From contig NZ_JACKUK010000036.1 of NCBI RefSeq assembly GCF_025822765.1, positions 108,312 to 172,311 on the forward strand: a stretch of DNA of 64,000 bases, given 5' to 3'. Each line of letters begins with the position of its first letter. Positions within the stretch are counted from its first letter, which is position 1. Source of the DNA: Mycobacterium barrassiae. Lineage in GTDB: Bacteria; Actinomycetota; Actinomycetes; Mycobacteriales; Mycobacteriaceae. The notes beneath the pieces were generated by a model. It had not been told where the DNA came from. It saw nothing but the letters and a program-made list of their open reading frames with translations, and ran no database searches. Shown here piece by piece: positions 1-64,000 of the stretch. Position numbers and translations under genes: made by a program.

Positions 1-2073
<2,073 letters not shown>

Positions 2074-2077
<4 letters not shown>

Positions 2078-2691
2078 CCCTCGAGCAGATTGCGGGCATC
2101 GCCCACGAGCCGGCGGGCAAGGCGACGGGCGTCGTGGTGCTGACCCACGGCGCGGGCGGCAGTCGCGAATCGCCTCTGCTCGTGAAAATCTGCGACGAAT
2201 GGGCCTCGCGGGGCTGGCTGGCGATTCGGTACAACCTGCCGTATCGGCGGCGACGGCCGAAGGGACCGCCGTCCGGGTCGGCGGCGTCCGATCAGGCGGG
2301 CATCGTCGAGGCCATCGAGCTGGCCCACACCCTGACGGCAGGACCGGTCATCGCGGGCGGACACTCCTACGGTGGTCGCATGACGTCGATGGTGGTCGCC
2401 GAGGAAGCGGCGAAAGTCGATGCCCTGACCCTGTTTTCGTATCCATTGCATCCACCCGGAAAGCCGGAGCGAGCGCGCACCGAGCACCTGCCCCGCATCG
2501 CCGTGCCCACCGTCTTCACCCACGGCACCGCCGACCCGTTCGGGTCGATCGAGGAACTTCGCAACGCCGCCACACTCATCCCCGTCGCCACCGAGATCGT
2601 CGAGATCACCGGCGCACGACATGATCTCGGCTCGAAGACGCTCGACGTGCCGACACTCGCGGTCGACGCCGCACTACGCGTGCTTGGCTGA
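2074..2691 (+). CDS. Alpha/beta-hydrolase (KANL3/Tex30-like), third gene of the thiC operon
   Basis: A 205-residue cytoplasmic alpha/beta-hydrolase with no signal peptide. The nucleophile elbow is GGHSYGG with Ser98; Asp154 (HGTADPFGS) and His183 (GARHDLG) complete a likely triad. It corresponds in position to the gene after thiD in M. tuberculosis (Rv0421c). Its substrate is unknown. Translational coupling to thiD (ATGA at 2074-2077) suggests a housekeeping role near thiamine metabolism, for example phosphate ester or lactone hydrolysis, but nothing in the sequence proves this. Confidence 0.85.
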
Positions 2692-2719
2692 TCGGTGGTC
2701 ATCAATCTATGAATGAAGC

Positions 2720-2725
2720 TACTGT
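2720..2725 (+). promoter_or_regulatory. Leaderless-type -10 box (TACTGT) for the proline-rich membrane protein
   Basis: TACTGT fits the mycobacterial TANNNT -10 and ends exactly 6 nt before the ATG at 2732, so transcription should start at or beside the start codon. No Shine-Dalgarno sequence is present. Inferred from spacing only. Confidence 0.5.
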
Positions 2726-2731
2726 CACGGG

Positions 2732-3418
2732 ATGACCACGCCGCCGGGCAATCCCCCGCCATATGGCCAGCAGCCACCGTACGGCGGGCAGCCTCCCTAC
2801 GGGCAGCAGCCGTACGGCGAGCAGCCGCCCAATCCCTATCCCGCACCTCCGCCCGCGGCCTCCTATCCGCCGCCTCCGCCGCCCCCACCCCCGCCGGGTG
2901 CCTATCCGCCCCCACCACCGCAGCCGTATTCGCAGCAGCCGCAGGGCTATTTCCCGCCGCCGCCGAAGTCGAACTCCAACAAGGCCGGGCTCATCGTCCT
3001 CGGCATCGTCGTGGGGCTGCTCGTGCTCGGGGTCGGCGGCGGCATCCTGATCTACCTCCTCGTCGGTAAGGGCACCGTCACCGCGACGGACGTCAAGATG
3101 GGCGACTGTCTGTCTGAAATCCCGGCCGACACCCGGGTGCTGACCGTGAAGACGATCGAGTGCTCCGAACCGCACGCGGGCGAAGTCTTCGCGGTACTGC
3201 AGATGACCGGCGACAAGTTCCCCGGCCAGTCGGCCATCGACAAATACGCCGACAAGTGCAGCCCGGAGCTCGCGAGCTACTCGCCCGAGGCGATGACAGA
3301 CGATTCCGTGCAGCTATACGTGCTCTACCCCACCGCGGAGACATGGGAGCAGGGCGACCGGGCTGTGACTTGCATCGCAACGCTCGACCCACCGCGCTCG
3401 GGAACACTCAAGCGCTGA
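2732..3418 (+). CDS. Proline-rich single-pass membrane protein, septum-formation-domain-like
   Basis: A 228-residue protein with a cytoplasmic N-terminus of about 80 residues made almost wholly of Pro, Gly, Gln and Tyr (repeated PPYGQQP-type units and a run of ten prolines). One membrane helix follows (about residues 85-111), then an extracytoplasmic domain of about 115 residues with several cysteines that could pair (GDCLSEI, IECSEPH, DKCSPEL, VTCIA). The C-terminal domain resembles the actinobacterial 'septum formation' family; the motif around CSEPHAGEVFAV is typical. Function is unproven; a role at the cell wall or division site is inferred from family membership. It stands between the thi operon and the monooxygenase and has its own probable leaderless promoter. 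Confidence 0.75.
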   Translation: MTTPPGNPPPYGQQPPYGGQPPYGQQPYGEQPPNPYPAPPPAASYPPPPPPPPPPGAYPPPPPQPYSQQPQGYFPPPPKSNSNKAGLIVLGIVVGLLVLGVGGGILIYLLVGKGTVTATDVKMGDCLSEIPADTRVLTVKTIECSEPHAGEVFAVLQMTGDKFPGQSAIDKYADKCSPELASYSPEAMTDDSVQLYVLYPTAETWEQGDRAVTCIATLDPPRSGTLKR

Positions 3419-3451
3419 CGCGAACCACGGAAGGCCTCCCGGTACCTAACT

Positions 3452-3466
3452 GGTACCTGAGGTACC
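3452..3466. promoter_or_regulatory. Candidate operator: perfect 15-bp palindrome, with a third GGTACC upstream
   Basis: GGTACCTGAGGTACC is a perfect palindrome around a central G. Another GGTACC lies at 3441-3446, so three copies occur within 26 bp. The palindrome overlaps the putative -10 of the monooxygenase gene, where a repressor could block transcription. The TetR protein encoded two genes downstream is the obvious candidate; binding is inferred. Confidence 0.5.
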
Positions 3467-3468
3467 GT
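3463..3468 (+). promoter_or_regulatory. Leaderless-type -10 box (TACCGT) for the monooxygenase
   Basis: TACCGT ends 6 nt before the ATG at 3475, and no ribosome-binding site is seen upstream of that ATG. It lies inside the GGTACC palindrome region, linking promoter and operator. Confidence 0.45.
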
Positions 3469-3474
3469 CTGATC

Positions 3475-4962
3475 ATGGGTTCGGAGCAGTTCGACGCCGT
3501 CATCGTAGGCGCCGGTTTCGGGGGGATCGGCGCTGCCATCCAGCTCAAAAGGTTGGGCATGGAGAACTTCGTCATCCTCGACCGCGAGGACGACCTGGGC
3601 GGGACCTGGCATGTCAACCGCTACCCCGGCCTGGCCGTCGATGTCCCGACCACCACCTACTCCTACTTCTTCGAGCCGAACCCCAACTGGTCGCGCTTGT
3701 TCTCCACGGGTGCGGAAATCAAGCAGTACGCCGACGACGTGGCCGACAAGTACGACGTCCGCTCGCACATGCGGTTCAACACCACTGTCGAGAGCGCGCG
3801 GTGGGATGAAGAGGCCAAGATGTGGCAGGTCGCAGTGGGCGGCGGCGAGACGCTGAGCACCCGCTACCTGATCACCGCCACCGGCTTCCTTTCGCAGCCC
3901 CACACCCCGGACATCCCGGGTATCACCGGGTTCGAGGGCAAGGTGATCCACACCACCGCCTGGGACGACAGCTACGACCTGACCGGTAAGCGGATCGCAA
4001 TCATCGGCACCGGTGCAACCGCAGTGCAGCTCATCCCCGAGCTGGCAAAGAAGGCCGCCGACCTGACCGTGTACCAGCGGACCGCGATCTGGGTGGTGCC
4101 CAAGCTCGACTTCGGGTTCTCCGAACGCACCAAGCGGTTGTTCGCACGGGCTCCGTTGACACAGAGGGCAATTCGAGCCATCACCGACGCGGTATACGAG
4201 TTCTTCAACTATGTCGTGCTCCATCACCGCCAGCTACTCTTCCGCAGGCTCAACATCAGCGCCTCGGATCTGGCCAAGCTGCACCGGTTCCTGTCGGTCC
4301 GCGACCCCGAGTTGCGTGCAAAGCTCACGCCGAACTACGACTTCGGCTGCAAGCGCCCCACGTTCTCGAACAACTACTACCGCATCTTCACCAAACCGCA
4401 TGTCCACCTTCAGGACAGCGGGATCGAACGCATCGAGCCTGACGCGATCATCGCCAACAATGGCACCAGAACCCCCATCGACACCTTGGTGCTCGCCACC
4501 GGTTTCGACCTGTGGGAAGCAAACTTCCCCGCCATCGAGATCATCGGCCGGGAGGGTCGCAACCTCGGAAAGTGGTGGCGCGACACCAGGTTCCAGGCAT
4601 ATCAGGGCGTCTCCGTGCCGTACTTCCCCAATTACCTGAGCCTGGCCAGCCCCTATGCGTTCCTCGGATTGAACTTCTTCAACACGATGGAATACCAGAT
4701 GCGGCACATGGATCGGCTGTTCGGTGAGATGAAGAGGCGCGGTGCGACGACGTTCGAAATCACCGAGGACGCCAACACGCGTTACCTCGACCGGATGACG
4801 GAGCGGGTCGGCGACTCGGTGTTCGCCATCGGCAATTGCGCGACGTCGAGGTCGTACTACTTCAACCCCAGCGGTGAGGCCACCCTGCTGCGTCCGATGT
4901 CCACCCGCACGGCCATCAAGGAAGCCTCCGAGTACCCTCTTAGCGATTACGAGATCTCCTGA
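3475..4962 (+). CDS. Flavin-containing (Baeyer-Villiger-type) monooxygenase
   Basis: A 495-residue FAD/NADPH monooxygenase expected to oxygenate ketones, or other lipophilic substrates, to esters. It has the FAD Rossmann motif GAGFGG (residues 12-17), the Baeyer-Villiger fingerprint FEGKVIHTTAWDD (about 153-165, matching FxGxxxHxxxW), and a second NADPH Rossmann motif IIGTGATA (about 175-182). The length is normal for EthA-like enzymes. The ATG at 3475 is chosen because the FAD motif follows at the usual distance; the frame is open further upstream without homology. A DoxX-like gene follows after 18 nt and a tandem-domain TetR gene converges on the pair, forming a probable inducible module. 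The substrate cannot be read from sequence. Confidence 0.9.
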   Translation: MGSEQFDAVIVGAGFGGIGAAIQLKRLGMENFVILDREDDLGGTWHVNRYPGLAVDVPTTTYSYFFEPNPNWSRLFSTGAEIKQYADDVADKYDVRSHMRFNTTVESARWDEEAKMWQVAVGGGETLSTRYLITATGFLSQPHTPDIPGITGFEGKVIHTTAWDDSYDLTGKRIAIIGTGATAVQLIPELAKKAADLTVYQRTAIWVVPKLDFGFSERTKRLFARAPLTQRAIRAITDAVYEFFNYVVLHHRQLLFRRLNISASDLAKLHRFLSVRDPELRAKLTPNYDFGCKRPTFSNNYYRIFTKPHVHLQDSGIERIEPDAIIANNGTRTPIDTLVLATGFDLWEANFPAIEIIGREGRNLGKWWRDTRFQAYQGVSVPYFPNYLSLASPYAFLGLNFFNTMEYQMRHMDRLFGEMKRRGATTFEITEDANTRYLDRMTERVGDSVFAIGNCATSRSYYFNPSGEATLLRPMSTRTAIKEASEYPLSDYEIS

Positions 4963-4980
4963 CCGAGAGGAACATCAGCT

Positions 4981-5247
4981 GTGCCGAAGCAGAATTCGCG
5001 GGTCGTCAAGCTGGTCGGCCTCGGTCTCGCCGGTGTCGGGTTGTCGCATTTCGTGAAGCCGCAGCTGTTCGAGTCGATCACCGTGTCGGCGTTCCCCCGC
5101 GACACCCGTCAGCACATCTACATCAACGGCGGTATCGAAACCGCGATCGGCCTCGGGCTGGCCGCGCCGAAGACCCGCAAGTTGGCGGCTCTCGGCACCG
5201 TCGGATACCTGGCCTATTTGGCGGGGAACGTCGCGCGTAACCGGTAG
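4981..5247 (+). CDS. Small DoxX-like membrane protein
   Basis: An 88-residue protein with a GTG start preceded by GAGAGGAAC. It contains hydrophobic segments around residues 10-25 and 45-82 and the conserved HFVKPQ(L)F and NGGIETAIGLGL patterns of short DoxX/MauE-like membrane proteins. It follows the monooxygenase by 18 nt and is probably co-transcribed with it. Its last 34 bp overlap the 3' end of the convergent tetR gene. A role as membrane partner of the oxidase is only suggested by position. Confidence 0.75.
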   Translation: MPKQNSRVVKLVGLGLAGVGLSHFVKPQLFESITVSAFPRDTRQHIYINGGIETAIGLGLAAPKTRKLAALGTVGYLAYLAGNVARNR

Positions 5248-6467
5248 CGGCCCAACAGCGTCAGGTCGAGCAGCCGCCTGACCGTCGCAACGCTCTGCGC
5301 CGACCGCTGATACTGCATCAGTCGGCCGAGATCGATCACCAGTGACATCGAGGCGTGGACGGCGAACCGCGCCTGTCCCGGCGTCCACTCCTGGCGCACG
5401 GCCGTCACGAGCTCGACCCACGCCTCGACGGTGGCGCGCTGCATGTTGCGCAGGATCTTCTGATCCGACACGGCCATGTTGAGCCGCTCGCTGTAGTAGA
5501 CGTAGTCCAGCTCCGGCTGGTCGAACGACCGCGCCACGTACGCATCGATGATCGCGGTCAGCGCCTCCACCGGCTCGTCGATCGTGGCGGTGATGGCCGC
5601 CGTGTCCGCCGAGAGGCGATCGGCCGCCCTCCTGAAAACGGCGGCAAGGATGTCGCTCTTGCCGGAGAAGTAGCGATAGATCCCCGACGCCGGCATCCCA
5701 ACCGCTGCCGCGATGTCTTCCATGCCGGTGTCCCGATAGCCCTTGAGGTTGAACAGCCGCAAAGACTCGTCCAACAGCGCTTCATATCGCGACGGCTCCA
5801 CCGCCGGCGTCAGCTGCGCCTCGACGGTGCCCTCGTCGTCATCGATATCCGGCAGCTCGGCGCTCAGGACCGTGTTGGTCAGGTCGGCCAGCAACGCCCG
5901 AACCTGGATGGCAGGCAGCTTGGCCCGGTGATCGACGATGCTGCCCACCACCGAAAGGGCCGCGGTGGAAAGCGTCCAGCGCTGCCGCGGCGTCAGCTCC
6001 GGACGGATCGCGCACAGCGGTCGCTGGATTCGACGGTGCACGGTGCGCATCTGCGAGAACAGGGAGGCCTGATCGTCGCCGCGCAGATACCTGGCCTCCC
6101 ACCGATACAGCCCACCTGAATCTCGATTGGCCATCGCGGTGTCGATGAGCGCGGTGATCAGCTGCTGCAGGACCAGATGTGGGTCGTGCAAAGGATGCTC
6201 GCCGTCAACTTCGTCGGCGAATTCCGTGCTGTCGACCAGCTGCTGACCGAGGCTGAGCACCGCGTCCCGGAAGAGTTCGTACTTTCCGGTGTAGTGCCGG
6301 TACAGCGCGGCCGCCGAGATGCCCACCCGGGACGCGATAGCCTCCATGCTGACACCGTGAAAGCCCAGCGTGCTGAACGCCTCGGCCGACGCCCGCGCGA
6401 TCTGGTCCTTGCGGTCCTTCGGGCGGCGCCGAACCTCATCGCCACTCGCGGACCGGGGGCGCGCCAT
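5214..6467 (-). CDS. TetR-family regulator with two TetR DNA-binding domains
   Basis: A 417-residue protein, about twice the normal TetR length. The first TetR_N domain covers roughly residues 18-70 (helix-turn-helix around MEAIASRVGISAAALYRHYT). A second full TetR_N domain occurs at about 224-280 (MEDIAAAVGMPASGIYRYFS), each followed by a helical ligand-domain-like region. The ATG at 6467 (MARPRSASG) is preferred over the longer open frame because it gives the usual basic N-terminal arm and has a -10 box 7 nt upstream. It converges on the monooxygenase/DoxX pair with a 34-bp 3' overlap, making it the likely repressor acting at the GGTACC palindrome. Confidence 0.87.
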   Translation of the reverse strand: MARPRSASGDEVRRRPKDRKDQIARASAEAFSTLGFHGVSMEAIASRVGISAAALYRHYTGKYELFRDAVLSLGQQLVDSTEFADEVDGEHPLHDPHLVLQQLITALIDTAMANRDSGGLYRWEARYLRGDDQASLFSQMRTVHRRIQRPLCAIRPELTPRQRWTLSTAALSVVGSIVDHRAKLPAIQVRALLADLTNTVLSAELPDIDDDEGTVEAQLTPAVEPSRYEALLDESLRLFNLKGYRDTGMEDIAAAVGMPASGIYRYFSGKSDILAAVFRRAADRLSADTAAITATIDEPVEALTAIIDAYVARSFDQPELDYVYYSERLNMAVSDQKILRNMQRATVEAWVELVTAVRQEWTPGQARFAVHASMSLVIDLGRLMQYQRSAQSVATVRRLLDLTLLGRYRLRATFPAK

Positions 6468-6474
6468 GGCGATC

Positions 6475-6480
6475 ACGATA
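6475..6480 (-). promoter_or_regulatory. Leaderless-type -10 box (TATCGT) for the tandem TetR gene
   Basis: On the minus strand TATCGT ends 7 nt before the ATG at 6467. This supports that start codon over the longer open frame beginning near 6509. Confidence 0.45.
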
Positions 6481-6536
6481 ACGGATGCTGGGCACGCATA
6501 GTCGCCCAACTAACGTCAAAACCCAGGCCCAGGCTA

Positions 6537-6564
6537 TTGCAGCAAAGAGAATGAGCATTAACAT
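6537..6564 (+). promoter_or_regulatory. SigA-like promoter TTGCAG-16-TAACAT, leaderless
   Basis: TTGCAG (6537-6542), a 16-nt spacer and TAACAT (6559-6564), which ends 6 nt before the ATG at 6571. This is one of the few start sites here where both -35 and -10 can be read. Confidence 0.55.
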
Positions 6565-6570
6565 AAAGAC

Positions 6571-6795
6571 ATGCTCGGCCTACTGCGGAAGCTCTTGAGC
6601 TTCCAGGTGACGGTCGGCGAACTGATCACAGTGGCCCTGGTCCTGGGCACGCCGTATCTGATCGTCGGCGCCATCTGGTCGAGCACGCACACCGCGCACC
6701 TGCAGCGCATGGCCGGCGTCGACCTGGTCGTCTCGTATCTCGGGGCAATCGTGTCGTGGCCGGTGCTGCTCTTCGCGGACGTATGCATGACATGA
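6571..6795 (+). CDS. Small two-helix membrane protein, function unknown
   Basis: A 74-residue protein with two hydrophobic segments (about residues 15-38 and 49-70) joined by a short loop containing HTAHLQRMAG. No family could be named. It has a convincing leaderless promoter and lies 12 bp upstream of another small membrane protein gene, so the two are probably an operon. It is divergent from the tetR gene. Confidence 0.65.
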   Translation: MLGLLRKLLSFQVTVGELITVALVLGTPYLIVGAIWSSTHTAHLQRMAGVDLVVSYLGAIVSWPVLLFADVCMT

Positions 6796-6807
6796 CGGGG
6801 GAACACA

Positions 6808-7149
6808 GTGCAAAAGCGTCACCACCGCCTTGCCTATACGGGCATCGCGGCCGCCAGCGTATTGGCCGTCGGACTTCTGGCGTTGAACTTTCCGGTCTTC
6901 ATCGACGCGTTTGACCAGTGGGGTTGGCAGATCAAATGCGGGACGGGCTATATCACCGACCTGACCCAGGCCGCGGCGAGCGCCGGTGACGCGAACTACG
7001 TCGAGCAGTGCGAAACGGCGCTGTTGATGCGCCGCTTGTGGACCATCCCGCTCGTCGTGATCGGCGCCGTGGTGGTCATCGTGGTCTCGGTGGCGTCCGC
7101 GACGGCGTCGGCCCGCGAAACCTTGTCGGCGTACCGCGAGACCGCCTGA
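6808..7149 (+). CDS. Small two-helix membrane protein, function unknown
   Basis: A 113-residue protein with a GTG start preceded by a GGGGGAA ribosome-binding site. There is a membrane segment near each end (about residues 9-31 and 76-100). Between them is a loop of about 45 residues with two cysteines (IKCGTGY and VEQCETA) that could form a disulfide if extracytoplasmic. It follows the 74-residue membrane protein directly. I do not recognise the family. Confidence 0.65.
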   Translation: MQKRHHRLAYTGIAAASVLAVGLLALNFPVFIDAFDQWGWQIKCGTGYITDLTQAAASAGDANYVEQCETALLMRRLWTIPLVVIGAVVVIVVSVASATASARETLSAYRETA

Positions 7150-7173
7150 CACACCTGCGCGGACGCGCTGGCC

Positions 7174-7179
7174 TAGCAT
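7174..7179 (+). promoter_or_regulatory. Leaderless-type -10 box (TAGCAT) for the APC permease
   Basis: TAGCAT ends 7 nt before the GTG at 7187; no Shine-Dalgarno sequence intervenes. No clear -35 is visible. Confidence 0.4.
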
Positions 7180-7186
7180 CGGCTCG

Positions 7187-8434
7187 GTGAGCGCGCCCGG
7201 CGGACCGCAGCTACACCGGCGGCTCGGCACATTCGATGCCGTGACCATCGGCCTCGGCTCGATGCTCGGCGCAGGTATCTTCGTCGCGCTTGCGCCTGCC
7301 GCCGCGGCCGCAGGCGCCGGATTGCTCATCGGCCTGGGTATCGCCGCCGTCGTCGCGTACTGCAACGCCACCTCCTCGGCCCGACTGGCCGCCCGATACC
7401 CCGAGTCCGGCGGCACCTACGTGTACGGCAGGGAACGTCTCGGCGAGTTCTGGGGCTACACCGCGGGATGGAGCTTCGTCGTCGGTAAGACCGCGTCGTG
7501 CGGCGCGATGGCGCTGACCGTCGGCTACTATGTATGGCCGGCCTGGGCGCACGCCGTCGCGGTCGCGGCGGTGGTGGCGCTGACGGCGTTGAACTACACC
7601 GGCATTCAGAAGTCGGCGCTGCTGACGCGGGCCATCGTCGTGGTGGTCCTTGCGGTGCTCGCCGCGGTGGTGGTCGTCATCCTCGGGTTCGGGGATGCCG
7701 ACGTCACCCGCATCTGGTCCGGCTCCGACATCTCGGCGATGGGCGTGCTGCAGGCCGCCGGACTGCTGTTCTTTGCATTCGCCGGTTACGCCCGCATCGC
7801 CACCCTTGGCGAGGAGGTCCGCGATCCCGCGCGCACGATCCCGCACGCCATCCCGATCGCGTTGACCATCGCGCTGCTGGTCTACGGAATCGTCGCCGTC
7901 GCGGTGCTGGCCGAATTGGGCAGTGCCACACTGGCATCCACGCCGGCTCCGCTCGCCGACGCGGTGGCGGCGGCCGGCTTCCCGACCCTGGAACCGATGG
8001 TGCGCGCAGGTGCTGCAGTGGCAGCGTTGGGGGCATTGCTGGCGCTGATCCTGGGGGTGTCACGTACGACGCTGGCGATGGCGCGCGACCGCCACCTACC
8101 GCACGCCCTGGCCGCAGTGCACCCGCGGTTCGGTAGCCCGCACCGCGCCGAGGTGGCCGTCGGCATCGTGGTGGCGGTGGTGGCGGCACTCGTCGACGTC
8201 CGCGCGGCAATCGGTTTCTCGTCGTTCGCGGTGCTGCTGTACTACGCGATCGCGAACGCATCGGCATGGAATCTCGGTGCTCTCGGTGCGCGAATCGTCC
8301 CGGGCGTCGGCCTGGCGGGCTGCCTGCTGCTGGCGTTCACGCTGCCGCTGCCCGCGGTGATCGTCGGCTCTGGTGTGGTCGTCGCGGGCGCCGTTGCCTA
8401 CGGTCTTAGGTCATGGCGATCACCCCGTCGTTGA
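7187..8434 (+). CDS. APC-family amino-acid permease
   Basis: A 415-residue polytopic protein of the amino acid-polyamine-organocation superfamily. The first helix contains the unwound-helix signature GSMLGAGIFVAL (about residues 25-36), and the loop ARYPESGGTYVYGRE is typical of the family. It is slightly shorter than most APC carriers, ending after about eleven or twelve helices. The substrate is not predictable. The GTG at 7187 is close to a TAGCAT -10 box. The gene overlaps the following NCS2 permease by 22 bp, so the two transporters are translationally coupled. Confidence 0.85.
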   Translation: MSAPGGPQLHRRLGTFDAVTIGLGSMLGAGIFVALAPAAAAAGAGLLIGLGIAAVVAYCNATSSARLAARYPESGGTYVYGRERLGEFWGYTAGWSFVVGKTASCGAMALTVGYYVWPAWAHAVAVAAVVALTALNYTGIQKSALLTRAIVVVVLAVLAAVVVVILGFGDADVTRIWSGSDISAMGVLQAAGLLFFAFAGYARIATLGEEVRDPARTIPHAIPIALTIALLVYGIVAVAVLAELGSATLASTPAPLADAVAAAGFPTLEPMVRAGAAVAALGALLALILGVSRTTLAMARDRHLPHALAAVHPRFGSPHRAEVAVGIVVAVVAALVDVRAAIGFSSFAVLLYYAIANASAWNLGALGARIVPGVGLAGCLLLAFTLPLPAVIVGSGVVVAGAVAYGLRSWRSPRR

Positions 8435-9711
8435 AATGGACGAGAGTCGAGGCCCGTGCCGACGACGACTTCGTCGTCGCACCTGACGAACGGCTGGACT
8501 GGTTCCGCACCATCGGCATCGGCGCGCAACACGTCGTGGCGATGTTCGGTGCCACCTTCCTGGTGCCGGTGCTCACCGGCTTCCCGCCCGCCACCACCCT
8601 GCTGTTCTCGGGTGTGGGCACGGTGTTGTTCCTGCTGATCACCGGCAACCGGCTGCCCAGCTATCTGGGCTCGAGCTTCTCGGTGATCGCACCGGTCACC
8701 GCGGCCGTCGCGTCGAACGGCACCGGCAGCGCATTGGGCGGCCTGGTGGCCGTCGGTCTCACGCTGATCGTCATCGGCGCGGTCGTGCATCTGGTCGGCA
8801 CCCACTGGATCGACGTGACGTTGCCGCCGGTGGTCACCGGCGCGATCGTCGCCCTGATCGGGTTCAACCTCGCACCCGCGGCGAAGTCGAACTTCGAGAA
8901 GGGTCCACTCGTGGGCATCGTCACCCTGGTGATCCTGGTGGCGACGCTGGCGTTCTTCCGCGGCATCATCGGCAGGCTGGCGATCTTCCTCGCCGTGGTC
9001 GCCGGTTACGTGCTGGCGCTGATCCTCGGCGAAGTCGACACCTCCGGCATCGCCGCGGCGCCGTGGCTCGGCCTGCCCGAGTTCCAGACCCCGACGTTCA
9101 CGTTGGCGGTGCTGCCCATGTTCCTGCCCGCCGTCATCGCGCTGGTCGCCGAGAACATCGGGCATGTGAAGTCGGTCGGCCAGATGACCGACACGGACGT
9201 CGATCCGGTGATGGGCCGTGCGCTGGCCGCCGACGGGGTGGCCACGACACTCGCGGGGTTCGGCGGCGGTTCGGCGACCACTACGTACGCCGAGAACATC
9301 GGGGTCATGGCGGCCACCCGCGTCTATTCGACGGCCGCGTACTGGGTGGCCGCGGCGGTCGCCATCCTGCTGTCGCTGTGCCCGAAGGTGGGCGCCGTTA
9401 TCTCGGCCATCCCCGCAGGCGTGCTCGGCGGGGCGACCGTCGTGCTCTACGGGCTGGTCGGCATCCTCGGTGTGCGGATCTGGCTGACCAATCGAGTGGA
9501 CTTCGCCAAGCCCCTGAACCAGATGACCGCAGCGATCCCGTTGATCATCGGTATCGCCGACTTCACCTGGCATGCAGGCAATCTGACGTTCACCGGCATC
9601 GCGCTGGGATCGATCGCCGCGCTGGTCGTCTACCACGGCATGCGGTTGTTGGGCCTGCGGCCGGCTAGGGAGCGCTCCGATGCCGCTGATCCCACGCCGG
9701 AACACCGTTGA
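8413..9711 (+). CDS. NCS2-family uracil/xanthine permease
   Basis: A 432-residue nucleobase:cation symporter of the UraA/NCS2 family. It has the typical N-terminal block (GAQHVVAMFGATFLVPVLTG), the half-helix region LPSYLGSSFS and the motif AENIGHVKSVG with the Glu used for nucleobase binding. It begins inside the APC permease gene. Its last 47 bp overlap the 3' end of the convergent M28 peptidase gene. Uracil is the likeliest substrate; xanthine is possible. Confidence 0.88.
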   Translation: MAITPSLKWTRVEARADDDFVVAPDERLDWFRTIGIGAQHVVAMFGATFLVPVLTGFPPATTLLFSGVGTVLFLLITGNRLPSYLGSSFSVIAPVTAAVASNGTGSALGGLVAVGLTLIVIGAVVHLVGTHWIDVTLPPVVTGAIVALIGFNLAPAAKSNFEKGPLVGIVTLVILVATLAFFRGIIGRLAIFLAVVAGYVLALILGEVDTSGIAAAPWLGLPEFQTPTFTLAVLPMFLPAVIALVAENIGHVKSVGQMTDTDVDPVMGRALAADGVATTLAGFGGGSATTTYAENIGVMAATRVYSTAAYWVAAAVAILLSLCPKVGAVISAIPAGVLGGATVVLYGLVGILGVRIWLTNRVDFAKPLNQMTAAIPLIIGIADFTWHAGNLTFTGIALGSIAALVVYHGMRLLGLRPARERSDAADPTPEHR

Positions 9712-11140
9712 CGCCGTCAACCGATTGCGCATAGGTGCCCACCGCGAACGCCGCCGCCGACCCCATGACCGCGAGTGCGTCCCGGTCTATGTTGTCGATC
9801 GTGTCGCGCGGCGTGCGGTAGTTGGGGTCGTAGGGCAAACCGGCCCGGCCACCCCAAAGACGTGCCTGCACCTCGGTTTTCAGCTGTGCCCCTCCGGTGG
9901 TCAGTCCTCCGACAGGAACGCCGACGGACAGGAAGGGGTAGTAGTCGGTGTAGCGGGTCAGCGGCATATCGGCGGGCCGCACCCCTGCGGAGTTCAGGTA
10001 TGCCGCCAGCGTCCGTTCGATTCCTGCCGAGCCGTCGGGTACGGACTGCACCGGGATCTCGGGATTGGGCTGGGCCGACTGATCGCCGTCGTAGGTGAAG
10101 TACCCGGCGTTCGGCGAGCCGATCATGTCGAGATTGAGATAGAGCGCGATCTCGTCGAGTTGCCCGCCCTGCAGTCCGCGGATGTACTTCGTGGGCCCCT
10201 GAAGCGAGTTCTCCTCCGATCCCCACAGGGCGAATCGCACAGCGTTGCGGATCTGCGGTGACGAACCGAGCGCCACCGCGGTCTCCAGCACCGCCGCGAC
10301 CCCGGAGCCGTCGTCGTTGATGCCGGGGCTGACAGCCGAACTGTCGAGGTGCGCGCCGACCATCACCACGTTGCGGGTATCACCGGACTTCGTTTGCGCC
10401 AACACATTTCGCGTCTTCTTCATCACCGGCTTGCGGTCGAGTACCAGCTTGACCGGCGCGGTGGTGCGGCGCAGCGCCGCGTTGGCGTCGGTGCCGATCA
10501 CGCCGACGGGGATGGTGAGCTTCTGGTAGTAACCGGGCGTGAAGAGACCCGCGGGGCTGCCGGCGCCTGGCTGCGGCGCACTCACGACGAGCAGGCCCAC
10601 GGCGCCCTTGTCGACGGCGGCGTTCTGCTTGTCGACGATCGAGCAGCCCGTGTCGTCGACGACGGCGATCGCACCTTTCATCGACACCGTCCCGTAGTCG
10701 GCGGAACGGCAGCCTGCCGCCGTCTTCTGCGGTCGAAGCGTCACCGCGTTGAGTCCGCCGCGCGGCGTCGTGATGAGCAGGGACGCCTGGTCCACCTTGT
10801 GGTTCCGGCCGCCGATCGTGAGTTGGGGGTTTCCACCCTCCGTACGGTCGAGCACCTCGAACTCCGGAGTCTGGACGTCAAAACCCTTGTCCTGCAGGAT
10901 TCGTGTGACGTAGTCGATGCTGGCGTCGTATCCGGGGGTGCCGTTGGCCCTGGTGCCGTCGTTGGCGTCGGCGATCTTCTGCAGTTCCTGCAGGTGCCCG
11001 TACATGCCGTCGATGCCGACCTTGCTCGCGAGGTCGGCTGCCAGATCCGTTGGTGGACCTGCGGATTCCGAAGACGAGCAGGACGTCAGCACCGCAATGG
11101 CCGCGCCGACCGCCCCCCACTTCGTCAGGCGGCGAATCAT
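9665..11140 (-). CDS. M28-family peptidase lipoprotein, LpqL paralogue lacking a conserved His
   Basis: A 491-residue secreted lipoprotein with lipobox LTSC (Cys21), a PA-like inserted domain and an M28 zinc-aminopeptidase domain. Conserved parts are GAHLDSS, GINDDGSG, GSEENS and NLDMIGS. It is close to the upstream LpqL: both have GTPGYDAS and KGFDVQTPEFEV. However, where LpqL reads DPNYHKASDTIDN this protein reads DPNYRTPRDTIDN, so the C-terminal His that ligates zinc in Streptomyces M28 enzymes is replaced by Arg. It may be inactive or altered. The ATG at 11140 overlaps the lpqL stop. It is the last gene of the run that starts at the TPP riboswitch. Confidence 0.87.
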   Translation of the reverse strand: MIRRLTKWGAVGAAIAVLTSCSSSESAGPPTDLAADLASKVGIDGMYGHLQELQKIADANDGTRANGTPGYDASIDYVTRILQDKGFDVQTPEFEVLDRTEGGNPQLTIGGRNHKVDQASLLITTPRGGLNAVTLRPQKTAAGCRSADYGTVSMKGAIAVVDDTGCSIVDKQNAAVDKGAVGLLVVSAPQPGAGSPAGLFTPGYYQKLTIPVGVIGTDANAALRRTTAPVKLVLDRKPVMKKTRNVLAQTKSGDTRNVVMVGAHLDSSAVSPGINDDGSGVAAVLETAVALGSSPQIRNAVRFALWGSEENSLQGPTKYIRGLQGGQLDEIALYLNLDMIGSPNAGYFTYDGDQSAQPNPEIPVQSVPDGSAGIERTLAAYLNSAGVRPADMPLTRYTDYYPFLSVGVPVGGLTTGGAQLKTEVQARLWGGRAGLPYDPNYRTPRDTIDNIDRDALAVMGSAAAFAVGTYAQSVDGVNGVPAWDQRHRSAP

Positions 11141-12651
11141 GATTCGATGACGTGGCGCGTGCGGTCCTCGCGGATCGGCACGCCGTTGCGGCCGCGCTGA
11201 TCCTGCGCGTAGAGCGCGACGGCGTATGCCGCACCGCGACCGTTGATCTCGAGCGCGGTCTGGTTGACGTTGTCGATCGTGTCGGAGGCCTTGTGGTAGT
11301 TGGGGTCGAACGGCTCGCCCGCCTTGCCGCCCCACCGCTCGGCCTGTTCGACGGTCATCTTCTCCTCGGCGCCGGTGAAGAGACCGCCCGCTGCGACTCC
11401 CGCCAGCGTGAAGCTGCTGAAGTCCGAACGCCCTTCGAATTGGACGTCCTCGGGGTCCTTGCCCGCCCGCTTGAGAAAGGCCACCAGCGTCCGCTCGATG
11501 CCCGCCGACCCTTCGGGTATGCGCGGCGCCTCCATCTCCGGGTCGGGTGCCTCGGATTGATCGCCGTCGATGGTGAAGTACCCGGGGTTGGGCGAGGCGA
11601 TCATGTCGAAGTTGAGATAGAGCGCGAGATCTTTGAGCTCCTCGACGTCCAGGGACGCCACGTAGTCGTTCGATCCGAGCAGTCCTAGCTCCTCGGCGCC
11701 CCAGAACCCGAACCGCACCGCGTATTTCACATCGGGTGTGGGCCCCAACTGCAGCGCCGTCTCCAACACCGCCGCCACCCCTGAGCCGTTGTCGTTGATT
11801 CCCGGGCCTTCCGCGACGCTGTCGAGGTGCGCACCGGTCATCACGACGTCGGACGTGGATCCCGTCTTGGTCTGGGCGATCACGTTCCGGGTGCGTTCGA
11901 CGCGCACGCCCGCGTTGAGCTTGATGGTGGTCGGCCCCGGCTCGGCACGCAGCCGCTCACCGGAGTCCTTCGTGACGGCAATGACGGGGATCTTCACATC
12001 GGTGTCCTCCCCGAGCGTGCCCCCCGCCTGATCGCCGTCGACGTTGTTGGCGACGATCAACGCGACCGCGCCGCGTGCTGCGGCCGCTTCCTGTTTGTCG
12101 CTGAACGGGCACTTCCCACGGTCGACCAGCACGACCGCACCCTTGACCGGCAGGCCGTCGTAGTCGGACACCGTGCAGCCCGGCGAGTCCTCGACGCGGG
12201 CGGGCACCAGCTCACCCGAAACGCCGTTCGGTCCGGTGCCGATGGTGTACTCCAGCGGAAAAGCGTCGACTTTGGCGCCGCCCACCGTCAGCGCCGGGTC
12301 GTCGGAATACGGCAGGCGCACTTCGAACTCGGGGGTCTGCACGTCGAAACCCTTGTCGCGCAGAGTGTTCGCCACGTAGTCGACGCTCGCGTCGTAGCCG
12401 GGTGTACCGAGAGCCCGGTTACCTCCGTGCTCGTCGGCGATCTGTTGCAGCTTGGTGATGTGCACCATCATCGCGTCCCTGGTCACCGCCTGGGACACCT
12501 TCTCCGCGAAGGCCGTCGCGGCAGGGCTGGGCCCCGCGGGGGTCGCCGGTGACTCGGTCGGCACCGGGCGCATTTCGCGTCCGCACCCGGCCAACACCAT
12601 GGCGGCGGTCAGTAACAGCGCGGCCACCCTCGACAACGTTTTTCGACACAT
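11137..12651 (-). CDS. lpqL: M28-family aminopeptidase lipoprotein LpqL
   Basis: A 504-residue lipoprotein (signal peptide ending LAGC, Cys23) anchored outside the membrane. A PA domain lies inside the N-terminal half, followed by an M28 zinc peptidase domain with all expected ligand blocks: GAHLDS, INDNGSG, WGAEELG, NFDMIAS and NYHKASDTIDN. The position next to thiG-thiS-thiO matches M. tuberculosis lpqL. The physiological peptide substrate is unknown. It lies 11 bp after the SGNH hydrolase and is coupled by ATGA to the paralogous peptidase downstream. The shared sequence shows a tandem duplication. Confidence 0.9.
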   Translation of the reverse strand: MCRKTLSRVAALLLTAAMVLAGCGREMRPVPTESPATPAGPSPAATAFAEKVSQAVTRDAMMVHITKLQQIADEHGGNRALGTPGYDASVDYVANTLRDKGFDVQTPEFEVRLPYSDDPALTVGGAKVDAFPLEYTIGTGPNGVSGELVPARVEDSPGCTVSDYDGLPVKGAVVLVDRGKCPFSDKQEAAAARGAVALIVANNVDGDQAGGTLGEDTDVKIPVIAVTKDSGERLRAEPGPTTIKLNAGVRVERTRNVIAQTKTGSTSDVVMTGAHLDSVAEGPGINDNGSGVAAVLETALQLGPTPDVKYAVRFGFWGAEELGLLGSNDYVASLDVEELKDLALYLNFDMIASPNPGYFTIDGDQSEAPDPEMEAPRIPEGSAGIERTLVAFLKRAGKDPEDVQFEGRSDFSSFTLAGVAAGGLFTGAEEKMTVEQAERWGGKAGEPFDPNYHKASDTIDNVNQTALEINGRGAAYAVALYAQDQRGRNGVPIREDRTRHVIES

Positions 12652-12662
12652 CGCCCACCACG

Positions 12663-13448
12663 TTAGCCCGAGCCGGCGCCGTCACGCCCGGACACCTGCG
12701 CGACAACCAGATCGGCAACCATCCGCATGCCGACCGCATTGGGGTGTAGTGGAGCGGGCCGCCCGGGCAGCGGCAGACCGAACCGGGTCGTCCACGGTTC
12801 GGCCGACCACGCATGGTGGGCTTCGCTGCGCTCGGCGGCACGGACCAGCTCACAGCCGGTGTCCGCGGCGGCCTCGGCCGTGGCCCGTGCCAGCTCGCTG
12901 GCGACGTGCCGCCCCGTCGCGGCGTCGGAGTCGGACAGCGGCGGCGCGGGCACGCCTGGCGGGGGCAGCAGGGTCAGGTAGTCGACGAACAGGACCCGGG
13001 CCGCGGGTGCACCGGTGCGCAGGGCGCGTCCGACATCTCGCAGCGACTCCGCGACGTCGGCCAGCGCACGATCGATCGTGGCGGTGTCGAGCATGCCGGC
13101 GAGGCGGCCGCCCAGCAGCGGCACGGCGCGCAGGAATCGCGGCACCCCCGCCGCGAACAGCAACGGCACATAGCCGACGTCGTTACCGCCGATGGTCACG
13201 GTGACCAGGTCCTCGGTTCCGTCGAGCGCCTCGACCTGCGGCGGGGCGCCCGGCTGCGGCTCCGACAGGATGTTGGCGGTGGTGGCCCCGGAGTACGTCA
13301 CGTCGACGAGCTCGAGCCCCAACCGCTCGGCCACCAGGTGCGGGTAGTTGCGCGCCGACCGGCCGGCAAAGAACGGCGCACCGTCCGCGCGCGGCCTGAT
13401 ACCCGGTCCCGCAGCCATCGAACTACCGAGCGCCACATACCTTTTCAT
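12663..13448 (-). CDS. SGNH/GDSL-type hydrolase inserted in the thi-lpqL run
   Basis: A 261-residue protein with the SGNH blocks: GSSMAAGPG near the N-terminus (nucleophile Ser in block I), GGNDVGY (block III Asn), and LHPNAVGM near the C-terminus (block V His). No clear signal peptide is seen. It acts as an esterase or lipase by family. It begins 6 bp after thiG ends and stops 11 bp before lpqL, so it should share their transcript. It is not part of the M. tuberculosis order as I recall it (thiG directly before lpqL). Confidence 0.85.
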   Translation of the reverse strand: MKRYVALGSSMAAGPGIRPRADGAPFFAGRSARNYPHLVAERLGLELVDVTYSGATTANILSEPQPGAPPQVEALDGTEDLVTVTIGGNDVGYVPLLFAAGVPRFLRAVPLLGGRLAGMLDTATIDRALADVAESLRDVGRALRTGAPAARVLFVDYLTLLPPPGVPAPPLSDSDAATGRHVASELARATAEAAADTGCELVRAAERSEAHHAWSAEPWTTRFGLPLPGRPAPLHPNAVGMRMVADLVVAQVSGRDGAGSG

Positions 13449-13454
13449 GAGTCG

Positions 13455-14399
<945 letters not shown>

Positions 14400-14403
<4 letters not shown>

Positions 14404-15437
14404 CGCGCTCCCACCAGATCAGCTTCAGCCAACGGCACCCCGTTGAGCTCACCAACGATCGCCTCGGCTGTCCACGGCGCCAACAGGAATCCGTTGCGCC
14501 CGTGCCCACCCGCGACGAGTGTGCGCTCGTCGAGTCGGCCGACGACGGGCAGACCGTCGGGGGTCATCGGGCGCAGCCCCGCCGCGCATTCGGCGAACTC
14601 GTATTCACCCAGCGCGGGCATCACGGTGCAGGCGTCGTCGAGCAGCTCGCGTACGCCGGTGACGGCCGGCGCGGTGTCTCGACCGTGCTCGTACTGCGTG
14701 GCACCGACGACCACGCCGTCGTGGCGCGGCACCAGGTACACCTGACGGCCATGTACGCGGGCGCGAATCACGCGCTGCGGTATGGGCATACATCCCCGGC
14801 GCCAACGCAGCCGGAGCACCTCGCCCTTGACCGGGCGGATCGGCAGTCCTGGCCACAGCGACGGCGCATCGATGCCGTTGGCGATCACCACGACGTCGGC
14901 GCGGACCTGGGTCAGCTTGCCGACCGGAGGCGCCCAACCGACCCCGAGGCGTTCGCACTCCGAGACAAGAGCGTCGACGAGCATCCGATTGTCCACCGCC
15001 AGTTCGGTTTCAGCGCGGAAGCCGTGCCGAATGCCCTGCGCGAGCAGTGGTTCGATCTCGCGCGCGGCCGTGGTGAGCGCCACGGGGTGGCCCTGCGCGG
15101 CCAGCCATTCCCCGACGGTCTTCAGGTCGGCGGCGTCGGCCCTGTCGACGGCGACAACCAGCGATTCGCGTGCGGTGACGATCGCCTCGGGAAGACCATC
15201 GAGGAAAGAGCCCGGCCCGACCTGATTCCACATGGCCAGCGATGCCAGACCCAATCGCAGCAGTCGTTCCTCACCGGGCCAGCCCTCACTGTGCGGGGCG
15301 AGCATGCCGCCCGCCACCCACGATGCGCCGTTCTCGTCGCTGCGGTGCACATGCACGGTCCACCCGTCGAGCGCCGCCCGGCGGGCCACCGACAGACCGA
15401 TGACGCCGCCGCCGATGACTGCGACCGATCCCTTCAC
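14400..15437 (-). CDS. thiO: Glycine oxidase ThiO
   Basis: A 345-residue FAD-dependent D-amino-acid oxidase-fold enzyme that oxidises glycine to the imine needed by ThiG. The FAD motif IGGGVIG is at residues 7-13, and the C-terminal GHGRNGFLLAP block is typical. I place the start at the GTG 15437, preceded by AGGGAGGGG. The ATG at 15461 in the same frame lies inside the conserved 3' part of the TPP riboswitch and would be a poor start. Downstream are thiS, thiG, an SGNH hydrolase and two peptidase lipoproteins. Confidence 0.93.
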
Positions 15438-15445
15438 CGTTACCC

Positions 15446-15533
15446 CTCCCTTCGCCGGCATGACCCGGATCAGGTGCGACGGTAAGGGCAGGGCGTGCCC
15501 ACTCTCAGTCCCCGGTCCCGGGACTCCCGTGTC
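15446..15533 (-). promoter_or_regulatory. TPP riboswitch (THI element) upstream of thiO
   Basis: Read on the minus strand this carries the conserved THI-box parts in order: CGGGAGTCC, GGGGACTGAGAGTGGG, then ACCTGATCCGGGTCATGCC and GCGAAGGGA. It ends about 9 nt before the thiO GTG and overlaps its ribosome-binding site, which suggests translational control by thiamine pyrophosphate. The element faces the thiO-thiS-thiG run; thiE is divergent and not under it. Confidence 0.93.
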
Positions 15534-15552
15534 AGTCCATCACGGTAGTCGC

Positions 15553-15558
15553 TAGCGT
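15553..15558 (+). promoter_or_regulatory. Leaderless-type -10 box (TAGCGT) for thiE
   Basis: TAGCGT ends 6 nt before the GTG at 15565. No leader is left for a riboswitch, so thiE would escape the TPP control acting on the divergent thiO operon. Confidence 0.5.
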
Positions 15559-15564
15559 CGCGGT

Positions 15565-16236
15565 GTGCACAAACCCCGTGAACGCCTCGCGACCGCATCG
15601 CTCTACCTGTGCACCGATGCGCGGCGCGAGCGCGGTGACCTCGCCGAGTTCGCCGAGGCGGCGCTGGCCGGCGGCGTCGACATCATTCAATTGCGCGACA
15701 AGGGTTCGCCGGGCGAGCAGCAGTACGGGCCGCTCGAGGCGCGCGAAGAACTCGAGGCGCTGACCGTTCTCGTCGATGCCGCCCGCCGCCACGACGCGCT
15801 GTTGGCGGTGAACGACAGGGCGGACATCGCGCTGGCCGCGGGCGCCGACGTGCTGCACCTCGGCCAGGACGACCTGCCGCTGACGATCGCGCGCCGAATC
15901 ATCGGTTCAGGCCCGGTGATCGGCCGGTCCACCCACGACAAAGCCCAGGTCGCCACGGCGATCAGCGAGGATGTCGACTACTTCTGTGTGGGGCCATGCT
16001 GGCCCACGCCCACCAAACCCGGCCGGTCGGCGCCCGGCCTCGACCTCGTACGCACGGCGGCGCAGTCCGGAACGGAGAAGCCCTGGTTCGCCATCGGCGG
16101 GATCGACGCGGCGCGGCTGCCCGAGGTGATCGCGGCAGGGGCGCGGCGGGTCGTCGTGGTGCGCGCGATCACCGCCGCCGACGACCCGCAAGCGGCGGCG
16201 CGGTTGTTGAAGGACGAGCTCAGAGCCGCTTGTTGA
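15565..16236 (+). CDS. thiE: Thiamine-phosphate synthase ThiE
   Basis: ThiE joins HMP-PP and thiazole phosphate to thiamine phosphate. The 223-residue TIM-barrel product shows the pyrophosphate-binding IIQLRDKG (replacing QLR-K), [22 protein letters not shown], the TPTK loop, and FAIGGID near the C-terminus. The GTG at 15565 is used because it follows a -10 box by 6 nt and gives the usual short N-terminus. Its last 17 bp overlap the convergent mutT3. It is divergent from the riboswitch-controlled thiO operon. Confidence 0.95.
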
Positions 16237-16726
16237 CCAGCAGCGGGATTGCCGCGGATTCCGTCCGCAACCGCGCCCAGCTGGCGGCGAAGCCGGGGTG
16301 CAACGGCAGATCGGCGACCTCGTCCTCGGCAACCCAGCGCAGTTCGGCGCTCTCCCGATTCGGGATGGTCTCCAGCTGTTCAGGGGCGTCGGCGATTACC
16401 GTCGTATAACTCCAGTACGCGTTGTCCTTGCCGAAGACCTCTTTGGTGACCACCTTGGTACGCACCGTCAGCTGATCCTCAGCCAGCCCGGCTTCCTCCC
16501 GGGCCTCCCTGATGGCGGCCTCCTCGACCGTCTCGTGGCTGTCCCTCGCGCCGCCGGGCAGACCCCACGTCCCGCCCTGGTGACTCCACGCCGCGCGGTG
16601 TTGTAACAGCACGGCCGCCGAGCCGTCGTGGTGCGGGGCACGCAGCAGCAGACCGGCCGCGCCGTGTTTACCCCAGAACCACGCGCCGGTGTCGGAGACC
16701 ACCCAACCGTCGCCATCCCCGCGCAC
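16220..16726 (-). CDS. mutT3: NUDIX hydrolase MutT3
   Basis: A 168-residue NUDIX pyrophosphohydrolase. The NUDIX box is complete (GGARDSHE, then REAREEAGL, matching Gx5Ex7REUxEExGU). The gene next to thiE in M. tuberculosis is mutT3, implicated in hydrolysing oxidised guanine nucleotides. The GTG at 16726 has a -10 box (TATTCT) 6 nt upstream, supporting this start. It overlaps thiE tail to tail by 17 bp. Confidence 0.88.
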
Positions 16727-16732
16727 GCGTCA

Positions 16733-16738
16733 AGAATA
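16733..16738 (-). promoter_or_regulatory. Leaderless-type -10 box (TATTCT) for mutT3
   Basis: On the minus strand TATTCT ends 6 nt before the GTG at 16726. The divergent glnX start is 125 bp away, so the two genes share this intergenic space (16727-16850). An AT-rich TTTTTTTATAGA stretch around 16770-16782 may serve glnX. Confidence 0.5.
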
Positions 16739-16850
16739 CGGACGCGCGTCTTCGATGAAGCTCTTAGGATTTTTTTATAGAGTGGAAAGCGGTCAGGAAC
16801 GATAGCCAGAAGAGCATCAGCCGGATAGAAAAAATGGAGTCCGCGCACTT

Positions 16851-18169
16851 GTGACTGTGGAGCTGGCGCACCCGTCGACCGAGCCGCTCGCGTCGCGGTC
16901 GCCCACAACACCAGCGCACCCACGCTGGTGGTTCCTCTGGACCACCCCCGGCCGGATCCTGAGCATCGGTGTCGTCCTTTCCGCCCTCGTGATCGCGAGC
17001 GCGTTTGCCACCTCCACGACGATCAACGACCGGCAAGAGGCGCTGACGACCGTTCTCAACCACACCGAGCCGCTGGCGTTCGCCGCCGGACAGCTCTACA
17101 CCACGCTGTCGGTCGCCGATGCCGCGGCGGCGACGGCGTTCATCGCCGGTGCCGAACCCCAGGATGTCCGGCAGCGCTACGAGCAGGCGATCACCGATGC
17201 CTCGGTGGCCGTCACCCGGGCCTCGAGCGGACTCACCGACGAGCAACTGGTTCAGCTACTCGGCCGCGTCAACGCCGAACTCTCGGTGTACACGGGGCTG
17301 GTCGAGACGGCGCGCACGAACAACCGGGCCGGAAATCCGGTCGGCTCCTCATACCTGTCCGAGGCGTCGGCGTTGATGCAGACCCGGATCCTGCCCGAGG
17401 CGCAGCGGCTCTACGAGGAGACGTCGGCACGGGTGGATAAGGAGACCACCGCCTCGACACGGATTCCGGGGCCGGTGATCCTCATCGTGCTCGCCACGCT
17501 GTTGTTCGGCCTCTTCGCCAACCGGTGGCTGGCCCGGCGGACTCGGCGGCGGATCAACATCGGGTTCATCGCGGGTGGCCTTGCGGTGCTGATCATGTTG
17601 GTGTGGGTGGGCACCGCGCTGATCATCTCGACGGCGGACAGTCGCAACGCGAAAGACACTGCGGCCGAATCCCTCAAGACCGTCACCAACCTCGCGATCA
17701 CCGCACAGCAGGCCCGCGCCGACGAGACGCTGTCGCTGATTCGCCGGGGTGACGAGGACGTGCGTAAGCAGTCGTACTACCAGCGCATCGACGTGATGCA
17801 GCAGCAGCTTTCGGACTACCTCGCCCGCGACGACGTCATCGACAAGACCGACCTGGCCGACGCCGAACAACTGCTCAAGCGGTGGCGCGCGGCCGACGAC
17901 CGGATCAACGCCTACATCGCGGTCGGCAACTACCAGGCCGCGACCCAGGTGGCGCTCGGCACCGGCGAGGACGACTCGACGCCCGCGTTCAACAAACTCG
18001 ATGACGCGCTCGGCAAGGGCATCGAAGAAAGCCGCAGCCAGCTGCGCAGCGACATACTCAACGCCCACCGGGTGCTCTCCGGCGCTACCGTCGGTACGGC
18101 GGTGCTGTCCGTCGTTGCCGCGTTGGCGGTGGCGTTGGGACTGTGGCCCAGACTGAGTGAGTACCGGTG

Positions 18170-18170
<1 letters not shown>
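16851..18170 (+). CDS. glnX: Membrane sensor-transducer GlnX
   Basis: A 439-residue membrane protein with four predicted helices (about 35-56, 204-222, 234-258, 412-433). Two long, mainly helical extracytoplasmic loops of about 145 residues each (58-203 and 259-411) resemble chemoreceptor-type four-helix sensors. It is the homologue by position and layout of Rv0412c. In M. tuberculosis and M. smegmatis GlnX works with the lipoprotein GlnH to relay extracellular aspartate/glutamate to PknG. GTG start; its stop overlaps the glnH start. No enzymatic domain is visible, so signalling must pass through the membrane helices to PknG by contact. Confidence 0.88.
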
Positions 18171-21402
<3,232 letters not shown>

Positions 21403-21568
21403 TTGTTTGCTACGAAATCCGTCGTCTCCCGGCGCACGCCGCTGCGAATAGCCCGGAAAACCCTCATCAAGCTGCCATAGTCAAGCCACGAAATTAGTAG
21501 TAGCGTTCAGCTCAGGTTGAGTTTCCAGCCTAACTGGTGAGCAGATCAGTTCGACTGAGGAGCCGATC

Positions 21569-21970
21569 ATGACCATAAGCACCTCCCGGGTATTTCGGCC
21601 GGACCCCGAGTCAGTCGGAAAGCGCGAGGTGCATCACCGCGCGACTTTCACTGCCCACAGTGACGCGCCGTCGACCGTCACCGTGACCGTCGAGGGTGAG
21701 GTGGACGCCTCCAACAGCCGTGAGCTGGCCGGCTACGTCCAACGCCACATCGCGGGGACCACCCACCTCATCGTCGACCTCAGGTTGGTCGACTTTCTGG
21801 GCACCGCTGGATTCGCGGCGCTGCACAACATCAACGTGATCTGCTGTGGTGCCGACTCCACCTGGGTGTTGCAGGCAGGACGGCGGGTGCGCCGCTTGTT
21901 AGAGATCTGCGATCCCGAGGGAGTACTACCGCTCGAGCGGTCGCGGTCGCTGCTCAGCTCCGATTCGTAA
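21569..21970 (+). CDS. STAS-domain protein (anti-sigma-factor-antagonist type)
   Basis: A 133-residue single STAS domain, with [14 protein letters not shown] as the first strand-helix and [15 protein letters not shown] as the phosphorylation-loop region. In SpoIIAA-like proteins this loop carries a phosphorylated Ser (typically DSSG); here Thr sits at the site (LGTAG). The protein may thus antagonise an anti-sigma factor or act in a phosphorelay, possibly linked to the neighbouring kinase PknG; that link is inference. The ribosome-binding site is GAGGAG 8 nt upstream of the ATG. Its final 17 bp overlap the convergent ackA. The preceding 166-bp gap (21403-21568) shows no clear hairpin. Confidence 0.82.
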
Positions 21971-23093
21971 GCACCGACACACAGGCTCGCGCGATCGCCA
22001 GCTCCTCGTCGGTGGGAATCACCAACACTGTGGTCGCCGAGTCGTCCGTCGAAATCCGGCGTGCCACCTTGCTGGGGTCGGTGTTTCGTTGCTCGTCGAG
22101 CTCGATACCCAACGCGGTCATGCCGCTCACGGCGTCGCGTCGCACCGCGGCGTCGTTCTCGCCGACGCCCGCGGTGAAGGTGATGACATCGGCGGAGCCG
22201 AGCACGGCCAGATATGCGCCTATGTATTTGCGCAGTCGGTGGATGTACACGTCGTAGGCCAATTGTGCTGCCGCATCGCCCGATTCGATCTGCCGGTGGA
22301 CCACGCGGAAGTCGATGTGGCCGCCGAGACCCAGCATTCCGGAGCGCCGGTTGAGCATCGACTCGATGTCGTCGACGCTCATGTTCGCGGTGCGCCACAG
22401 GTAGGCGTAGATGCCGGGGTCGAGGTCGCCCGAGCGGGTGCCCATCACCAGGCCCTCCATCGGCGTCAGACCCATCGACGTCTCCACGGGCCGGCCTCCG
22501 ACGATCGCCGACGCCGATGCCCCGTTGCCGAGGTGCAGCACGATCTGGCGCAGCGAATCCAGTGGGGCGCCGAGAAATTCGGCGGCCTGTTCGCTCACAT
22601 ACTGGTGCGAGGTGCCGTGGAAGCCGTACCGGCGAATACCCCATTGCGCGGCGATGTCGCGGTCGATCGCATATGTCGCCGCCGCGGGCGGCAGATCATG
22701 GAAGAAGGCGGTGTCGAACACGGCGATGTGCGGCAGATCGGGAAGCGCGCGGCGGGCCACCTCGATACCGAGCAGCGCAGGTGGATTGTGTAGCGGCGCA
22801 AGCGGGGACAGCTCGTCGATCTTGCCGATCAGGGCGTCGTCCACGAGCGTGGGCTCGTACAGGTCCGGTCCGCCATGGACCACCCGGTGTCCCACGGCGA
22901 CCAGTCCGGCCATGTCGTCGTCCAGCGCGTCGAAGGCGGCCTGCAGTGCGGCGGCGTGATCGGGTACTCCGCCGTCCTTGGTCTCTCCGATGCGCTCGAC
23001 GATGCCATCGGCGACCGTGCTGCCCGAGTCCGCGTCGACGACCGCGTATTTCAGCGATGACGACCCTGAGTTGACGACCAGAACACGGTTCAT
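21954..23093 (-). CDS. ackA: Acetate kinase AckA
   Basis: AckA interconverts acetyl phosphate plus ADP and acetate plus ATP. The product is 379 residues, close to the usual length. It carries NSGSSSLK at the N-terminus, the active-site regions [11 protein letters not shown] and [10 protein letters not shown], the nucleotide-binding HLGNGAS and [10 protein letters not shown]. Its start overlaps the stop of pta, giving the usual pta-ackA operon for acetate overflow and assimilation. The neighbouring PknG locus is conserved in mycobacteria. Confidence 0.96.
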
Positions 23094-25162
23094 AGGGTCT
23101 GCGCCTGGATCGCAGTGATGGCAACAGTGTTGACGATGTCCTCGACCAAGGCGCCCCTCGACAGATCGTTCACGGGTTTCTTCAGACCCTGCAACACCGG
23201 GCCGATCGCGATCGCGCCAGCGCTTCGCTGCACCGCTTTGTAGGTGTTGTTGCCCGTGTTCAGGTCGGGGAAGATCAGCACGGTCGCCCGCCCGGCGACC
23301 TGGGAGTCGGGCATCTTCGTCTCGGCGACCGACGGTTCGACCGCGGCGTCGTACTGAATGGGTCCATCGACCAGCAGGTCGGGCTCCCGCTGGCGGACGA
23401 GTTCCGTTGCGGTCCTGACCTTGTCGACATCTGCACCGGTGCCGCTCGTGCCCGTCGAGTACGACAGCATGGCGACTCGCGGATCGATGCCGAACCTGGC
23501 GGCGGTGCGCGCCGAGGAGATGGCGATGTCGGCGAGTTGTTCGGCCGTCGGATCCGGCACGATGGCGCAGTCACCATAGGCGAGTACCCGGTCCGACAGG
23601 CACATCAGGAAGATGCTCGACACGGTCGAGACGTCGGGCAGCGTCTTGATGATCTCGAACGATGGCCGCACGGTGTGCGCGGTGGTGTGCCGGGCCCCCG
23701 ACACCATGCCGTCCACGATGTCGTTGTGCACCAGCATCGTCCCGAAGTACGACACATCGTGGATGATCTCGCGGGCCTGCTCGACCGTCACGCCCTTGTG
23801 CTTGCGGATTTCGGCGTACTGTTCGGCGAACATGTCACACAGCTCGCTGGTCTGCGGGTCGAGGACCTCAGCAGCAGACAGGTCGAGGCCGAGTTCGGCT
23901 GCGCGAGCGCGGATCCGGGCCTCCTCGCCGAGGATGGTCAGATCGGCGACGCCGCGCTGCAGCAGTCGTCCCGCCGCGGTGAGGATGCGATCGTCGTCGC
24001 CCTCCGGGAGCACGATGCGCTTGCGGTCCGAGCGCGCCCAATCCAGCAGCTGGTAGGTGAACATCTGCGGGGTCACCACCGACGGAATCGCGATGCTCAA
24101 CTGCGCCAGTAGATCCGCGGTGTCGACATGCTCTTCCATCAGCGCGAGCGCGGTGTCGATCTTGCGCAGCGAGGTGGCCGTGACCCGCCCCCGGGTCGCA
24201 GCCACCCGGCTGGCCGTCTCGAACGTGCCGAACCGCGTCGCGATGATCGGCACCCGCAGGCCCAGCCCGGACACCAGGTCCGCGATCGACGGGTGCAGCT
24301 CCAGGCCGCCATTGAGGATGAGACAACTCAGCGACGGAAAGCCTTCTGCGGCATGGGCACTCACGACGGCAAGGACGACGTCGGAGCGGTCGCCGGCTGT
24401 GATGACGGCGACACCTTCCTTGAGCCGCTCCAGCACATGCTCGGCGGTCATGCCCGCGACCAGGACATGCATCGCCTCGCGCGACAGCAGCGCCGGATCG
24501 CCCGCGATCACGGTGCCCTCGACAGCTGACTGCAGCTCGGCGACCGAGGGGGCAACCAGCAGCGGCTCCTCGGGTAGCACGTAGCACTTCGGGCCGAACG
24601 GCTCGAGCGCCGCCGCCACGGCGGCCATTGCATTCGGGTCGCAGCGGTTGGCGACCACCGCCGCGGTATGCGCATGCTGGGCGCGGATCTCGGCCAGGCA
24701 CACATCGGTGATCTGCGCGACCTGCTCGGGGCTGCGGTCCTTGGCCTTCACCGCAAGCACGACGGGCGCACCGAGATTGGCCGCGATACGCGCGTTCGTC
24801 GACAGCTCGCTCGGTGCGGCGACGTCGGTGTAGTCGCTGCCGACGATGAGCACCGCATCGCACTGGTCGGCCACCCGGTGGTACCGGTCGACGATGTCGC
24901 CGATGGCCGAGTCGGGGTCTTCGTGCAGCTGCTGGTAACTGACTCCTATGCACTCCTCATAGGGCAACCCCGCGGTCGCCTGAGAGAGCAGGAGCTCAAG
25001 GATGTAGTCGCGCTCCTCCCCAAGGCGGGTGATCGGACGGAAAACGCCGACCTTTGCCACTGTCGCCGCGAGTCGATGCAGGATGCCCAGCGCGATCGTC
25101 GATTTCCCCGTGTCGCCTTCTGGTGAAGCGACGTAGATCCCGGAATTCGGCTCAGCGGGCAC
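23090..25162 (-). CDS. pta: Phosphate acetyltransferase Pta (long form)
   Basis: Pta makes acetyl phosphate from acetyl-CoA. This is the long, 690-residue form. It has an N-terminal P-loop ATPase-like domain (GDTGKS, residues 16-21), a DRTGG-type middle domain, and the catalytic C-terminal domain ([16 protein letters not shown] and [14 protein letters not shown]). GTG start at 25162. It ends in an ATGA overlap with ackA. It is the last gene shared with the M. tuberculosis order before the polysaccharide locus. In that species fgd1 follows pta directly, so pta marks the left border of the extra DNA. Confidence 0.95.
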
Positions 25163-25168
25163 GACACG

Positions 25169-25174
25169 AGCCTA
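25169..25174 (-). promoter_or_regulatory. Leaderless-type -10 box (TAGGCT) for pta-ackA
   Basis: On the minus strand TAGGCT ends 6 nt before the GTG at 25162, so the pta transcript is probably leaderless. Confidence 0.5.
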
Positions 25175-25449
25175 AGACAACCCCCGGTTGGACTGCGCTG
25201 AGCCTCAACGTCGTTTACGATCTTGATCGCGAACGGCTTCGGGGGCCGGTGACACGCCTCGCACGCTGGGGTTATCCGCTGCGGTGCTTCCGTGTAATTG
25301 ACGGCTGTGTGATTTAGGTCATACGGCACGCCGAGTGACGGAATTTGCTGGTATCGTGCTTGGAAGCTTAAAGCCGTTATCAGTGATCTTGTTACTGAGG
25401 CAGATAGCGTAACTGACTGCCCGTCGGGGGGCTGTCCGTAAGGTGAATC
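25175..25449. promoter_or_regulatory. Divergent intergenic region between pta and the polysaccharide locus
   Basis: A relatively AT-rich 275-bp region that must hold the promoter of the membrane protein-synthase operon. The best -35/-10 guess is TTGACG (25298-25303) with a 17-nt spacer to ATACGG, which is weak. Between them lies TGTGTGATTTAGGTCATA, loosely like a CRP half-site pair. GTTAC and GTAAC arms at about 25393-25415 could form a small stem. None of these is decisive. Confidence 0.3.
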
Positions 25450-26916
25450 TTGGAAACGAAGCTCGCCGCTTCCGTGCGTCCGCTTGCTCTGGTCGAGGAG
25501 CCACCACCACCTCCGTCGATCCCCTTTACGCAGCGATACTGGCCCCGCCTCGCGTTCGTCGGCGTCCTGGCGTTCGGCTCCTACGCCTTCGCGGTCGCAG
25601 AGGTCATCGGCCACGCATTGGTGGGATCGCGGGCGGTACTCCTGCTCGTCCTGCCGATCCTGATCGGCGTGATTGCCAGTGGGTACCGGCAAGCACCACG
25701 GGGTGTCAGCGACGGCGAGTCGGACTGGATTGTCGCCGTCCTGGTCGGAGTCGTCGGCTTCACCGGACTTCATCTGTTACAGCATCGGACGCCGACCTTG
25801 GCGCTGCTGTGGCAGCTGAACCTGTTCGGAGTCGTCCTTTGGACCGCGTGCCTGTTCGCCATCATGCTGGGCGTTCGCTACGTCGTGCGGATGTGGCAAC
25901 TGTGGCTGTTCGCGCTGTGCTGCGTCAGCCCGCTGCCATTTCTCATGACAGCGGCCGCGTTCGGTGGTTCGGATACCGCAGTCGCGCTTCTGACGGCAGT
26001 CATCGGGGCAGTCGCGGTGTTTCTCGCCGGACGCTGCGCGCCGCTGGGCCGACGCATGCTGGCGACTTTCGTATGCCTGGGCACCGCGGTCGCGCTGACG
26101 CTGACGCTGGTTGGTCACCTGAGTCTCGCGGCCACGGTCGTGCTCGTCGCAGGCATCGTGCCCGTCATCATCACGGTGGCCATGTTGCGTGTCGGCGCGA
26201 GGCACGAAAACGCCGCAACCGCACGGCCCACCCTGCCGCGGCGCTCACCGCTGTCGCTGGTGCCCCTCGTGCTCGTGGCCGTGGCGCTGCTGGCGATCAA
26301 TACGCCGCACACACGGAGCGCGGACGCCACGCCCGCCGCCCCCGATTGGGCGCAACGCGCGGGTTTCGGTGCGCCGCAGACGTTCCCGTTCATCGCGAGG
26401 TTCGCCGGTCATGACGCCACGCTGGTGCGCTATACCGTGCCCGCCGCGGCCGGTATGCCGGCAGCGGCCGTCGATGTCATCACGGCCCGTCAAATCTCGA
26501 CGCTACGGGACCTCGACCACATGGTCTGGTATCCGAGCAGCCGGCCCCTCGAATACCAGTCGGCGGCAGGCGAATCGATGCCCGCGGGTGCGCGCATCAT
26601 CCACAGCAACGCCGACGCCACGACGGACGCCAACGCCGTCGACTGGTACGCCGTCACCTGGCTGTGGGATACCGGCACCGCTCATCAACGTGTCACCGTG
26701 ATCGTCAATCAGGCTATCAACAGCGATGCACCGCCGCCGGCCCCGGAAGAACTGTCATTCCTCGACATGTCACTGGCGCCCGCGCTGTGGTTGGCCCGCC
26801 AGCAGCCCGACGGCATCGGTCAAGTGGACCCGCTCGTCGTCAAGCGAGCGGACCAGATCGTCGAACTGCTGAACCACTCGTCCGGCGTCGAACCCCGGGC
26901 AGAGACCGGTGTCTGA
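25450..26916 (+). CDS. Polytopic membrane protein with extracytoplasmic C-terminal domain, first gene of the synthase operon
   Basis: A 488-residue protein of unknown family. After a Pro-rich cytoplasmic tail come about eight to ten membrane helices (residues 35-285). A domain of about 190 residues outside the membrane then contains VITARQISTLRDLDHMVWYP and VTWLWDTGTAHQRVTVIVNQ. The start is a rare TTG with AAGGTG a few bases upstream; a nearby GTG is out of frame. The protein overlaps the GT2 synthase by 8 bp, so it probably works with it in polymer synthesis or export. The layout superficially recalls exosortase-type membrane proteins with an EpsI-like tail, but I see no exosortase catalytic motif. 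Confidence 0.7.
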   Translation: METKLAASVRPLALVEEPPPPPSIPFTQRYWPRLAFVGVLAFGSYAFAVAEVIGHALVGSRAVLLLVLPILIGVIASGYRQAPRGVSDGESDWIVAVLVGVVGFTGLHLLQHRTPTLALLWQLNLFGVVLWTACLFAIMLGVRYVVRMWQLWLFALCCVSPLPFLMTAAAFGGSDTAVALLTAVIGAVAVFLAGRCAPLGRRMLATFVCLGTAVALTLTLVGHLSLAATVVLVAGIVPVIITVAMLRVGARHENAATARPTLPRRSPLSLVPLVLVAVALLAINTPHTRSADATPAAPDWAQRAGFGAPQTFPFIARFAGHDATLVRYTVPAAAGMPAAAVDVITARQISTLRDLDHMVWYPSSRPLEYQSAAGESMPAGARIIHSNADATTDANAVDWYAVTWLWDTGTAHQRVTVIVNQAINSDAPPPAPEELSFLDMSLAPALWLARQQPDGIGQVDPLVVKRADQIVELLNHSSGVEPRAETGV

Positions 26917-28333
26917 GACGCCCGAAGCTGTTGTGCTGCCGGCGCATTTGTCGGCACGCACACTTCTCGGGCGCACATCGCTGATCATCTTCGGCGGCCT
27001 TGCGGCGGTGCTCATCACCGTCATCATCTTCTGGCCGCACGACATCCCGCCGCTGATCACCGGGCTGATCGCACTGCTCTATCTCTGTTCGACAATCGAC
27101 CGGAACTACCTCGTGCTCAGAGGTCTGAAATCGTCGGCCCTGATCCGCGTAAGCAACCAAGAGGCGCGGATGCTGACCGACGAGGAGCTGCCGGTCTACA
27201 CCGTCCTGCTGCCCGTCTACGACGAGCCGGCCATCGTGTCCAACCTGATCAACGGCGTCGGCAAGCTCGACTATCCGAGCGACAAACTCGAAATTCTGCT
27301 TCTGGTGGAAGAGGACGACATCGCCACGCAGAACGCTCTTTTCGACGCGGATCTGCGGTCTGTACGGATCGTCCTGGTGCCCCACAGCATGCCCAAGACG
27401 AAACCCAAAGCGTGCAACTACGGTATGTCGCTGCCCGACCTGCGGGGCGAACTGGTGACGATCTACGACGCCGAGGACATTCCCGACCCGCTGCAGCTGC
27501 GTCGCGCGGTCGTCGCCTTCCGGCGCACCCCACCCGACGTCGGCTGCCTGCAGGCACGGCTCGCGTATTTCAACGAGCGGCAGAACCTGCTCACCCGGTG
27601 GTTCTCGCTGGAGTACGACCAGTGGTTCGGCGTGGTGTTGCCTGCCGTCGACGAGCTGCGTTGTGTGGTGCCGCTGGGTGGGACGTCCAATCACATGCCG
27701 ACCAAGGTGTGGCGCGACATCGGCGGCTGGGACGAGTTCAACGTCACCGAGGATGCCGATCTGGGCGTGCGCCTGGCACGCCATGGCTACCGGACACTGA
27801 TTCTCGACTCGATCACATTGGAGGAAGCCAACTCCGACGTCGTCAACTGGATCAGGCAGCGGTCGCGTTGGTACAAGGGCTACCTGCAGACCATGATGGT
27901 TCACCTGCGTACGCCAGCCGACCTACGAGAGAAGGTCGGAACGAAGGCGACTCTACGTTTGATCAACATGACCGGCGGCGTTCCCATTACCGCCGCCATC
28001 AATCTGCTGTTCTGGTTCATCATGGTCATCTGGGTGCTGGGCAGACCCGACTTCGTGACCGAGCTCTTCCCGCCGATCACCTACTACATCTGCCTGGCTC
28101 TGTTCATCGTCGGCGCACCGCTATCGATCTTCGTCGGACTGATCGCCACCCAGGCACTCGGTAAGCCATACCTGTGGTGGGCTGCACTTCTGGCGCCGAT
28201 GTATTGGTTACTGCAGTCGATTGCCGCGTTGAAAGCCCTGTACCAGTTCGTATTCCGCCCATTCTTCTGGGAGAAGACGGTGCACGGTCTCACCCACCAG
28301 GCAGCCTCGGCCCCGACTCCCGGAGGAAACTGA
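26909..28333 (+). CDS. Processive family 2 glycosyltransferase, BcsA/cellulose-synthase-like, without PilZ
   Basis: A 474-residue membrane glycosyltransferase. Two N-terminal helices (about 20-62) precede the GT2 domain with EEDD (about 134), YDAED (about 187-190, the DxD-type metal site), VTED (about 280, catalytic base) and QRSRW (about 316, the processivity QxxRW motif). Three or four helices follow. It has all catalytic elements of a processive beta-glycan synthase but lacks the C-terminal PilZ domain, so c-di-GMP activation as in BcsA is not expected. It is flanked by the polytopic membrane protein and a BcsB-like protein with start/stop overlaps. The polymer (glucan, mannan or other) cannot be told from sequence. 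Confidence 0.85.
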   Translation: MSETPEAVVLPAHLSARTLLGRTSLIIFGGLAAVLITVIIFWPHDIPPLITGLIALLYLCSTIDRNYLVLRGLKSSALIRVSNQEARMLTDEELPVYTVLLPVYDEPAIVSNLINGVGKLDYPSDKLEILLLVEEDDIATQNALFDADLRSVRIVLVPHSMPKTKPKACNYGMSLPDLRGELVTIYDAEDIPDPLQLRRAVVAFRRTPPDVGCLQARLAYFNERQNLLTRWFSLEYDQWFGVVLPAVDELRCVVPLGGTSNHMPTKVWRDIGGWDEFNVTEDADLGVRLARHGYRTLILDSITLEEANSDVVNWIRQRSRWYKGYLQTMMVHLRTPADLREKVGTKATLRLINMTGGVPITAAINLLFWFIMVIWVLGRPDFVTELFPPITYYICLALFIVGAPLSIFVGLIATQALGKPYLWWAALLAPMYWLLQSIAALKALYQFVFRPFFWEKTVHGLTHQAASAPTPGGN

Positions 28334-30327
28334 TGCATCCGATCGCGCGGACGCTGATTGTGGCGGTTGTCGCCGCCGGCGCAGTCGTCGGCCAAACGGT
28401 GGTTGCGTGGGGACCTGTCGTGACGGCACAGCCGGACATAGTCGAACCGGTCGAACCAATCGAACCAGTCGAACCGGTCGAACCAATCGAAGTGGTCGAA
28501 CCAGTCGGAGTGGTCGAACCAAACGTGACGCCTGCGATCAGCTGGACGCAGTTGGGCCTGCCCGAAAGGATGGACCTGATCGGTTCGAACCAGAAGTTCG
28601 ACACGTCGATTCCGGTGCCGGAGGGCATCGGTCCCGCGTTGCTGACCGGTGAGATCGGGTCGGTTGTCAACGTGGTCGACGGCCGCGTCGACGTCCTGGA
28701 TTCTCGTGGCATCGTGCTCGGCAGCATCGGCGTGCCCGTGGGGGTGTCCACGGCGCCATTCCTGGTCGACATCACCGCCGCACAGGTGACCGAGGGCCGG
28801 GCACCGCTGAGTTTCATTCTGCGCGAGAACAACCCGCCGTCGAACAGCTGCTCGGTACCTCCCTCACTCAGCCTGAGCCAGCTCATGACCACCTACTCCG
28901 GCCCTCCCCCGGACCCCACCACTGTCGCTGGATTCCTGCCGGGCTACCTCGACCAGATCCTGATCAACGTCGGCCCCCACCCGAGCGGCAGCCAACAGCA
29001 GGCGGCCCTCAATCTGGTGTCCGCCCTCACCCGCGTCTACCGCCCGATGCCCGTGCGTATCGCCGTCACCACCACCGAGTTCCCCCCGCTGGCTGGTGGC
29101 CCGCTGACCCGCGTCATCGATATGCGCGACGGGGAACAAGCGGGAATCGCGGTGGAGAACCCGGGCACCCCCAACGCCGTGCTGGCCATCACCGGCACCG
29201 GCGACGAACTGATGCAGCAGGTGGACCTTCTGACCGACCGACGCATCGGACTGGCCCAAAGCGATTCAGCTGTCGTGCTTTCCGCCCGCACCGATGTGGC
29301 GCAGTCGACCAACATCAAGACGTTCGGCCAGCTCGGCATGACGGGTTCGACGTCGGTTCTCGGGACCAGCACGCTCTACGCAGGGTTCGACGTCAGCGAG
29401 TTCGGGGTCGGGTCCATCAGTAGCGCCACGATTCACCTGAAGGCCAAGTACACCCCGATCAGCGGCGGCGAGGGGTCGATTCTCATCCGTTCGGGTTCAA
29501 CCGTCGTGGCCACCCATACGCTCGACAACTCCGGTGTGCTTGACCTGACCGGCGAGATTCCTCCGGAGTCGATCACCTCGAACGTCGGTATGGCGATGGA
29601 ACTTCGGTACATTCCCCGCCAGGAATGTGCGCCGCTGAATGACCGGATGACGTTCACGCTGGACCCTGCATCGACGGTCGCCGTCACGCCCGGCACACAC
29701 AACCGGGGCGGTTTCCCCATTCTGCCGATGGCGTTCACCCCCGAGTTCGATGTCGCGATCGACAGCCCCGAGCACCTGCCGCACGCCGCACAGGCGATCA
29801 ACCTGATGGGACAGCACACGGCGGTGATGCTTCGGCCACGGCTGACCGCATTCTCGGCCGCCGCCTCCTCGAGCACCCCGCTGCTCGCCGTCACCAGCAG
29901 CGACGAACTTGCCAAGGCGAACATGAAAGCGCCGCTGCTGCCCGGCGGCCCGAACACGGTGGAGGTCACCGGAAGCACCTCCACCGACGTCGACCTCAAG
30001 GGCGCACTCGGTATCGTGCAGGCGTTCACCGATAAGGAGCGCACGATACTGGCCGTGTCCGGCAGCGGTGACTGGTCGTTGGTCGACGCCAGCTTCGAGT
30101 ACATCCGTGCATTGCCGAACCGATGGGCGTCGTTGACGGGCGACGTGGTCGCAACCGGTGCGGCCCACGAAACTGTCAACCTCACCGTCCGCGAAGGCGG
30201 CGGGCTCGTCAACGAGTACCCCGGCGACCCGTGGAAGTGGTGGGCCTGGGCGACGATCGGATTGGGCGGCTGCGCCGTGCTCGCGGCGGCGATATGGATG
30301 ATTGTCCGGCGACGCACCAGGACCTGA
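28333..30327 (+). CDS. BcsB-like extracytoplasmic polysaccharide synthase subunit (copy 1)
   Basis: A 664-residue secreted protein with an N-terminal signal/anchor helix (about 8-27), a large beta-rich extracytoplasmic body and one C-terminal membrane helix (about 637-657) followed by basic residues. This is the layout of BcsB, which guides the glycan leaving BcsA. Residues 37-63 are a VEP-type tripeptide repeat linker encoded by nine 9-bp units. It starts in the synthase stop codon (TGATG) and is followed 4 bp later by the GT-C gene. A homologue (copy 2) lies at 32978-34996 on the other strand. Confidence 0.8.
   Translation: MHPIARTLIVAVVAAGAVVGQTVVAWGPVVTAQPDIVEPVEPIEPVEPVEPIEVVEPVGVVEPNVTPAISWTQLGLPERMDLIGSNQKFDTSIPVPEGIGPALLTGEIGSVVNVVDGRVDVLDSRGIVLGSIGVPVGVSTAPFLVDITAAQVTEGRAPLSFILRENNPPSNSCSVPPSLSLSQLMTTYSGPPPDPTTVAGFLPGYLDQILINVGPHPSGSQQQAALNLVSALTRVYRPMPVRIAVTTTEFPPLAGGPLTRVIDMRDGEQAGIAVENPGTPNAVLAITGTGDELMQQVDLLTDRRIGLAQSDSAVVLSARTDVAQSTNIKTFGQLGMTGSTSVLGTSTLYAGFDVSEFGVGSISSATIHLKAKYTPISGGEGSILIRSGSTVVATHTLDNSGVLDLTGEIPPESITSNVGMAMELRYIPRQECAPLNDRMTFTLDPASTVAVTPGTHNRGGFPILPMAFTPEFDVAIDSPEHLPHAAQAINLMGQHTAVMLRPRLTAFSAAASSSTPLLAVTSSDELAKANMKAPLLPGGPNTVEVTGSTSTDVDLKGALGIVQAFTDKERTILAVSGSGDWSLVDASFEYIRALPNRWASLTGDVVATGAAHETVNLTVREGGGLVNEYPGDPWKWWAWATIGLGGCAVLAAAIWMIVRRRTRT
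28441..28521 (+). repeat. Nine 9-bp tandem units (GTCGAACCR-type) coding VEP/IEP
   Basis: Nine consecutive 9-bp units, consensus GTCGAACCA, encode VEP-VEP-IEP-VEP-VEP-IEV-VEP-VGV-VEP. The unit length keeps frame, so copy number could vary between strains and change the linker length of the BcsB-like protein. Confidence 0.9.
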
Positions 30328-30331
30328 CACC

Positions 30332-31996
30332 ATGACGGCACCGGCACGGCGTTGGGGCATCGCACTTTTTGCGATCCTCACTGTGTTTTACTTCTCGGTC
30401 GGTGCCGTACTCATCCTGCGGTACAACATGTTCGACCCGGACGCGCCGAGCCGAGTGGCGAACGCCGGATACGTGGTGATGAGTCGCCATCCCCACCTCT
30501 CCGCGATCGGATTCGTCTGGAATCCGCTGCCCAGCCTTGTCGAAGTGCCCGTGCTGCAACTCAGTCGCTGGTGGCCGGAGGTGAAGACGCACGGGCTGGC
30601 CGGTGTGGCGCAGAGCGCGCTGTTCATGGCGGGCGCAGCGGTGATGGTCCGGCGCATCGCACTGGACCGCGGTGTCGGCGACGTGTGGCGCTGGCTCGCA
30701 GTCGCCTGCTTCGCACTGCAGCCCATGATCATCATCTACGGCGCTTCCGGGATGAGCGAAGCCGCGCAGGTGTTCTGTGTGCTGTGGTGCGCCCGCCACC
30801 TGATGCAGTGGGTGAGCAGGAGACGAGTCGGTGATCTCGGCTGGGCCGGAGTGGCTTTGGGCGTGGGCTACCTGGCCCGGTACGAGATCGTCGCCGCCGC
30901 GTGCGGTGCAGCCCTGTTGGTTGCTGTGATCGCATTCCGGCGTTCCGAACGTGAAAACCGGCTCAACTCCGCGGTTCTCAGCGTGATCATTGTGTTGTTC
31001 CCATTGGCGGCGGCATTATCGATATGGGCGTTCACCGGGTGGGTGGTCTCCGGTGAGGCGTTCGCAACCCTCACGTCGCAGTACGGCAACGGCAGCCAGG
31101 TGGCCGCAGCCGCGGAACGCGCAGGCCCGCATATGAAGGCCGCCTCCGACGACTGGGTGGTCATCTCCGCCCGGATACTGGGCATGCAGCCGTTCGTCGG
31201 GCTGGCGTCTGCGGGCGCGGTGGTGCTCGCCGCGCTGAGCAGGAAGGCCGACGCTCTGGTCCCGGTCTTCACGTTCGGTCCGATTCTGGCCTTCGCCGCG
31301 TGGAGTCAGTACTCGTCGACGACGTTCGGCTGGTTCCGGTTCTATCTGCTCGCGGTCCCGCTGGTGGTGTGCATAGCGTTGGCGTGCTGGGAGCCCGTTG
31401 CCTCGGCGGCACGGGCTGCGCGGGCGTGGTGGCGGGCGGACAACGTCCCGAGCCGGGTCGGTGCGGGACTGTTGTGCGCGTCGTTGGCCGTCGGGCTGCC
31501 CGTGACGGTGTTGGCGATGTCGAACGAGCGAATCGGCAACCAGCAGTTGCAGTATGGGTTGAAGTCGTTGATCTATCCCGAGGACTATCCGCCCACCGAG
31601 CAGTGGTACCGGCGGTTGATGGTCAACGATCGTTCGTTGGCCCAATACTTCGACCGCAAGCACCTACCGGAGGGCTCCGTCCTGATGGACACTTTCAACA
31701 CCTGGGGCGTCTGGCTCGCGTCGAAGAACCCGAAACAGTTCGTCATCACGAGCGACTACGACTTCACCGCAGTGCTGAACCGACCGTGGGATTTCGGCGT
31801 GCAGTACATCGTCGCGAGCAATCCGGCGATCTCCCAAGCGGACGCGTTGAACATCCGCTACCCGTCGCTGTGGGCCGACGGCGCGGGCCTCGGCACGCTT
31901 GTGCACTCGGTCTATGGAGCCACGGGCGACGAACGATTCCGTATTTACCGCACCACCGGAAGGCCGGCCCCGCCGAACGCTCAGACCACCGGATAA
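30332..31996 (+). CDS. GT-C-type polytopic glycosyltransferase
   Basis: A 554-residue membrane protein with about eleven helices and a C-terminal soluble domain (about 400-554). The first loop holds an acidic motif (MFDPDAPSR) and aromatic/proline-rich SRHPHLSAIGFVWNPLP, as in GT-C enzymes that use polyprenyl-phosphate sugars. It is the last gene of the synthase operon and probably decorates or initiates the glycan. The ATG at 30332 follows the BcsB-like stop by 4 bp. Its last five codons lie within copy A of the 27-bp repeat, so its 3' end overlaps a duplicate of the EEP gene end. Confidence 0.75.
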   Translation: MTAPARRWGIALFAILTVFYFSVGAVLILRYNMFDPDAPSRVANAGYVVMSRHPHLSAIGFVWNPLPSLVEVPVLQLSRWWPEVKTHGLAGVAQSALFMAGAAVMVRRIALDRGVGDVWRWLAVACFALQPMIIIYGASGMSEAAQVFCVLWCARHLMQWVSRRRVGDLGWAGVALGVGYLARYEIVAAACGAALLVAVIAFRRSERENRLNSAVLSVIIVLFPLAAALSIWAFTGWVVSGEAFATLTSQYGNGSQVAAAAERAGPHMKAASDDWVVISARILGMQPFVGLASAGAVVLAALSRKADALVPVFTFGPILAFAAWSQYSSTTFGWFRFYLLAVPLVVCIALACWEPVASAARAARAWWRADNVPSRVGAGLLCASLAVGLPVTVLAMSNERIGNQQLQYGLKSLIYPEDYPPTEQWYRRLMVNDRSLAQYFDRKHLPEGSVLMDTFNTWGVWLASKNPKQFVITSDYDFTAVLNRPWDFGVQYIVASNPAISQADALNIRYPSLWADGAGLGTLVHSVYGATGDERFRIYRTTGRPAPPNAQTTG

Positions 31997-32006
31997 CTCG
32001 CGGTCG
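31980..32006. repeat. 27-bp direct repeat, copy A (segment boundary, left)
   Basis: Perfect copy of 53371-53397, running from CTCAGACCACC to CTCGCGGTCG. It carries the last seven codons and stop of an EEP-like gene (on -) as a remnant, and the 3' end of the GT-C gene (on +). The two copies bound 21.4 kb. Flanking bases differ on both sides (G/A before, T/G after). Confidence 0.95.
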
Positions 32007-32015
32007 TCGGTTCAC

Positions 32016-32981
32016 TCATTGCGGTAACCCGCCTCCGCATTCCCGTCGCCAATCAGAAAATGCCTCTTGCAACGAATACTGTTGGACGAAGCCAATATCG
32101 GCGAGGCGGTCCGAGCTGATGTTGGTATCGAGATGCAACTTCTGGATGCGCCGCGGATGAACGCCGAAGCGTCCGCCCAGCGGGTCGATCAACCCGAAGG
32201 GCGTCGCCGCGGCCACGGCAAGACGATAAGGAACGGTCGGCGGTCGGCGGTGCCACCCCCACGCCCGGTTGATGGCATCGACGATGTCTCGGATCGTGGT
32301 CGGCTGCGGGTAGACGGCGTGGTAGGTGTCGTGTGGCCCGTCGTCGTCGATGAGGTGGACCAGCAGCCGCACCATGTCCTTGAGGTAGATGCAGCTCTTC
32401 ACCGTGTCCTGACGACCGATGTAAGCGAAGCGCCGTCGGCTCAGGCCGTGGATCAGGCGTCGCATGTTGCCTTGATCGCCGGGGCCGAAGACCACGCCGG
32501 GGCGAACGATACGCAGACGGCGCCCGGGTCCGCCGGCCTGCCACGTCCGGAGGATCTCCTCGGCCTGCAGCTTGCTGCAACCGTACGCGGTGTCGGCGTC
32601 GAGGAAGTCGTTCTCGGCTCGTCGCCAGGGGCCGGCGGCGAAGGCCATCATCGAACTGGTGAAGATGATGTTCTGCACACCCGCGCGTTCGGCCGCCCGA
32701 CACAGCCGACGGGTGGCCTCGGCATTGTTCGCGAAATAGTCCCGCCAGGGACTGCCGGGCTCTTTTGAGAGGGCGGCGAGGTGGATGATGGTCGACGGAC
32801 GTGGTGTGACATCGAATGCATCTTCGTCAAGTGTGGTCAAATCGCAGCGGAGTGAGTCAGTCGGCTCCGCGGTACGGTCGAGACCAACCACCGGACGGCC
32901 GATCTTGCGGAGATGCGCAACCAACGACCCACCGATGAACCCTGAACTGCCCGTAACGATGACCGAATCGTTGAAGGTCAT
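32016..32981 (-). CDS. NAD-dependent epimerase/dehydratase (extended SDR)
   Basis: A 321-residue extended SDR acting on nucleotide sugars or related substrates. It has the N-terminal TGSSGFIGG motif (residues 10-18) and the catalytic YGCSK (about 132-136), with conserved RPGVVFGPGDQGNM. The ATG at 32981 is preferred; the frame stays open upstream into the BcsB-like gene, but the Rossmann motif follows immediately after this ATG. ATGA overlap with the upstream BcsB-like gene. It is the first gene inside the 27-bp-repeat segment. Its product could be a 4-epimerised or reduced sugar, not determinable here. Confidence 0.87.
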   Translation of the reverse strand: MTFNDSVIVTGSSGFIGGSLVAHLRKIGRPVVGLDRTAEPTDSLRCDLTTLDEDAFDVTPRPSTIIHLAALSKEPGSPWRDYFANNAEATRRLCRAAERAGVQNIIFTSSMMAFAAGPWRRAENDFLDADTAYGCSKLQAEEILRTWQAGGPGRRLRIVRPGVVFGPGDQGNMRRLIHGLSRRRFAYIGRQDTVKSCIYLKDMVRLLVHLIDDDGPHDTYHAVYPQPTTIRDIVDAINRAWGWHRRPPTVPYRLAVAAATPFGLIDPLGGRFGVHPRRIQKLHLDTNISSDRLADIGFVQQYSLQEAFSDWRRECGGGLPQ

Positions 32982-34996
32982 CGTGCGCGTCGCCTGCGGG
33001 CGACGATCAGAGCGGCCGCTGCGATGACGAGGGCGGCGACCGATCCCGCGCCGAGCCACCATAGCCAGCCCGGCCGCGCATCACTGTCACTTTCAGATGC
33101 GGCGACCGAGGCAGAAGAATATGACGGGGGATTGATAGTCACCGGATCGTGCCCGGCCACCGACACCACAGCGATACCACGGAGATTCTGCCAGCGCTGC
33201 GGCTCGCCGTTGAGCCATCCGAAAAGCTCGTCTAGTTGAGCGGCAGGCCCATTGGACGTGGCGATCAACATAGTCCGACCGTTGTCGAAAACCGTTTGTA
33301 GAGAAGCGAACCGCAACGCCGGATCCAGGGTGACCACGGTGGGATCACCTCCAGATTCGTTGGCGTTGAAGGTGATCGGCCCAGTATCCGATGCGGCAAC
33401 GGGCAACACGATGTTGGAGTTGTTCCAGCCTTCAGCAGCGATCACCAAGGCAGGGTTTGATGAGTCGATCGCCTCCTGAACGCTCTTGACGACAACGTCG
33501 ATAGGCGTGTTCGAAGTCCGCTTCTGCAGACCCACGACAACGTTGACCGCTCGAATGGTGTCAGGCAGCGAGCGGGGTTTGATGCCCACCGTGAGTTGCG
33601 GCATCAGTGCCTGCGGCAGCGATTGGAATCCGGCAGGCACGGGCGGTTTCGCCGGACTGCTCTGCACTTGGCTGTCGCCGTCGATTGTCAACGTCGGTAC
33701 ACGGTCGCCGGGATCGAAGGTGTAGAAATCTCCGCATCGTCCGGCGTTACCTGCCTCGTTCAACGCCACACGAATCAGGGTGTATCGATCGAGGAGCCGA
33801 TCCGGAACTGTGACCGAGCGGTCGATGTTGCCCGTGTTGTCAGCGGGCCAGTGGTCGATGATTTCCTCGCCTATCGACACTGTGATCTGCCCGCCGATAT
33901 CGGGCGGCATCGGGGTGTAGGACCCCTCCAACTGCAAACGCACGTCATGGATTGATCTACCAAATCGCGTCTGGTCCAATCCGATCGACACCTGCGGCTC
34001 CAGGGCGGTGGCGCTGAGGGAGGGCTGACCGAGGTCACGCAGCGTTGTCGTGTCACTGGGGAACTGCTCGGTGGGATCCAGGGAGTCCACGACAGCTTTG
34101 GGGGATAGAGCGAGCGGGGACAGATCGTCGAACAACAAATCGATGTCAGGCTTGCTTGCCTGCCCCAAAGGCCCTGAGATCAGCAACCACGGCGCTTCGG
34201 GGGCACCCTGTACTGACAGTCCGTCGTTCGGCCCTTCTTTGATCACGACCTGGCGCTCCAGAGGTTGCGGAGGCCCCGGCGGTATCGCCTGGGCGTTCGG
34301 CAGCGGAACCACCACGATCTGGGGGGCGTGACCACCGTAATTCACGGTCGCTGAGCTGGCCAGTTGAATTGCCGCCTCAGACTCCGCGGGCGAAGGTGAC
34401 TGTGGCAGAAATATCGTCAGCTGGCGGAGCACCGGCGGCAGGAAGGCGGCGACTGTGGCGGGCGGCTGCTCGACACCGGCGAAGCTGACGGAGCCATCGA
34501 TCAGACGCAACGGGCTCTCGGCCCTGAAACACTGCCTGTCCAGCGGAAGTAGGTAGGTGTGCACGGACACCGTCACGGAGCCGTCGATCACCGCTGCGCC
34601 ACCGAGTGGGATCTCCACCGGCACCAGGTTGGCGGGAGGCAGGTCCACACGCCCGAGGATCCGGTCGCCCTGCATCACCGTCAGCAGTCCGGACTGAAAA
34701 TTGATCGGTAGCTCGACCGTCGTGTTCAGTGCAATGGGCGTGAGCCCGGGCGGAACCGGCAGAGTCAGACGCTGTGATGAGGTTTCGCCGTAGAACGCCA
34801 AGGGCGAAACGATCCCCAGTTCCCGAAGCGAAATACTTGATGTGCCCCCCGGTGGCGCCGTGTCCGTCGCCGCGATCTCGTCGCCGGGCTGACCATGGGA
34901 TGGCGGAGCCGTAATGGCAAAGACACCAACCGCGGCAATCGCGAGCGCAACGACCACGTCTACACACTTCCGGTACATCACGGCAACAGTATGCAT
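32978..34996 (-). CDS. BcsB-like extracytoplasmic protein (copy 2)
   Basis: A protein of about 672 residues with signal sequence (VVVALAIAAVGVFAIT), a large extracytoplasmic body and a C-terminal helix (WLWWLGAGSVAALVIAAAAL) ending in RRRRAR. It shares the layout of copy 1, for example SLRELGI / SWTQLGL after the signal peptide. There is no second BcsA-like synthase beside it; its neighbours are an epimerase and a Wzx flippase. The start is uncertain: ATG 34996 or ATG 34978, neither with a strong ribosome-binding site. It is divergent from wzx across 97 bp. Confidence 0.75.
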   Translation of the reverse strand: MHTVAVMYRKCVDVVVALAIAAVGVFAITAPPSHGQPGDEIAATDTAPPGGTSSISLRELGIVSPLAFYGETSSQRLTLPVPPGLTPIALNTTVELPINFQSGLLTVMQGDRILGRVDLPPANLVPVEIPLGGAAVIDGSVTVSVHTYLLPLDRQCFRAESPLRLIDGSVSFAGVEQPPATVAAFLPPVLRQLTIFLPQSPSPAESEAAIQLASSATVNYGGHAPQIVVVPLPNAQAIPPGPPQPLERQVVIKEGPNDGLSVQGAPEAPWLLISGPLGQASKPDIDLLFDDLSPLALSPKAVVDSLDPTEQFPSDTTTLRDLGQPSLSATALEPQVSIGLDQTRFGRSIHDVRLQLEGSYTPMPPDIGGQITVSIGEEIIDHWPADNTGNIDRSVTVPDRLLDRYTLIRVALNEAGNAGRCGDFYTFDPGDRVPTLTIDGDSQVQSSPAKPPVPAGFQSLPQALMPQLTVGIKPRSLPDTIRAVNVVVGLQKRTSNTPIDVVVKSVQEAIDSSNPALVIAAEGWNNSNIVLPVAASDTGPITFNANESGGDPTVVTLDPALRFASLQTVFDNGRTMLIATSNGPAAQLDELFGWLNGEPQRWQNLRGIAVVSVAGHDPVTINPPSYSSASVAASESDSDARPGWLWWLGAGSVAALVIAAAALIVARRRRAR

Positions 34997-35093
34997 TCTT
35001 TGCGCCTGTTCTTGAGGTAACGTTCCGGGACGATCTGTCAGATGTCGACTCCGGTGGAATGCGGGTGATCTCCCGATTTGGTGCCTGTAAGCC

Positions 35094-36557
35094 ATGACTG
35101 AGCCGCCGGCACCCGGTGCGGAAGTACCGTCTGTTCCCCTCACGCGAATCGCTCACGCGTTCTCGATCCAATTGATCTGCCGGGTGCTGGGCCTAATGGC
35201 GTCGGTGTTCTCGGTGGCGATGACCGCGCGCTACCTGGGTCCTGACAGTTACGGCCAGCTGGTCATCGCGGTGATGTTCATCGGAATGTGGACCAGCCTC
35301 GCCCATCTCGGGATCGCCACCGTGATCGTTCGTCGCGTGACATCCGGTCGCGGCGACCTCGAGAGACTGGTGCGGGTCAACAGCGGCCTGGCTTTGATCT
35401 ATTGCATTCCGCTCGCCGCTGCGGCCGCGCTGTCGGGCTTGCTCATATACGACGACTTCGACGTACGAGTCATGCTTGTCGTGTTGTCCGGGGGGCTGCT
35501 GCTGCAGACCATGGTGACGAGGTTCGAGCCAGTGTTCCTTGTCACCGTCCGCTTTTCCGCGGTCGCACTGTCGGACGTGGCAGGCCGGGTAGGCACGCTG
35601 ATCATGGTGGCCTGTCTGGTGTCCATTCAGGCTGACGTCATCTGGTTCGCTGTCGCGCAACTCATCCCTCCCGTCCTTCAGCTGTTGATCCAGGGCACCG
35701 CCGCGATGCGGCACGTCTCGGTACGTCCGATCTTCGCGCTTCGTGAGGCCGCCGATCTGTTGCGAGAAAGCCTGCCGCTCACTGCCTTCCTGGTGGCCGG
35801 GCTCCTGTATTCCAATGCAGACGGCGTGGTCCTTTCGCTCCTCTCCACCGATTTCGAGGTGGGGGTGTACGGGTTGGCGTTCACGATCGCGTGGAGCACT
35901 ATCGCGGTCTCCCTTGTGTTCCACAGTTCAACCCTGTCGACGCTCACGGGCTCGTTCGCACGTGACGTCGGCGACTTCGCCAGCTTTCTGCGCCGCAGCG
36001 TCGAAGTGATGGCCTTTGTGGCAGTCCCGATCTGTGTCGTCGGCGCACTTCTCTCCGGCCCGTTGATCGCGCTGTTCGGCGACGATGCCTTCGTCGAGCG
36101 CGGGACCCCGACGCTGGCGCTGCTGTTCATCGCCGCGGGGCTGCGCTTCATCAGCAGCACCCTTGGTCAGGGGTTGATCGCCTCTCATCAACAACGAGTC
36201 CTGTTGTGGTTGACCCTCGTCACCCTCGTGCTCAACCTCGCATTGAATGTCGCTCTCGCGGAGCGATTCGGCGCCGTCGGGGCCGGCGTGGCATTGGTAT
36301 GCACCGAGTTGTTCCACATGACCGTCTCGACCTGGCGGCTGCGTACTCGATGCGGATACCGCACACCGGTGGTGTTCCTGCTGCGACTTCTGGTGCCAAC
36401 AGCAGCCAGCGTTGTGGTGACACTGTGGCTCTCCGACCACCACGTCGTGCTGACACTGGGTGCTGCCGCAGTTGCCTATGTGGCCACCAGCGCGCTCGTC
36501 GGCCCGATCAGATGGTCCGACCTGAAGTCGTTCCGGCAGAAGCAGTCTGCATCGTGA
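35094..36557 (+). CDS. Wzx-type polysaccharide flippase (MOP superfamily)
   Basis: A 487-residue polytopic protein with about twelve to fourteen helices. The N-terminal block (ARYLGPDSYGQL) is characteristic of polysaccharide transport proteins that flip lipid-linked repeat units across the membrane. It opens an operon with the GT2-GT4 fusion (GTGA overlap) and a GT4. Together with the Wzy-like and Wzz-like proteins encoded about 8 kb away it makes a Wzx/Wzy assembly set. Confidence 0.85.
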   Translation: MTEPPAPGAEVPSVPLTRIAHAFSIQLICRVLGLMASVFSVAMTARYLGPDSYGQLVIAVMFIGMWTSLAHLGIATVIVRRVTSGRGDLERLVRVNSGLALIYCIPLAAAAALSGLLIYDDFDVRVMLVVLSGGLLLQTMVTRFEPVFLVTVRFSAVALSDVAGRVGTLIMVACLVSIQADVIWFAVAQLIPPVLQLLIQGTAAMRHVSVRPIFALREAADLLRESLPLTAFLVAGLLYSNADGVVLSLLSTDFEVGVYGLAFTIAWSTIAVSLVFHSSTLSTLTGSFARDVGDFASFLRRSVEVMAFVAVPICVVGALLSGPLIALFGDDAFVERGTPTLALLFIAAGLRFISSTLGQGLIASHQQRVLLWLTLVTLVLNLALNVALAERFGAVGAGVALVCTELFHMTVSTWRLRTRCGYRTPVVFLLRLLVPTAASVVVTLWLSDHHVVLTLGAAAVAYVATSALVGPIRWSDLKSFRQKQSAS

Positions 36558-38521
36558 AAGGCAAACCCGACCGCGCCTATCTGAAACCCGCCGTCGGCGG
36601 CACCGAATCCATGCCGCCGATCCGCACGATGGCGGTGTTGATCGTGAACGACCAGGCCCACTCCGCGCTGGGAATGTGTTTGGCAAGTGTCGCCGAACAC
36701 CTGCCTGAGCTACAGGTCTATGTGTACGACGACAGCGCCGGTCACCTCGCCCGGGATGAGCTCGGCGCCCGCTACCCCGCGGTGCACTGGATATGCGGTC
36801 CGTCGCGTCCGCGCTTCGCCGCGGCCTTCAACGCACTGGCCGAGAACGTGCCGAGCGACGCCGACCTGCTGTTCCTGCGTGCCAATGCCCGTGTGCTCGG
36901 GCCGTTGACCCGCACCAAGGAGTTGCTCGGCGAGCCATCGGTAGCGGCGGTTTCGCCGCTGATGCGCGACAACACTGCACCCGGACGGGCCCGCTGGGAC
37001 AGCGCCATCCGGCGTCAAACGCTTCTTCGGTCGCTCGTCTCGACGGCGGGGTTATCTGATTCGCTTCGCCGAACCCCTGTCTCGCTGTTGTACCCGCGCC
37101 AACCTTCCGAAGCGGAGAACATCGGCGGCTATTTGGACAGCCCGTGCCTGGCGATCAGCCGAACGGCATGGAACTCTGTCGGCGGCTTTGACGAAGAGTT
37201 CTTTCTGTACGGCGAGTCCGCCGATTGGCAGGCTCGCGCCCGCGCTGCCGGATGGCGAATACTGCTGGCCGATGAACTGGGCGTCGAGCGGGTGACTCCC
37301 GACCCCGGTCAGGCTGGTAGTCGACGTGACCGCGACGTGACACGCACCAATACCGCGCTGCTGCTCGAGCATCACGAAGGTGTCCGTAAAGCAGATGTGT
37401 ATCTGGCCGGCGCCACGCTCCTGGATCGGCTACGGCGGCCGAAGCGGAGTGTCCCGACACCTGGAGCCGGGCGCAGCCGCACGGACTTGCCGGAGGTGGT
37501 GATCGTCACCAACCGTCTCGTATACGGCGGGGCCGAACGGCAAAAGGGCCTGCTGGCAACGGAGTTGGATCGCCGCGGATATCCGGTCACGATTGTCTGT
37601 GTTCAGCGATACGGTCCGGTCATCGCTGAAATCCCGGAAACCGTACGTGTCGTGCGCCGCCCATGGTGGGCTCCGATACGTGAGAGATCCACCCGCCCAG
37701 CCGTCCTCGTCACCGGCGACACCAACACCGAGACGGGGTTCGGCACGTTGTGGCGCGCGGGCGCCGCGAACCGGCGATGGCTCGTCGCGGCCCATGTTCC
37801 GCCAGCGGACGACGAGCCGATCTACTCCCACCCACTGACCGCGGCAATGAACCGCGCGGACGGCTTCATTGTTCTGGCACAACGGCATTGGGACATGCTG
37901 GTCTCGACACATCGGCTCCGCGGCCCGTACTTCATCGCGCCGAACGGAGTGAGCTTGACCGGGAATCCGACCCCACGGATACGTCCCGACGACTCGCTCC
38001 CACACCTCGTGATGCTCTCGCGAATCGTCGAACACAAGAATCCACATGTGCTGATTGAGGCGCTCAGCCAACTCGCCGATATGCCCTGGCAACTATCAAT
38101 TTTCGGCGATGGTCCTGATCGTGCGATGTTGGAGGCCAAGACCCCTGACCACCTGCGTGATCGGGTGCAATGGCGCGGGTGGTCAGCGGGTCCGGAGCCG
38201 GCACTCGCTGACGCCGACCTGCTGTGTGTCCCGAGCCGCTCCGAGGCTTTCCCGCTAGTGATCCTCGAGGCGATGGCCCGCGCGGTCCCGGTCGCCGCCT
38301 CGGCGGTATGCGCCGTCCCTGAGATGCTGGACTTCGGAAGAGCCGGGTACCTCGTCGAGCCGATCTCGGTGGCAGGATGGCGAGATCAGCTCGCCCAGAT
38401 CCTGGCAGACCCCGGGGCATTACCTTCGGTCGGGCAACGTGGCTACGAGCGCATGCGCCAGCACTACACGGTGGAGGCGATGACCGACGCCTACATCGAA
38501 GCAATCGAGGCCGTTCTATGA
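36554..38521 (+). CDS. Bifunctional GT2-GT4 glycosyltransferase fusion
   Basis: A 655-residue cytoplasmic protein with two transferase domains. Residues about 25-290 form a GT2 domain (AVLIVNDQAHSALGMCLAS, DDSAG, LDSPCLAISRTAWNSVGGFDEEFFLYGES). Residues about 300-655 form a GT4/GT-B domain (VIVTNRLVYGGAERQKGLLATEL, RIVEHKNPHVLIEAL, and EAFPLVILE at about 564-572, the Ex7E motif). It could add two successive sugars. The GTG at 36554 overlaps the wzx stop; the upstream open frame lies in wzx. The next transferase starts in its stop codon. Confidence 0.87.
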   Translation: MKGKPDRAYLKPAVGGTESMPPIRTMAVLIVNDQAHSALGMCLASVAEHLPELQVYVYDDSAGHLARDELGARYPAVHWICGPSRPRFAAAFNALAENVPSDADLLFLRANARVLGPLTRTKELLGEPSVAAVSPLMRDNTAPGRARWDSAIRRQTLLRSLVSTAGLSDSLRRTPVSLLYPRQPSEAENIGGYLDSPCLAISRTAWNSVGGFDEEFFLYGESADWQARARAAGWRILLADELGVERVTPDPGQAGSRRDRDVTRTNTALLLEHHEGVRKADVYLAGATLLDRLRRPKRSVPTPGAGRSRTDLPEVVIVTNRLVYGGAERQKGLLATELDRRGYPVTIVCVQRYGPVIAEIPETVRVVRRPWWAPIRERSTRPAVLVTGDTNTETGFGTLWRAGAANRRWLVAAHVPPADDEPIYSHPLTAAMNRADGFIVLAQRHWDMLVSTHRLRGPYFIAPNGVSLTGNPTPRIRPDDSLPHLVMLSRIVEHKNPHVLIEALSQLADMPWQLSIFGDGPDRAMLEAKTPDHLRDRVQWRGWSAGPEPALADADLLCVPSRSEAFPLVILEAMARAVPVAASAVCAVPEMLDFGRAGYLVEPISVAGWRDQLAQILADPGALPSVGQRGYERMRQHYTVEAMTDAYIEAIEAVL

Positions 38522-39576
38522 ATTCTCCTCGGGTGCTGTGGCTTTCGCCGTGGATGCGTAGTCTGGCCCGAGTTCAGACCGAAGCGCTGCTGCGGCAGGG
38601 CGCCGATGTCCTGTTGGTCACCTCCGATCAGCACCCGGAGTCCGACGCCGCCCGCGATTACGAGTTGGTGCTCGAGCCGCGGTTCAAGAAAGCCGCGACC
38701 TGGATACCCACCCTCAAAGCCCTGCGCCGCGTCCGCGAGTACAGACCCGATGTCGTGATCACCGAACTGGTACGGGATCCACGCTGGATGATGTTCGCCG
38801 GACGAACTCCACGAATCCAGGTGATCCACGACGACCGTGCACATGACCCCGATGAAGAAGTTCCTGCCTACGAACGCGCTGTCTTCGACCGCTTCGGCGC
38901 CCGCTCGGCAGCGACCGTCACCTACAGCCGATATGTGGCGCAGGCCGTGGCAGGACGACGCGACGTCGCGGGCACCCAGATATGGGTAGCGCCCCTGCCG
39001 AGCGATCTCGACCCCGAGCGGGTCCCCCCATGGGTGGACGCGTCTGGACGCGCCGACTTCGTGATGTTCGGTCGGCTCAACCCGTACAAGAACCTGGACG
39101 TCGTGCTTAAGGCCTGGGACCAACACGTTGGCGGCGGCCGCTGGCGAGGCGACAATCTGGTACTCATGGGCGACGGGCAAATCGAGGCCGGTGCGCTACC
39201 CGACTACACGCGCTGGCGCCAGGGCAACTACCGATATACCGAGGTGGTCTCCACGCTGGCAGCCGCGAAGGGCTCGGTCGCCCACTATCGGCGCGCATCA
39301 CAGAGCGGTGTCCAGGTGCTCTCGATGCAATTGGGTGTGATGCCGATCGTGTCTACCGCGGGTGCGTTGCCGGAATATCAGCCGCCGGGCTGCCCTCCCG
39401 TCGGTGTCGACGATGTCGCCGGACTGGCAGCGACGTTCGATCTGCTTGCCGATCCCGTCATCGCCGCACAGAGTGGAGATGCAGCGGCGCGACACTATTC
39501 TCAGCTGTACGCCGCCGAGCACGGAGCACGGCGGTTCCTCGAGGTCATTGCGCAGGTGGTGGCCCGTCGGCGTTGA
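38518..39576 (+). CDS. Family 4-like glycosyltransferase
   Basis: A 352-residue GT-B-type transferase. The N-terminal half carries WLSPWMRSLARVQTEALLRQGADVLLVTS. The C-terminal half carries FVMFGRLNPYKNLDVVLKAWD and the sugar-nucleotide-binding region SQSGVQVLSMQLGVMPIVSTAGALPEY. The canonical Ex7E motif is degenerate. ATGA-coupled to the GT2-GT4 fusion. Its last 32 bp overlap the convergent Alg13-like gene. Confidence 0.82.
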   Translation: MNSPRVLWLSPWMRSLARVQTEALLRQGADVLLVTSDQHPESDAARDYELVLEPRFKKAATWIPTLKALRRVREYRPDVVITELVRDPRWMMFAGRTPRIQVIHDDRAHDPDEEVPAYERAVFDRFGARSAATVTYSRYVAQAVAGRRDVAGTQIWVAPLPSDLDPERVPPWVDASGRADFVMFGRLNPYKNLDVVLKAWDQHVGGGRWRGDNLVLMGDGQIEAGALPDYTRWRQGNYRYTEVVSTLAAAKGSVAHYRRASQSGVQVLSMQLGVMPIVSTAGALPEYQPPGCPPVGVDDVAGLAATFDLLADPVIAAQSGDAAARHYSQLYAAEHGARRFLEVIAQVVARRR

Positions 39577-40099
39577 CCCGCCGGCCACCCCATCGCCGGC
39601 GGCGCCTTCCGCTCTCGGCAAGACCGGTCCAGTATGTCTGGAGCCAGCCGGTCAGCTCGCTTGCTCGGCCCAACGAACCAGAGGGGGCCGGCATCGATCG
39701 CGCCGCCTCGATGGCTGCGGCGAGGTCGTCCATTTCGTGGACCACTGTCGCCAACCCCGCAGTTTCCAGCTTTTCGGCGAACGGCAGCTGGTGCTCGTCG
39801 ACCTGTTCCCCGTACACGGGGCGTCGGGGCACCACCACCGGGCGCTTGCCCTGCTCGACGCACAGCAGCGCCGACCCGGCACCAGCGTGGGTGACGACCA
39901 CGGAAGCGCGGCCGATCTGGTCACGAACATCTCCGAAGGACAGGAAGCGCTCATACCGGACGTGACGCGGCTCGTAATTGCACGTGCCGAGCTGCATAAA
40001 GAAGTCCTCCCCCACCGCACCTGTGCGACCCAGTTCGTCGACAGCACGAGCGAGCCGGTCGAACGGATGCACCTCCATTCCCGTGATCACGAAAATCAC
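39545..40099 (-). CDS. Alg13-like catalytic subunit of a split glycosyltransferase
   Basis: A 184-residue GT28 C-terminal-type domain with VVVTHAGAGSALLCVEQGKRPVVVPRR, the UDP-sugar-binding region of Alg13/PssE/EpsE-like proteins. Such proteins need a membrane partner of the Alg14 type, and that partner is encoded directly upstream with an ATGA overlap. By analogy the pair adds the second sugar of a lipid-linked repeat unit. The C-terminal tail is Arg-rich. Confidence 0.85.
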   Translation of the reverse strand: MIFVITGMEVHPFDRLARAVDELGRTGAVGEDFFMQLGTCNYEPRHVRYERFLSFGDVRDQIGRASVVVTHAGAGSALLCVEQGKRPVVVPRRPVYGEQVDEHQLPFAEKLETAGLATVVHEMDDLAAAIEAARSMPAPSGSLGRASELTGWLQTYWTGLAESGRRRRRWGGRRVNADGPPPAQ

Positions 40100-40563
40100 A
40101 CGATTCTCCCGTGGTATTGCGCACCGGGAGTCTTGTCCGCCAACTCAGGCCACTGCACCAGGAAACGGGCAGCGAAAGGCTTGACCATTCTGGCGGTCAG
40201 CGAGATTTCAGTGATCCGCGTGATGGACTCGACGAACACGGCTGGAATCCGCAGTAGCCACGCCAGCCATAGGAAGGGGGCTGCCACTCCTGAACCGGTC
40301 GTCAGAATCATGGCCGGCCGCTCGCGGGTCAGGAGCCGCAGCGCCAAGACCAGATTGCGCAGCAGATTCGGAACGTTGCGAACGGTGGGGTGCGCCGCCC
40401 AGTGCACCTCTTCTTCGTCCCGCAGCAGGTACCGAGCGTCCGACGTCCCGAAACTCACCCAGAACCGATCCTTGTCCTGCCAGAATTCGCGCAGGCAGTA
40501 CATCTCGTAGATATGCCCCCCGGAGGAGGCGATCAAGAGCAAGCGACGACGACCAGTTCGCAC
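40096..40563 (-). CDS. Alg14-like membrane partner of a split glycosyltransferase
   Basis: A 155-residue protein with LLIASSGGHIYEMYCL at the N-terminus (the SGGH motif of Alg14/PssD), a central hydrophobic stretch (APFLWLAWLLRIPAVFVES) and a conserved TGSGVAAPF. It likely recruits the Alg13-like subunit to the membrane and binds the lipid acceptor. GTG start at 40563. It is divergent from the lipoprotein gene at 40742 across a 178-bp gap that must hold both promoters. Confidence 0.85.
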   Translation of the reverse strand: MRTGRRRLLLIASSGGHIYEMYCLREFWQDKDRFWVSFGTSDARYLLRDEEEVHWAAHPTVRNVPNLLRNLVLALRLLTRERPAMILTTGSGVAAPFLWLAWLLRIPAVFVESITRITEISLTARMVKPFAARFLVQWPELADKTPGAQYHGRIV

Positions 40564-40729
40564 TGCCCACCCCTCTCCGGTGCATCGGATCGAGCGCCCG
40601 GCATACAGTATTGATTATCCTCTTGCAGGACAGTGGCGTTCGCGAGATCGCGGTCCCGTGTCGCATCAGCGCCGGGCCGAACGCGCACCCGCCGGTTCAA
40701 AGGCGCGGAGCGCTCGCAGGCGGCTAGGC

Positions 40730-40735
40730 TAGCAT
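40730..40735 (+). promoter_or_regulatory. Leaderless-type -10 box (TAGCAT) for the glycosidase-like lipoprotein
   Basis: TAGCAT ends 6 nt before the GTG at 40742, and no ribosome-binding site is seen. It would drive the longest operon of the locus (40742-49064). Confidence 0.5.
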
Positions 40736-40741
40736 CGCCGG

Positions 40742-42388
40742 GTGGTCCGAACTTTGCTGAAACGCCTGGCCGTCCTGGGTGCGTGTGGGGTTCTGACGCT
40801 GAGCGGGTGCGGTGGCCTAGGTGGCCCCGCGACAGTGACGGCGGAACGGAGCCAGCCTATCCCGCTGTCAGCTCCCGACATACCCAACCCGCTGCGCGGG
40901 CAGTACGAAGGTCTCTTGACACCCCTATTTCCGCAAAGCAATCCCGCCCAACACATGTTCCCAGCGTGGCCTGCGTCATACGACACCAGTCTGCGAGTTG
41001 AATGGCGACAGTTGCAGCCCATCGACCCGAGCACCCTGCCGCCCGACGCCCCCGATGATCGAAAGTTCGACTTCAGCGTCATCGACGATGCGCTCGCGAA
41101 GCTGGCCGATCGAAATATGCGTTTGACTCTTCGCGTGATGTCGTACAGCTCGTGTTGTGACACAGTCTTTCCCGAGGATACGAACATCGCGATTCCCGAC
41201 TGGATGCGATCTGCTGCCACCACATTTCCCGGTTCGCAACAAGATCCGTCCAATCCCGGGGTGGCGCAGGTGGTCCCCAATTGGGACGATCCCAAGTACC
41301 TCAACGCGTTCGAACAATTGCTCGCCGCGCTTGGTCGTCGTTATGACGGCGACGAGCGTCTCAGCGTTTTCGAGTTCTCCGGATACGGGGACTGGAGCGA
41401 GAACCACATTTCCTTTCTGCGAGACTCGCTCGCCGCACCGGGGCCCTCGCCAGACGAAAGTATCGCGAAGTTGGGTTACTACAGCCAGTTTCGTGATCAG
41501 AACATCACGATCGCGTCGATTCGGCGCCTGGTCGCGGCGAACGTGAACGCCTTCCCGCGGACACCTATGGTGACGACGGTGTTGAACCCGGAGATCGTCC
41601 GTCAACTGTTCTCCGACGACGTCACGAAGAAGCTCGCCGCCCCTGTGGGTATCCGCGCTGATTGCCTCGGCGTTCAGGACATGTTACCCACGTGGGCCAC
41701 CTCGGACGGCTCGTATTACGTGAAGACGAAGGATCCGGTGGTCGCCAAGGTGAAAGACCGGCTCACCTCCGCACTGGTCATCACCGAGTGGTGCCAATTA
41801 CCCGATGGCACCGATCCGAGGGCTTATTACGAAAAAGCCCTGCGCGACGTCATCAAATTCCATGTGTCGATGACGGCGAGCTTCAACTTTCCAGCCGCGA
41901 AGTCGACTACCCCAATGGACCCGGCGCTGTATCAGCTGTGGGCACGAGCCAACGTCGCCGCTGGTTATCGATACTCGGCCGACGCACGTCCGGGGAGCCA
42001 ATCGGTAGACGACGGCGTTGCGCGGATCGGTGTCACCTGGACCAACTATGGTTCGGCCGCCGCGAGCGAGAAATGGGTTCCCAGCTACCGATTGGTGGAT
42101 GAGTCGGGGGCGACGGTCCGCACGATACCGTCGACGGTCAACCTCAAGTCGTTGGTGAACACCGGTCCGAATCGACCGCCCGACACGCCGGCTCCGGTGA
42201 CGTTCACCGAGTCCGTGGCAGTGGACCTGGACGGCTTGCCGCGGGGAAATTACACGGTGCGTGCGGCCGTGGAGTGGCAACAACACAAGCCACGCGCATC
42301 ACACACTGTGGACTATCCGCCGATGCGGTTGGCCCGCGACGGGCGCGACGACTCCGGGTGGTACCCGATTGCGACCCTCGACGTCTGA
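40742..42388 (+). CDS. Glycosidase-like lipoprotein (TIM barrel, DUF4832/DUF4874-like)
   Basis: A 548-residue lipoprotein with lipobox LSGC (Cys23). It starts with the NPLRGQYEG pattern of DUF4874-type proteins. A TIM-barrel-like body has FEFSGYGDWSENH, which resembles the GxxGEW acid/base motif, and ITEWCQLPDG, a possible nucleophile Glu. A C-terminal beta domain includes VTWTNYGSAAASEKWVPSY. It probably trims or cleaves the exported polysaccharide outside the membrane. Family placement is from motif resemblance only. GTG start supported by the leaderless -10 box. Confidence 0.72.
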   Translation: MVRTLLKRLAVLGACGVLTLSGCGGLGGPATVTAERSQPIPLSAPDIPNPLRGQYEGLLTPLFPQSNPAQHMFPAWPASYDTSLRVEWRQLQPIDPSTLPPDAPDDRKFDFSVIDDALAKLADRNMRLTLRVMSYSSCCDTVFPEDTNIAIPDWMRSAATTFPGSQQDPSNPGVAQVVPNWDDPKYLNAFEQLLAALGRRYDGDERLSVFEFSGYGDWSENHISFLRDSLAAPGPSPDESIAKLGYYSQFRDQNITIASIRRLVAANVNAFPRTPMVTTVLNPEIVRQLFSDDVTKKLAAPVGIRADCLGVQDMLPTWATSDGSYYVKTKDPVVAKVKDRLTSALVITEWCQLPDGTDPRAYYEKALRDVIKFHVSMTASFNFPAAKSTTPMDPALYQLWARANVAAGYRYSADARPGSQSVDDGVARIGVTWTNYGSAAASEKWVPSYRLVDESGATVRTIPSTVNLKSLVNTGPNRPPDTPAPVTFTESVAVDLDGLPRGNYTVRAAVEWQQHKPRASHTVDYPPMRLARDGRDDSGWYPIATLDV

Positions 42389-42440
42389 CGCGGACTCCCC
42401 GAGGGCCTTCACGCTGCGTCGATGCGGCGTTGCGACGTGT

Positions 42441-42446
42441 CATAAT
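42441..42446 (+). promoter_or_regulatory. Possible secondary promoter -10 (CATAAT) before the Wzz-like gene
   Basis: CATAAT lies about 40 nt upstream of the ATG at 42486, with a purine-rich AGGGGAG ribosome-binding site at about 42467-42473. This is a conventional leadered arrangement within the 97-bp gap after the lipoprotein gene. No good -35 was found. Confidence 0.35.
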
Positions 42447-42485
42447 GTGCGATCAGCCGCGTGAGCAGGGGAGCTAGGCGTTCAG

Positions 42486-43895
42486 ATGACCTTCCGTAAC
42501 TTCATCCGGATCCTGATCGCACGCTGGAAGCTCGCACTGACTGCTGTGCTGGCATGCGTGATCGGCGCCGCGTTCGTCACCGCAGTACAAACCAGACAGT
42601 ACGAAGCGTCGGCCACAGTCCTCGTCACCTTCTCCGGCGCTGCCAATCTCAACGAGTTCTACAACGGCACGCTCGCTTCGCAAGAACGACTGTCCTCTTA
42701 CGCGCAGATCGCCGGGGGGCGGGCGGTAGTGGAACGTGCCATCAGTCAGCTACAGCTACCGGTCAGCGCCGAGGACGTCATGAACCAGCTGACCGTGGAC
42801 TACACGGTGGATTCGTTGCTGTTCACGATCACCATCAAAGACACCGATCCACAGCGCGCAGCGATGTTGGTAGGAGCGATCGCCGAACAGTTTGGTGCAA
42901 TAGTCCCAACGCTCGGAATGAACTCGCAGCCGACCATCGCTACAGATCCACGCCCAGATATTCCGGGACTGTCGCCGCCACCAGGCAATTCTTTGCCGCG
43001 GGGCCAAGCGACGATTGTCGAGGCGCCCCGGGTTCCGGACACGCCGGTTTCGCCGGTACCGATGCGCAACCTCGCCGTCGGGCTCCTCGCCGGTCTGCTG
43101 CTCGGCATCGCGGTCGCAATCATCCGCGAATCCACTGACCGCACCGTGCGCAATCGCAATGGGCTGGGCGAATTCCCAGATTATCCAGTGCTGGCCGAAC
43201 TGCCCGGCAGGCGTGGACGCGCTCCACGGCTCGGCACCGACGGCGAATACGACAACGCCGTGCACGGCCTCGCAGCCCGGCTACGCAGCGCAGCCGGCTC
43301 CGAAAGCCGCAGTGTCCTGCTCGTGGCGCCGGCCGGCGGGGAAGGAACCACGACAACCGCTCTGAACCTGTCGTACGTCCTCGCTGACATCGGGGAGGAC
43401 GTACTGCTCGTCGAAGGTGACAGCCGCCGACCTGCCATTGCCCGTCTGCTGAACGTCGAGTCCGGGAGCGGCCTGGTTGACGTGCTGGCCGACTCCACCC
43501 TCGCCACGGACGCGACGCAACCGACCCATGTCTCGAAGTTGTTCGTCCTCGCGTCGAGTGCCGATCCGAGCCCCACCTCACTGGCCAGCGCCTACCCCGC
43601 CGAAACCATCGACACCGTGCTGACAGATTTGTCATCGAGCTTCGACCGAATCGTGGTCGACGGTCCTCCGGTGCTGGCCACCGCGGACGCCGGCCTACTC
43701 GCCTCCGCCGCTCAGGCCACGGTGCTGGTGATCCGAGCTCGACGCACCACCGTCGATGATGTCAGAGAAGCGATGGACGCACTTCACGCAGCCAACGCGA
43801 ACGTCGTCGGCATTGTCCTGACCGGCGCTCGGCCGTCGATGCGCACTAGGGCTGCGACGCAGAATTATCGTGCGTCCGCCAGCAGCCGAACGTGA
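42486..43895 (+). CDS. Wzz/CpsC chain-length determinant fused to a degenerate BY-kinase-like ATPase domain
   Basis: A 469-residue polysaccharide co-polymerase. The N-terminal Wzz domain has helices at about 14-35 and 195-213 flanking an extracytoplasmic region with a Pro-rich end (PPPGNSLPRG). The C-terminal domain (about 255-450) is CpsD/BY-kinase-like: VLLVAPAGGEGTTTTALNLS, VLLVEGDSRRP and FDRIVVDGPPVL. In the first motif the Walker A lysine is replaced by Thr288, and the C-terminus has a single Tyr, not a Tyr cluster. ATP binding and kinase activity are therefore doubtful. The wzy-like gene overlaps its stop (GTGA). Confidence 0.85.
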   Translation: MTFRNFIRILIARWKLALTAVLACVIGAAFVTAVQTRQYEASATVLVTFSGAANLNEFYNGTLASQERLSSYAQIAGGRAVVERAISQLQLPVSAEDVMNQLTVDYTVDSLLFTITIKDTDPQRAAMLVGAIAEQFGAIVPTLGMNSQPTIATDPRPDIPGLSPPPGNSLPRGQATIVEAPRVPDTPVSPVPMRNLAVGLLAGLLLGIAVAIIRESTDRTVRNRNGLGEFPDYPVLAELPGRRGRAPRLGTDGEYDNAVHGLAARLRSAAGSESRSVLLVAPAGGEGTTTTALNLSYVLADIGEDVLLVEGDSRRPAIARLLNVESGSGLVDVLADSTLATDATQPTHVSKLFVLASSADPSPTSLASAYPAETIDTVLTDLSSSFDRIVVDGPPVLATADAGLLASAAQATVLVIRARRTTVDDVREAMDALHAANANVVGIVLTGARPSMRTRAATQNYRASASSRT

Positions 43896-45370
43896 CCTTT
43901 TACGGCCTTTGGGACAGGCACCGCTTCGCGGTAAACGGAATTCTTCTCGCGGGCTTTGTATTTGGATGCTTTGTGTTTGGCGTGCTGTCGGTACGCCAAA
44001 CCACTGAGGGACTGATACTGACCGGCGCGTTGTTCTGCTTCGTCGTCTATCTGGTGAAGCCCGAAGCGATGATCTGGGTCACGCTGTTCGCTGCGTTCGC
44101 CGCGCTCCCCGAGGGATTGAATGTCGGCAAGGTCATCGGCCCTATGACGCTTTGGGTTTATCAAGTCGCCGCAGTGCTCGCGATCTGCTTCCTCATACCG
44201 TCTGTCCGGCCTCGATTCTCGGACTTCGTGTTACCGGGGATCTTCGTACTCACGGTGGCCTACGCGACTGTGACCGGTTTCGCGACCGATCAAAAGGACG
44301 TTGTGGTCTGGCGCGAATCGACGACCATTTTCGAAGTCGCACTCGGGTTCGTGTTGGCGATGTTGATCGTCTATGGGAACCACGTCAAATCATCAATGCG
44401 GGCGATGATTATCGTGCTGTGGTTCTCGGCAGGCATGGCTGTGTTGAGTTCGGTGGCCGGCCTACAGTTGGCCGGTCGGGCCGAGAGCCTGGCCGGGACG
44501 ACGGGCGCCACTCAAGCGGTCCGCTTCATCCTCACCACCCAGACGGCGGCCACCGCCGTGCTCAGCGCACTCGTGGCTGCCACCATCGTCTGCCGTGTCA
44601 GGCCCATTCTGTATCTCGCACTGGGTCTGCCGACGGTGCTCATTTCGCTCCTGTCGTTCTCCCGCAACACGCTGATCGCGATGGCCGTCGCCGGACTCGT
44701 CGCCTTCCTCGGAAGCATGAGCTGGGCGGCCGTGCGCCGGGCCCTCAAGGCATCCGCGATCGGACTGGCTGTCATCGCCGCGGCCGTGCCAGGAATTCTC
44801 ATCCTGCTGCAGCAGACGAAAACGGGAATTTGGTTGAGCGATCAGTTGACTGCATTCAGTGGACGAGTGCTCCAGGGCATTTCATCGAACGCACTCGCTG
44901 CAGACGAGTCGGCGCAGGCACGAGTACGAGAATTCAACCTCCTGAAGGAAATCATCCCGGAAGCTCCGGTATTCGGCCACGGCCTGGGCTACGCCTACCA
45001 GGGGCCGAACAACGACGACGAGTTCGGCACGATCTTCTACCCGGCATATTCAGAGAACTTCTACATGTGGTGGTTGGCGAAGGCAGGGGCCGTCGGAATG
45101 GCAGCCTTCGCCCTCCTCGCACTCACGCCGGTGGTACTGGCCTTGCGATGCGCGTCGGCGCCGGCGAAAATCAGCGCCGCGGTCGTGACCAGCCTCCTGG
45201 CCGTCTCAATCGTCTGGCCCCTGCCAGAGCAGCCGCACGACGCGTTGGCGATAGGTATGGCGATGGGTGCAGCGATGGGCTTCGCCCGCCTACCGCGCAG
45301 AAACCAGAACGCATCCGACGCCAGTGCGAACGCTGCACCTGTGTCGGCCGCTTTACCCGTGTCAAGTTGA
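43892..45370 (+). CDS. Wzy-type polysaccharide polymerase / O-antigen-ligase-like protein
   Basis: A 492-residue polytopic protein with about twelve helices. A large loop (about 330-390) holds SAQARVREFNLLKEIIPEAPVFGHGLGYAYQ, matching the Wzy_C/O-antigen-ligase signature in which an Arg and a GxG precede the final helices. It would polymerise repeat units flipped by Wzx, with chain length set by the Wzz-like protein encoded just upstream. GTG start overlapping the wzz stop. Confidence 0.83.
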   Translation: MTFYGLWDRHRFAVNGILLAGFVFGCFVFGVLSVRQTTEGLILTGALFCFVVYLVKPEAMIWVTLFAAFAALPEGLNVGKVIGPMTLWVYQVAAVLAICFLIPSVRPRFSDFVLPGIFVLTVAYATVTGFATDQKDVVVWRESTTIFEVALGFVLAMLIVYGNHVKSSMRAMIIVLWFSAGMAVLSSVAGLQLAGRAESLAGTTGATQAVRFILTTQTAATAVLSALVAATIVCRVRPILYLALGLPTVLISLLSFSRNTLIAMAVAGLVAFLGSMSWAAVRRALKASAIGLAVIAAAVPGILILLQQTKTGIWLSDQLTAFSGRVLQGISSNALAADESAQARVREFNLLKEIIPEAPVFGHGLGYAYQGPNNDDEFGTIFYPAYSENFYMWWLAKAGAVGMAAFALLALTPVVLALRCASAPAKISAAVVTSLLAVSIVWPLPEQPHDALAIGMAMGAAMGFARLPRRNQNASDASANAAPVSAALPVSS

Positions 45371-45371
45371 A

Positions 45372-46430
45372 ATGCCTTCTCCAGCCGAGGTGCTGCCCTA
45401 TTTTGGCGGTGTGGCCAAGATTGCCGTCACGCACGTAGGACCCGACATCCATAGCTTCGGCGGGACGCAGTCGGTGATTCGCGTGATACGCGACAACAAG
45501 ATCGGCGCGGACGACATCCAAGTGCTATCGACATGGAATGGATACCGCCACTTACACAATCTGCTCCTTACCGTCCGCGCGGGCTGGGCGCTGGCTCGCA
45601 CCCCTCGCAGCACCATCGTGCATTTCCATATCTCCAGTGGAGGCGCGTGGCTTCGGGAAGGACCGTTGATCCACCTCGCGAGGGCGCGCCGATTACGAGT
45701 GGTGATCACCATTCATGGCTTCGACATCGCTGAGTTCGCACGGAGGCACGCTCGTCTCGTGGGACCTACGCTGAGTCGCGCGGACCATGTGATCCTGTTA
45801 TCGGAGGACGCGCGTCTCACGGTTCGCGAGGTAGCTCCGTCGGTGCCCACCTCCATCGTGCCCAACCCGATCGTGATCGATCGATCTGCGCCCGGTGCCG
45901 CTACGACCTCACCGGTGGTTCTCTTCGCCGGGACGATTGGAATGCGCAAGGGCGTGGACGTCCTGGTCTCGGCCTGGCGGCTCCTCTTGGCTGAAGGCAT
46001 CGACGGGCAGTGTCGAATCGTCGGCCCCATAGATGACTACATCCCGCCGCCGATGGAACACCTGTCGGTGGAGGGCCCGGTTCCCCCCGCCCAAGTCCCC
46101 GAATTGATCCGCTCGGCTCGCGTAGTTGTGCTCCCGTCTCGTGCTGAGGCAATGCCGCTGATCGTGGCCGAGGCTCTCGCCGGCGCGAGACCAGTCGTCG
46201 CAACCCCGGTTTCGGGCACGCCGGCAATTGTGTCGGATCCGAAGATGCTGGTGCCGGTCGGTGACGCACGAGCGTTGGCGGATGCGATAGGTCGTTACCT
46301 GCGTGACCCCGATCTGGCCGAGCACGATGGCACAAAAGGCCAGGCGCACATAGCGGCCACCCGGAGTCCCGAGATCATCGATGTGAAACTTCGGCGAATC
46401 TATGAGGACTGCGGTGCCAGAACAGGTTGA
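45372..46430 (+). CDS. Family 4 glycosyltransferase
   Basis: A 352-residue GT-B enzyme. It has VTHVGPDIHSFGGTQSVIRVI at the N-terminus, VLFAGTIGMRKGVDVLVSAW at the domain junction, and EAMPLIVAE (Ex7E nucleotide-sugar motif) with the GxP acceptor region following. The ATG at 45372 comes 1 nt after the wzy stop; a GTG at 45411 (MAKIAVTHVG) is an alternative. It overlaps the aldo/keto reductase gene by 29 bp. Confidence 0.88.
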   Translation: MPSPAEVLPYFGGVAKIAVTHVGPDIHSFGGTQSVIRVIRDNKIGADDIQVLSTWNGYRHLHNLLLTVRAGWALARTPRSTIVHFHISSGGAWLREGPLIHLARARRLRVVITIHGFDIAEFARRHARLVGPTLSRADHVILLSEDARLTVREVAPSVPTSIVPNPIVIDRSAPGAATTSPVVLFAGTIGMRKGVDVLVSAWRLLLAEGIDGQCRIVGPIDDYIPPPMEHLSVEGPVPPAQVPELIRSARVVVLPSRAEAMPLIVAEALAGARPVVATPVSGTPAIVSDPKMLVPVGDARALADAIGRYLRDPDLAEHDGTKGQAHIAATRSPEIIDVKLRRIYEDCGARTG

Positions 46431-47373
46431 GCTAACCGGACCCAAGCTGACCTTGAGCGCAGTGGGTTTCGGCTGCGGCAGTTTGATGCAGTCACCCTCC
46501 CGCCGCGAGCGGATGGCCGTACTCGGTGCCGCACTTGATGGTGGCATAACGCATTTCGATATCGCACGGATGTACGGGTTGGGTATGGCCGAGGCCGAAT
46601 TAGGCCGGTTTCTGCGTACCGTAGAACGCGACACCGTGACCGTAGCAACAAAGTTCGGTATCGGCGTCGGCCGGTTGACTGAGCACCTGGCCCGGTTTCA
46701 ATCCCCGGTGCGGGCACTGCTTCGCAAAGCGCCGGCGTTTCGACGCACCGTGAAGCAACAGTACGACGCCGACAGGACTTCCCGCAGGTACGACGCCACG
46801 GTCGCCGCGGAGAGCCTCGACAAGAGCCTGACGATGCTCGGGCTCGACTATGTCGACATCCTGTTGGTACACGATCCAGGTCCCGGTGACACGGTTGTGA
46901 CCGATGAGCTCCGCGAATTCTTCGAGCGTGCACGACGTGAGGGCAAGATACGCGCGTGGGGTGTCGCACAAGACCGGAAGAACGACGCCGATATCGCCGC
47001 GGCATTCGAACCAGAAGGAGTCAGGCAACTCCGCGCCGATCTGTTTACGCCCCCGCTTAGGCCGGCAGATATCTCGTTCGGTGTGCTGAACCGGTCGCTT
47101 GCGCGGTTGTCGCAGACGTTACGGGCGGATTCATCGCTGGCGAACCGCTGGCGCGACATCCTGGACATCGATCCGCTCGATCCCAGCACTCTGGTCCGGC
47201 TGATCTTGGGGTCTTCCGCAACGGCAACGAATTGCCGCGCGGTCCTTTACAGCAGCACAAATCCCCGTCGAGTCGCCGCAGCTGCGAGGGCGGTCTCGGT
47301 ACCACTCGACCACGACGTCATGGTCAAATTCCTCGCTCTGGTCCAGGAACTGCGCTCGGACGGTGCTGAATGA
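46402..47373 (+). CDS. Aldo/keto reductase
   Basis: A 323-residue (beta/alpha)8 oxidoreductase using NADPH. The catalytic tetrad is visible: Asp and Tyr in HFDIARMYG, Lys in VATKFG, His in LLVHDPG. The ATG at 46402 is given, but GTG 46414 has a better ribosome-binding site (GAGGA) and may be the true start. ATGA overlap with the next gene. In this operon it probably reduces a keto sugar or keto-lipid intermediate, possibly one made by the GMC-type enzyme. That pairing is inference. Confidence 0.85.
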   Translation: MRTAVPEQVELTGPKLTLSAVGFGCGSLMQSPSRRERMAVLGAALDGGITHFDIARMYGLGMAEAELGRFLRTVERDTVTVATKFGIGVGRLTEHLARFQSPVRALLRKAPAFRRTVKQQYDADRTSRRYDATVAAESLDKSLTMLGLDYVDILLVHDPGPGDTVVTDELREFFERARREGKIRAWGVAQDRKNDADIAAAFEPEGVRQLRADLFTPPLRPADISFGVLNRSLARLSQTLRADSSLANRWRDILDIDPLDPSTLVRLILGSSATATNCRAVLYSSTNPRRVAAAARAVSVPLDHDVMVKFLALVQELRSDGAE

Positions 47374-49064
47374 TCCGCAGCCCAGGGGATTTCACGGCCG
47401 GCATGACGATCGAGACGGATGTAGTGGTCGTCGGCGCGGGTGCGATCGGCATCGCAGTGGCGTTGGAACTCGCTGGTGCAGGTGTCAGAGTGGACCTGAT
47501 CGAGAGCGGGCTCTCCGATCACGTCAGTCGCGAGGCGCAGGATCTCGCCAAATTCGATGCACGGCAGGATGATTACTTCCATGCCGACAGCATCGAGACC
47601 GTGCGTCGGGGAATCGGCGGCACCACCGCACTATGGGGCGGGCGCTGCGTCAAGTTCGACCCCATCGATTTCGAGAAGCGCCCGATCACTGCCCATGCAC
47701 CCTGGCCGATCAGGTACGAAGATGTCGAGCCGTACCTGCAGAAAGCGTGTGACTGGGCGGGCTGCGGTCAGGCGGTGTTCAATGCGCGCGACATACCGGA
47801 ACTCGCGGACCGGGATCTGATCGCCGGGCTTCTCGACGGGGAAATTCGCACAACTGATCTCGAGCGCTGGGCTGTCACGCGCTTCGGCAGTCAATACCGG
47901 AAAGACCTGAAAGCCACCCCCGGTCTCACCGTATGGACGGGCCTTACGTGCACAGAGGTCGTGACGACGGAGGCCGGCGACTGCGTCGCCCATCTCGTTG
48001 TCAAGACACTCGACGGCCGCGAGGGCCATGTGGTCGCCGCAGATTACGTAATCGCGACCGGCGGACTGGAGGCGACCCGCTTGCTGATGGCGTCAGACCG
48101 CCAACACCCCACTGGGTTGGGAAATTCAGGTGGCCACCTAGGCCGCTGGTACATGGCACACGTGGACGCCCGGGTGGCCCGCGCGCACTTCACCGCCGAA
48201 TACATCACCCACGGATACGAGCGTGACCGCGACGGCGTGTACCTGCGGCGCCGATTCACCTTCGACCCGAAGTTCCTTCTTGAAGCCGAAATGCCCAATG
48301 CGGCTATCTGGTTGGTGAACCCCCCGATCAGCGATCCCGGTCACAAGAGCGGGATTCTGTCGGGCGTCTATCTCACGTTGATCTCGCCGGTCGGACATCT
48401 GCTGCTCGCGGACGCGATCCGCCGGATACACACCAAGACAGAGGGCCCCCCTCAGATCGCTGCGCACTTGCGCAATGTCCTCCGTGATGCGGTTCCGTCG
48501 CTGCGCTTCGCGATCGGCTTCATCTACGCCCGATTCCTGCGCCGCGGTCGTAAAGCACCGGGCTTCTTCGTGAAGAGTCCGGGCAACCAGTACCTCCTCG
48601 AATACCACGGGGAGCATCTCCCTCACTGGGAAAGCCGCGTCGAGCTGACCGACGAGCGCGACAACCTTGGAATGCGGCGAATTCGGACCCACCTGTACTT
48701 CTCCGACGATGATTTCCGAAGTGTTCGCAAGGCAATTGCCGCCATCGACGACCATCTTCGTTGCCATGGTGTCGGATATGTCGATTGGCTGACCGACGAC
48801 GTCGAGGGCTCAGTACGTGCTCACATGGAGAAGTACGCCGGTTTCCACCAGGCCGGAACCACGCGGATGTCGGAATCGCCAGAAGACGGCGTCGTTGACC
48901 CGAACCTTCAGGTCCACGGTGTACGTGGACTGTACGTAGCAAGCACATCGGTACTACCCACGTCCAGCCAAGCCAACCCCACGCTCGTCGGGATCGCGCT
49001 GGGAGTCCGGCTCGCCGAGCGGCTCAAGGAGTTACGCCGCCGGAGGCCAGAACTCGTCGATTAG
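47370..49064 (+). CDS. GMC-type FAD-dependent oxidoreductase
   Basis: A 564-residue flavoprotein with FAD motif VGAGAIG (residues 21-27), substrate-domain IGGTTALWGGRC (about 80-91), and the C-terminal GMC block with catalytic His in GFHQAGTTRM followed by GLYVASTSVLPTSSQANPTL. It would oxidise a sugar or alcohol hydroxyl to a ketone. It is the last gene of the plus-strand operon starting at 40742. Its final 33 bp overlap a convergent gene. No signal peptide is seen, so it acts inside the cell. Confidence 0.87.
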   Translation: MIRSPGDFTAGMTIETDVVVVGAGAIGIAVALELAGAGVRVDLIESGLSDHVSREAQDLAKFDARQDDYFHADSIETVRRGIGGTTALWGGRCVKFDPIDFEKRPITAHAPWPIRYEDVEPYLQKACDWAGCGQAVFNARDIPELADRDLIAGLLDGEIRTTDLERWAVTRFGSQYRKDLKATPGLTVWTGLTCTEVVTTEAGDCVAHLVVKTLDGREGHVVAADYVIATGGLEATRLLMASDRQHPTGLGNSGGHLGRWYMAHVDARVARAHFTAEYITHGYERDRDGVYLRRRFTFDPKFLLEAEMPNAAIWLVNPPISDPGHKSGILSGVYLTLISPVGHLLLADAIRRIHTKTEGPPQIAAHLRNVLRDAVPSLRFAIGFIYARFLRRGRKAPGFFVKSPGNQYLLEYHGEHLPHWESRVELTDERDNLGMRRIRTHLYFSDDDFRSVRKAIAAIDDHLRCHGVGYVDWLTDDVEGSVRAHMEKYAGFHQAGTTRMSESPEDGVVDPNLQVHGVRGLYVASTSVLPTSSQANPTLVGIALGVRLAERLKELRRRRPELVD

Positions 49065-49901
49065 CGACTTCGTCTGGTGGATGTTCGCTTTGCTCGAGGC
49101 ACCAAAAACAATCGAGTCGATCTGCGGTTGACTGCAAACGTATTCGATCGCCTCGCGCGGCGGAATGGCGCCGGAGGCGAGCACCGACATAGCAATCACC
49201 CGGCATTGGCGTTCGCGAATCGTCCGCTCGTAGAGCGCCACCCCTCCGCACATCCGGAAGCCGATCTTGTTGAAATTCACACACACGATCGGGTTTTCGA
49301 TCCCCTGGCCGTGGAGGGCATCCAGCAGTGCAGGCAGATTCATCGAAATGAACCCGGGCTCAGCTCCGTATCTGTCCTTCACGTGGTCTGCGAAAACTCG
49401 GAATGCCTCATGCATTCCGAGTCCGAGCAGCAGGTCAGTGACGATGTTCTGAATGAAGATCACCGGCGTAGACAGTCCGGCGAACATCTTCATCTCGGCA
49501 TCGATCAGCAGCTGCATGATGGGTTCGATGTCCTTACTGGCTACCGCAACGCCGCCCTTGAACATCGACTTGATCGCGCCGTCGTCGGGAAGGAACCTGC
49601 GCAGCGCATCCACCATCCCGAACTCTGTCACCGCGTTTGCGTACTTGTGCGCGTAGGGCATACCGGGATAGAAGACGTAATCGGGATACCGGGATTGGTT
49701 GGCACGAAAATGATCACAGATTTCGGCGACACGATCGTGGGTCGTGCATACGAACGTCCGGATGCCCTCGCTGTATGCCGCATCGAGAGTAGCGAGCACT
49801 GGCTCCAGATTCTGGAACCTCATGGCCTGTGCGCGCGCTTTTTCCTCGGACATGTGATTGACGCCGAAAAACTGGTTGTCCCCAAATAGCACTCTGTCCA
49901 T
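49032..49901 (-). CDS. TIM-barrel protein, distantly aldo/keto-reductase-like
   Basis: A 289-residue protein without a confident family. The beginning (VLFGDNQFFGVNHMSEEKA) and the end (IDSIVFGASSKANIHQTKSLIDEF) resemble the first strand and last helix of aldo/keto reductases, but the Asp-Tyr-Lys-His tetrad is not recognisable. It is the last gene of the minus-strand operon Gfo/Idh - epimerase - Gfo/Idh - this gene, 2 bp after the preceding one. Start supported by GAGGAAC upstream of ATG 49901. Confidence 0.7.
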   Translation of the reverse strand: MDRVLFGDNQFFGVNHMSEEKARAQAMRFQNLEPVLATLDAAYSEGIRTFVCTTHDRVAEICDHFRANQSRYPDYVFYPGMPYAHKYANAVTEFGMVDALRRFLPDDGAIKSMFKGGVAVASKDIEPIMQLLIDAEMKMFAGLSTPVIFIQNIVTDLLLGLGMHEAFRVFADHVKDRYGAEPGFISMNLPALLDALHGQGIENPIVCVNFNKIGFRMCGGVALYERTIRERQCRVIAMSVLASGAIPPREAIEYVCSQPQIDSIVFGASSKANIHQTKSLIDEFWPPAA

Positions 49902-49903
49902 GG

Positions 49904-51031
49904 TTACGAGTTCCTCGATGCTGCAAGGCTTTTGACACGCGCACCGATCCAGCTACGGAAGGATCGGCGCTGAGACCCGTTAACCGATGGTTGCGCCACC
50001 TGCTCAGGGCGCGAAGTCAGGCCCACGCCGGTAATCATCTCGACCACGCGATCGCAGTCGAGCGCGGACCGAAAGGAGTTCTCGCCGTCTAATCGGCCCA
50101 TCTTGATGCTGTTGGCGAAGTAGTCGATCTGTGCCGAGTATTCCTCTCCGCGAAGGTAATACCAGACCTCTTCGGTGAGGTCCGTGGTGTAACGGATCGT
50201 CCACCCCTTCGTAATGTCGGGTAGCGAGGGGTGGACGTCACGAAGATAGATCTGGCATTCCTGTCGGTCGGCCACGACACGGCCGTTCGTCCCCCACACG
50301 GAGATCTTCGTCGACATTTTTCGAAAGCTCTCGTCGCTCCAATTGACGCACAACTGGCCGCTCGCGCCGCCAGCATAACGCAGTGTGCAATACACCTCGT
50401 CGTCGACGTCGCGCGAGAAGATGCTATGGCGGACAACGCCGTCGACCGATCTCGGAACTTCGCCGACGACGAAGTTGGTCAGGTCGATCGCATGGCACGC
50501 GTAGTCGTACAGCGCTCCGCCACCTTCGGCCTTCACCCCGCGCCACGTACTTCCCTTTGCGCGGAGAACCACTGGACCGTATGCCTCCACGCGCACGTGG
50601 TGCACACGTCCGAGCCCACCCGACGCGACAATCCGTGCCGCCTCCTGGAACGCACCAATGAAACGATTGTGGTATCCGACCTGCGTGACAACCCGCTCGC
50701 GTTCGGCTAGCGCCACCAACCGCTCGCCGTCCTTGACGTCGAGGACGAACGGCTTCTCGCAGAAGACGTGCATTCCGCGCGTAAGAGCCTTTTCGACCAT
50801 CGGTGCATGCAGCTTGGATGGGACAGCGACGACGACTGCCTCGGCGTTCGTCTGGGTAAGCATCCGGTCGAAGTCGTCGTAGCAGTCCACGCCGGTGTAC
50901 TTGGCGAGGACATCGCGCACATAACCTGTGGAATCACAGACACCAACCACGTTCAGGTCCGGGTGCATACGGAGGATGGCCAGGTGGGACAGACCCATCT
51001 TGCCGAGGCCGACGATCGTTGTCCGAATCAT
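49904..51031 (-). CDS. Gfo/Idh/MocA-family dehydrogenase (copy 1)
   Basis: A 375-residue NAD(P)-dependent sugar dehydrogenase. It has the N-terminal IVGLGKMG Rossmann motif, CEKPF (the family EKP catalytic-Lys motif) and GGALYDYACHAID for the substrate side. The ATG at 51031 is chosen because GAGAGG lies 8 nt upstream; the GTG at 51040 falls in that ribosome-binding site. It is in an operon with an epimerase and a second Gfo/Idh gene, suggesting oxidation/epimerisation of a nucleotide sugar. Confidence 0.88.
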   Translation of the reverse strand: MIRTTIVGLGKMGLSHLAILRMHPDLNVVGVCDSTGYVRDVLAKYTGVDCYDDFDRMLTQTNAEAVVVAVPSKLHAPMVEKALTRGMHVFCEKPFVLDVKDGERLVALAERERVVTQVGYHNRFIGAFQEAARIVASGGLGRVHHVRVEAYGPVVLRAKGSTWRGVKAEGGGALYDYACHAIDLTNFVVGEVPRSVDGVVRHSIFSRDVDDEVYCTLRYAGGASGQLCVNWSDESFRKMSTKISVWGTNGRVVADRQECQIYLRDVHPSLPDITKGWTIRYTTDLTEEVWYYLRGEEYSAQIDYFANSIKMGRLDGENSFRSALDCDRVVEMITGVGLTSRPEQVAQPSVNGSQRRSFRSWIGARVKSLAASRNS

Positions 51032-51047
51032 CGCTTGCACCTCTCAC

Positions 51048-52142
51048 TCACGCCGGACCTCCATTCACAGGCGCGTCGAAACCGGCAAAGCGCAGCCATC
51101 GTCCCGCAGCGGCCATCAACTCGTGAAACGGTTCAAGCTGCATCTCGGGATAACGGCGCCCGAACGCATTCGCCGGCAACTTGTGCTTTGTCCCCTGAAC
51201 CCACCACAGGTTCTTCTCGACGGTTGGCGATGGCTCGATTCGCTGCGGCTCGCTGATCGGCGGCACGAGCCGCTCTTTCAGCTGCTGTTTGAGCCGCGAT
51301 CTGGTCTCAGCCGGAATGCGGCGCTTGATCGCCATGGCAGGCGCGGTTTCGCGAAGGTCGAGCACCCGCCGCATCAAGCTTTTCCGGATCGCGGAATCGG
51401 GTAGCCGGTGTATTGTCCGCTCGTCGACACCGACTTCATGCGCAATTGCTCGGTAATAGTCGGCCCAACAGTGTGTTTCGATGTCCGAGACGTTGAAGAC
51501 TCCCGACTCGATCTTGTCAGTGCGCGCGAGTTGAACCAGGTGCCGGATCAAGTTGTCCACATGGATCAGATTGCAGATTCCGTTGCCGTCGTTGAACAGG
51601 TAGGCGGTGCCGTCGACCAAGGCGCGCGCAGGACCTACCAGCCATCCCGACCCCGGTCCCCAGATCAGTCCGGGGCGCAGGATAACCGCTTTCACCGGCC
51701 CGTCCGACTGCAGGCGTAACCACGCTTCTGCAGCCGCTTTCTCCCTTCCGTACTGCATCCAATGCTGGCCATCCGGAACGGAATCCTCCTCGAGGTCAGG
51801 CGCTTCCGCTCTGCCGAATACCTCTGCCGAACTCATGTGAACCAGTATGGGAACCTCTGCTTCACGGCAGGCGTGGTGAATGGTTTGCACATCCCCGACG
51901 ATGCGTTCGTCGTCGCCCATCGTCAGGTTCACGGCCATACCGCATCCCTTCAGCAAGGGCACCAGCGATGTCGTGTCGCTCGCGGACCCGCGCACCGTTC
52001 GAACGCCATACCGCGCTAAGCGTCCCTGGCTGCGCCACGATCTCACGATCGGTACCAGCTGCAATTCGCCTAGAAGCTCGGCCTGTTCGATGAGGCGTGA
52101 TCCGACATATCCCCCGGCTCCGATGACCGCGATGGGCTTCAT
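51048..52142 (-). CDS. NAD-dependent epimerase/dehydratase-like protein
   Basis: A 364-residue extended-SDR protein. It has VIGAGGYVGSRLIE at the N-terminus, YGREK as the catalytic Yx3K motif (preceded by VHMSSAEVFG) and LRPGLIWGPGSGW. A C-terminal extension of about 90 residues is basic and unlike typical epimerases. Coupled by ATGA to the upstream Gfo/Idh gene and 16 bp from the downstream one. The GGYVG motif replaces the usual GGxGF(I/L)G with little change. Confidence 0.85.
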   Translation of the reverse strand: MKPIAVIGAGGYVGSRLIEQAELLGELQLVPIVRSWRSQGRLARYGVRTVRGSASDTTSLVPLLKGCGMAVNLTMGDDERIVGDVQTIHHACREAEVPILVHMSSAEVFGRAEAPDLEEDSVPDGQHWMQYGREKAAAEAWLRLQSDGPVKAVILRPGLIWGPGSGWLVGPARALVDGTAYLFNDGNGICNLIHVDNLIRHLVQLARTDKIESGVFNVSDIETHCWADYYRAIAHEVGVDERTIHRLPDSAIRKSLMRRVLDLRETAPAMAIKRRIPAETRSRLKQQLKERLVPPISEPQRIEPSPTVEKNLWWVQGTKHKLPANAFGRRYPEMQLEPFHELMAAAGRWLRFAGFDAPVNGGPA

Positions 52143-53227
52143 ACCGCTCGCGATCCTTTCCAGTGCTTCGTACGCGCCGCGACCTGTTCAGCTTCCGGCA
52201 ACCAGGAACATTCGATGGGTTCAGCGATCTCATAGGCTCTCGCCATCGCCGCTTGCACGTTAGCCGCCTGGGCCCCGGTTACCGGGAAAGGCTCGCCATA
52301 CGCAATGCAGCGAAGCATCGCGGTCAATTGCACTTCGAAGCAGACGTTGTAGTTGACGGGCCGCACGCGTTTTCCTCCGCTACGCACCATGTCCGCCGGC
52401 CAGTCCGTTTTGGCGGGCATCAGCATCCAACCCTCGCGTGTCCTACGCCGATAGGTTCGGATCTCGTCCAGATCGATCAGGACCTCCCCGGCACTCCCCC
52501 AGATCCGCAATCCGTTGTTCAGCGGATACTCCCAACTGACGTGCATGGTCCCGCGTGCGCGTGGAAATGCCAACTCCAGAATCGAATTCGTCTCGACCCC
52601 TCCGACCAGACTGTCATCGAACGCGCGCTCCACCACGGGATCACCGAAGATCCAACTCAACTGATCGAGAACGTGCACACCTTTGTCGAGAAGCGCACCA
52701 CCGCCCGACTTTTCACGCCTGAAGGCCGCGTCGGTCGTGACCGGCCAACCGTAAGTGCCACCCTCGCGATAGGTGAACTGCAGCTGATCGCCGAGTTCCC
52801 CGCTAGCCACCAACTTCGCGACATCGGCAAAACTCGCGTAAAACCGCCTGGTGTAAGCCACACCGAGAACTCGACCCGCCCGGTCCGCAGCTGCATTCAT
52901 CCTGTCGGCATCAACCATCGTTGTGGTCATTGGCTTTTCGCACAACACGTGGCAACCATGATCGAATGCAGCGACCGCATGGTCGGCGTGCAAGCCAGCG
53001 GGCGAAGTGATCATCGCCAGGTCATACGAACCGGCCGCAAAGGCGGTACCGCACTCGGGGTAGTACGTCGCTTGTTTGAATTCGGCAGCTATTCGTTTTC
53101 CCCGCGACTCGTCTGGGTCCACTACGCCGGTGACTCGTACTGCGCCGAGTTTCTCGAGACGACGCAGCGCTGGACGGTAGTGCTCATCGACGACTGCCCC
53201 GGCGCCAACCAATAGCCCCTCGATCAT
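52139..53227 (-). CDS. Gfo/Idh/MocA-family dehydrogenase (copy 2)
   Basis: A 362-residue dehydrogenase with LLVGAGAVVDEHYRPAL as the Rossmann start, CEKPM, and GGALLDKGVHVLDQLSWIFGDP. ATG 53227 is preferred (AAAGG 8 nt upstream) over the longer frame. It leads the minus operon 53227-49032 and has low similarity to copy 1 beyond family motifs, so the two likely act on different intermediates. Its upstream region (53228-53370, 143 bp) runs up to copy B of the 27-bp repeat and must hold the operon promoter; no clear -35/-10 is seen. Confidence 0.87.
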   Translation of the reverse strand: MIEGLLVGAGAVVDEHYRPALRRLEKLGAVRVTGVVDPDESRGKRIAAEFKQATYYPECGTAFAAGSYDLAMITSPAGLHADHAVAAFDHGCHVLCEKPMTTTMVDADRMNAAADRAGRVLGVAYTRRFYASFADVAKLVASGELGDQLQFTYREGGTYGWPVTTDAAFRREKSGGGALLDKGVHVLDQLSWIFGDPVVERAFDDSLVGGVETNSILELAFPRARGTMHVSWEYPLNNGLRIWGSAGEVLIDLDEIRTYRRRTREGWMLMPAKTDWPADMVRSGGKRVRPVNYNVCFEVQLTAMLRCIAYGEPFPVTGAQAANVQAAMARAYEIAEPIECSWLPEAEQVAARTKHWKGSRAV

Positions 53228-53370
53228 CGACTGCCTTTCAATCCAGATTGGAGTGCCCCGCCCAAGCCGGCCCGCCTGCAAGGTTAGTGAGGACTTGCAA
53301 TTGTCTCGTGTAGTTGATGAATTGTGACGAATTTGCGGAGGCGGTCCGGACTCGGGGCGGCCCCCGGCTA

Positions 53371-53397
53371 CTCAGACCACCGGATAACTCGCGGTCG
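53371..53397. repeat. 27-bp direct repeat, copy B (segment boundary, right)
   Basis: Identical to 31980-32006. Here it is the natural 3' end of the EEP gene: one base past its stop, the stop, and its last seven codons (T-A-S-Y-P-V-V). This marks copy B as the ancestral site and copy A as the duplicate. Confidence 0.95.
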
Positions 53398-54355
53398 GGT
53401 CGACCGGGACGTCGATGACCGTTGCAAGCCCACGGTGGTCGGAGCCGGGCAGCGCGACGGTCTGCGCCGTGGACGCGGAACAGTTGTAGACCAGCACGTG
53501 GTCGATGCCGACCACCGGCCTGCGCCAGGACTTGCTCGGATAGGTGAGGGTCAGCCCGGCGCCAGCCTGTTCACCCGCGTCGCGGTAGCCCTCGGCAAGA
53601 AGCTTGCGGAACGGCTGCATGTCGAGGGTCGAGTTGAAATCGCCTGCCACGATCACCGCACCCGAGCCCGCCTCGCGAGACACCTCGCGCAACGTGACCG
53701 GAAAGTGGGCGAGGTCGTCGCGGAAGTAGTGCAGCGACTGCACCCATGGTGCGGCAAGGTGTACCGCCACGACGGACGTCGGGAACATCACCCCCGGGAT
53801 CTGAATCCGCGCTCGCAGCATCGGCATCTGGTAACCGTCGATGCGCGCGGAGTCGATGATCGGATATCTGCTCCACACCCCTATTCCGGAACTCGACGCT
53901 CCGGGGTTGAGCACGCGGTACGGGAAGGTCGCGTCCAGTCCCGCCGAGGACAGGCCCGTCGCAGCTTCCGGTGTCAACTCCTGGATCACCAGCACATCGG
54001 CCGTCGTGCTGGCCATTTCGGTGACAGCACGCGGATCTGCGCTTCCGAAGCCAAGATTGGCCGTCACCACTCTGACGGCGACACTCGGCACGCCCACCTT
54101 CTCGGGTCCGATGAAGCGCGGCAGCTGGACGGCGATCATCACCACGCACAGCGGGGCGGCGACGATCGTCAGCACCCAGCGCCGCGCTATGACGAACATG
54201 AAGAGCGCGATCAGACTCGCGACGGTCAGGTACGGCGCCGCCGCAGCAACGACGAGCACGACATCATTGGTCACCGGCAGGTAGCGCGCCACCAACCCCG
54301 CCGCCCCGACTGCCAATGCGAGCAAGCCGAGAACGGTCACGAACAACCGAATCAT
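53372..54355 (-). CDS. Endonuclease/exonuclease/phosphatase (EEP)-family membrane protein
   Basis: A 327-residue protein with three N-terminal membrane helices (within residues 1-85) and an extracytoplasmic EEP domain. Active-site blocks are VTANLGFG, VIQELTPEA (metal-binding Glu), VVAGDFNST (DxN), GIDHVLV and GSDHRGL (catalytic His). It is a phosphodiesterase or nuclease by fold; the membrane anchor suggests a lipid or nucleotide phosphodiester substrate. It follows fgd1 by 28 bp in the same direction. The 3' end is copy B of the 27-bp repeat. Confidence 0.85.
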   Translation of the reverse strand: MIRLFVTVLGLLALAVGAAGLVARYLPVTNDVVLVVAAAAPYLTVASLIALFMFVIARRWVLTIVAAPLCVVMIAVQLPRFIGPEKVGVPSVAVRVVTANLGFGSADPRAVTEMASTTADVLVIQELTPEAATGLSSAGLDATFPYRVLNPGASSSGIGVWSRYPIIDSARIDGYQMPMLRARIQIPGVMFPTSVVAVHLAAPWVQSLHYFRDDLAHFPVTLREVSREAGSGAVIVAGDFNSTLDMQPFRKLLAEGYRDAGEQAGAGLTLTYPSKSWRRPVVGIDHVLVYNCSASTAQTVALPGSDHRGLATVIDVPVDPTASYPVV

Positions 54356-54383
54356 GCTGCGCTGGTGGCGTTTGGCGACCTAC

Positions 54384-55394
54384 TCAGCCGAGGCGCCGAA
54401 GTCGGGGCTCCAGGTCCTTCTGGAACAGCTCGAGGAAACGGCGCTGATCGTGGCGGGGATCATGGAACACCAGGTGATTCAGACCCCACTTGACGTACTG
54501 CCCGACCATCTCGACGGCTTCGTCGGGATCCGATGAGACGATCCAGCGCTTGGCGACCTGCTCGATCGGCAGCTCATTGGCGGCCTTCTCCATCTCGATG
54601 GGGTCGTTGATGCTGTGCTTCTGCTCGGCGGTCAGCGAAAGCGGCGCCCAGAACCGGGTGTTCTCCAACGCCAGCTTCGGATCGGGATCGTAGGAGATCT
54701 TGATCTCGATCATCCGATCGATGCTGTCCGGATCGCGGTCGGCGGCCTGCGCCCCCTCGATGACCGCAGGGATGAGCTTGTCCTTGTACAGCTCCTCCCC
54801 CTTGCCCGACGTACAGATGAGGCCGTCGCCTGCCCGACCCGCGTACTTCGCGACCTGCGGGCCGCCTGCGGCGATGTAGATGGGGATGCCGCCCTCGGGA
54901 ACGTCGTAGATCGAGGCGCCCTTGGTGTGGTAGTAGTCGCCCTCGAAGTCGACGCGGTCACCGAGCCACAGTTCGCGCATGAGCCTGATGGACTCGCGCA
55001 GACGGGCGTAACGCTCCTTGAACTCCGGCCAGTCGCCCTCGTATCCGGTCGCGATCTCGTTGAGCGCCTCACCGGTGCCCACCCCAAGGAAGATGCGGTC
55101 GGGATACAGACACCCCATGGTGGCGAAGGCCTGGGCGATGACCGCCGGGTTGTAGCGGAACGTCGGCGTCAACACCGACGTGCCGAGGAACAGGCGCTCA
55201 GTGCGCTCACCGACCGCGGTGATCCAGGCGAGCGAGAACGGCGCGTGGCCCCCCTCATGGCGCCACGGCTGGAAGTGGTCGCTGACGGTTGCGCTGTCCA
55301 TGCCGTGCGCTTCGGCGGCGACACCGAGTTCGACGAGTTCGCGAGGGTCGAATTGCTCGGCCGACGCCTTATATCCGAGTTTGAGTTCAGGCAC
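54384..55394 (-). CDS. fgd1: F420-dependent glucose-6-phosphate dehydrogenase Fgd1
   Basis: Fgd1 oxidises glucose-6-phosphate and reduces cofactor F420, the electron source for many mycobacterial F420 enzymes and for activation of nitroimidazole drugs. The 336-residue product equals the M. tuberculosis length. Fgd signatures include [39 protein letters not shown] and [19 protein letters not shown]. The GTG at 55394 has AGAAAGGA upstream. The frame is open far upstream but without homology. It is the right-hand conserved neighbour of the polysaccharide locus. Confidence 0.95.
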
Positions 55395-55417
55395 GTTTTC
55401 CTTTCTACCCTGATGCT

Positions 55418-55423
55418 TAGACT
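55418..55423 (+). promoter_or_regulatory. Leaderless-type -10 box (TAGACT) for the metallo-beta-lactamase-fold gene
   Basis: TAGACT ends 7 nt before ATG 55431, which favours that start over the ATG at 55413. Confidence 0.45.
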
Positions 55424-55430
55424 CACCGAT

Positions 55431-56177
55431 ATGGCAGTAGCCCTGGAGGCCATCACCGACAGCGTCCACTTCGCGTACACCGACCTCGTCAACTGGACCC
55501 TGGTCACCGACGGGGACGGGGTCATGCTGATCGATGCGGGATTCCCCGGCAGCCGAGATGACGTGCTCGCGTCGCTGAGGCAGCTGGGCTTCGGTGTCGA
55601 CGACCTCCGCGCGATCCTGTTGACGCACGCGCACATCGACCACTTCGGTTCGGCGATCTGGTTCGCGAAAACACATGGCACACCTGTGTATTGCCATGCC
55701 GCGGAGGTCGGCCACTCCAAGCGGGAGTACCTGGAGCAGGCCTCGCCGGTCGACATCGCCAAACACATCTGGCAGCCCCGTTACCTCACGTGGTCCGTGG
55801 CGATCAGCCGGAAGGGCGCGTTGACCCGAGAGGGCATCCCGACCACGCAGGCACTGACCGAGGAGGTCGCCGCCCGGCTTCCCGGTGCACCGGCGGCGAT
55901 TCCCACGCCCGGTCATACCGGCGGCCACTGCTCGTTCGTGGTGGACGGCGTGCTGGTCGCGGGCGATGCCCTGGTGACCGGCCACCCGTTGGCGCCCCGC
56001 AGCGGGCCGCAACTGCTGCCCAAGTTGTTCAACCACGACGAGGCGGGGTGCGTCCGCAGTCTGGCCGCGCTGGGCCTGCTGGACACCGACGTGCTGCTGC
56101 CGGGGCACGGGCCGGTGTGGCGGGGGGCGATGCGGGAGGCGGCTGAGCAGGCTCGAGCTCAAGCAAGGGTGTTGTAG
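55431..56177 (+). CDS. Metallo-beta-lactamase-fold hydrolase
   Basis: A 248-residue cytoplasmic hydrolase with [10 protein letters not shown] (about 62-71, the HxHxDH metal motif), PGHTGGHC and VAGDALVTG, plus LLPGHGP near the C-terminus. It is divergent from fgd1, as its homologue Rv0406c is in M. tuberculosis. Glyoxalase-II-like or other thioester/lactone hydrolysis is possible. Its 3' end overlaps the next gene by 19 bp. Confidence 0.87.
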
Positions 56178-56455
56178 CCGAGCAGGAACAGTGCGGTCAG
56201 GCACAGGCCGCAGGCCACCACGACGGTGGGCATCAGGATCATGCTGTCGAGCTCGTCGTCGTCGAGCACATCGCCCTCGAAGCGACCGAACAGCACCTTC
56301 GCGATACCGGTCCTGCGGAAGGCATGCACCATCACCCGCACTGGTCTGGTCTCACGTCTGCGGCCGAAGAACACGCGCGAGGCCAGGCCGAGGACCACGA
56401 TCAACGCAGCGGAAGCCAGGAGCAACCACCCGACCGCTGTCTGAGACAAGGACAT
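56159..56455 (-). CDS. Small membrane protein, function unknown
   Basis: A 98-residue protein with two hydrophobic segments ([21 protein letters not shown] at about 10-30 and the C-terminal [17 protein letters not shown]). Between them is a basic/acidic loop ([20 protein letters not shown]). The ATG at 56455 (MSLSQTAVG) has GGGGTGG upstream and is preferred to the longer frame, whose N-terminus lacks sense. It overlaps the lactamase-fold gene tail to tail. Confidence 0.65.
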
Positions 56456-56477
56456 CTCCACCCCCGCGGGGGCCAGC

Positions 56478-57815
56478 CTATAGGCCAAGATGGTCGCGCA
56501 GCGTATGCCCTGAGTATTCGGTGCGGAACGTGCCACGCTCCTGGAGCAACGGGACGACGCTCTCGACGAACTCGTCCAGGCCCCGCGGAGTCAGGTGCGG
56601 CACCAAGATGAATCCGTCACAGGCATCCGACTGCACGTGGAGGTCGATCTCTTCGGCGACCTGTGCGGCCGTGCCGACGAACTGCTGCCGGCTGGTAACG
56701 GCGATGACCAATTCGCGGATGGACAGGTTGTCCGCCTCGGCGCGTGCACGCCACGCGGCAGCCACGGCCTTTGGATCACCGTGGCGCACCCGGCCCTGGC
56801 TGATGGTCGGATCGTCGGCCGGTTCGACATCGGGCAGCGGCCCGTCGGGGTCGTAGGTAGACAGGTCGCGCTGCCACACCTGTTCGAGCATTGCGATCGC
56901 GGTCTGGGGACTGACCTGCTGGCGGCGGATCTCGCGGGCCTTCTCCGCCGCCTCCGCCGCCGTGTCACCGAGCACGAACGTGGCCGCTGGAAAAACCTTG
57001 AGCCGGTCGGGGTCTCGTCCGTACGACGCGGCGCGGCTCTTGACATCGGCGTAATAGGCCTGGCCGGCCTCCAACGACGAGTGCATGGTGAACGCGGCGT
57101 CGGCGTACTTGGCCAGGAACGCCCGCCCGTCGTCGGAGTCGCCGGCCTGCAGCAGGACGGGATGTCCCTGCGGTGCGGGCGGCAGGGTAGCGACCCCGCG
57201 TACGTCGAACTGTGGCCCGCGATGCTCGACAACGCGAATACGGCTGGGGTCGACGAAGATTCCGTTCTCCCGATCCGCGACGACGGCATCCGATGACCAG
57301 CTGTCCCAGAACTCACGCGCGACCGTGACGAACTCCTCGGCCCGCTTGTATCTCTCCGAGTGGTCGAGGAACCCGCCCCTGCGGAAGTTCTCGCCGGTGA
57401 ACGCGTCCGACGACGTGACCATGTTCCAGCCGGCCCGGCCATCGGACAGATGGTCCAGCGACGCGAATTGCCTTGCCACCTCGAACGGTTCGTTGAACGT
57501 CGTGTTGATGGTCCCGGTCAGACCGAGCCGCTCGGTGACTCCCGCCAGCGCGGCGAGCACCGTGAACGTGTCGGGTCGGCCGACGACGTCGAGGTCGTGG
57601 ATGAGCCCGCGATGTTCACGCAGCCGAAGGCCCTCGGCGAGAAAGAAGAAGTCGAACAGCCCCCGCTCGGCGGTCTGCGCCAGATGCACGAACGAGTCGA
57701 ATTCGATCTGACTGCCCGATTCGGGGCTCGACCAGACCGTGGTGCTGTTGACGCCAGGAAAATGCGCGGCCAGGTGGATCTGCTTGCGCTCTTTGCCTTC
57801 TCTACGCTTGGTCAT
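56478..57815 (-). CDS. Luciferase-like FMN monooxygenase, NtaA/SnaA/DszA type (1)
   Basis: A 445-residue FMNH2-dependent monooxygenase of the NtaA/SnaA/DszA group. It has QIHLAAHFPGVNSTTVW, AERGLFDFFFLAEG, the SLDHLSDGRAGWNMVTSS signature, and the family spacing of catalytic loops. Such enzymes oxidise sulfones, amines or chelators and need a separate flavin reductase; none is encoded next to it. ATG 57815 is preferred (AGGTGGGG just upstream). It is the last gene of a four-gene ATGA-coupled operon. Confidence 0.88.
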   Translation of the reverse strand: MTKRREGKERKQIHLAAHFPGVNSTTVWSSPESGSQIEFDSFVHLAQTAERGLFDFFFLAEGLRLREHRGLIHDLDVVGRPDTFTVLAALAGVTERLGLTGTINTTFNEPFEVARQFASLDHLSDGRAGWNMVTSSDAFTGENFRRGGFLDHSERYKRAEEFVTVAREFWDSWSSDAVVADRENGIFVDPSRIRVVEHRGPQFDVRGVATLPPAPQGHPVLLQAGDSDDGRAFLAKYADAAFTMHSSLEAGQAYYADVKSRAASYGRDPDRLKVFPAATFVLGDTAAEAAEKAREIRRQQVSPQTAIAMLEQVWQRDLSTYDPDGPLPDVEPADDPTISQGRVRHGDPKAVAAAWRARAEADNLSIRELVIAVTSRQQFVGTAAQVAEEIDLHVQSDACDGFILVPHLTPRGLDEFVESVVPLLQERGTFRTEYSGHTLRDHLGL

Positions 57816-58927
57816 AGTCCCCACCTCTTGGCCAGCAGCTCGTGGGAGCGCAGCCGGTCGGAATGGTCGTGCGTCACGGAGGTGATGACGAGCTCGTCGG
57901 CCTCGGTGACACGTTGAAGGGTTTCGAGCTTCGCGGCGACCTCGTCGGCATCGCCCACGAATTGCGTTGCGGTACGGTCCTTCACGACCTCGAGTTGGTC
58001 GTCGGAGAGCGGTTCGACGGAGTCGGGGTCCGGATAGGGGACGGCACCGTCACCCGCGCGGATCGAGTAGACCCAGTGCCCGTAGCTGGATGCCAGGTGA
58101 CGGGCGGTCTCGGTGTCGTCGGCGACGACGACGTCGGCGGATACCACCACGTACGGCTCCGACAGCGCCGCCGACGGTTGAAACGCCGCGCGGTAGGCGT
58201 CGACAGCGTCCAGCGCCGTGGCCGGTGTGATGTGGTAACTCGCGACGAACGGAAGTCCCCGTGCGCCTGCGACCTGCGCACTCTGCCCCTTGCTGCTGCC
58301 GAAGATCCAGGGCGTCAACTTCGCCCCTTCACCCGGGGTGGCGTGCGCGTCGACGCCGCCGACGCGGTAGCTGCCGTCGATCATCGCGAGTATGTCGCCG
58401 ACCTGTTCGGCGAAGTCCGGGGCGACAGCCTCGGGCTGCTGGAGGACCGACATCTTCGCGCGTAGCCGCGGATTGCGCATCAGCGCGCTGATATCGAACG
58501 GCGGCGGTACGACGACGCCTCCGACATCGCGCCACTCCTCGGGCGGTTCGGGTTTCGGGGTCGATGAGGCCTCCTTGATGGCCTCTCTGCGCCGCTGCCC
58601 GGATCGCCCGACCCCGAGGTCGATACGACCCGGGTGAAACGCGTCGAGGATGCCGAAGCTTTCGGCGACGGCGATGGCGGTGGTCTGGCCGAGCTGCACC
58701 GCTGCTGCGCCGACCCGAATGGTGTTGGTGGCAGCTGCGATCTGGCCGATGAGGACGGCAGGTTGCGCGGACGCGACCGCGACGAAGTGGTGCTCGGCGA
58801 CCCAGTAGCGCTGGTAACCCCATAGTTCGGCGTGCTGGGCGAGGTCGACGGTGTTGCGCAAAGCCGTTGCGGCATCGCCGCCTTCGCTGATCGGCGCCAG
58901 GTCGAGTATCGATAGCGGGACGGTCAT
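57812..58927 (-). CDS. Luciferase-like monooxygenase, MsnO8-type
   Basis: A 371-residue bacterial-luciferase-fold protein with LSILDLAPISEGG, ELWGYQRYWVAEHHFVAVASAQP, VGAAAVQLGQTTAIAVAE and FHPGRIDLGVGRSGQR, the pattern of MsnO8-type oxidoreductases. The cofactor could be FMN or F420; sequence alone does not decide. The gene for an F420-reducing Fgd1 is about 2.4 kb away. Overlaps both neighbours by 4 bp. Confidence 0.85.
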   Translation of the reverse strand: MTVPLSILDLAPISEGGDAATALRNTVDLAQHAELWGYQRYWVAEHHFVAVASAQPAVLIGQIAAATNTIRVGAAAVQLGQTTAIAVAESFGILDAFHPGRIDLGVGRSGQRRREAIKEASSTPKPEPPEEWRDVGGVVVPPPFDISALMRNPRLRAKMSVLQQPEAVAPDFAEQVGDILAMIDGSYRVGGVDAHATPGEGAKLTPWIFGSSKGQSAQVAGARGLPFVASYHITPATALDAVDAYRAAFQPSAALSEPYVVVSADVVVADDTETARHLASSYGHWVYSIRAGDGAVPYPDPDSVEPLSDDQLEVVKDRTATQFVGDADEVAAKLETLQRVTEADELVITSVTHDHSDRLRSHELLAKRWGL

Positions 58928-60015
58928 GGCTGTCCTACCTTTGTGTAGCGGTTCTCGGCGACCGGGAGACCGAGGCGTTCGCGCAGCGTTTCACCGTCGC
59001 GGTAGGCCGTGCGGAACCCTGCCTCGCGCTGCAGAATCGGCACCACGTCATCGACGATGACGGGTAGGTCGTTCGCGTTGATCGAGGGACGTAACCGGAT
59101 TCCGTCGATGCCGAGGTGCTGCCATCCGGTGATCAGTTCGACGAGTTCTTCGGGGGTGCCTTCGAAGACCAGCGCATCCGAGCGTGGGTCGGTGATTCCG
59201 GAGAACGAGACGAACACGTCGGCGTACACCTTGAGTTCGGTGCCGCCCGCCTGCTTCACCTCATCGAGGATTGTGCGCAACGAGTCGTCGCCATCCTTGG
59301 GGGTGATGAACACCAGATCGGCGCTGCGAGCGGCGAATTCGTAGGCAGGCCGCGCGTGAGCCAGGGCGGTGACGACAGGTTGCCCCTGCGGAGGGCGTGG
59401 CGTGATCGACGGACCCTTTACCGAGAAGTACTTGCCGACGAAGTCGATGTAGTGCAGCTTGTCACGGTCGATGAAGCGTCCGGTCTCGACGTCGCGGATG
59501 ACGGCGTCGTCCTCCCAGCTGTCCCATAACCGCCGGGCGACTTCCACCGCGTCGGATGCCTCGTCGAACAGGTCGACCGTGCTGACATCGCGACGCCCGA
59601 ACAATTCCGACTCATGCTGGGAGCTGCTGACCCTGACCTGCCAGCCGGCTCGTCCGTGCGAGACGAAGTCAAGGGTGGCAACCGCTTTGGAGACGTGGAA
59701 TGGTTCGGTGTGGGTAACGGTGGCGACCGGTATGAGACCGATGTGGCGGGTCACCGGCGCCAGCCGGGACGCGGTGAGTACGGCGTCGAGTCGTCCTGCC
59801 TGCCAACGTGGTTCGATCTCGGGGCGCCGCCGTCGCTGCGGGGTGAGCGCGTCGTCGAAGGTGACGAAGTCCAGCAGACCGCGCTCGGCGGTGGCGGCCA
59901 GACCCGACCAGTAGTGGCCGCTCGTGATCGACTCGCCATCGGGCGTGTGGCGCCATGCTTCTGGATGCCAGCCGTAACCGTCCAGCGCGACGCCGAGGTG
60001 CAGGCGTTCTGTCAT
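58924..60015 (-). CDS. Luciferase-like FMN monooxygenase, NtaA/SnaA/DszA type (2)
   Basis: A 363-residue relative of the enzyme at 56478-57815, shorter by about 80 residues. It has HLGVALDGYGWHPEAWR, TAERGLLDFVTFDD, IGLIPVATVTHTEPFHVSKAVATLDFVSHGRAGWQVRVSSS and a C-terminal RLRPSINANDLPVIVDDVVPILQ. Probable oxygenation of a small organic, sulfur- or nitrogen-containing compound. Overlaps the GNAT gene by 4 bp. Confidence 0.85.
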   Translation of the reverse strand: MTERLHLGVALDGYGWHPEAWRHTPDGESITSGHYWSGLAATAERGLLDFVTFDDALTPQRRRRPEIEPRWQAGRLDAVLTASRLAPVTRHIGLIPVATVTHTEPFHVSKAVATLDFVSHGRAGWQVRVSSSQHESELFGRRDVSTVDLFDEASDAVEVARRLWDSWEDDAVIRDVETGRFIDRDKLHYIDFVGKYFSVKGPSITPRPPQGQPVVTALAHARPAYEFAARSADLVFITPKDGDDSLRTILDEVKQAGGTELKVYADVFVSFSGITDPRSDALVFEGTPEELVELITGWQHLGIDGIRLRPSINANDLPVIVDDVVPILQREAGFRTAYRDGETLRERLGLPVAENRYTKVGQP

Positions 60016-60509
60016 CGCAGTTTCTTCTCGAACGCAATCGGATAGCCGCCGACCGCGGCGGGCAGGGGGCCTGCGAGGCGCGTGTACCCCGCCGACAGGT
60101 AGAGGGCCTCGGCTTCGGGTTGACTATCCCCGGTCGTCAGGTAGACGCGGCGATAACCCCGCGCGGCGATCTCGCGCTCGAGTTCAGCCAGCACGGCCTT
60201 GGCGTAGCCGCGCTGTCGATGGCGGCTGTCGGTCCAGACCCGCTTGAGCTCGGCCCTGGTGTCGTCGAATCGCCTGAACGCACCACCGGTCACGGGCACA
60301 CCATCGAGAAGACCGATCAAGAGGGCGCCGTCCGGCGGTGTGAAGTCTTCGGCGGGATACTCCTCGAGCAGCCATTTCATGACGCGTTCTTCGGTGCTGT
60401 CGTAGCGGGTGGCGTACTCCATGGCCAACTCGGCCAGCAGCGGTGCGGCCAGCGGGTCGTGCTGGCTGACCGCCACGAAATGAAGCTCGTTGACTGCCGG
60501 CATGGTCAT
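60012..60509 (-). CDS. GNAT-family N-acetyltransferase
   Basis: A 165-residue acetyltransferase with acetyl-CoA motif A (RAELKRVWTDSRHRQRGYAKAVL, including the Q/RxxGxA pattern) and a C-terminal YLSAGYTRL block. It leads the operon with three monooxygenases. It may detoxify or modify their substrate or product. The ATG at 60509 is used; GTG 60512 and ATG 60503 are alternatives. Upstream, TTAGACAGTTAA may be part of a control site. Confidence 0.82.
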   Translation of the reverse strand: MTMPAVNELHFVAVSQHDPLAAPLLAELAMEYATRYDSTEERVMKWLLEEYPAEDFTPPDGALLIGLLDGVPVTGGAFRRFDDTRAELKRVWTDSRHRQRGYAKAVLAELEREIAARGYRRVYLTTGDSQPEAEALYLSAGYTRLAGPLPAAVGGYPIAFEKKLR

Positions 60510-60591
60510 CACTTAACTGTCTAACGCACCACAGATGCATGCATTCCGGAGCCCGGGATTAGCTCACGCTGATCCGAACTGACCGCATGTC

Positions 60592-61467
60592 ATGGCAACC
60601 GACCCCTATCCTTTCGCAATGGGATCGGGCGTCGCAGGAAAGGTCGCATTCGTCACCGGAGGGGCGTCGGGCATAGGTGCCGCACTCAGTACTGAGCTGG
60701 TGCACGGCGGCGCCAGCGTGTGGATCGCCGATCGCCAGATCGGCCGGGCGCAGGAATTGGCACAGCGGCTGAGCAGTGGCGGCGCCAGAGCGCACGCCGT
60801 CGAACTCGACGTACGCGACCCTGCGGCGTTCGAGCGGGTCGTGAACGCTGCGGTGCAGCAATCGGGGCGGATCGACTTCCTGTTCAACAACGCCGGTATC
60901 GGGGTCTCGGGCGAGGTCGACTCATACACGCTCGACGACTGGAACGACGTCTTCGATGTGAATCTGCGCGGGGTGGTGCACGGGATCCACACGGTCTACC
61001 CGATCATGATCCGACAGGGTTCGGGTCACATCGTGAACACCGCGTCGATGGCCGGACTGGTCACCACGGTGAACCAGGCCAGCTACGGCGCCACCAAGCA
61101 TGCAGTGGTGGCGATCTCGAGGACATTGCGCCTGGAGGCCGAGCGTCATGGCGTGCGGGTCTCGGCACTGTGTCCGGGCGTGATCCGGACACCGATCCTC
61201 ACCGGCGGCGAGTACGGCCGTATCAATGTCCCGGGTCTCACCACCGAAGATCTCCAGAAATCTTGGGACCGGTTGCGGCCCATGGCCGCCGACAAATTCG
61301 CCAAGCGTGTGCTGCGAGCCGTGCTACACAACGACGCGATCATCATCGTGCCCCGGTGGTGGAAGGCATGGTGGTACCTGGAGCGACTCTCGCCCGCGTT
61401 GTCACTGCGACTCGCGAGAGTGATGCTCAAGGAACTCCGTGAAATGGAGACCGCGCCTGGCAGCTAG
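60592..61467 (+). CDS. Short-chain dehydrogenase/reductase (1)
   Basis: A 291-residue classical SDR with TGGASGIG (residues 22-29), NNAG, and SYGATK (catalytic Tyr about 165, Lys about 169). A C-terminal extension has WWKAWWYLERLSPALSLRLARVML, an amphipathic helix that may touch the membrane. Substrate unknown; steroid, lipid or retinol-like alcohols are typical. The ATG at 60592 gives a short leader; ATG 60619 is possible. It overlaps the HNH gene by 4 bp (CTAG shared by both stops). Confidence 0.87.
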   Translation: MATDPYPFAMGSGVAGKVAFVTGGASGIGAALSTELVHGGASVWIADRQIGRAQELAQRLSSGGARAHAVELDVRDPAAFERVVNAAVQQSGRIDFLFNNAGIGVSGEVDSYTLDDWNDVFDVNLRGVVHGIHTVYPIMIRQGSGHIVNTASMAGLVTTVNQASYGATKHAVVAISRTLRLEAERHGVRVSALCPGVIRTPILTGGEYGRINVPGLTTEDLQKSWDRLRPMAADKFAKRVLRAVLHNDAIIIVPRWWKAWWYLERLSPALSLRLARVMLKELREMETAPGS

Positions 61468-62930
61468 AAGGGCGGCGGGTCAGGGTCGTTTCGGTCCTGT
61501 TCGCGTTCGGCTTTGATGCGCGCGGCGCGATTCTGGGCGCGGGTGCGTTTCCGTCGAGGCATCTTCAGGCCACGGTCGGACGTCGATGTTTCTGGTGGGG
61601 ATGCGGGTGCGGGCGGCAGTTGCCCGGTATCGGTGTCCCAATCGGGAAAGTAACTTCGACACCCCGGATAGGTCGTGTACGTTCGCCCGGTCGGCGACGT
61701 CCACACCGCCGCACCGTCAGACAGCAGCTTGAGTTCCCAATCACCTGCCCAAAACGTCTTGAGGTGGTGATGTTTTCGGCACAGACAAGCCAGGTTCGAC
61801 GGGTGCGTGGGCCCGATCGGGTACGGGATCACATGATCGATATCGCAGAACTCCGCAGGCGCCGTACAGCCGGGAAACCGGCACGTCAGGTCTCGCCCCC
61901 TCACAAAGCGCGCCAGCTTCGCCGATGGCCGATAGCCGGCCTCGGGTTCGGCGTCGACCTCTTGTGTGCACAGCGGTCGCAGTTTGGCCCCGTTGCGCAA
62001 CAACTCGGCCAGCAACGGTGTCGGCAACACTTCCGTGCCCGACAACATGGCCGTCCCCGCGTCTGCAGGTGGCGCGGGCGTCTGCGGCGCGCGGCTCTGC
62101 GACGTGGTGGACTGCACCGTGTCCACCGTCGCTTGGTCGGTGTAGACGTTGACCACCACCGAGGACTTCGGGGCAGGCTGCCCTTGCCGCGCGGGGCAGT
62201 CCGGTAGCTCGCACGCGCACGGAAGGTGATCGTTGCCGTTGCTGGCCGCGCCCACCGCATCGGCACGGCGCTCGGCGGCCGAGCGTGGATCGTTGTCGCA
62301 CACCGTGGCCACCATCGCGGTGACTCTCTTGTTCAGCACCGCGGCGTCGGCAGCGGACAACCTGCCCCTTACCGACGCCAGACCCGTTTCGTCATCGATA
62401 TCGCCGATCACGAAGTCACGTGTGCGCAAGGTATTTCGGCTTTTCAGCAACGCGGCCCTGTCGAACTTCAACACCAACGCATCAACAGCGCAATCGAGCT
62501 TGTCCTCCGAGAGCGGACCCCACTTGCCTGCCCGTTTCGCCAATTCAGTATCGATGGAGGCCCACACCGCGTCATCTGTGATGTTCTGCGTCCGCCAGGT
62601 AATGACACCCACCACCCGCGTACTGAGCCGACCCTCAAAGAACAGTGCGGCCACCGCGGGTAGATGATCACGCAACGCCTGCGCCTGATACATCTGCCCC
62701 GACGCCTTGCGATGGCTGACGTTCGTCGCCGCCGCGATCTCGGCGGCCGCGCAATCCCACAAATCGCATGCCCACCGCGAACGCTCGTCCTCATCCAGCA
62801 CGCGGCGACGCATCAATTCAGCGATTGCCGCCAACCGACGCGCCCCCGCCACCGCCTCTGCCCGCGCTCCATCCTCGATTGCGGCGACCACCGCCGCGTC
62901 GTCGACGTCAGCGAACTCGGACTCGAACAT
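61464..62930 (-). CDS. 13E12-family DUF222/HNH endonuclease-domain protein
   Basis: A 488-residue protein of the actinobacterial 13E12 repeat family. A DUF222 domain (about 25-300: RRLAAIAELMRRR, WACDLWDCAAAEIAAATN, and RRADA) is followed by a C-terminal HNH motif (about 366-395: CDIDHVIPYP, THPSNLACLCRKHHHLKT). The family is repeated in mycobacterial genomes and has mobile-element character. The ATG at 62930 sits inside a perfect mycobacterial SOS box and has a -10 box 7 nt upstream, so DNA-damage induction is expected. The tail is highly basic (PRRKRTRAQNRAARIK). Confidence 0.9.
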   Translation of the reverse strand: MFESEFADVDDAAVVAAIEDGARAEAVAGARRLAAIAELMRRRVLDEDERSRWACDLWDCAAAEIAAATNVSHRKASGQMYQAQALRDHLPAVAALFFEGRLSTRVVGVITWRTQNITDDAVWASIDTELAKRAGKWGPLSEDKLDCAVDALVLKFDRAALLKSRNTLRTRDFVIGDIDDETGLASVRGRLSAADAAVLNKRVTAMVATVCDNDPRSAAERRADAVGAASNGNDHLPCACELPDCPARQGQPAPKSSVVVNVYTDQATVDTVQSTTSQSRAPQTPAPPADAGTAMLSGTEVLPTPLLAELLRNGAKLRPLCTQEVDAEPEAGYRPSAKLARFVRGRDLTCRFPGCTAPAEFCDIDHVIPYPIGPTHPSNLACLCRKHHHLKTFWAGDWELKLLSDGAAVWTSPTGRTYTTYPGCRSYFPDWDTDTGQLPPAPASPPETSTSDRGLKMPRRKRTRAQNRAARIKAEREQDRNDPDPPPF

Positions 62931-62938
62931 ATGTTCGA
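62923..62938. promoter_or_regulatory. LexA SOS box (TCGAAC-N4-GTTCGA) over the HNH start codon
   Basis: TCGAACATATGTTCGA matches the mycobacterial SOS consensus TCGAACN4GTTCGA at all twelve fixed bases. It covers the ATG (complement of 62928-62930) and touches the -10 box. 13E12-family genes of M. tuberculosis are among known LexA-controlled genes. Confidence 0.9.
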
Positions 62939-62943
62939 TACTA
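62938..62943 (-). promoter_or_regulatory. Leaderless-type -10 box (TAGTAT) for the HNH gene
   Basis: On the minus strand TAGTAT ends 7 nt before ATG 62930, abutting the SOS box. Confidence 0.5.
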
Positions 62944-62988
62944 CACCCACCCCCGACAAGTTGCCGCCGGTCCACGCGCTTCACACCA

Positions 62989-63010
62989 AAACTTGACACG
63001 TGTAAAGTTT
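62989..63010. promoter_or_regulatory. Candidate operator and promoter of the second SDR gene
   Basis: A 22-bp palindrome with one mismatched pair: arms AAACTT and AAGTTT around ACACGTGT. It contains TTGACA (62993-62998) and TAAAGT (63003-63008), a TANNNT box ending 8 nt before ATG 63017. A TetR-type repressor is likely, but no regulator gene is adjacent inside the window. Confidence 0.6.
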
Positions 63011-63016
63011 GGCCGC

Positions 63017-63880
63017 ATGGACAACATCCAGGGCAAGACCATCGCGATCACCGGCGCGGCTCGCGGCATCGGATATGCCACCGCGACGGCGCTGCTGCAG
63101 AGGGGCGCACGGGTGGTCATCGGTGACCGCGACGTCGCCCTGCAGGAGTCGGCCGTGGTCAAGCTGACCAAGCTCGGCCAGGTCTCGGGCTACCCGCTCG
63201 ATGTGACCGACCGCGAATCGTTCGCGACGTTCCTGGACAAGGCCCGCACCGACGGCGGCGGGCACATCGACGTGCTCATCAACAACGCGGGCGTGATGCC
63301 GATCGGCCCGTTCCTCGACGAAACCGAGCAGTCGATTCGCTCGACGATCGAGGTGAACCTCTACGGCGTGATCACCGGCTGCCAGCTGGTGGCCCCAGAC
63401 ATGATCGCGCGGCGCAGCGGCCACATCATCAACATCTCCTCGCTGTCGGGCCTGATCCCGGTGCCGGGTCAGGTCGTCTACAACGCATCGAAGTTCGGCG
63501 TCGTCGGGCTGTCCGCCGCACTCGCCGACGAGCTCGCACCGCACGGCGTCGAGGTCTCGGTGGTCATGCCGCCGTTCACCAACACCGAACTGATCTCGGG
63601 CACCACAGGCAGCGGTCCGATCAAGCCTGTCGAGCCGGAGGACATCGCCAAGGCTGTCATCAAGACCCTCGACAAGCCGAAAACCCATGTGTCCGTGCCG
63701 ACTCCGTTGCGGTTCACCGCACAGGCAGCGCAGATGCTCGGCCCGCGTGGGCGCCGTTGGCTGAACAAGAGACTCGGGCTGGACCGCGTCTTCCTGGACT
63801 TCGACACGACGGCCCGGCAGAGCTACGAGCAGCGCGCGCGGGCCGCACAGGGCGTCGTCGACGGTCCCGAGAAGAGCTAG
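63017..63880 (+). CDS. Short-chain dehydrogenase/reductase (2)
   Basis: A 287-residue SDR with TGAARGIG (residues 12-19), NNAGVMPIGPF, and VYNASK (Tyr about 155, Lys about 159). A C-terminal extension ends in basic and Arg-rich sequence. The ATG at 63017 fits the motif spacing; the longer frame reads through the HNH gene promoter. It has a strong palindromic operator. Its stop codon TAG lies at the junction with an IS630-type element whose transposase stop shares the CTAG. Confidence 0.88.
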   Translation: MDNIQGKTIAITGAARGIGYATATALLQRGARVVIGDRDVALQESAVVKLTKLGQVSGYPLDVTDRESFATFLDKARTDGGGHIDVLINNAGVMPIGPFLDETEQSIRSTIEVNLYGVITGCQLVAPDMIARRSGHIINISSLSGLIPVPGQVVYNASKFGVVGLSAALADELAPHGVEVSVVMPPFTNTELISGTTGSGPIKPVEPEDIAKAVIKTLDKPKTHVSVPTPLRFTAQAAQMLGPRGRRWLNKRLGLDRVFLDFDTTARQSYEQRARAAQGVVDGPEKS

Positions 63881-64000
63881 TGTCCTGAGTCGTTAATTCG
63901 GGTGCAGTAGTTGCCGATGCTGGCGAGGATTTGGTCGGCGGTCTTGGTCCAGACGTAGGGCTTGGGGTTTTCATTCCAGTGCTCGATCCAGGCGCGGATG
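63877..64000 (-). mobile_element. IS630-type transposase, C-terminal end (continues beyond window)
   Basis: Translated on the minus strand, the right edge gives about 40 residues of a transposase C-terminus, including IRAWIEHWNENPKPYVW, TADQILASIG and a short tail ending SGH before TAG. This W-N-P-K-P-x-W pattern is typical of IS630-family DDE transposases. The gene has no start in the window. The element end probably lies near TGTCCTGAGTCG (about 63881-63892), at a CTAG that would be its TA-type target. Confidence 0.8.

Follow-up and report, generated by a model that had tools for sequence, protein, structure and literature searches.

A 27-bp direct repeat around a Wzx/Wzy-type polysaccharide segment of Mycobacterium barrassiae as the probable relic of a duplicated flanking gene

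The window, a stretch of 64,000 nucleotides of Mycobacterium barrassiae DNA, contains a predicted polysaccharide segment bounded by two identical 27-bp direct repeats, one at the end of a membrane glycosyltransferase-like gene (GT-C) and one at the end of an endonuclease/exonuclease/phosphatase family gene (EEP). With a probability of roughly 0.7, the repeat is the relic of a duplicated EEP standing beside its surviving sister, and not an att site or a target-site duplication. The segment and its flanks are listed below; LUX, EEP, epi1 and the other gene names are working labels.

28174..30327, + strand: E1, left flank; large protein, no Pfam match, distant relative of u721
30302..31996, + strand: GT-C, membrane glycosyltransferase-like; weak PMT_2 match below the curated cut-off
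31980..32006, no strand: repeat copy A, interpreted as a stub remaining from a deleted left EEP; 31980-31996 encode the GT-C end
32007..32015, no strand: 9-bp spacer from the stub to the epi1 stop codon, presumptive deletion junction
32016..33062, - strand: epi1, sugar epimerase/SDR; adjoins the left EEP in G039 and G341
32978..35143, - strand: u721, large protein, no Pfam match
35094..36557, + strand: Wzx-like flippase, by family match
36206..38521, + strand: glycosyltransferase family 4, long ORF with the domain in its C-terminal half
38377..39576, + strand: glycosyltransferase family 4, by family match
39362..40510, + strand: u382, no Pfam/NCBIfam match; accompanies the Wzy block in relatives
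40742..42388, + strand: u548, no Pfam/NCBIfam match; accompanies the Wzy block in relatives
42486..43895, + strand: Wzz-like chain-length/tyrosine autokinase protein, by family match
43892..45370, + strand: Wzy-like polymerase (O-antigen ligase family), by family match
45267..46430, + strand: glycosyltransferase family 4, by family match
46402..47373, + strand: aldo/keto reductase (akr), by family match
47370..49064, + strand: GMC oxidoreductase (gmc), by family match
49032..49901, - strand: u289, no Pfam match; 81-88% amino acid identity to Wzy-type clusters
49904..51040, - strand: gfo1, GFO/IDH/MocA oxidoreductase, Wzy-type block
51048..52142, - strand: epi2, epimerase; in several other species at the GT-C/lB-to-LUX locus, in opposite orientation
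52139..53281, - strand: gfo2, GFO/IDH/MocA oxidoreductase; like epi2, at the GT-C/lB-to-LUX locus elsewhere, in opposite orientation
53371..53397, no strand: repeat copy B, the genuine EEP 3' end
53372..54355, - strand: EEP, endonuclease/exonuclease/phosphatase family, kept (right) copy
54384..56204, - strand: LUX, luciferase-like monooxygenase, conserved right flank

Family matches to a flippase, a polymerase, a chain-length regulator and glycosyltransferases mark the segment as a putative Wzx/Wzy-dependent polysaccharide locus, in agreement with an earlier note on this DNA that described a Wzx/Wzy polysaccharide cassette. The same note saw no integrase or transposase inside, which held as far as such genes can be recognised: in Pfam, 4 of the 16 predicted genes match no family and none is recognised as a recombinase, phage or plasmid gene, and PHROGs recognised none among the seven proteins scanned.

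The identity of copies A (31980-32006) and B (53371-53397) extends over exactly 27 bp, CTCAGACCACCGGATAACTCGCGGTCG. Within the 64-kb window this sequence occurs only at 31980 and 53371, and identity drops to background beyond both ends. With about 1.2e-6 chance pairs of exact 27-mers expected in the window under a simple base-composition model, a chance repeat was rejected, as the note had judged. Apart from this repeat, the window has just one exact direct repeat of at least 20 bp, a local tandem at 28440/28467. A dispersed repetitive element was also rejected: rather than many places, a search of the organism's own genome with the 201-bp query 31900-32100 (E 0.001) returned two, which are copies A and B. 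The exact 27-mer had 0 matches in genome_contigs and 0 in viral_contigs, scans that may omit the own genome or very near ones; the single copy described below for a relative came solely from the genome search.

Copy A encodes the C-terminus of GT-C and its stop codon (31994-31996). The EEP stop codon (53372-53374) lies in copy B, which is thus the 3' end of the EEP gene, as previously proposed. The protein ending PTASYP is common to the EEP genes of genomes G113 and G011, where the fetched 1.5 kb shows no GT-C, and GT-C protein endings vary between species; in this comparison G341 is represented under EEP by its broken right-hand copy, and some of the GT-C rows, those of G068 and G083, extend beyond the likely end. 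Copy A is therefore EEP-type sequence, read as an EEP stub, and the view of it as a duplicate of the EEP end lying over the GT-C 3' end was upheld.

If the segment were collapsed to one repeat, GT-C and EEP were predicted to be convergent with a 16-bp tail-to-tail overlap. Such an arrangement was found in G039, one of 148 genomes drawn from the genus. There GT-C (90% nucleotide identity) and EEP (88%) converge on a single perfect 27-mer, and GT-C ends at 6077194 and EEP at 6077179, giving the 16-bp overlap. Sequence to the left of the 27-mer matches the outer flank of copy A, and sequence to the right matches the outer flank of copy B. Nevertheless, as a test for an empty attB, G039 has one copy yet carries epi1 and another cassette across its EEP. 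Window positions 32015-32982 (epi1) align directly behind the G039 EEP with 84% nucleotide identity, and beyond epi1 there are about 14 kb with little else of the window segment, followed by LUX. When the other cassette proteins of the window were compared with the G039 cassette, u721 had a 29% match and epi2 a weak match to epi1. The order is GT-C / EEP / epi1 / other cassette / LUX in G039, as against GT-C / 27 bp / epi1 / cassette / 27 bp+EEP / LUX in the window, where homology of epi1 to G039 restarts at 32015, 8 bp from the stub. G039 thus has the single copy but also a cassette, and it was dropped as a clean empty site proving insertion.

The 39-bp gap beside LUX in G039 holds no significant trace of EEP, with 93 of 500 shuffles scoring as high. 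At fourfold sites, divergence between the window and G039 was 34% for epi1 (51/149), against 22% for LUX (37/171), 23% for lB (96/411), 25% for EEP (48/192), 25% for lA (55/219), 26% for E1 (109/424), 28% for lE (73/265) and 30% for GT-C (85/284). As epi1 has diverged more than its neighbours (22-30%), its separate acquisition is possible.

The arrangement was then compared across 24 mapped genome regions, 12 sequences from 13 EEP loci and 3 further genomes. The genomes searched sample the genus, with each species represented once, and some codes may be conspecific with named records. Where the flanks were within reach, varied gene sets filled the interval from the left flank (lB or GT-C) to the right flank (LUX). 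With differing content between the same conserved flanks, the GT-C/lB-to-LUX interval is a hypervariable polysaccharide locus. Ten records are cassette-free with GT-C / EEP / LUX (G124, G145, G132, G139, G098, G027, G081, G019, M. tusciae L173, L175), and nine have GT-C / LUX without EEP (G094, G068, G083, G014, G056, G043, G040, G110, G018). At this address a cassette and a clear EEP were mapped together in seven genomes: EEP lies left of the cassette in two (G039, G420), right of it in three (the window, G421, G422) and flanks it on either side in two (G341, M. neglectum), a count that omits L176, with its unclear left content, and the distant EEP-like G285, G231 and L185 (39-49%). The left neighbour in G420, G421 and G422 is lB, not GT-C. 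A search for EEP traces across the cassettes of these three gave self matches alone (blastn word size 11, E 1e-3, settings that should reveal a 27-bp exact repeat and not much shorter ones).

Five further genomes (G053, G024, G150, G321, G292) show the order GT-C / epi1 with no EEP between, so that cassettes occur at this locus also without EEP. Nor are such cassettes confined to this address, since G081 and G228 contain an epi1...gfo2-epi2 cassette in a fetched stretch without GT-C, lB, EEP or LUX; the G081 GT-C / EEP / LUX sits elsewhere, cassette-free. In a tree of 18 epi1 rows, from which the short G169 match was omitted, the sequences of the window, G039 and G341 formed one group (98/93). 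These are the rows where the maps place epi1 beside EEP or the stub.

Second EEP copies were observed in two relatives. In G341, an intact EEP lies between GT-C and epi1 in the same gene order as in G039, and the two cassettes align in five colinear blocks with 75-81% nucleotide identity and gaps. Between cassette and LUX, where G039 has 39 bp, G341 has a broken EEP remnant with internal stops. In Mycobacterium neglectum CECT 8778 (L174 and L184, one contig; genome G423) the order is GT-C / frameshifted EEP / scraps of LUX, epi1 and lB / cassette / intact EEP / LUX. Two direct EEP copies flank this cassette and the left one is broken, whereas in G341 it is the right one.

A tree of 20 EEP sequences separated the two copies of M. 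neglectum: the left one clustered with the M. tusciae group, the window and G039 (100/99), the right one with both copies of G341 (100/99). The window EEP is 88% identical to the G039 left copy and groups with G039 (100/100). The right copy of M. neglectum is chimeric. At informative sites, defined as those where the M. neglectum left EEP differs from the G341 left EEP (whose alignment row stops short of its stop codon), 45 of 61 in positions 1-300 follow the genome's own left copy, 11 follow G341 and 5 neither; in positions 301-1000, 125 of 191 follow G341, 38 the own left copy and 28 neither. Homologous recombination inside EEP would be the plain explanation of this pattern. A crossover on import and a later gene conversion would fit equally well. 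The same site comparison showed no break in the window's own EEP, which follows G039 over its whole length.

In the favoured history of the window, the contents of the locus would have been swapped by recombination in conserved neighbours, EEP included. Such a swap could leave EEP on both sides of the incoming cassette, as in G341 and M. neglectum, after which the extra copy would decay. As a second EEP copy stands across the cassette in two relatives, the 27 bp can be derived from a longer repeat in an ancestor. An ancestral order GT-C / EEP / epi1 is likely because the epi1 genes of the window, G039 and G341 group together and lie beside EEP or the stub. In the window lineage, the left EEP between GT-C and epi1 would have been deleted down to its last 27 bp, and the right EEP beside LUX would have stayed intact. 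The stub was probably not lost wholly because its first 17 bp, 16 of which are the GT-C/EEP overlap, encode the last codons and the stop of GT-C. The affinity of the window EEP to the G039 left copy indicates that it is not of the old right-hand type and that an extra recent event is needed: the right EEP may derive from a recent duplication, from conversion, or from recombination with a GT-C / EEP / LUX chromosome. We infer that the window's ancestor had EEP twice, that one copy was deleted, and that the events came in this order; among the genomes examined, none is a direct intermediate of the window lineage.

The content of the segment is mosaic. Its wzx, glycosyltransferases, u382, u548, wzz, wzy, reductases, u289, gfo1 and u721 match clusters of G046, G031, G363 and G364, in none of which the flank queries were found; the region fetched for G364 stops before wzx and u721. 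The u721 protein is 54% identical in amino acids to its homologues in the Wzy-type clusters of G046/G031/G363, and the wzx-side block of clusters of this type is oriented opposite to the window. In those clusters epi1 and epi2-gfo2 have no match. Their matches lie in other species at the GT-C/lB-to-LUX locus, in which gfo2-epi2 adjoins LUX in an orientation opposite to the window. Relatives of akr and gmc are present in both kinds of cluster. By these matches the segment is mosaic, drawn from at least two sources, and not one unit. Of 396 genomes sampled from the genus, 132 contain relatives of wzz/wzy (E <=0.001, weak matches included), and a plasmid search with the Wzy query gave one match, 37% identical, in a Tsukamurella record.

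Exchange through conserved flanking genes is established for capsule and O-antigen loci, and homology is needed at the flanks only (PMC6249986). The pneumococcal cps locus (dexB/aliA) and the Klebsiella locus between galF and gnd resemble the present one in holding variable Wzx/Wzy-type content between conserved genes. Unlike them, the present locus is mycobacterial and bounded by GT-C or lB and LUX, exchange is deduced from sequence, and EEP, one of the flank genes, occurs duplicated, as a chimera or on the other side. For the T6SS effector-immunity loci of Vibrio cholerae, an account of displacement relics proposes homology-facilitated illegitimate recombination (PMC5361080). In that account, modules anchored one-sidedly by homology leave old genes beside them, as may have happened here; those relics are immunity genes, whereas here the extra copy is EEP, decaying. 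In transformation of Streptococcus pneumoniae, importing partly repeated DNA makes duplications, giving merodiploids (PMC3784515), which are tandem, about 100 to 900 kb and formed in a naturally transformable species, unlike the copies here. No description of the mycobacterial locus appeared in titles or abstract openings among the matches listed from the open-licence literature, which is no proof of its being unpublished. The comparison reveals a recurrent mycobacterial address for a hypervariable Wzx/Wzy-type locus, and the decay stages of a duplicated flank gene across species would open surface-polysaccharide switching to ordinary comparative tests.

The main rival to the duplicated-EEP history is a single insertion into a chromosome with the order GT-C / EEP / LUX. 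A cassette already assembled would have landed in the GT-C/EEP overlap and generated a 27-bp duplication there, perhaps through end-joining at a staggered break whose ends were filled in. This would yield the exact repeat in one step. It would also explain the repeat boundaries, since only duplications spanning the overlap keep both genes intact, and the repeat does span the entire GT-C/EEP overlap. Cassette-free chromosomes of that order were seen in the ten records above, similar epi1...gfo2-epi2 cassettes exist away from the address in G081 and G228, and the segment is free of any recognised recombinase. Nevertheless, single insertion is judged unlikely, though deserving of serious attention, as it requires a coincidence: in both G039 and G341 the counterpart of the edge gene epi1 already adjoins EEP, and the window's epi1 forms one group with these two. 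In addition, the mosaic segment was found nowhere else as a unit, and no repeat accompanies the cassettes left of EEP in G421 and G422.

A doubtful and speculative proposal is that EEP acts as a portable homology arm, with cassettes bounded by direct EEP copies, of the kind present in M. neglectum, looping out as circles that carry EEP and re-entering any EEP-bearing mycobacterium by RecA. If true, this would amount to a recombinase-free mobile polysaccharide island, with the 27-bp stub of the window as its terminal fossil.

The earlier note's simplest reading, in which the segment inserts or is excised as a whole at something like an att site, was not supported. Direct repeats at gene 3' ends resemble att cores, and the position of the repeat would suit site-specific integration/excision at a core in the EEP 3' end with an integrase acting in trans. 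This model was rejected as very improbable: the Pfam and PHROGs searches recognised no recombinase, phage or plasmid gene among the predicted genes and proteins they covered, the window has no tRNA, the exact 27-mer is not in viral_contigs, there is no second site, and the sole plasmid match to Wzy is the distant one from Tsukamurella. Moreover, epi1 lies behind EEP in G039 and G341, the segment is mosaic, and two relatives have a second EEP across the cassette. The G421 and G422 junctions also lack a repeated EEP end, an argument weakened by their left flank being lB and not GT-C. A convincing att site can thus be a gene relic, and one cassette-free-looking junction would pass as proof of insertion. 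An assembly artefact at a short repeat, suggested by the 49-contig draft state of the genome, is scarcely credible, as GT-C coding sequence fixes copy A, EEP coding sequence fixes copy B, the outer flanks are in register with G039 and 27 bp is short for modern assemblers.

Two minor features of the region were recorded. Inverted repeats at the two junctions number ten and seven pairs, mostly imperfect or short. The G+C content is slightly lower in the segment, at 0.60-0.65, compared with 0.64-0.71 in the bins outside it.

Apart from the 27-bp pair made of the 3' end of EEP, an endonuclease/exonuclease/phosphatase-family gene, the only exact direct repeat of at least 20 bp in the window is a short tandem repeat with an offset of 27 bp (28440-28491), located within the flank gene E1. 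E1 (28174-30327) and the cassette gene u721 (32978-35143) look like distant relatives of each other. Neither was matched in Pfam, and both were found again at the GT-C/lB-to-LUX locus across many species.

The cassette gene u548 (40742-42388) had no match in Pfam or NCBIfam. Two copies of it, no more than about 6.5 kb apart from end to end, occur in the Wzy-type clusters of four relatives (G046, G031, G363 and G364; records L166-L172). These clusters have a large part of their genes in common with the window, and the regions holding them showed none of the GT-C/EEP/LUX flanks.

In another relative, G081, an epi1...gfo2-epi2 cassette lies in the region C1:5265100-5304990 (L156, L116), apart from the genome's own GT-C|EEP|LUX site, which is without a cassette. 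In M. neglectum (NZ_NVQE01000014.1; L174 and L184), the left EEP is followed by consecutive scraps of LUX, epi1 and lB, which are a small graveyard of earlier flanks.
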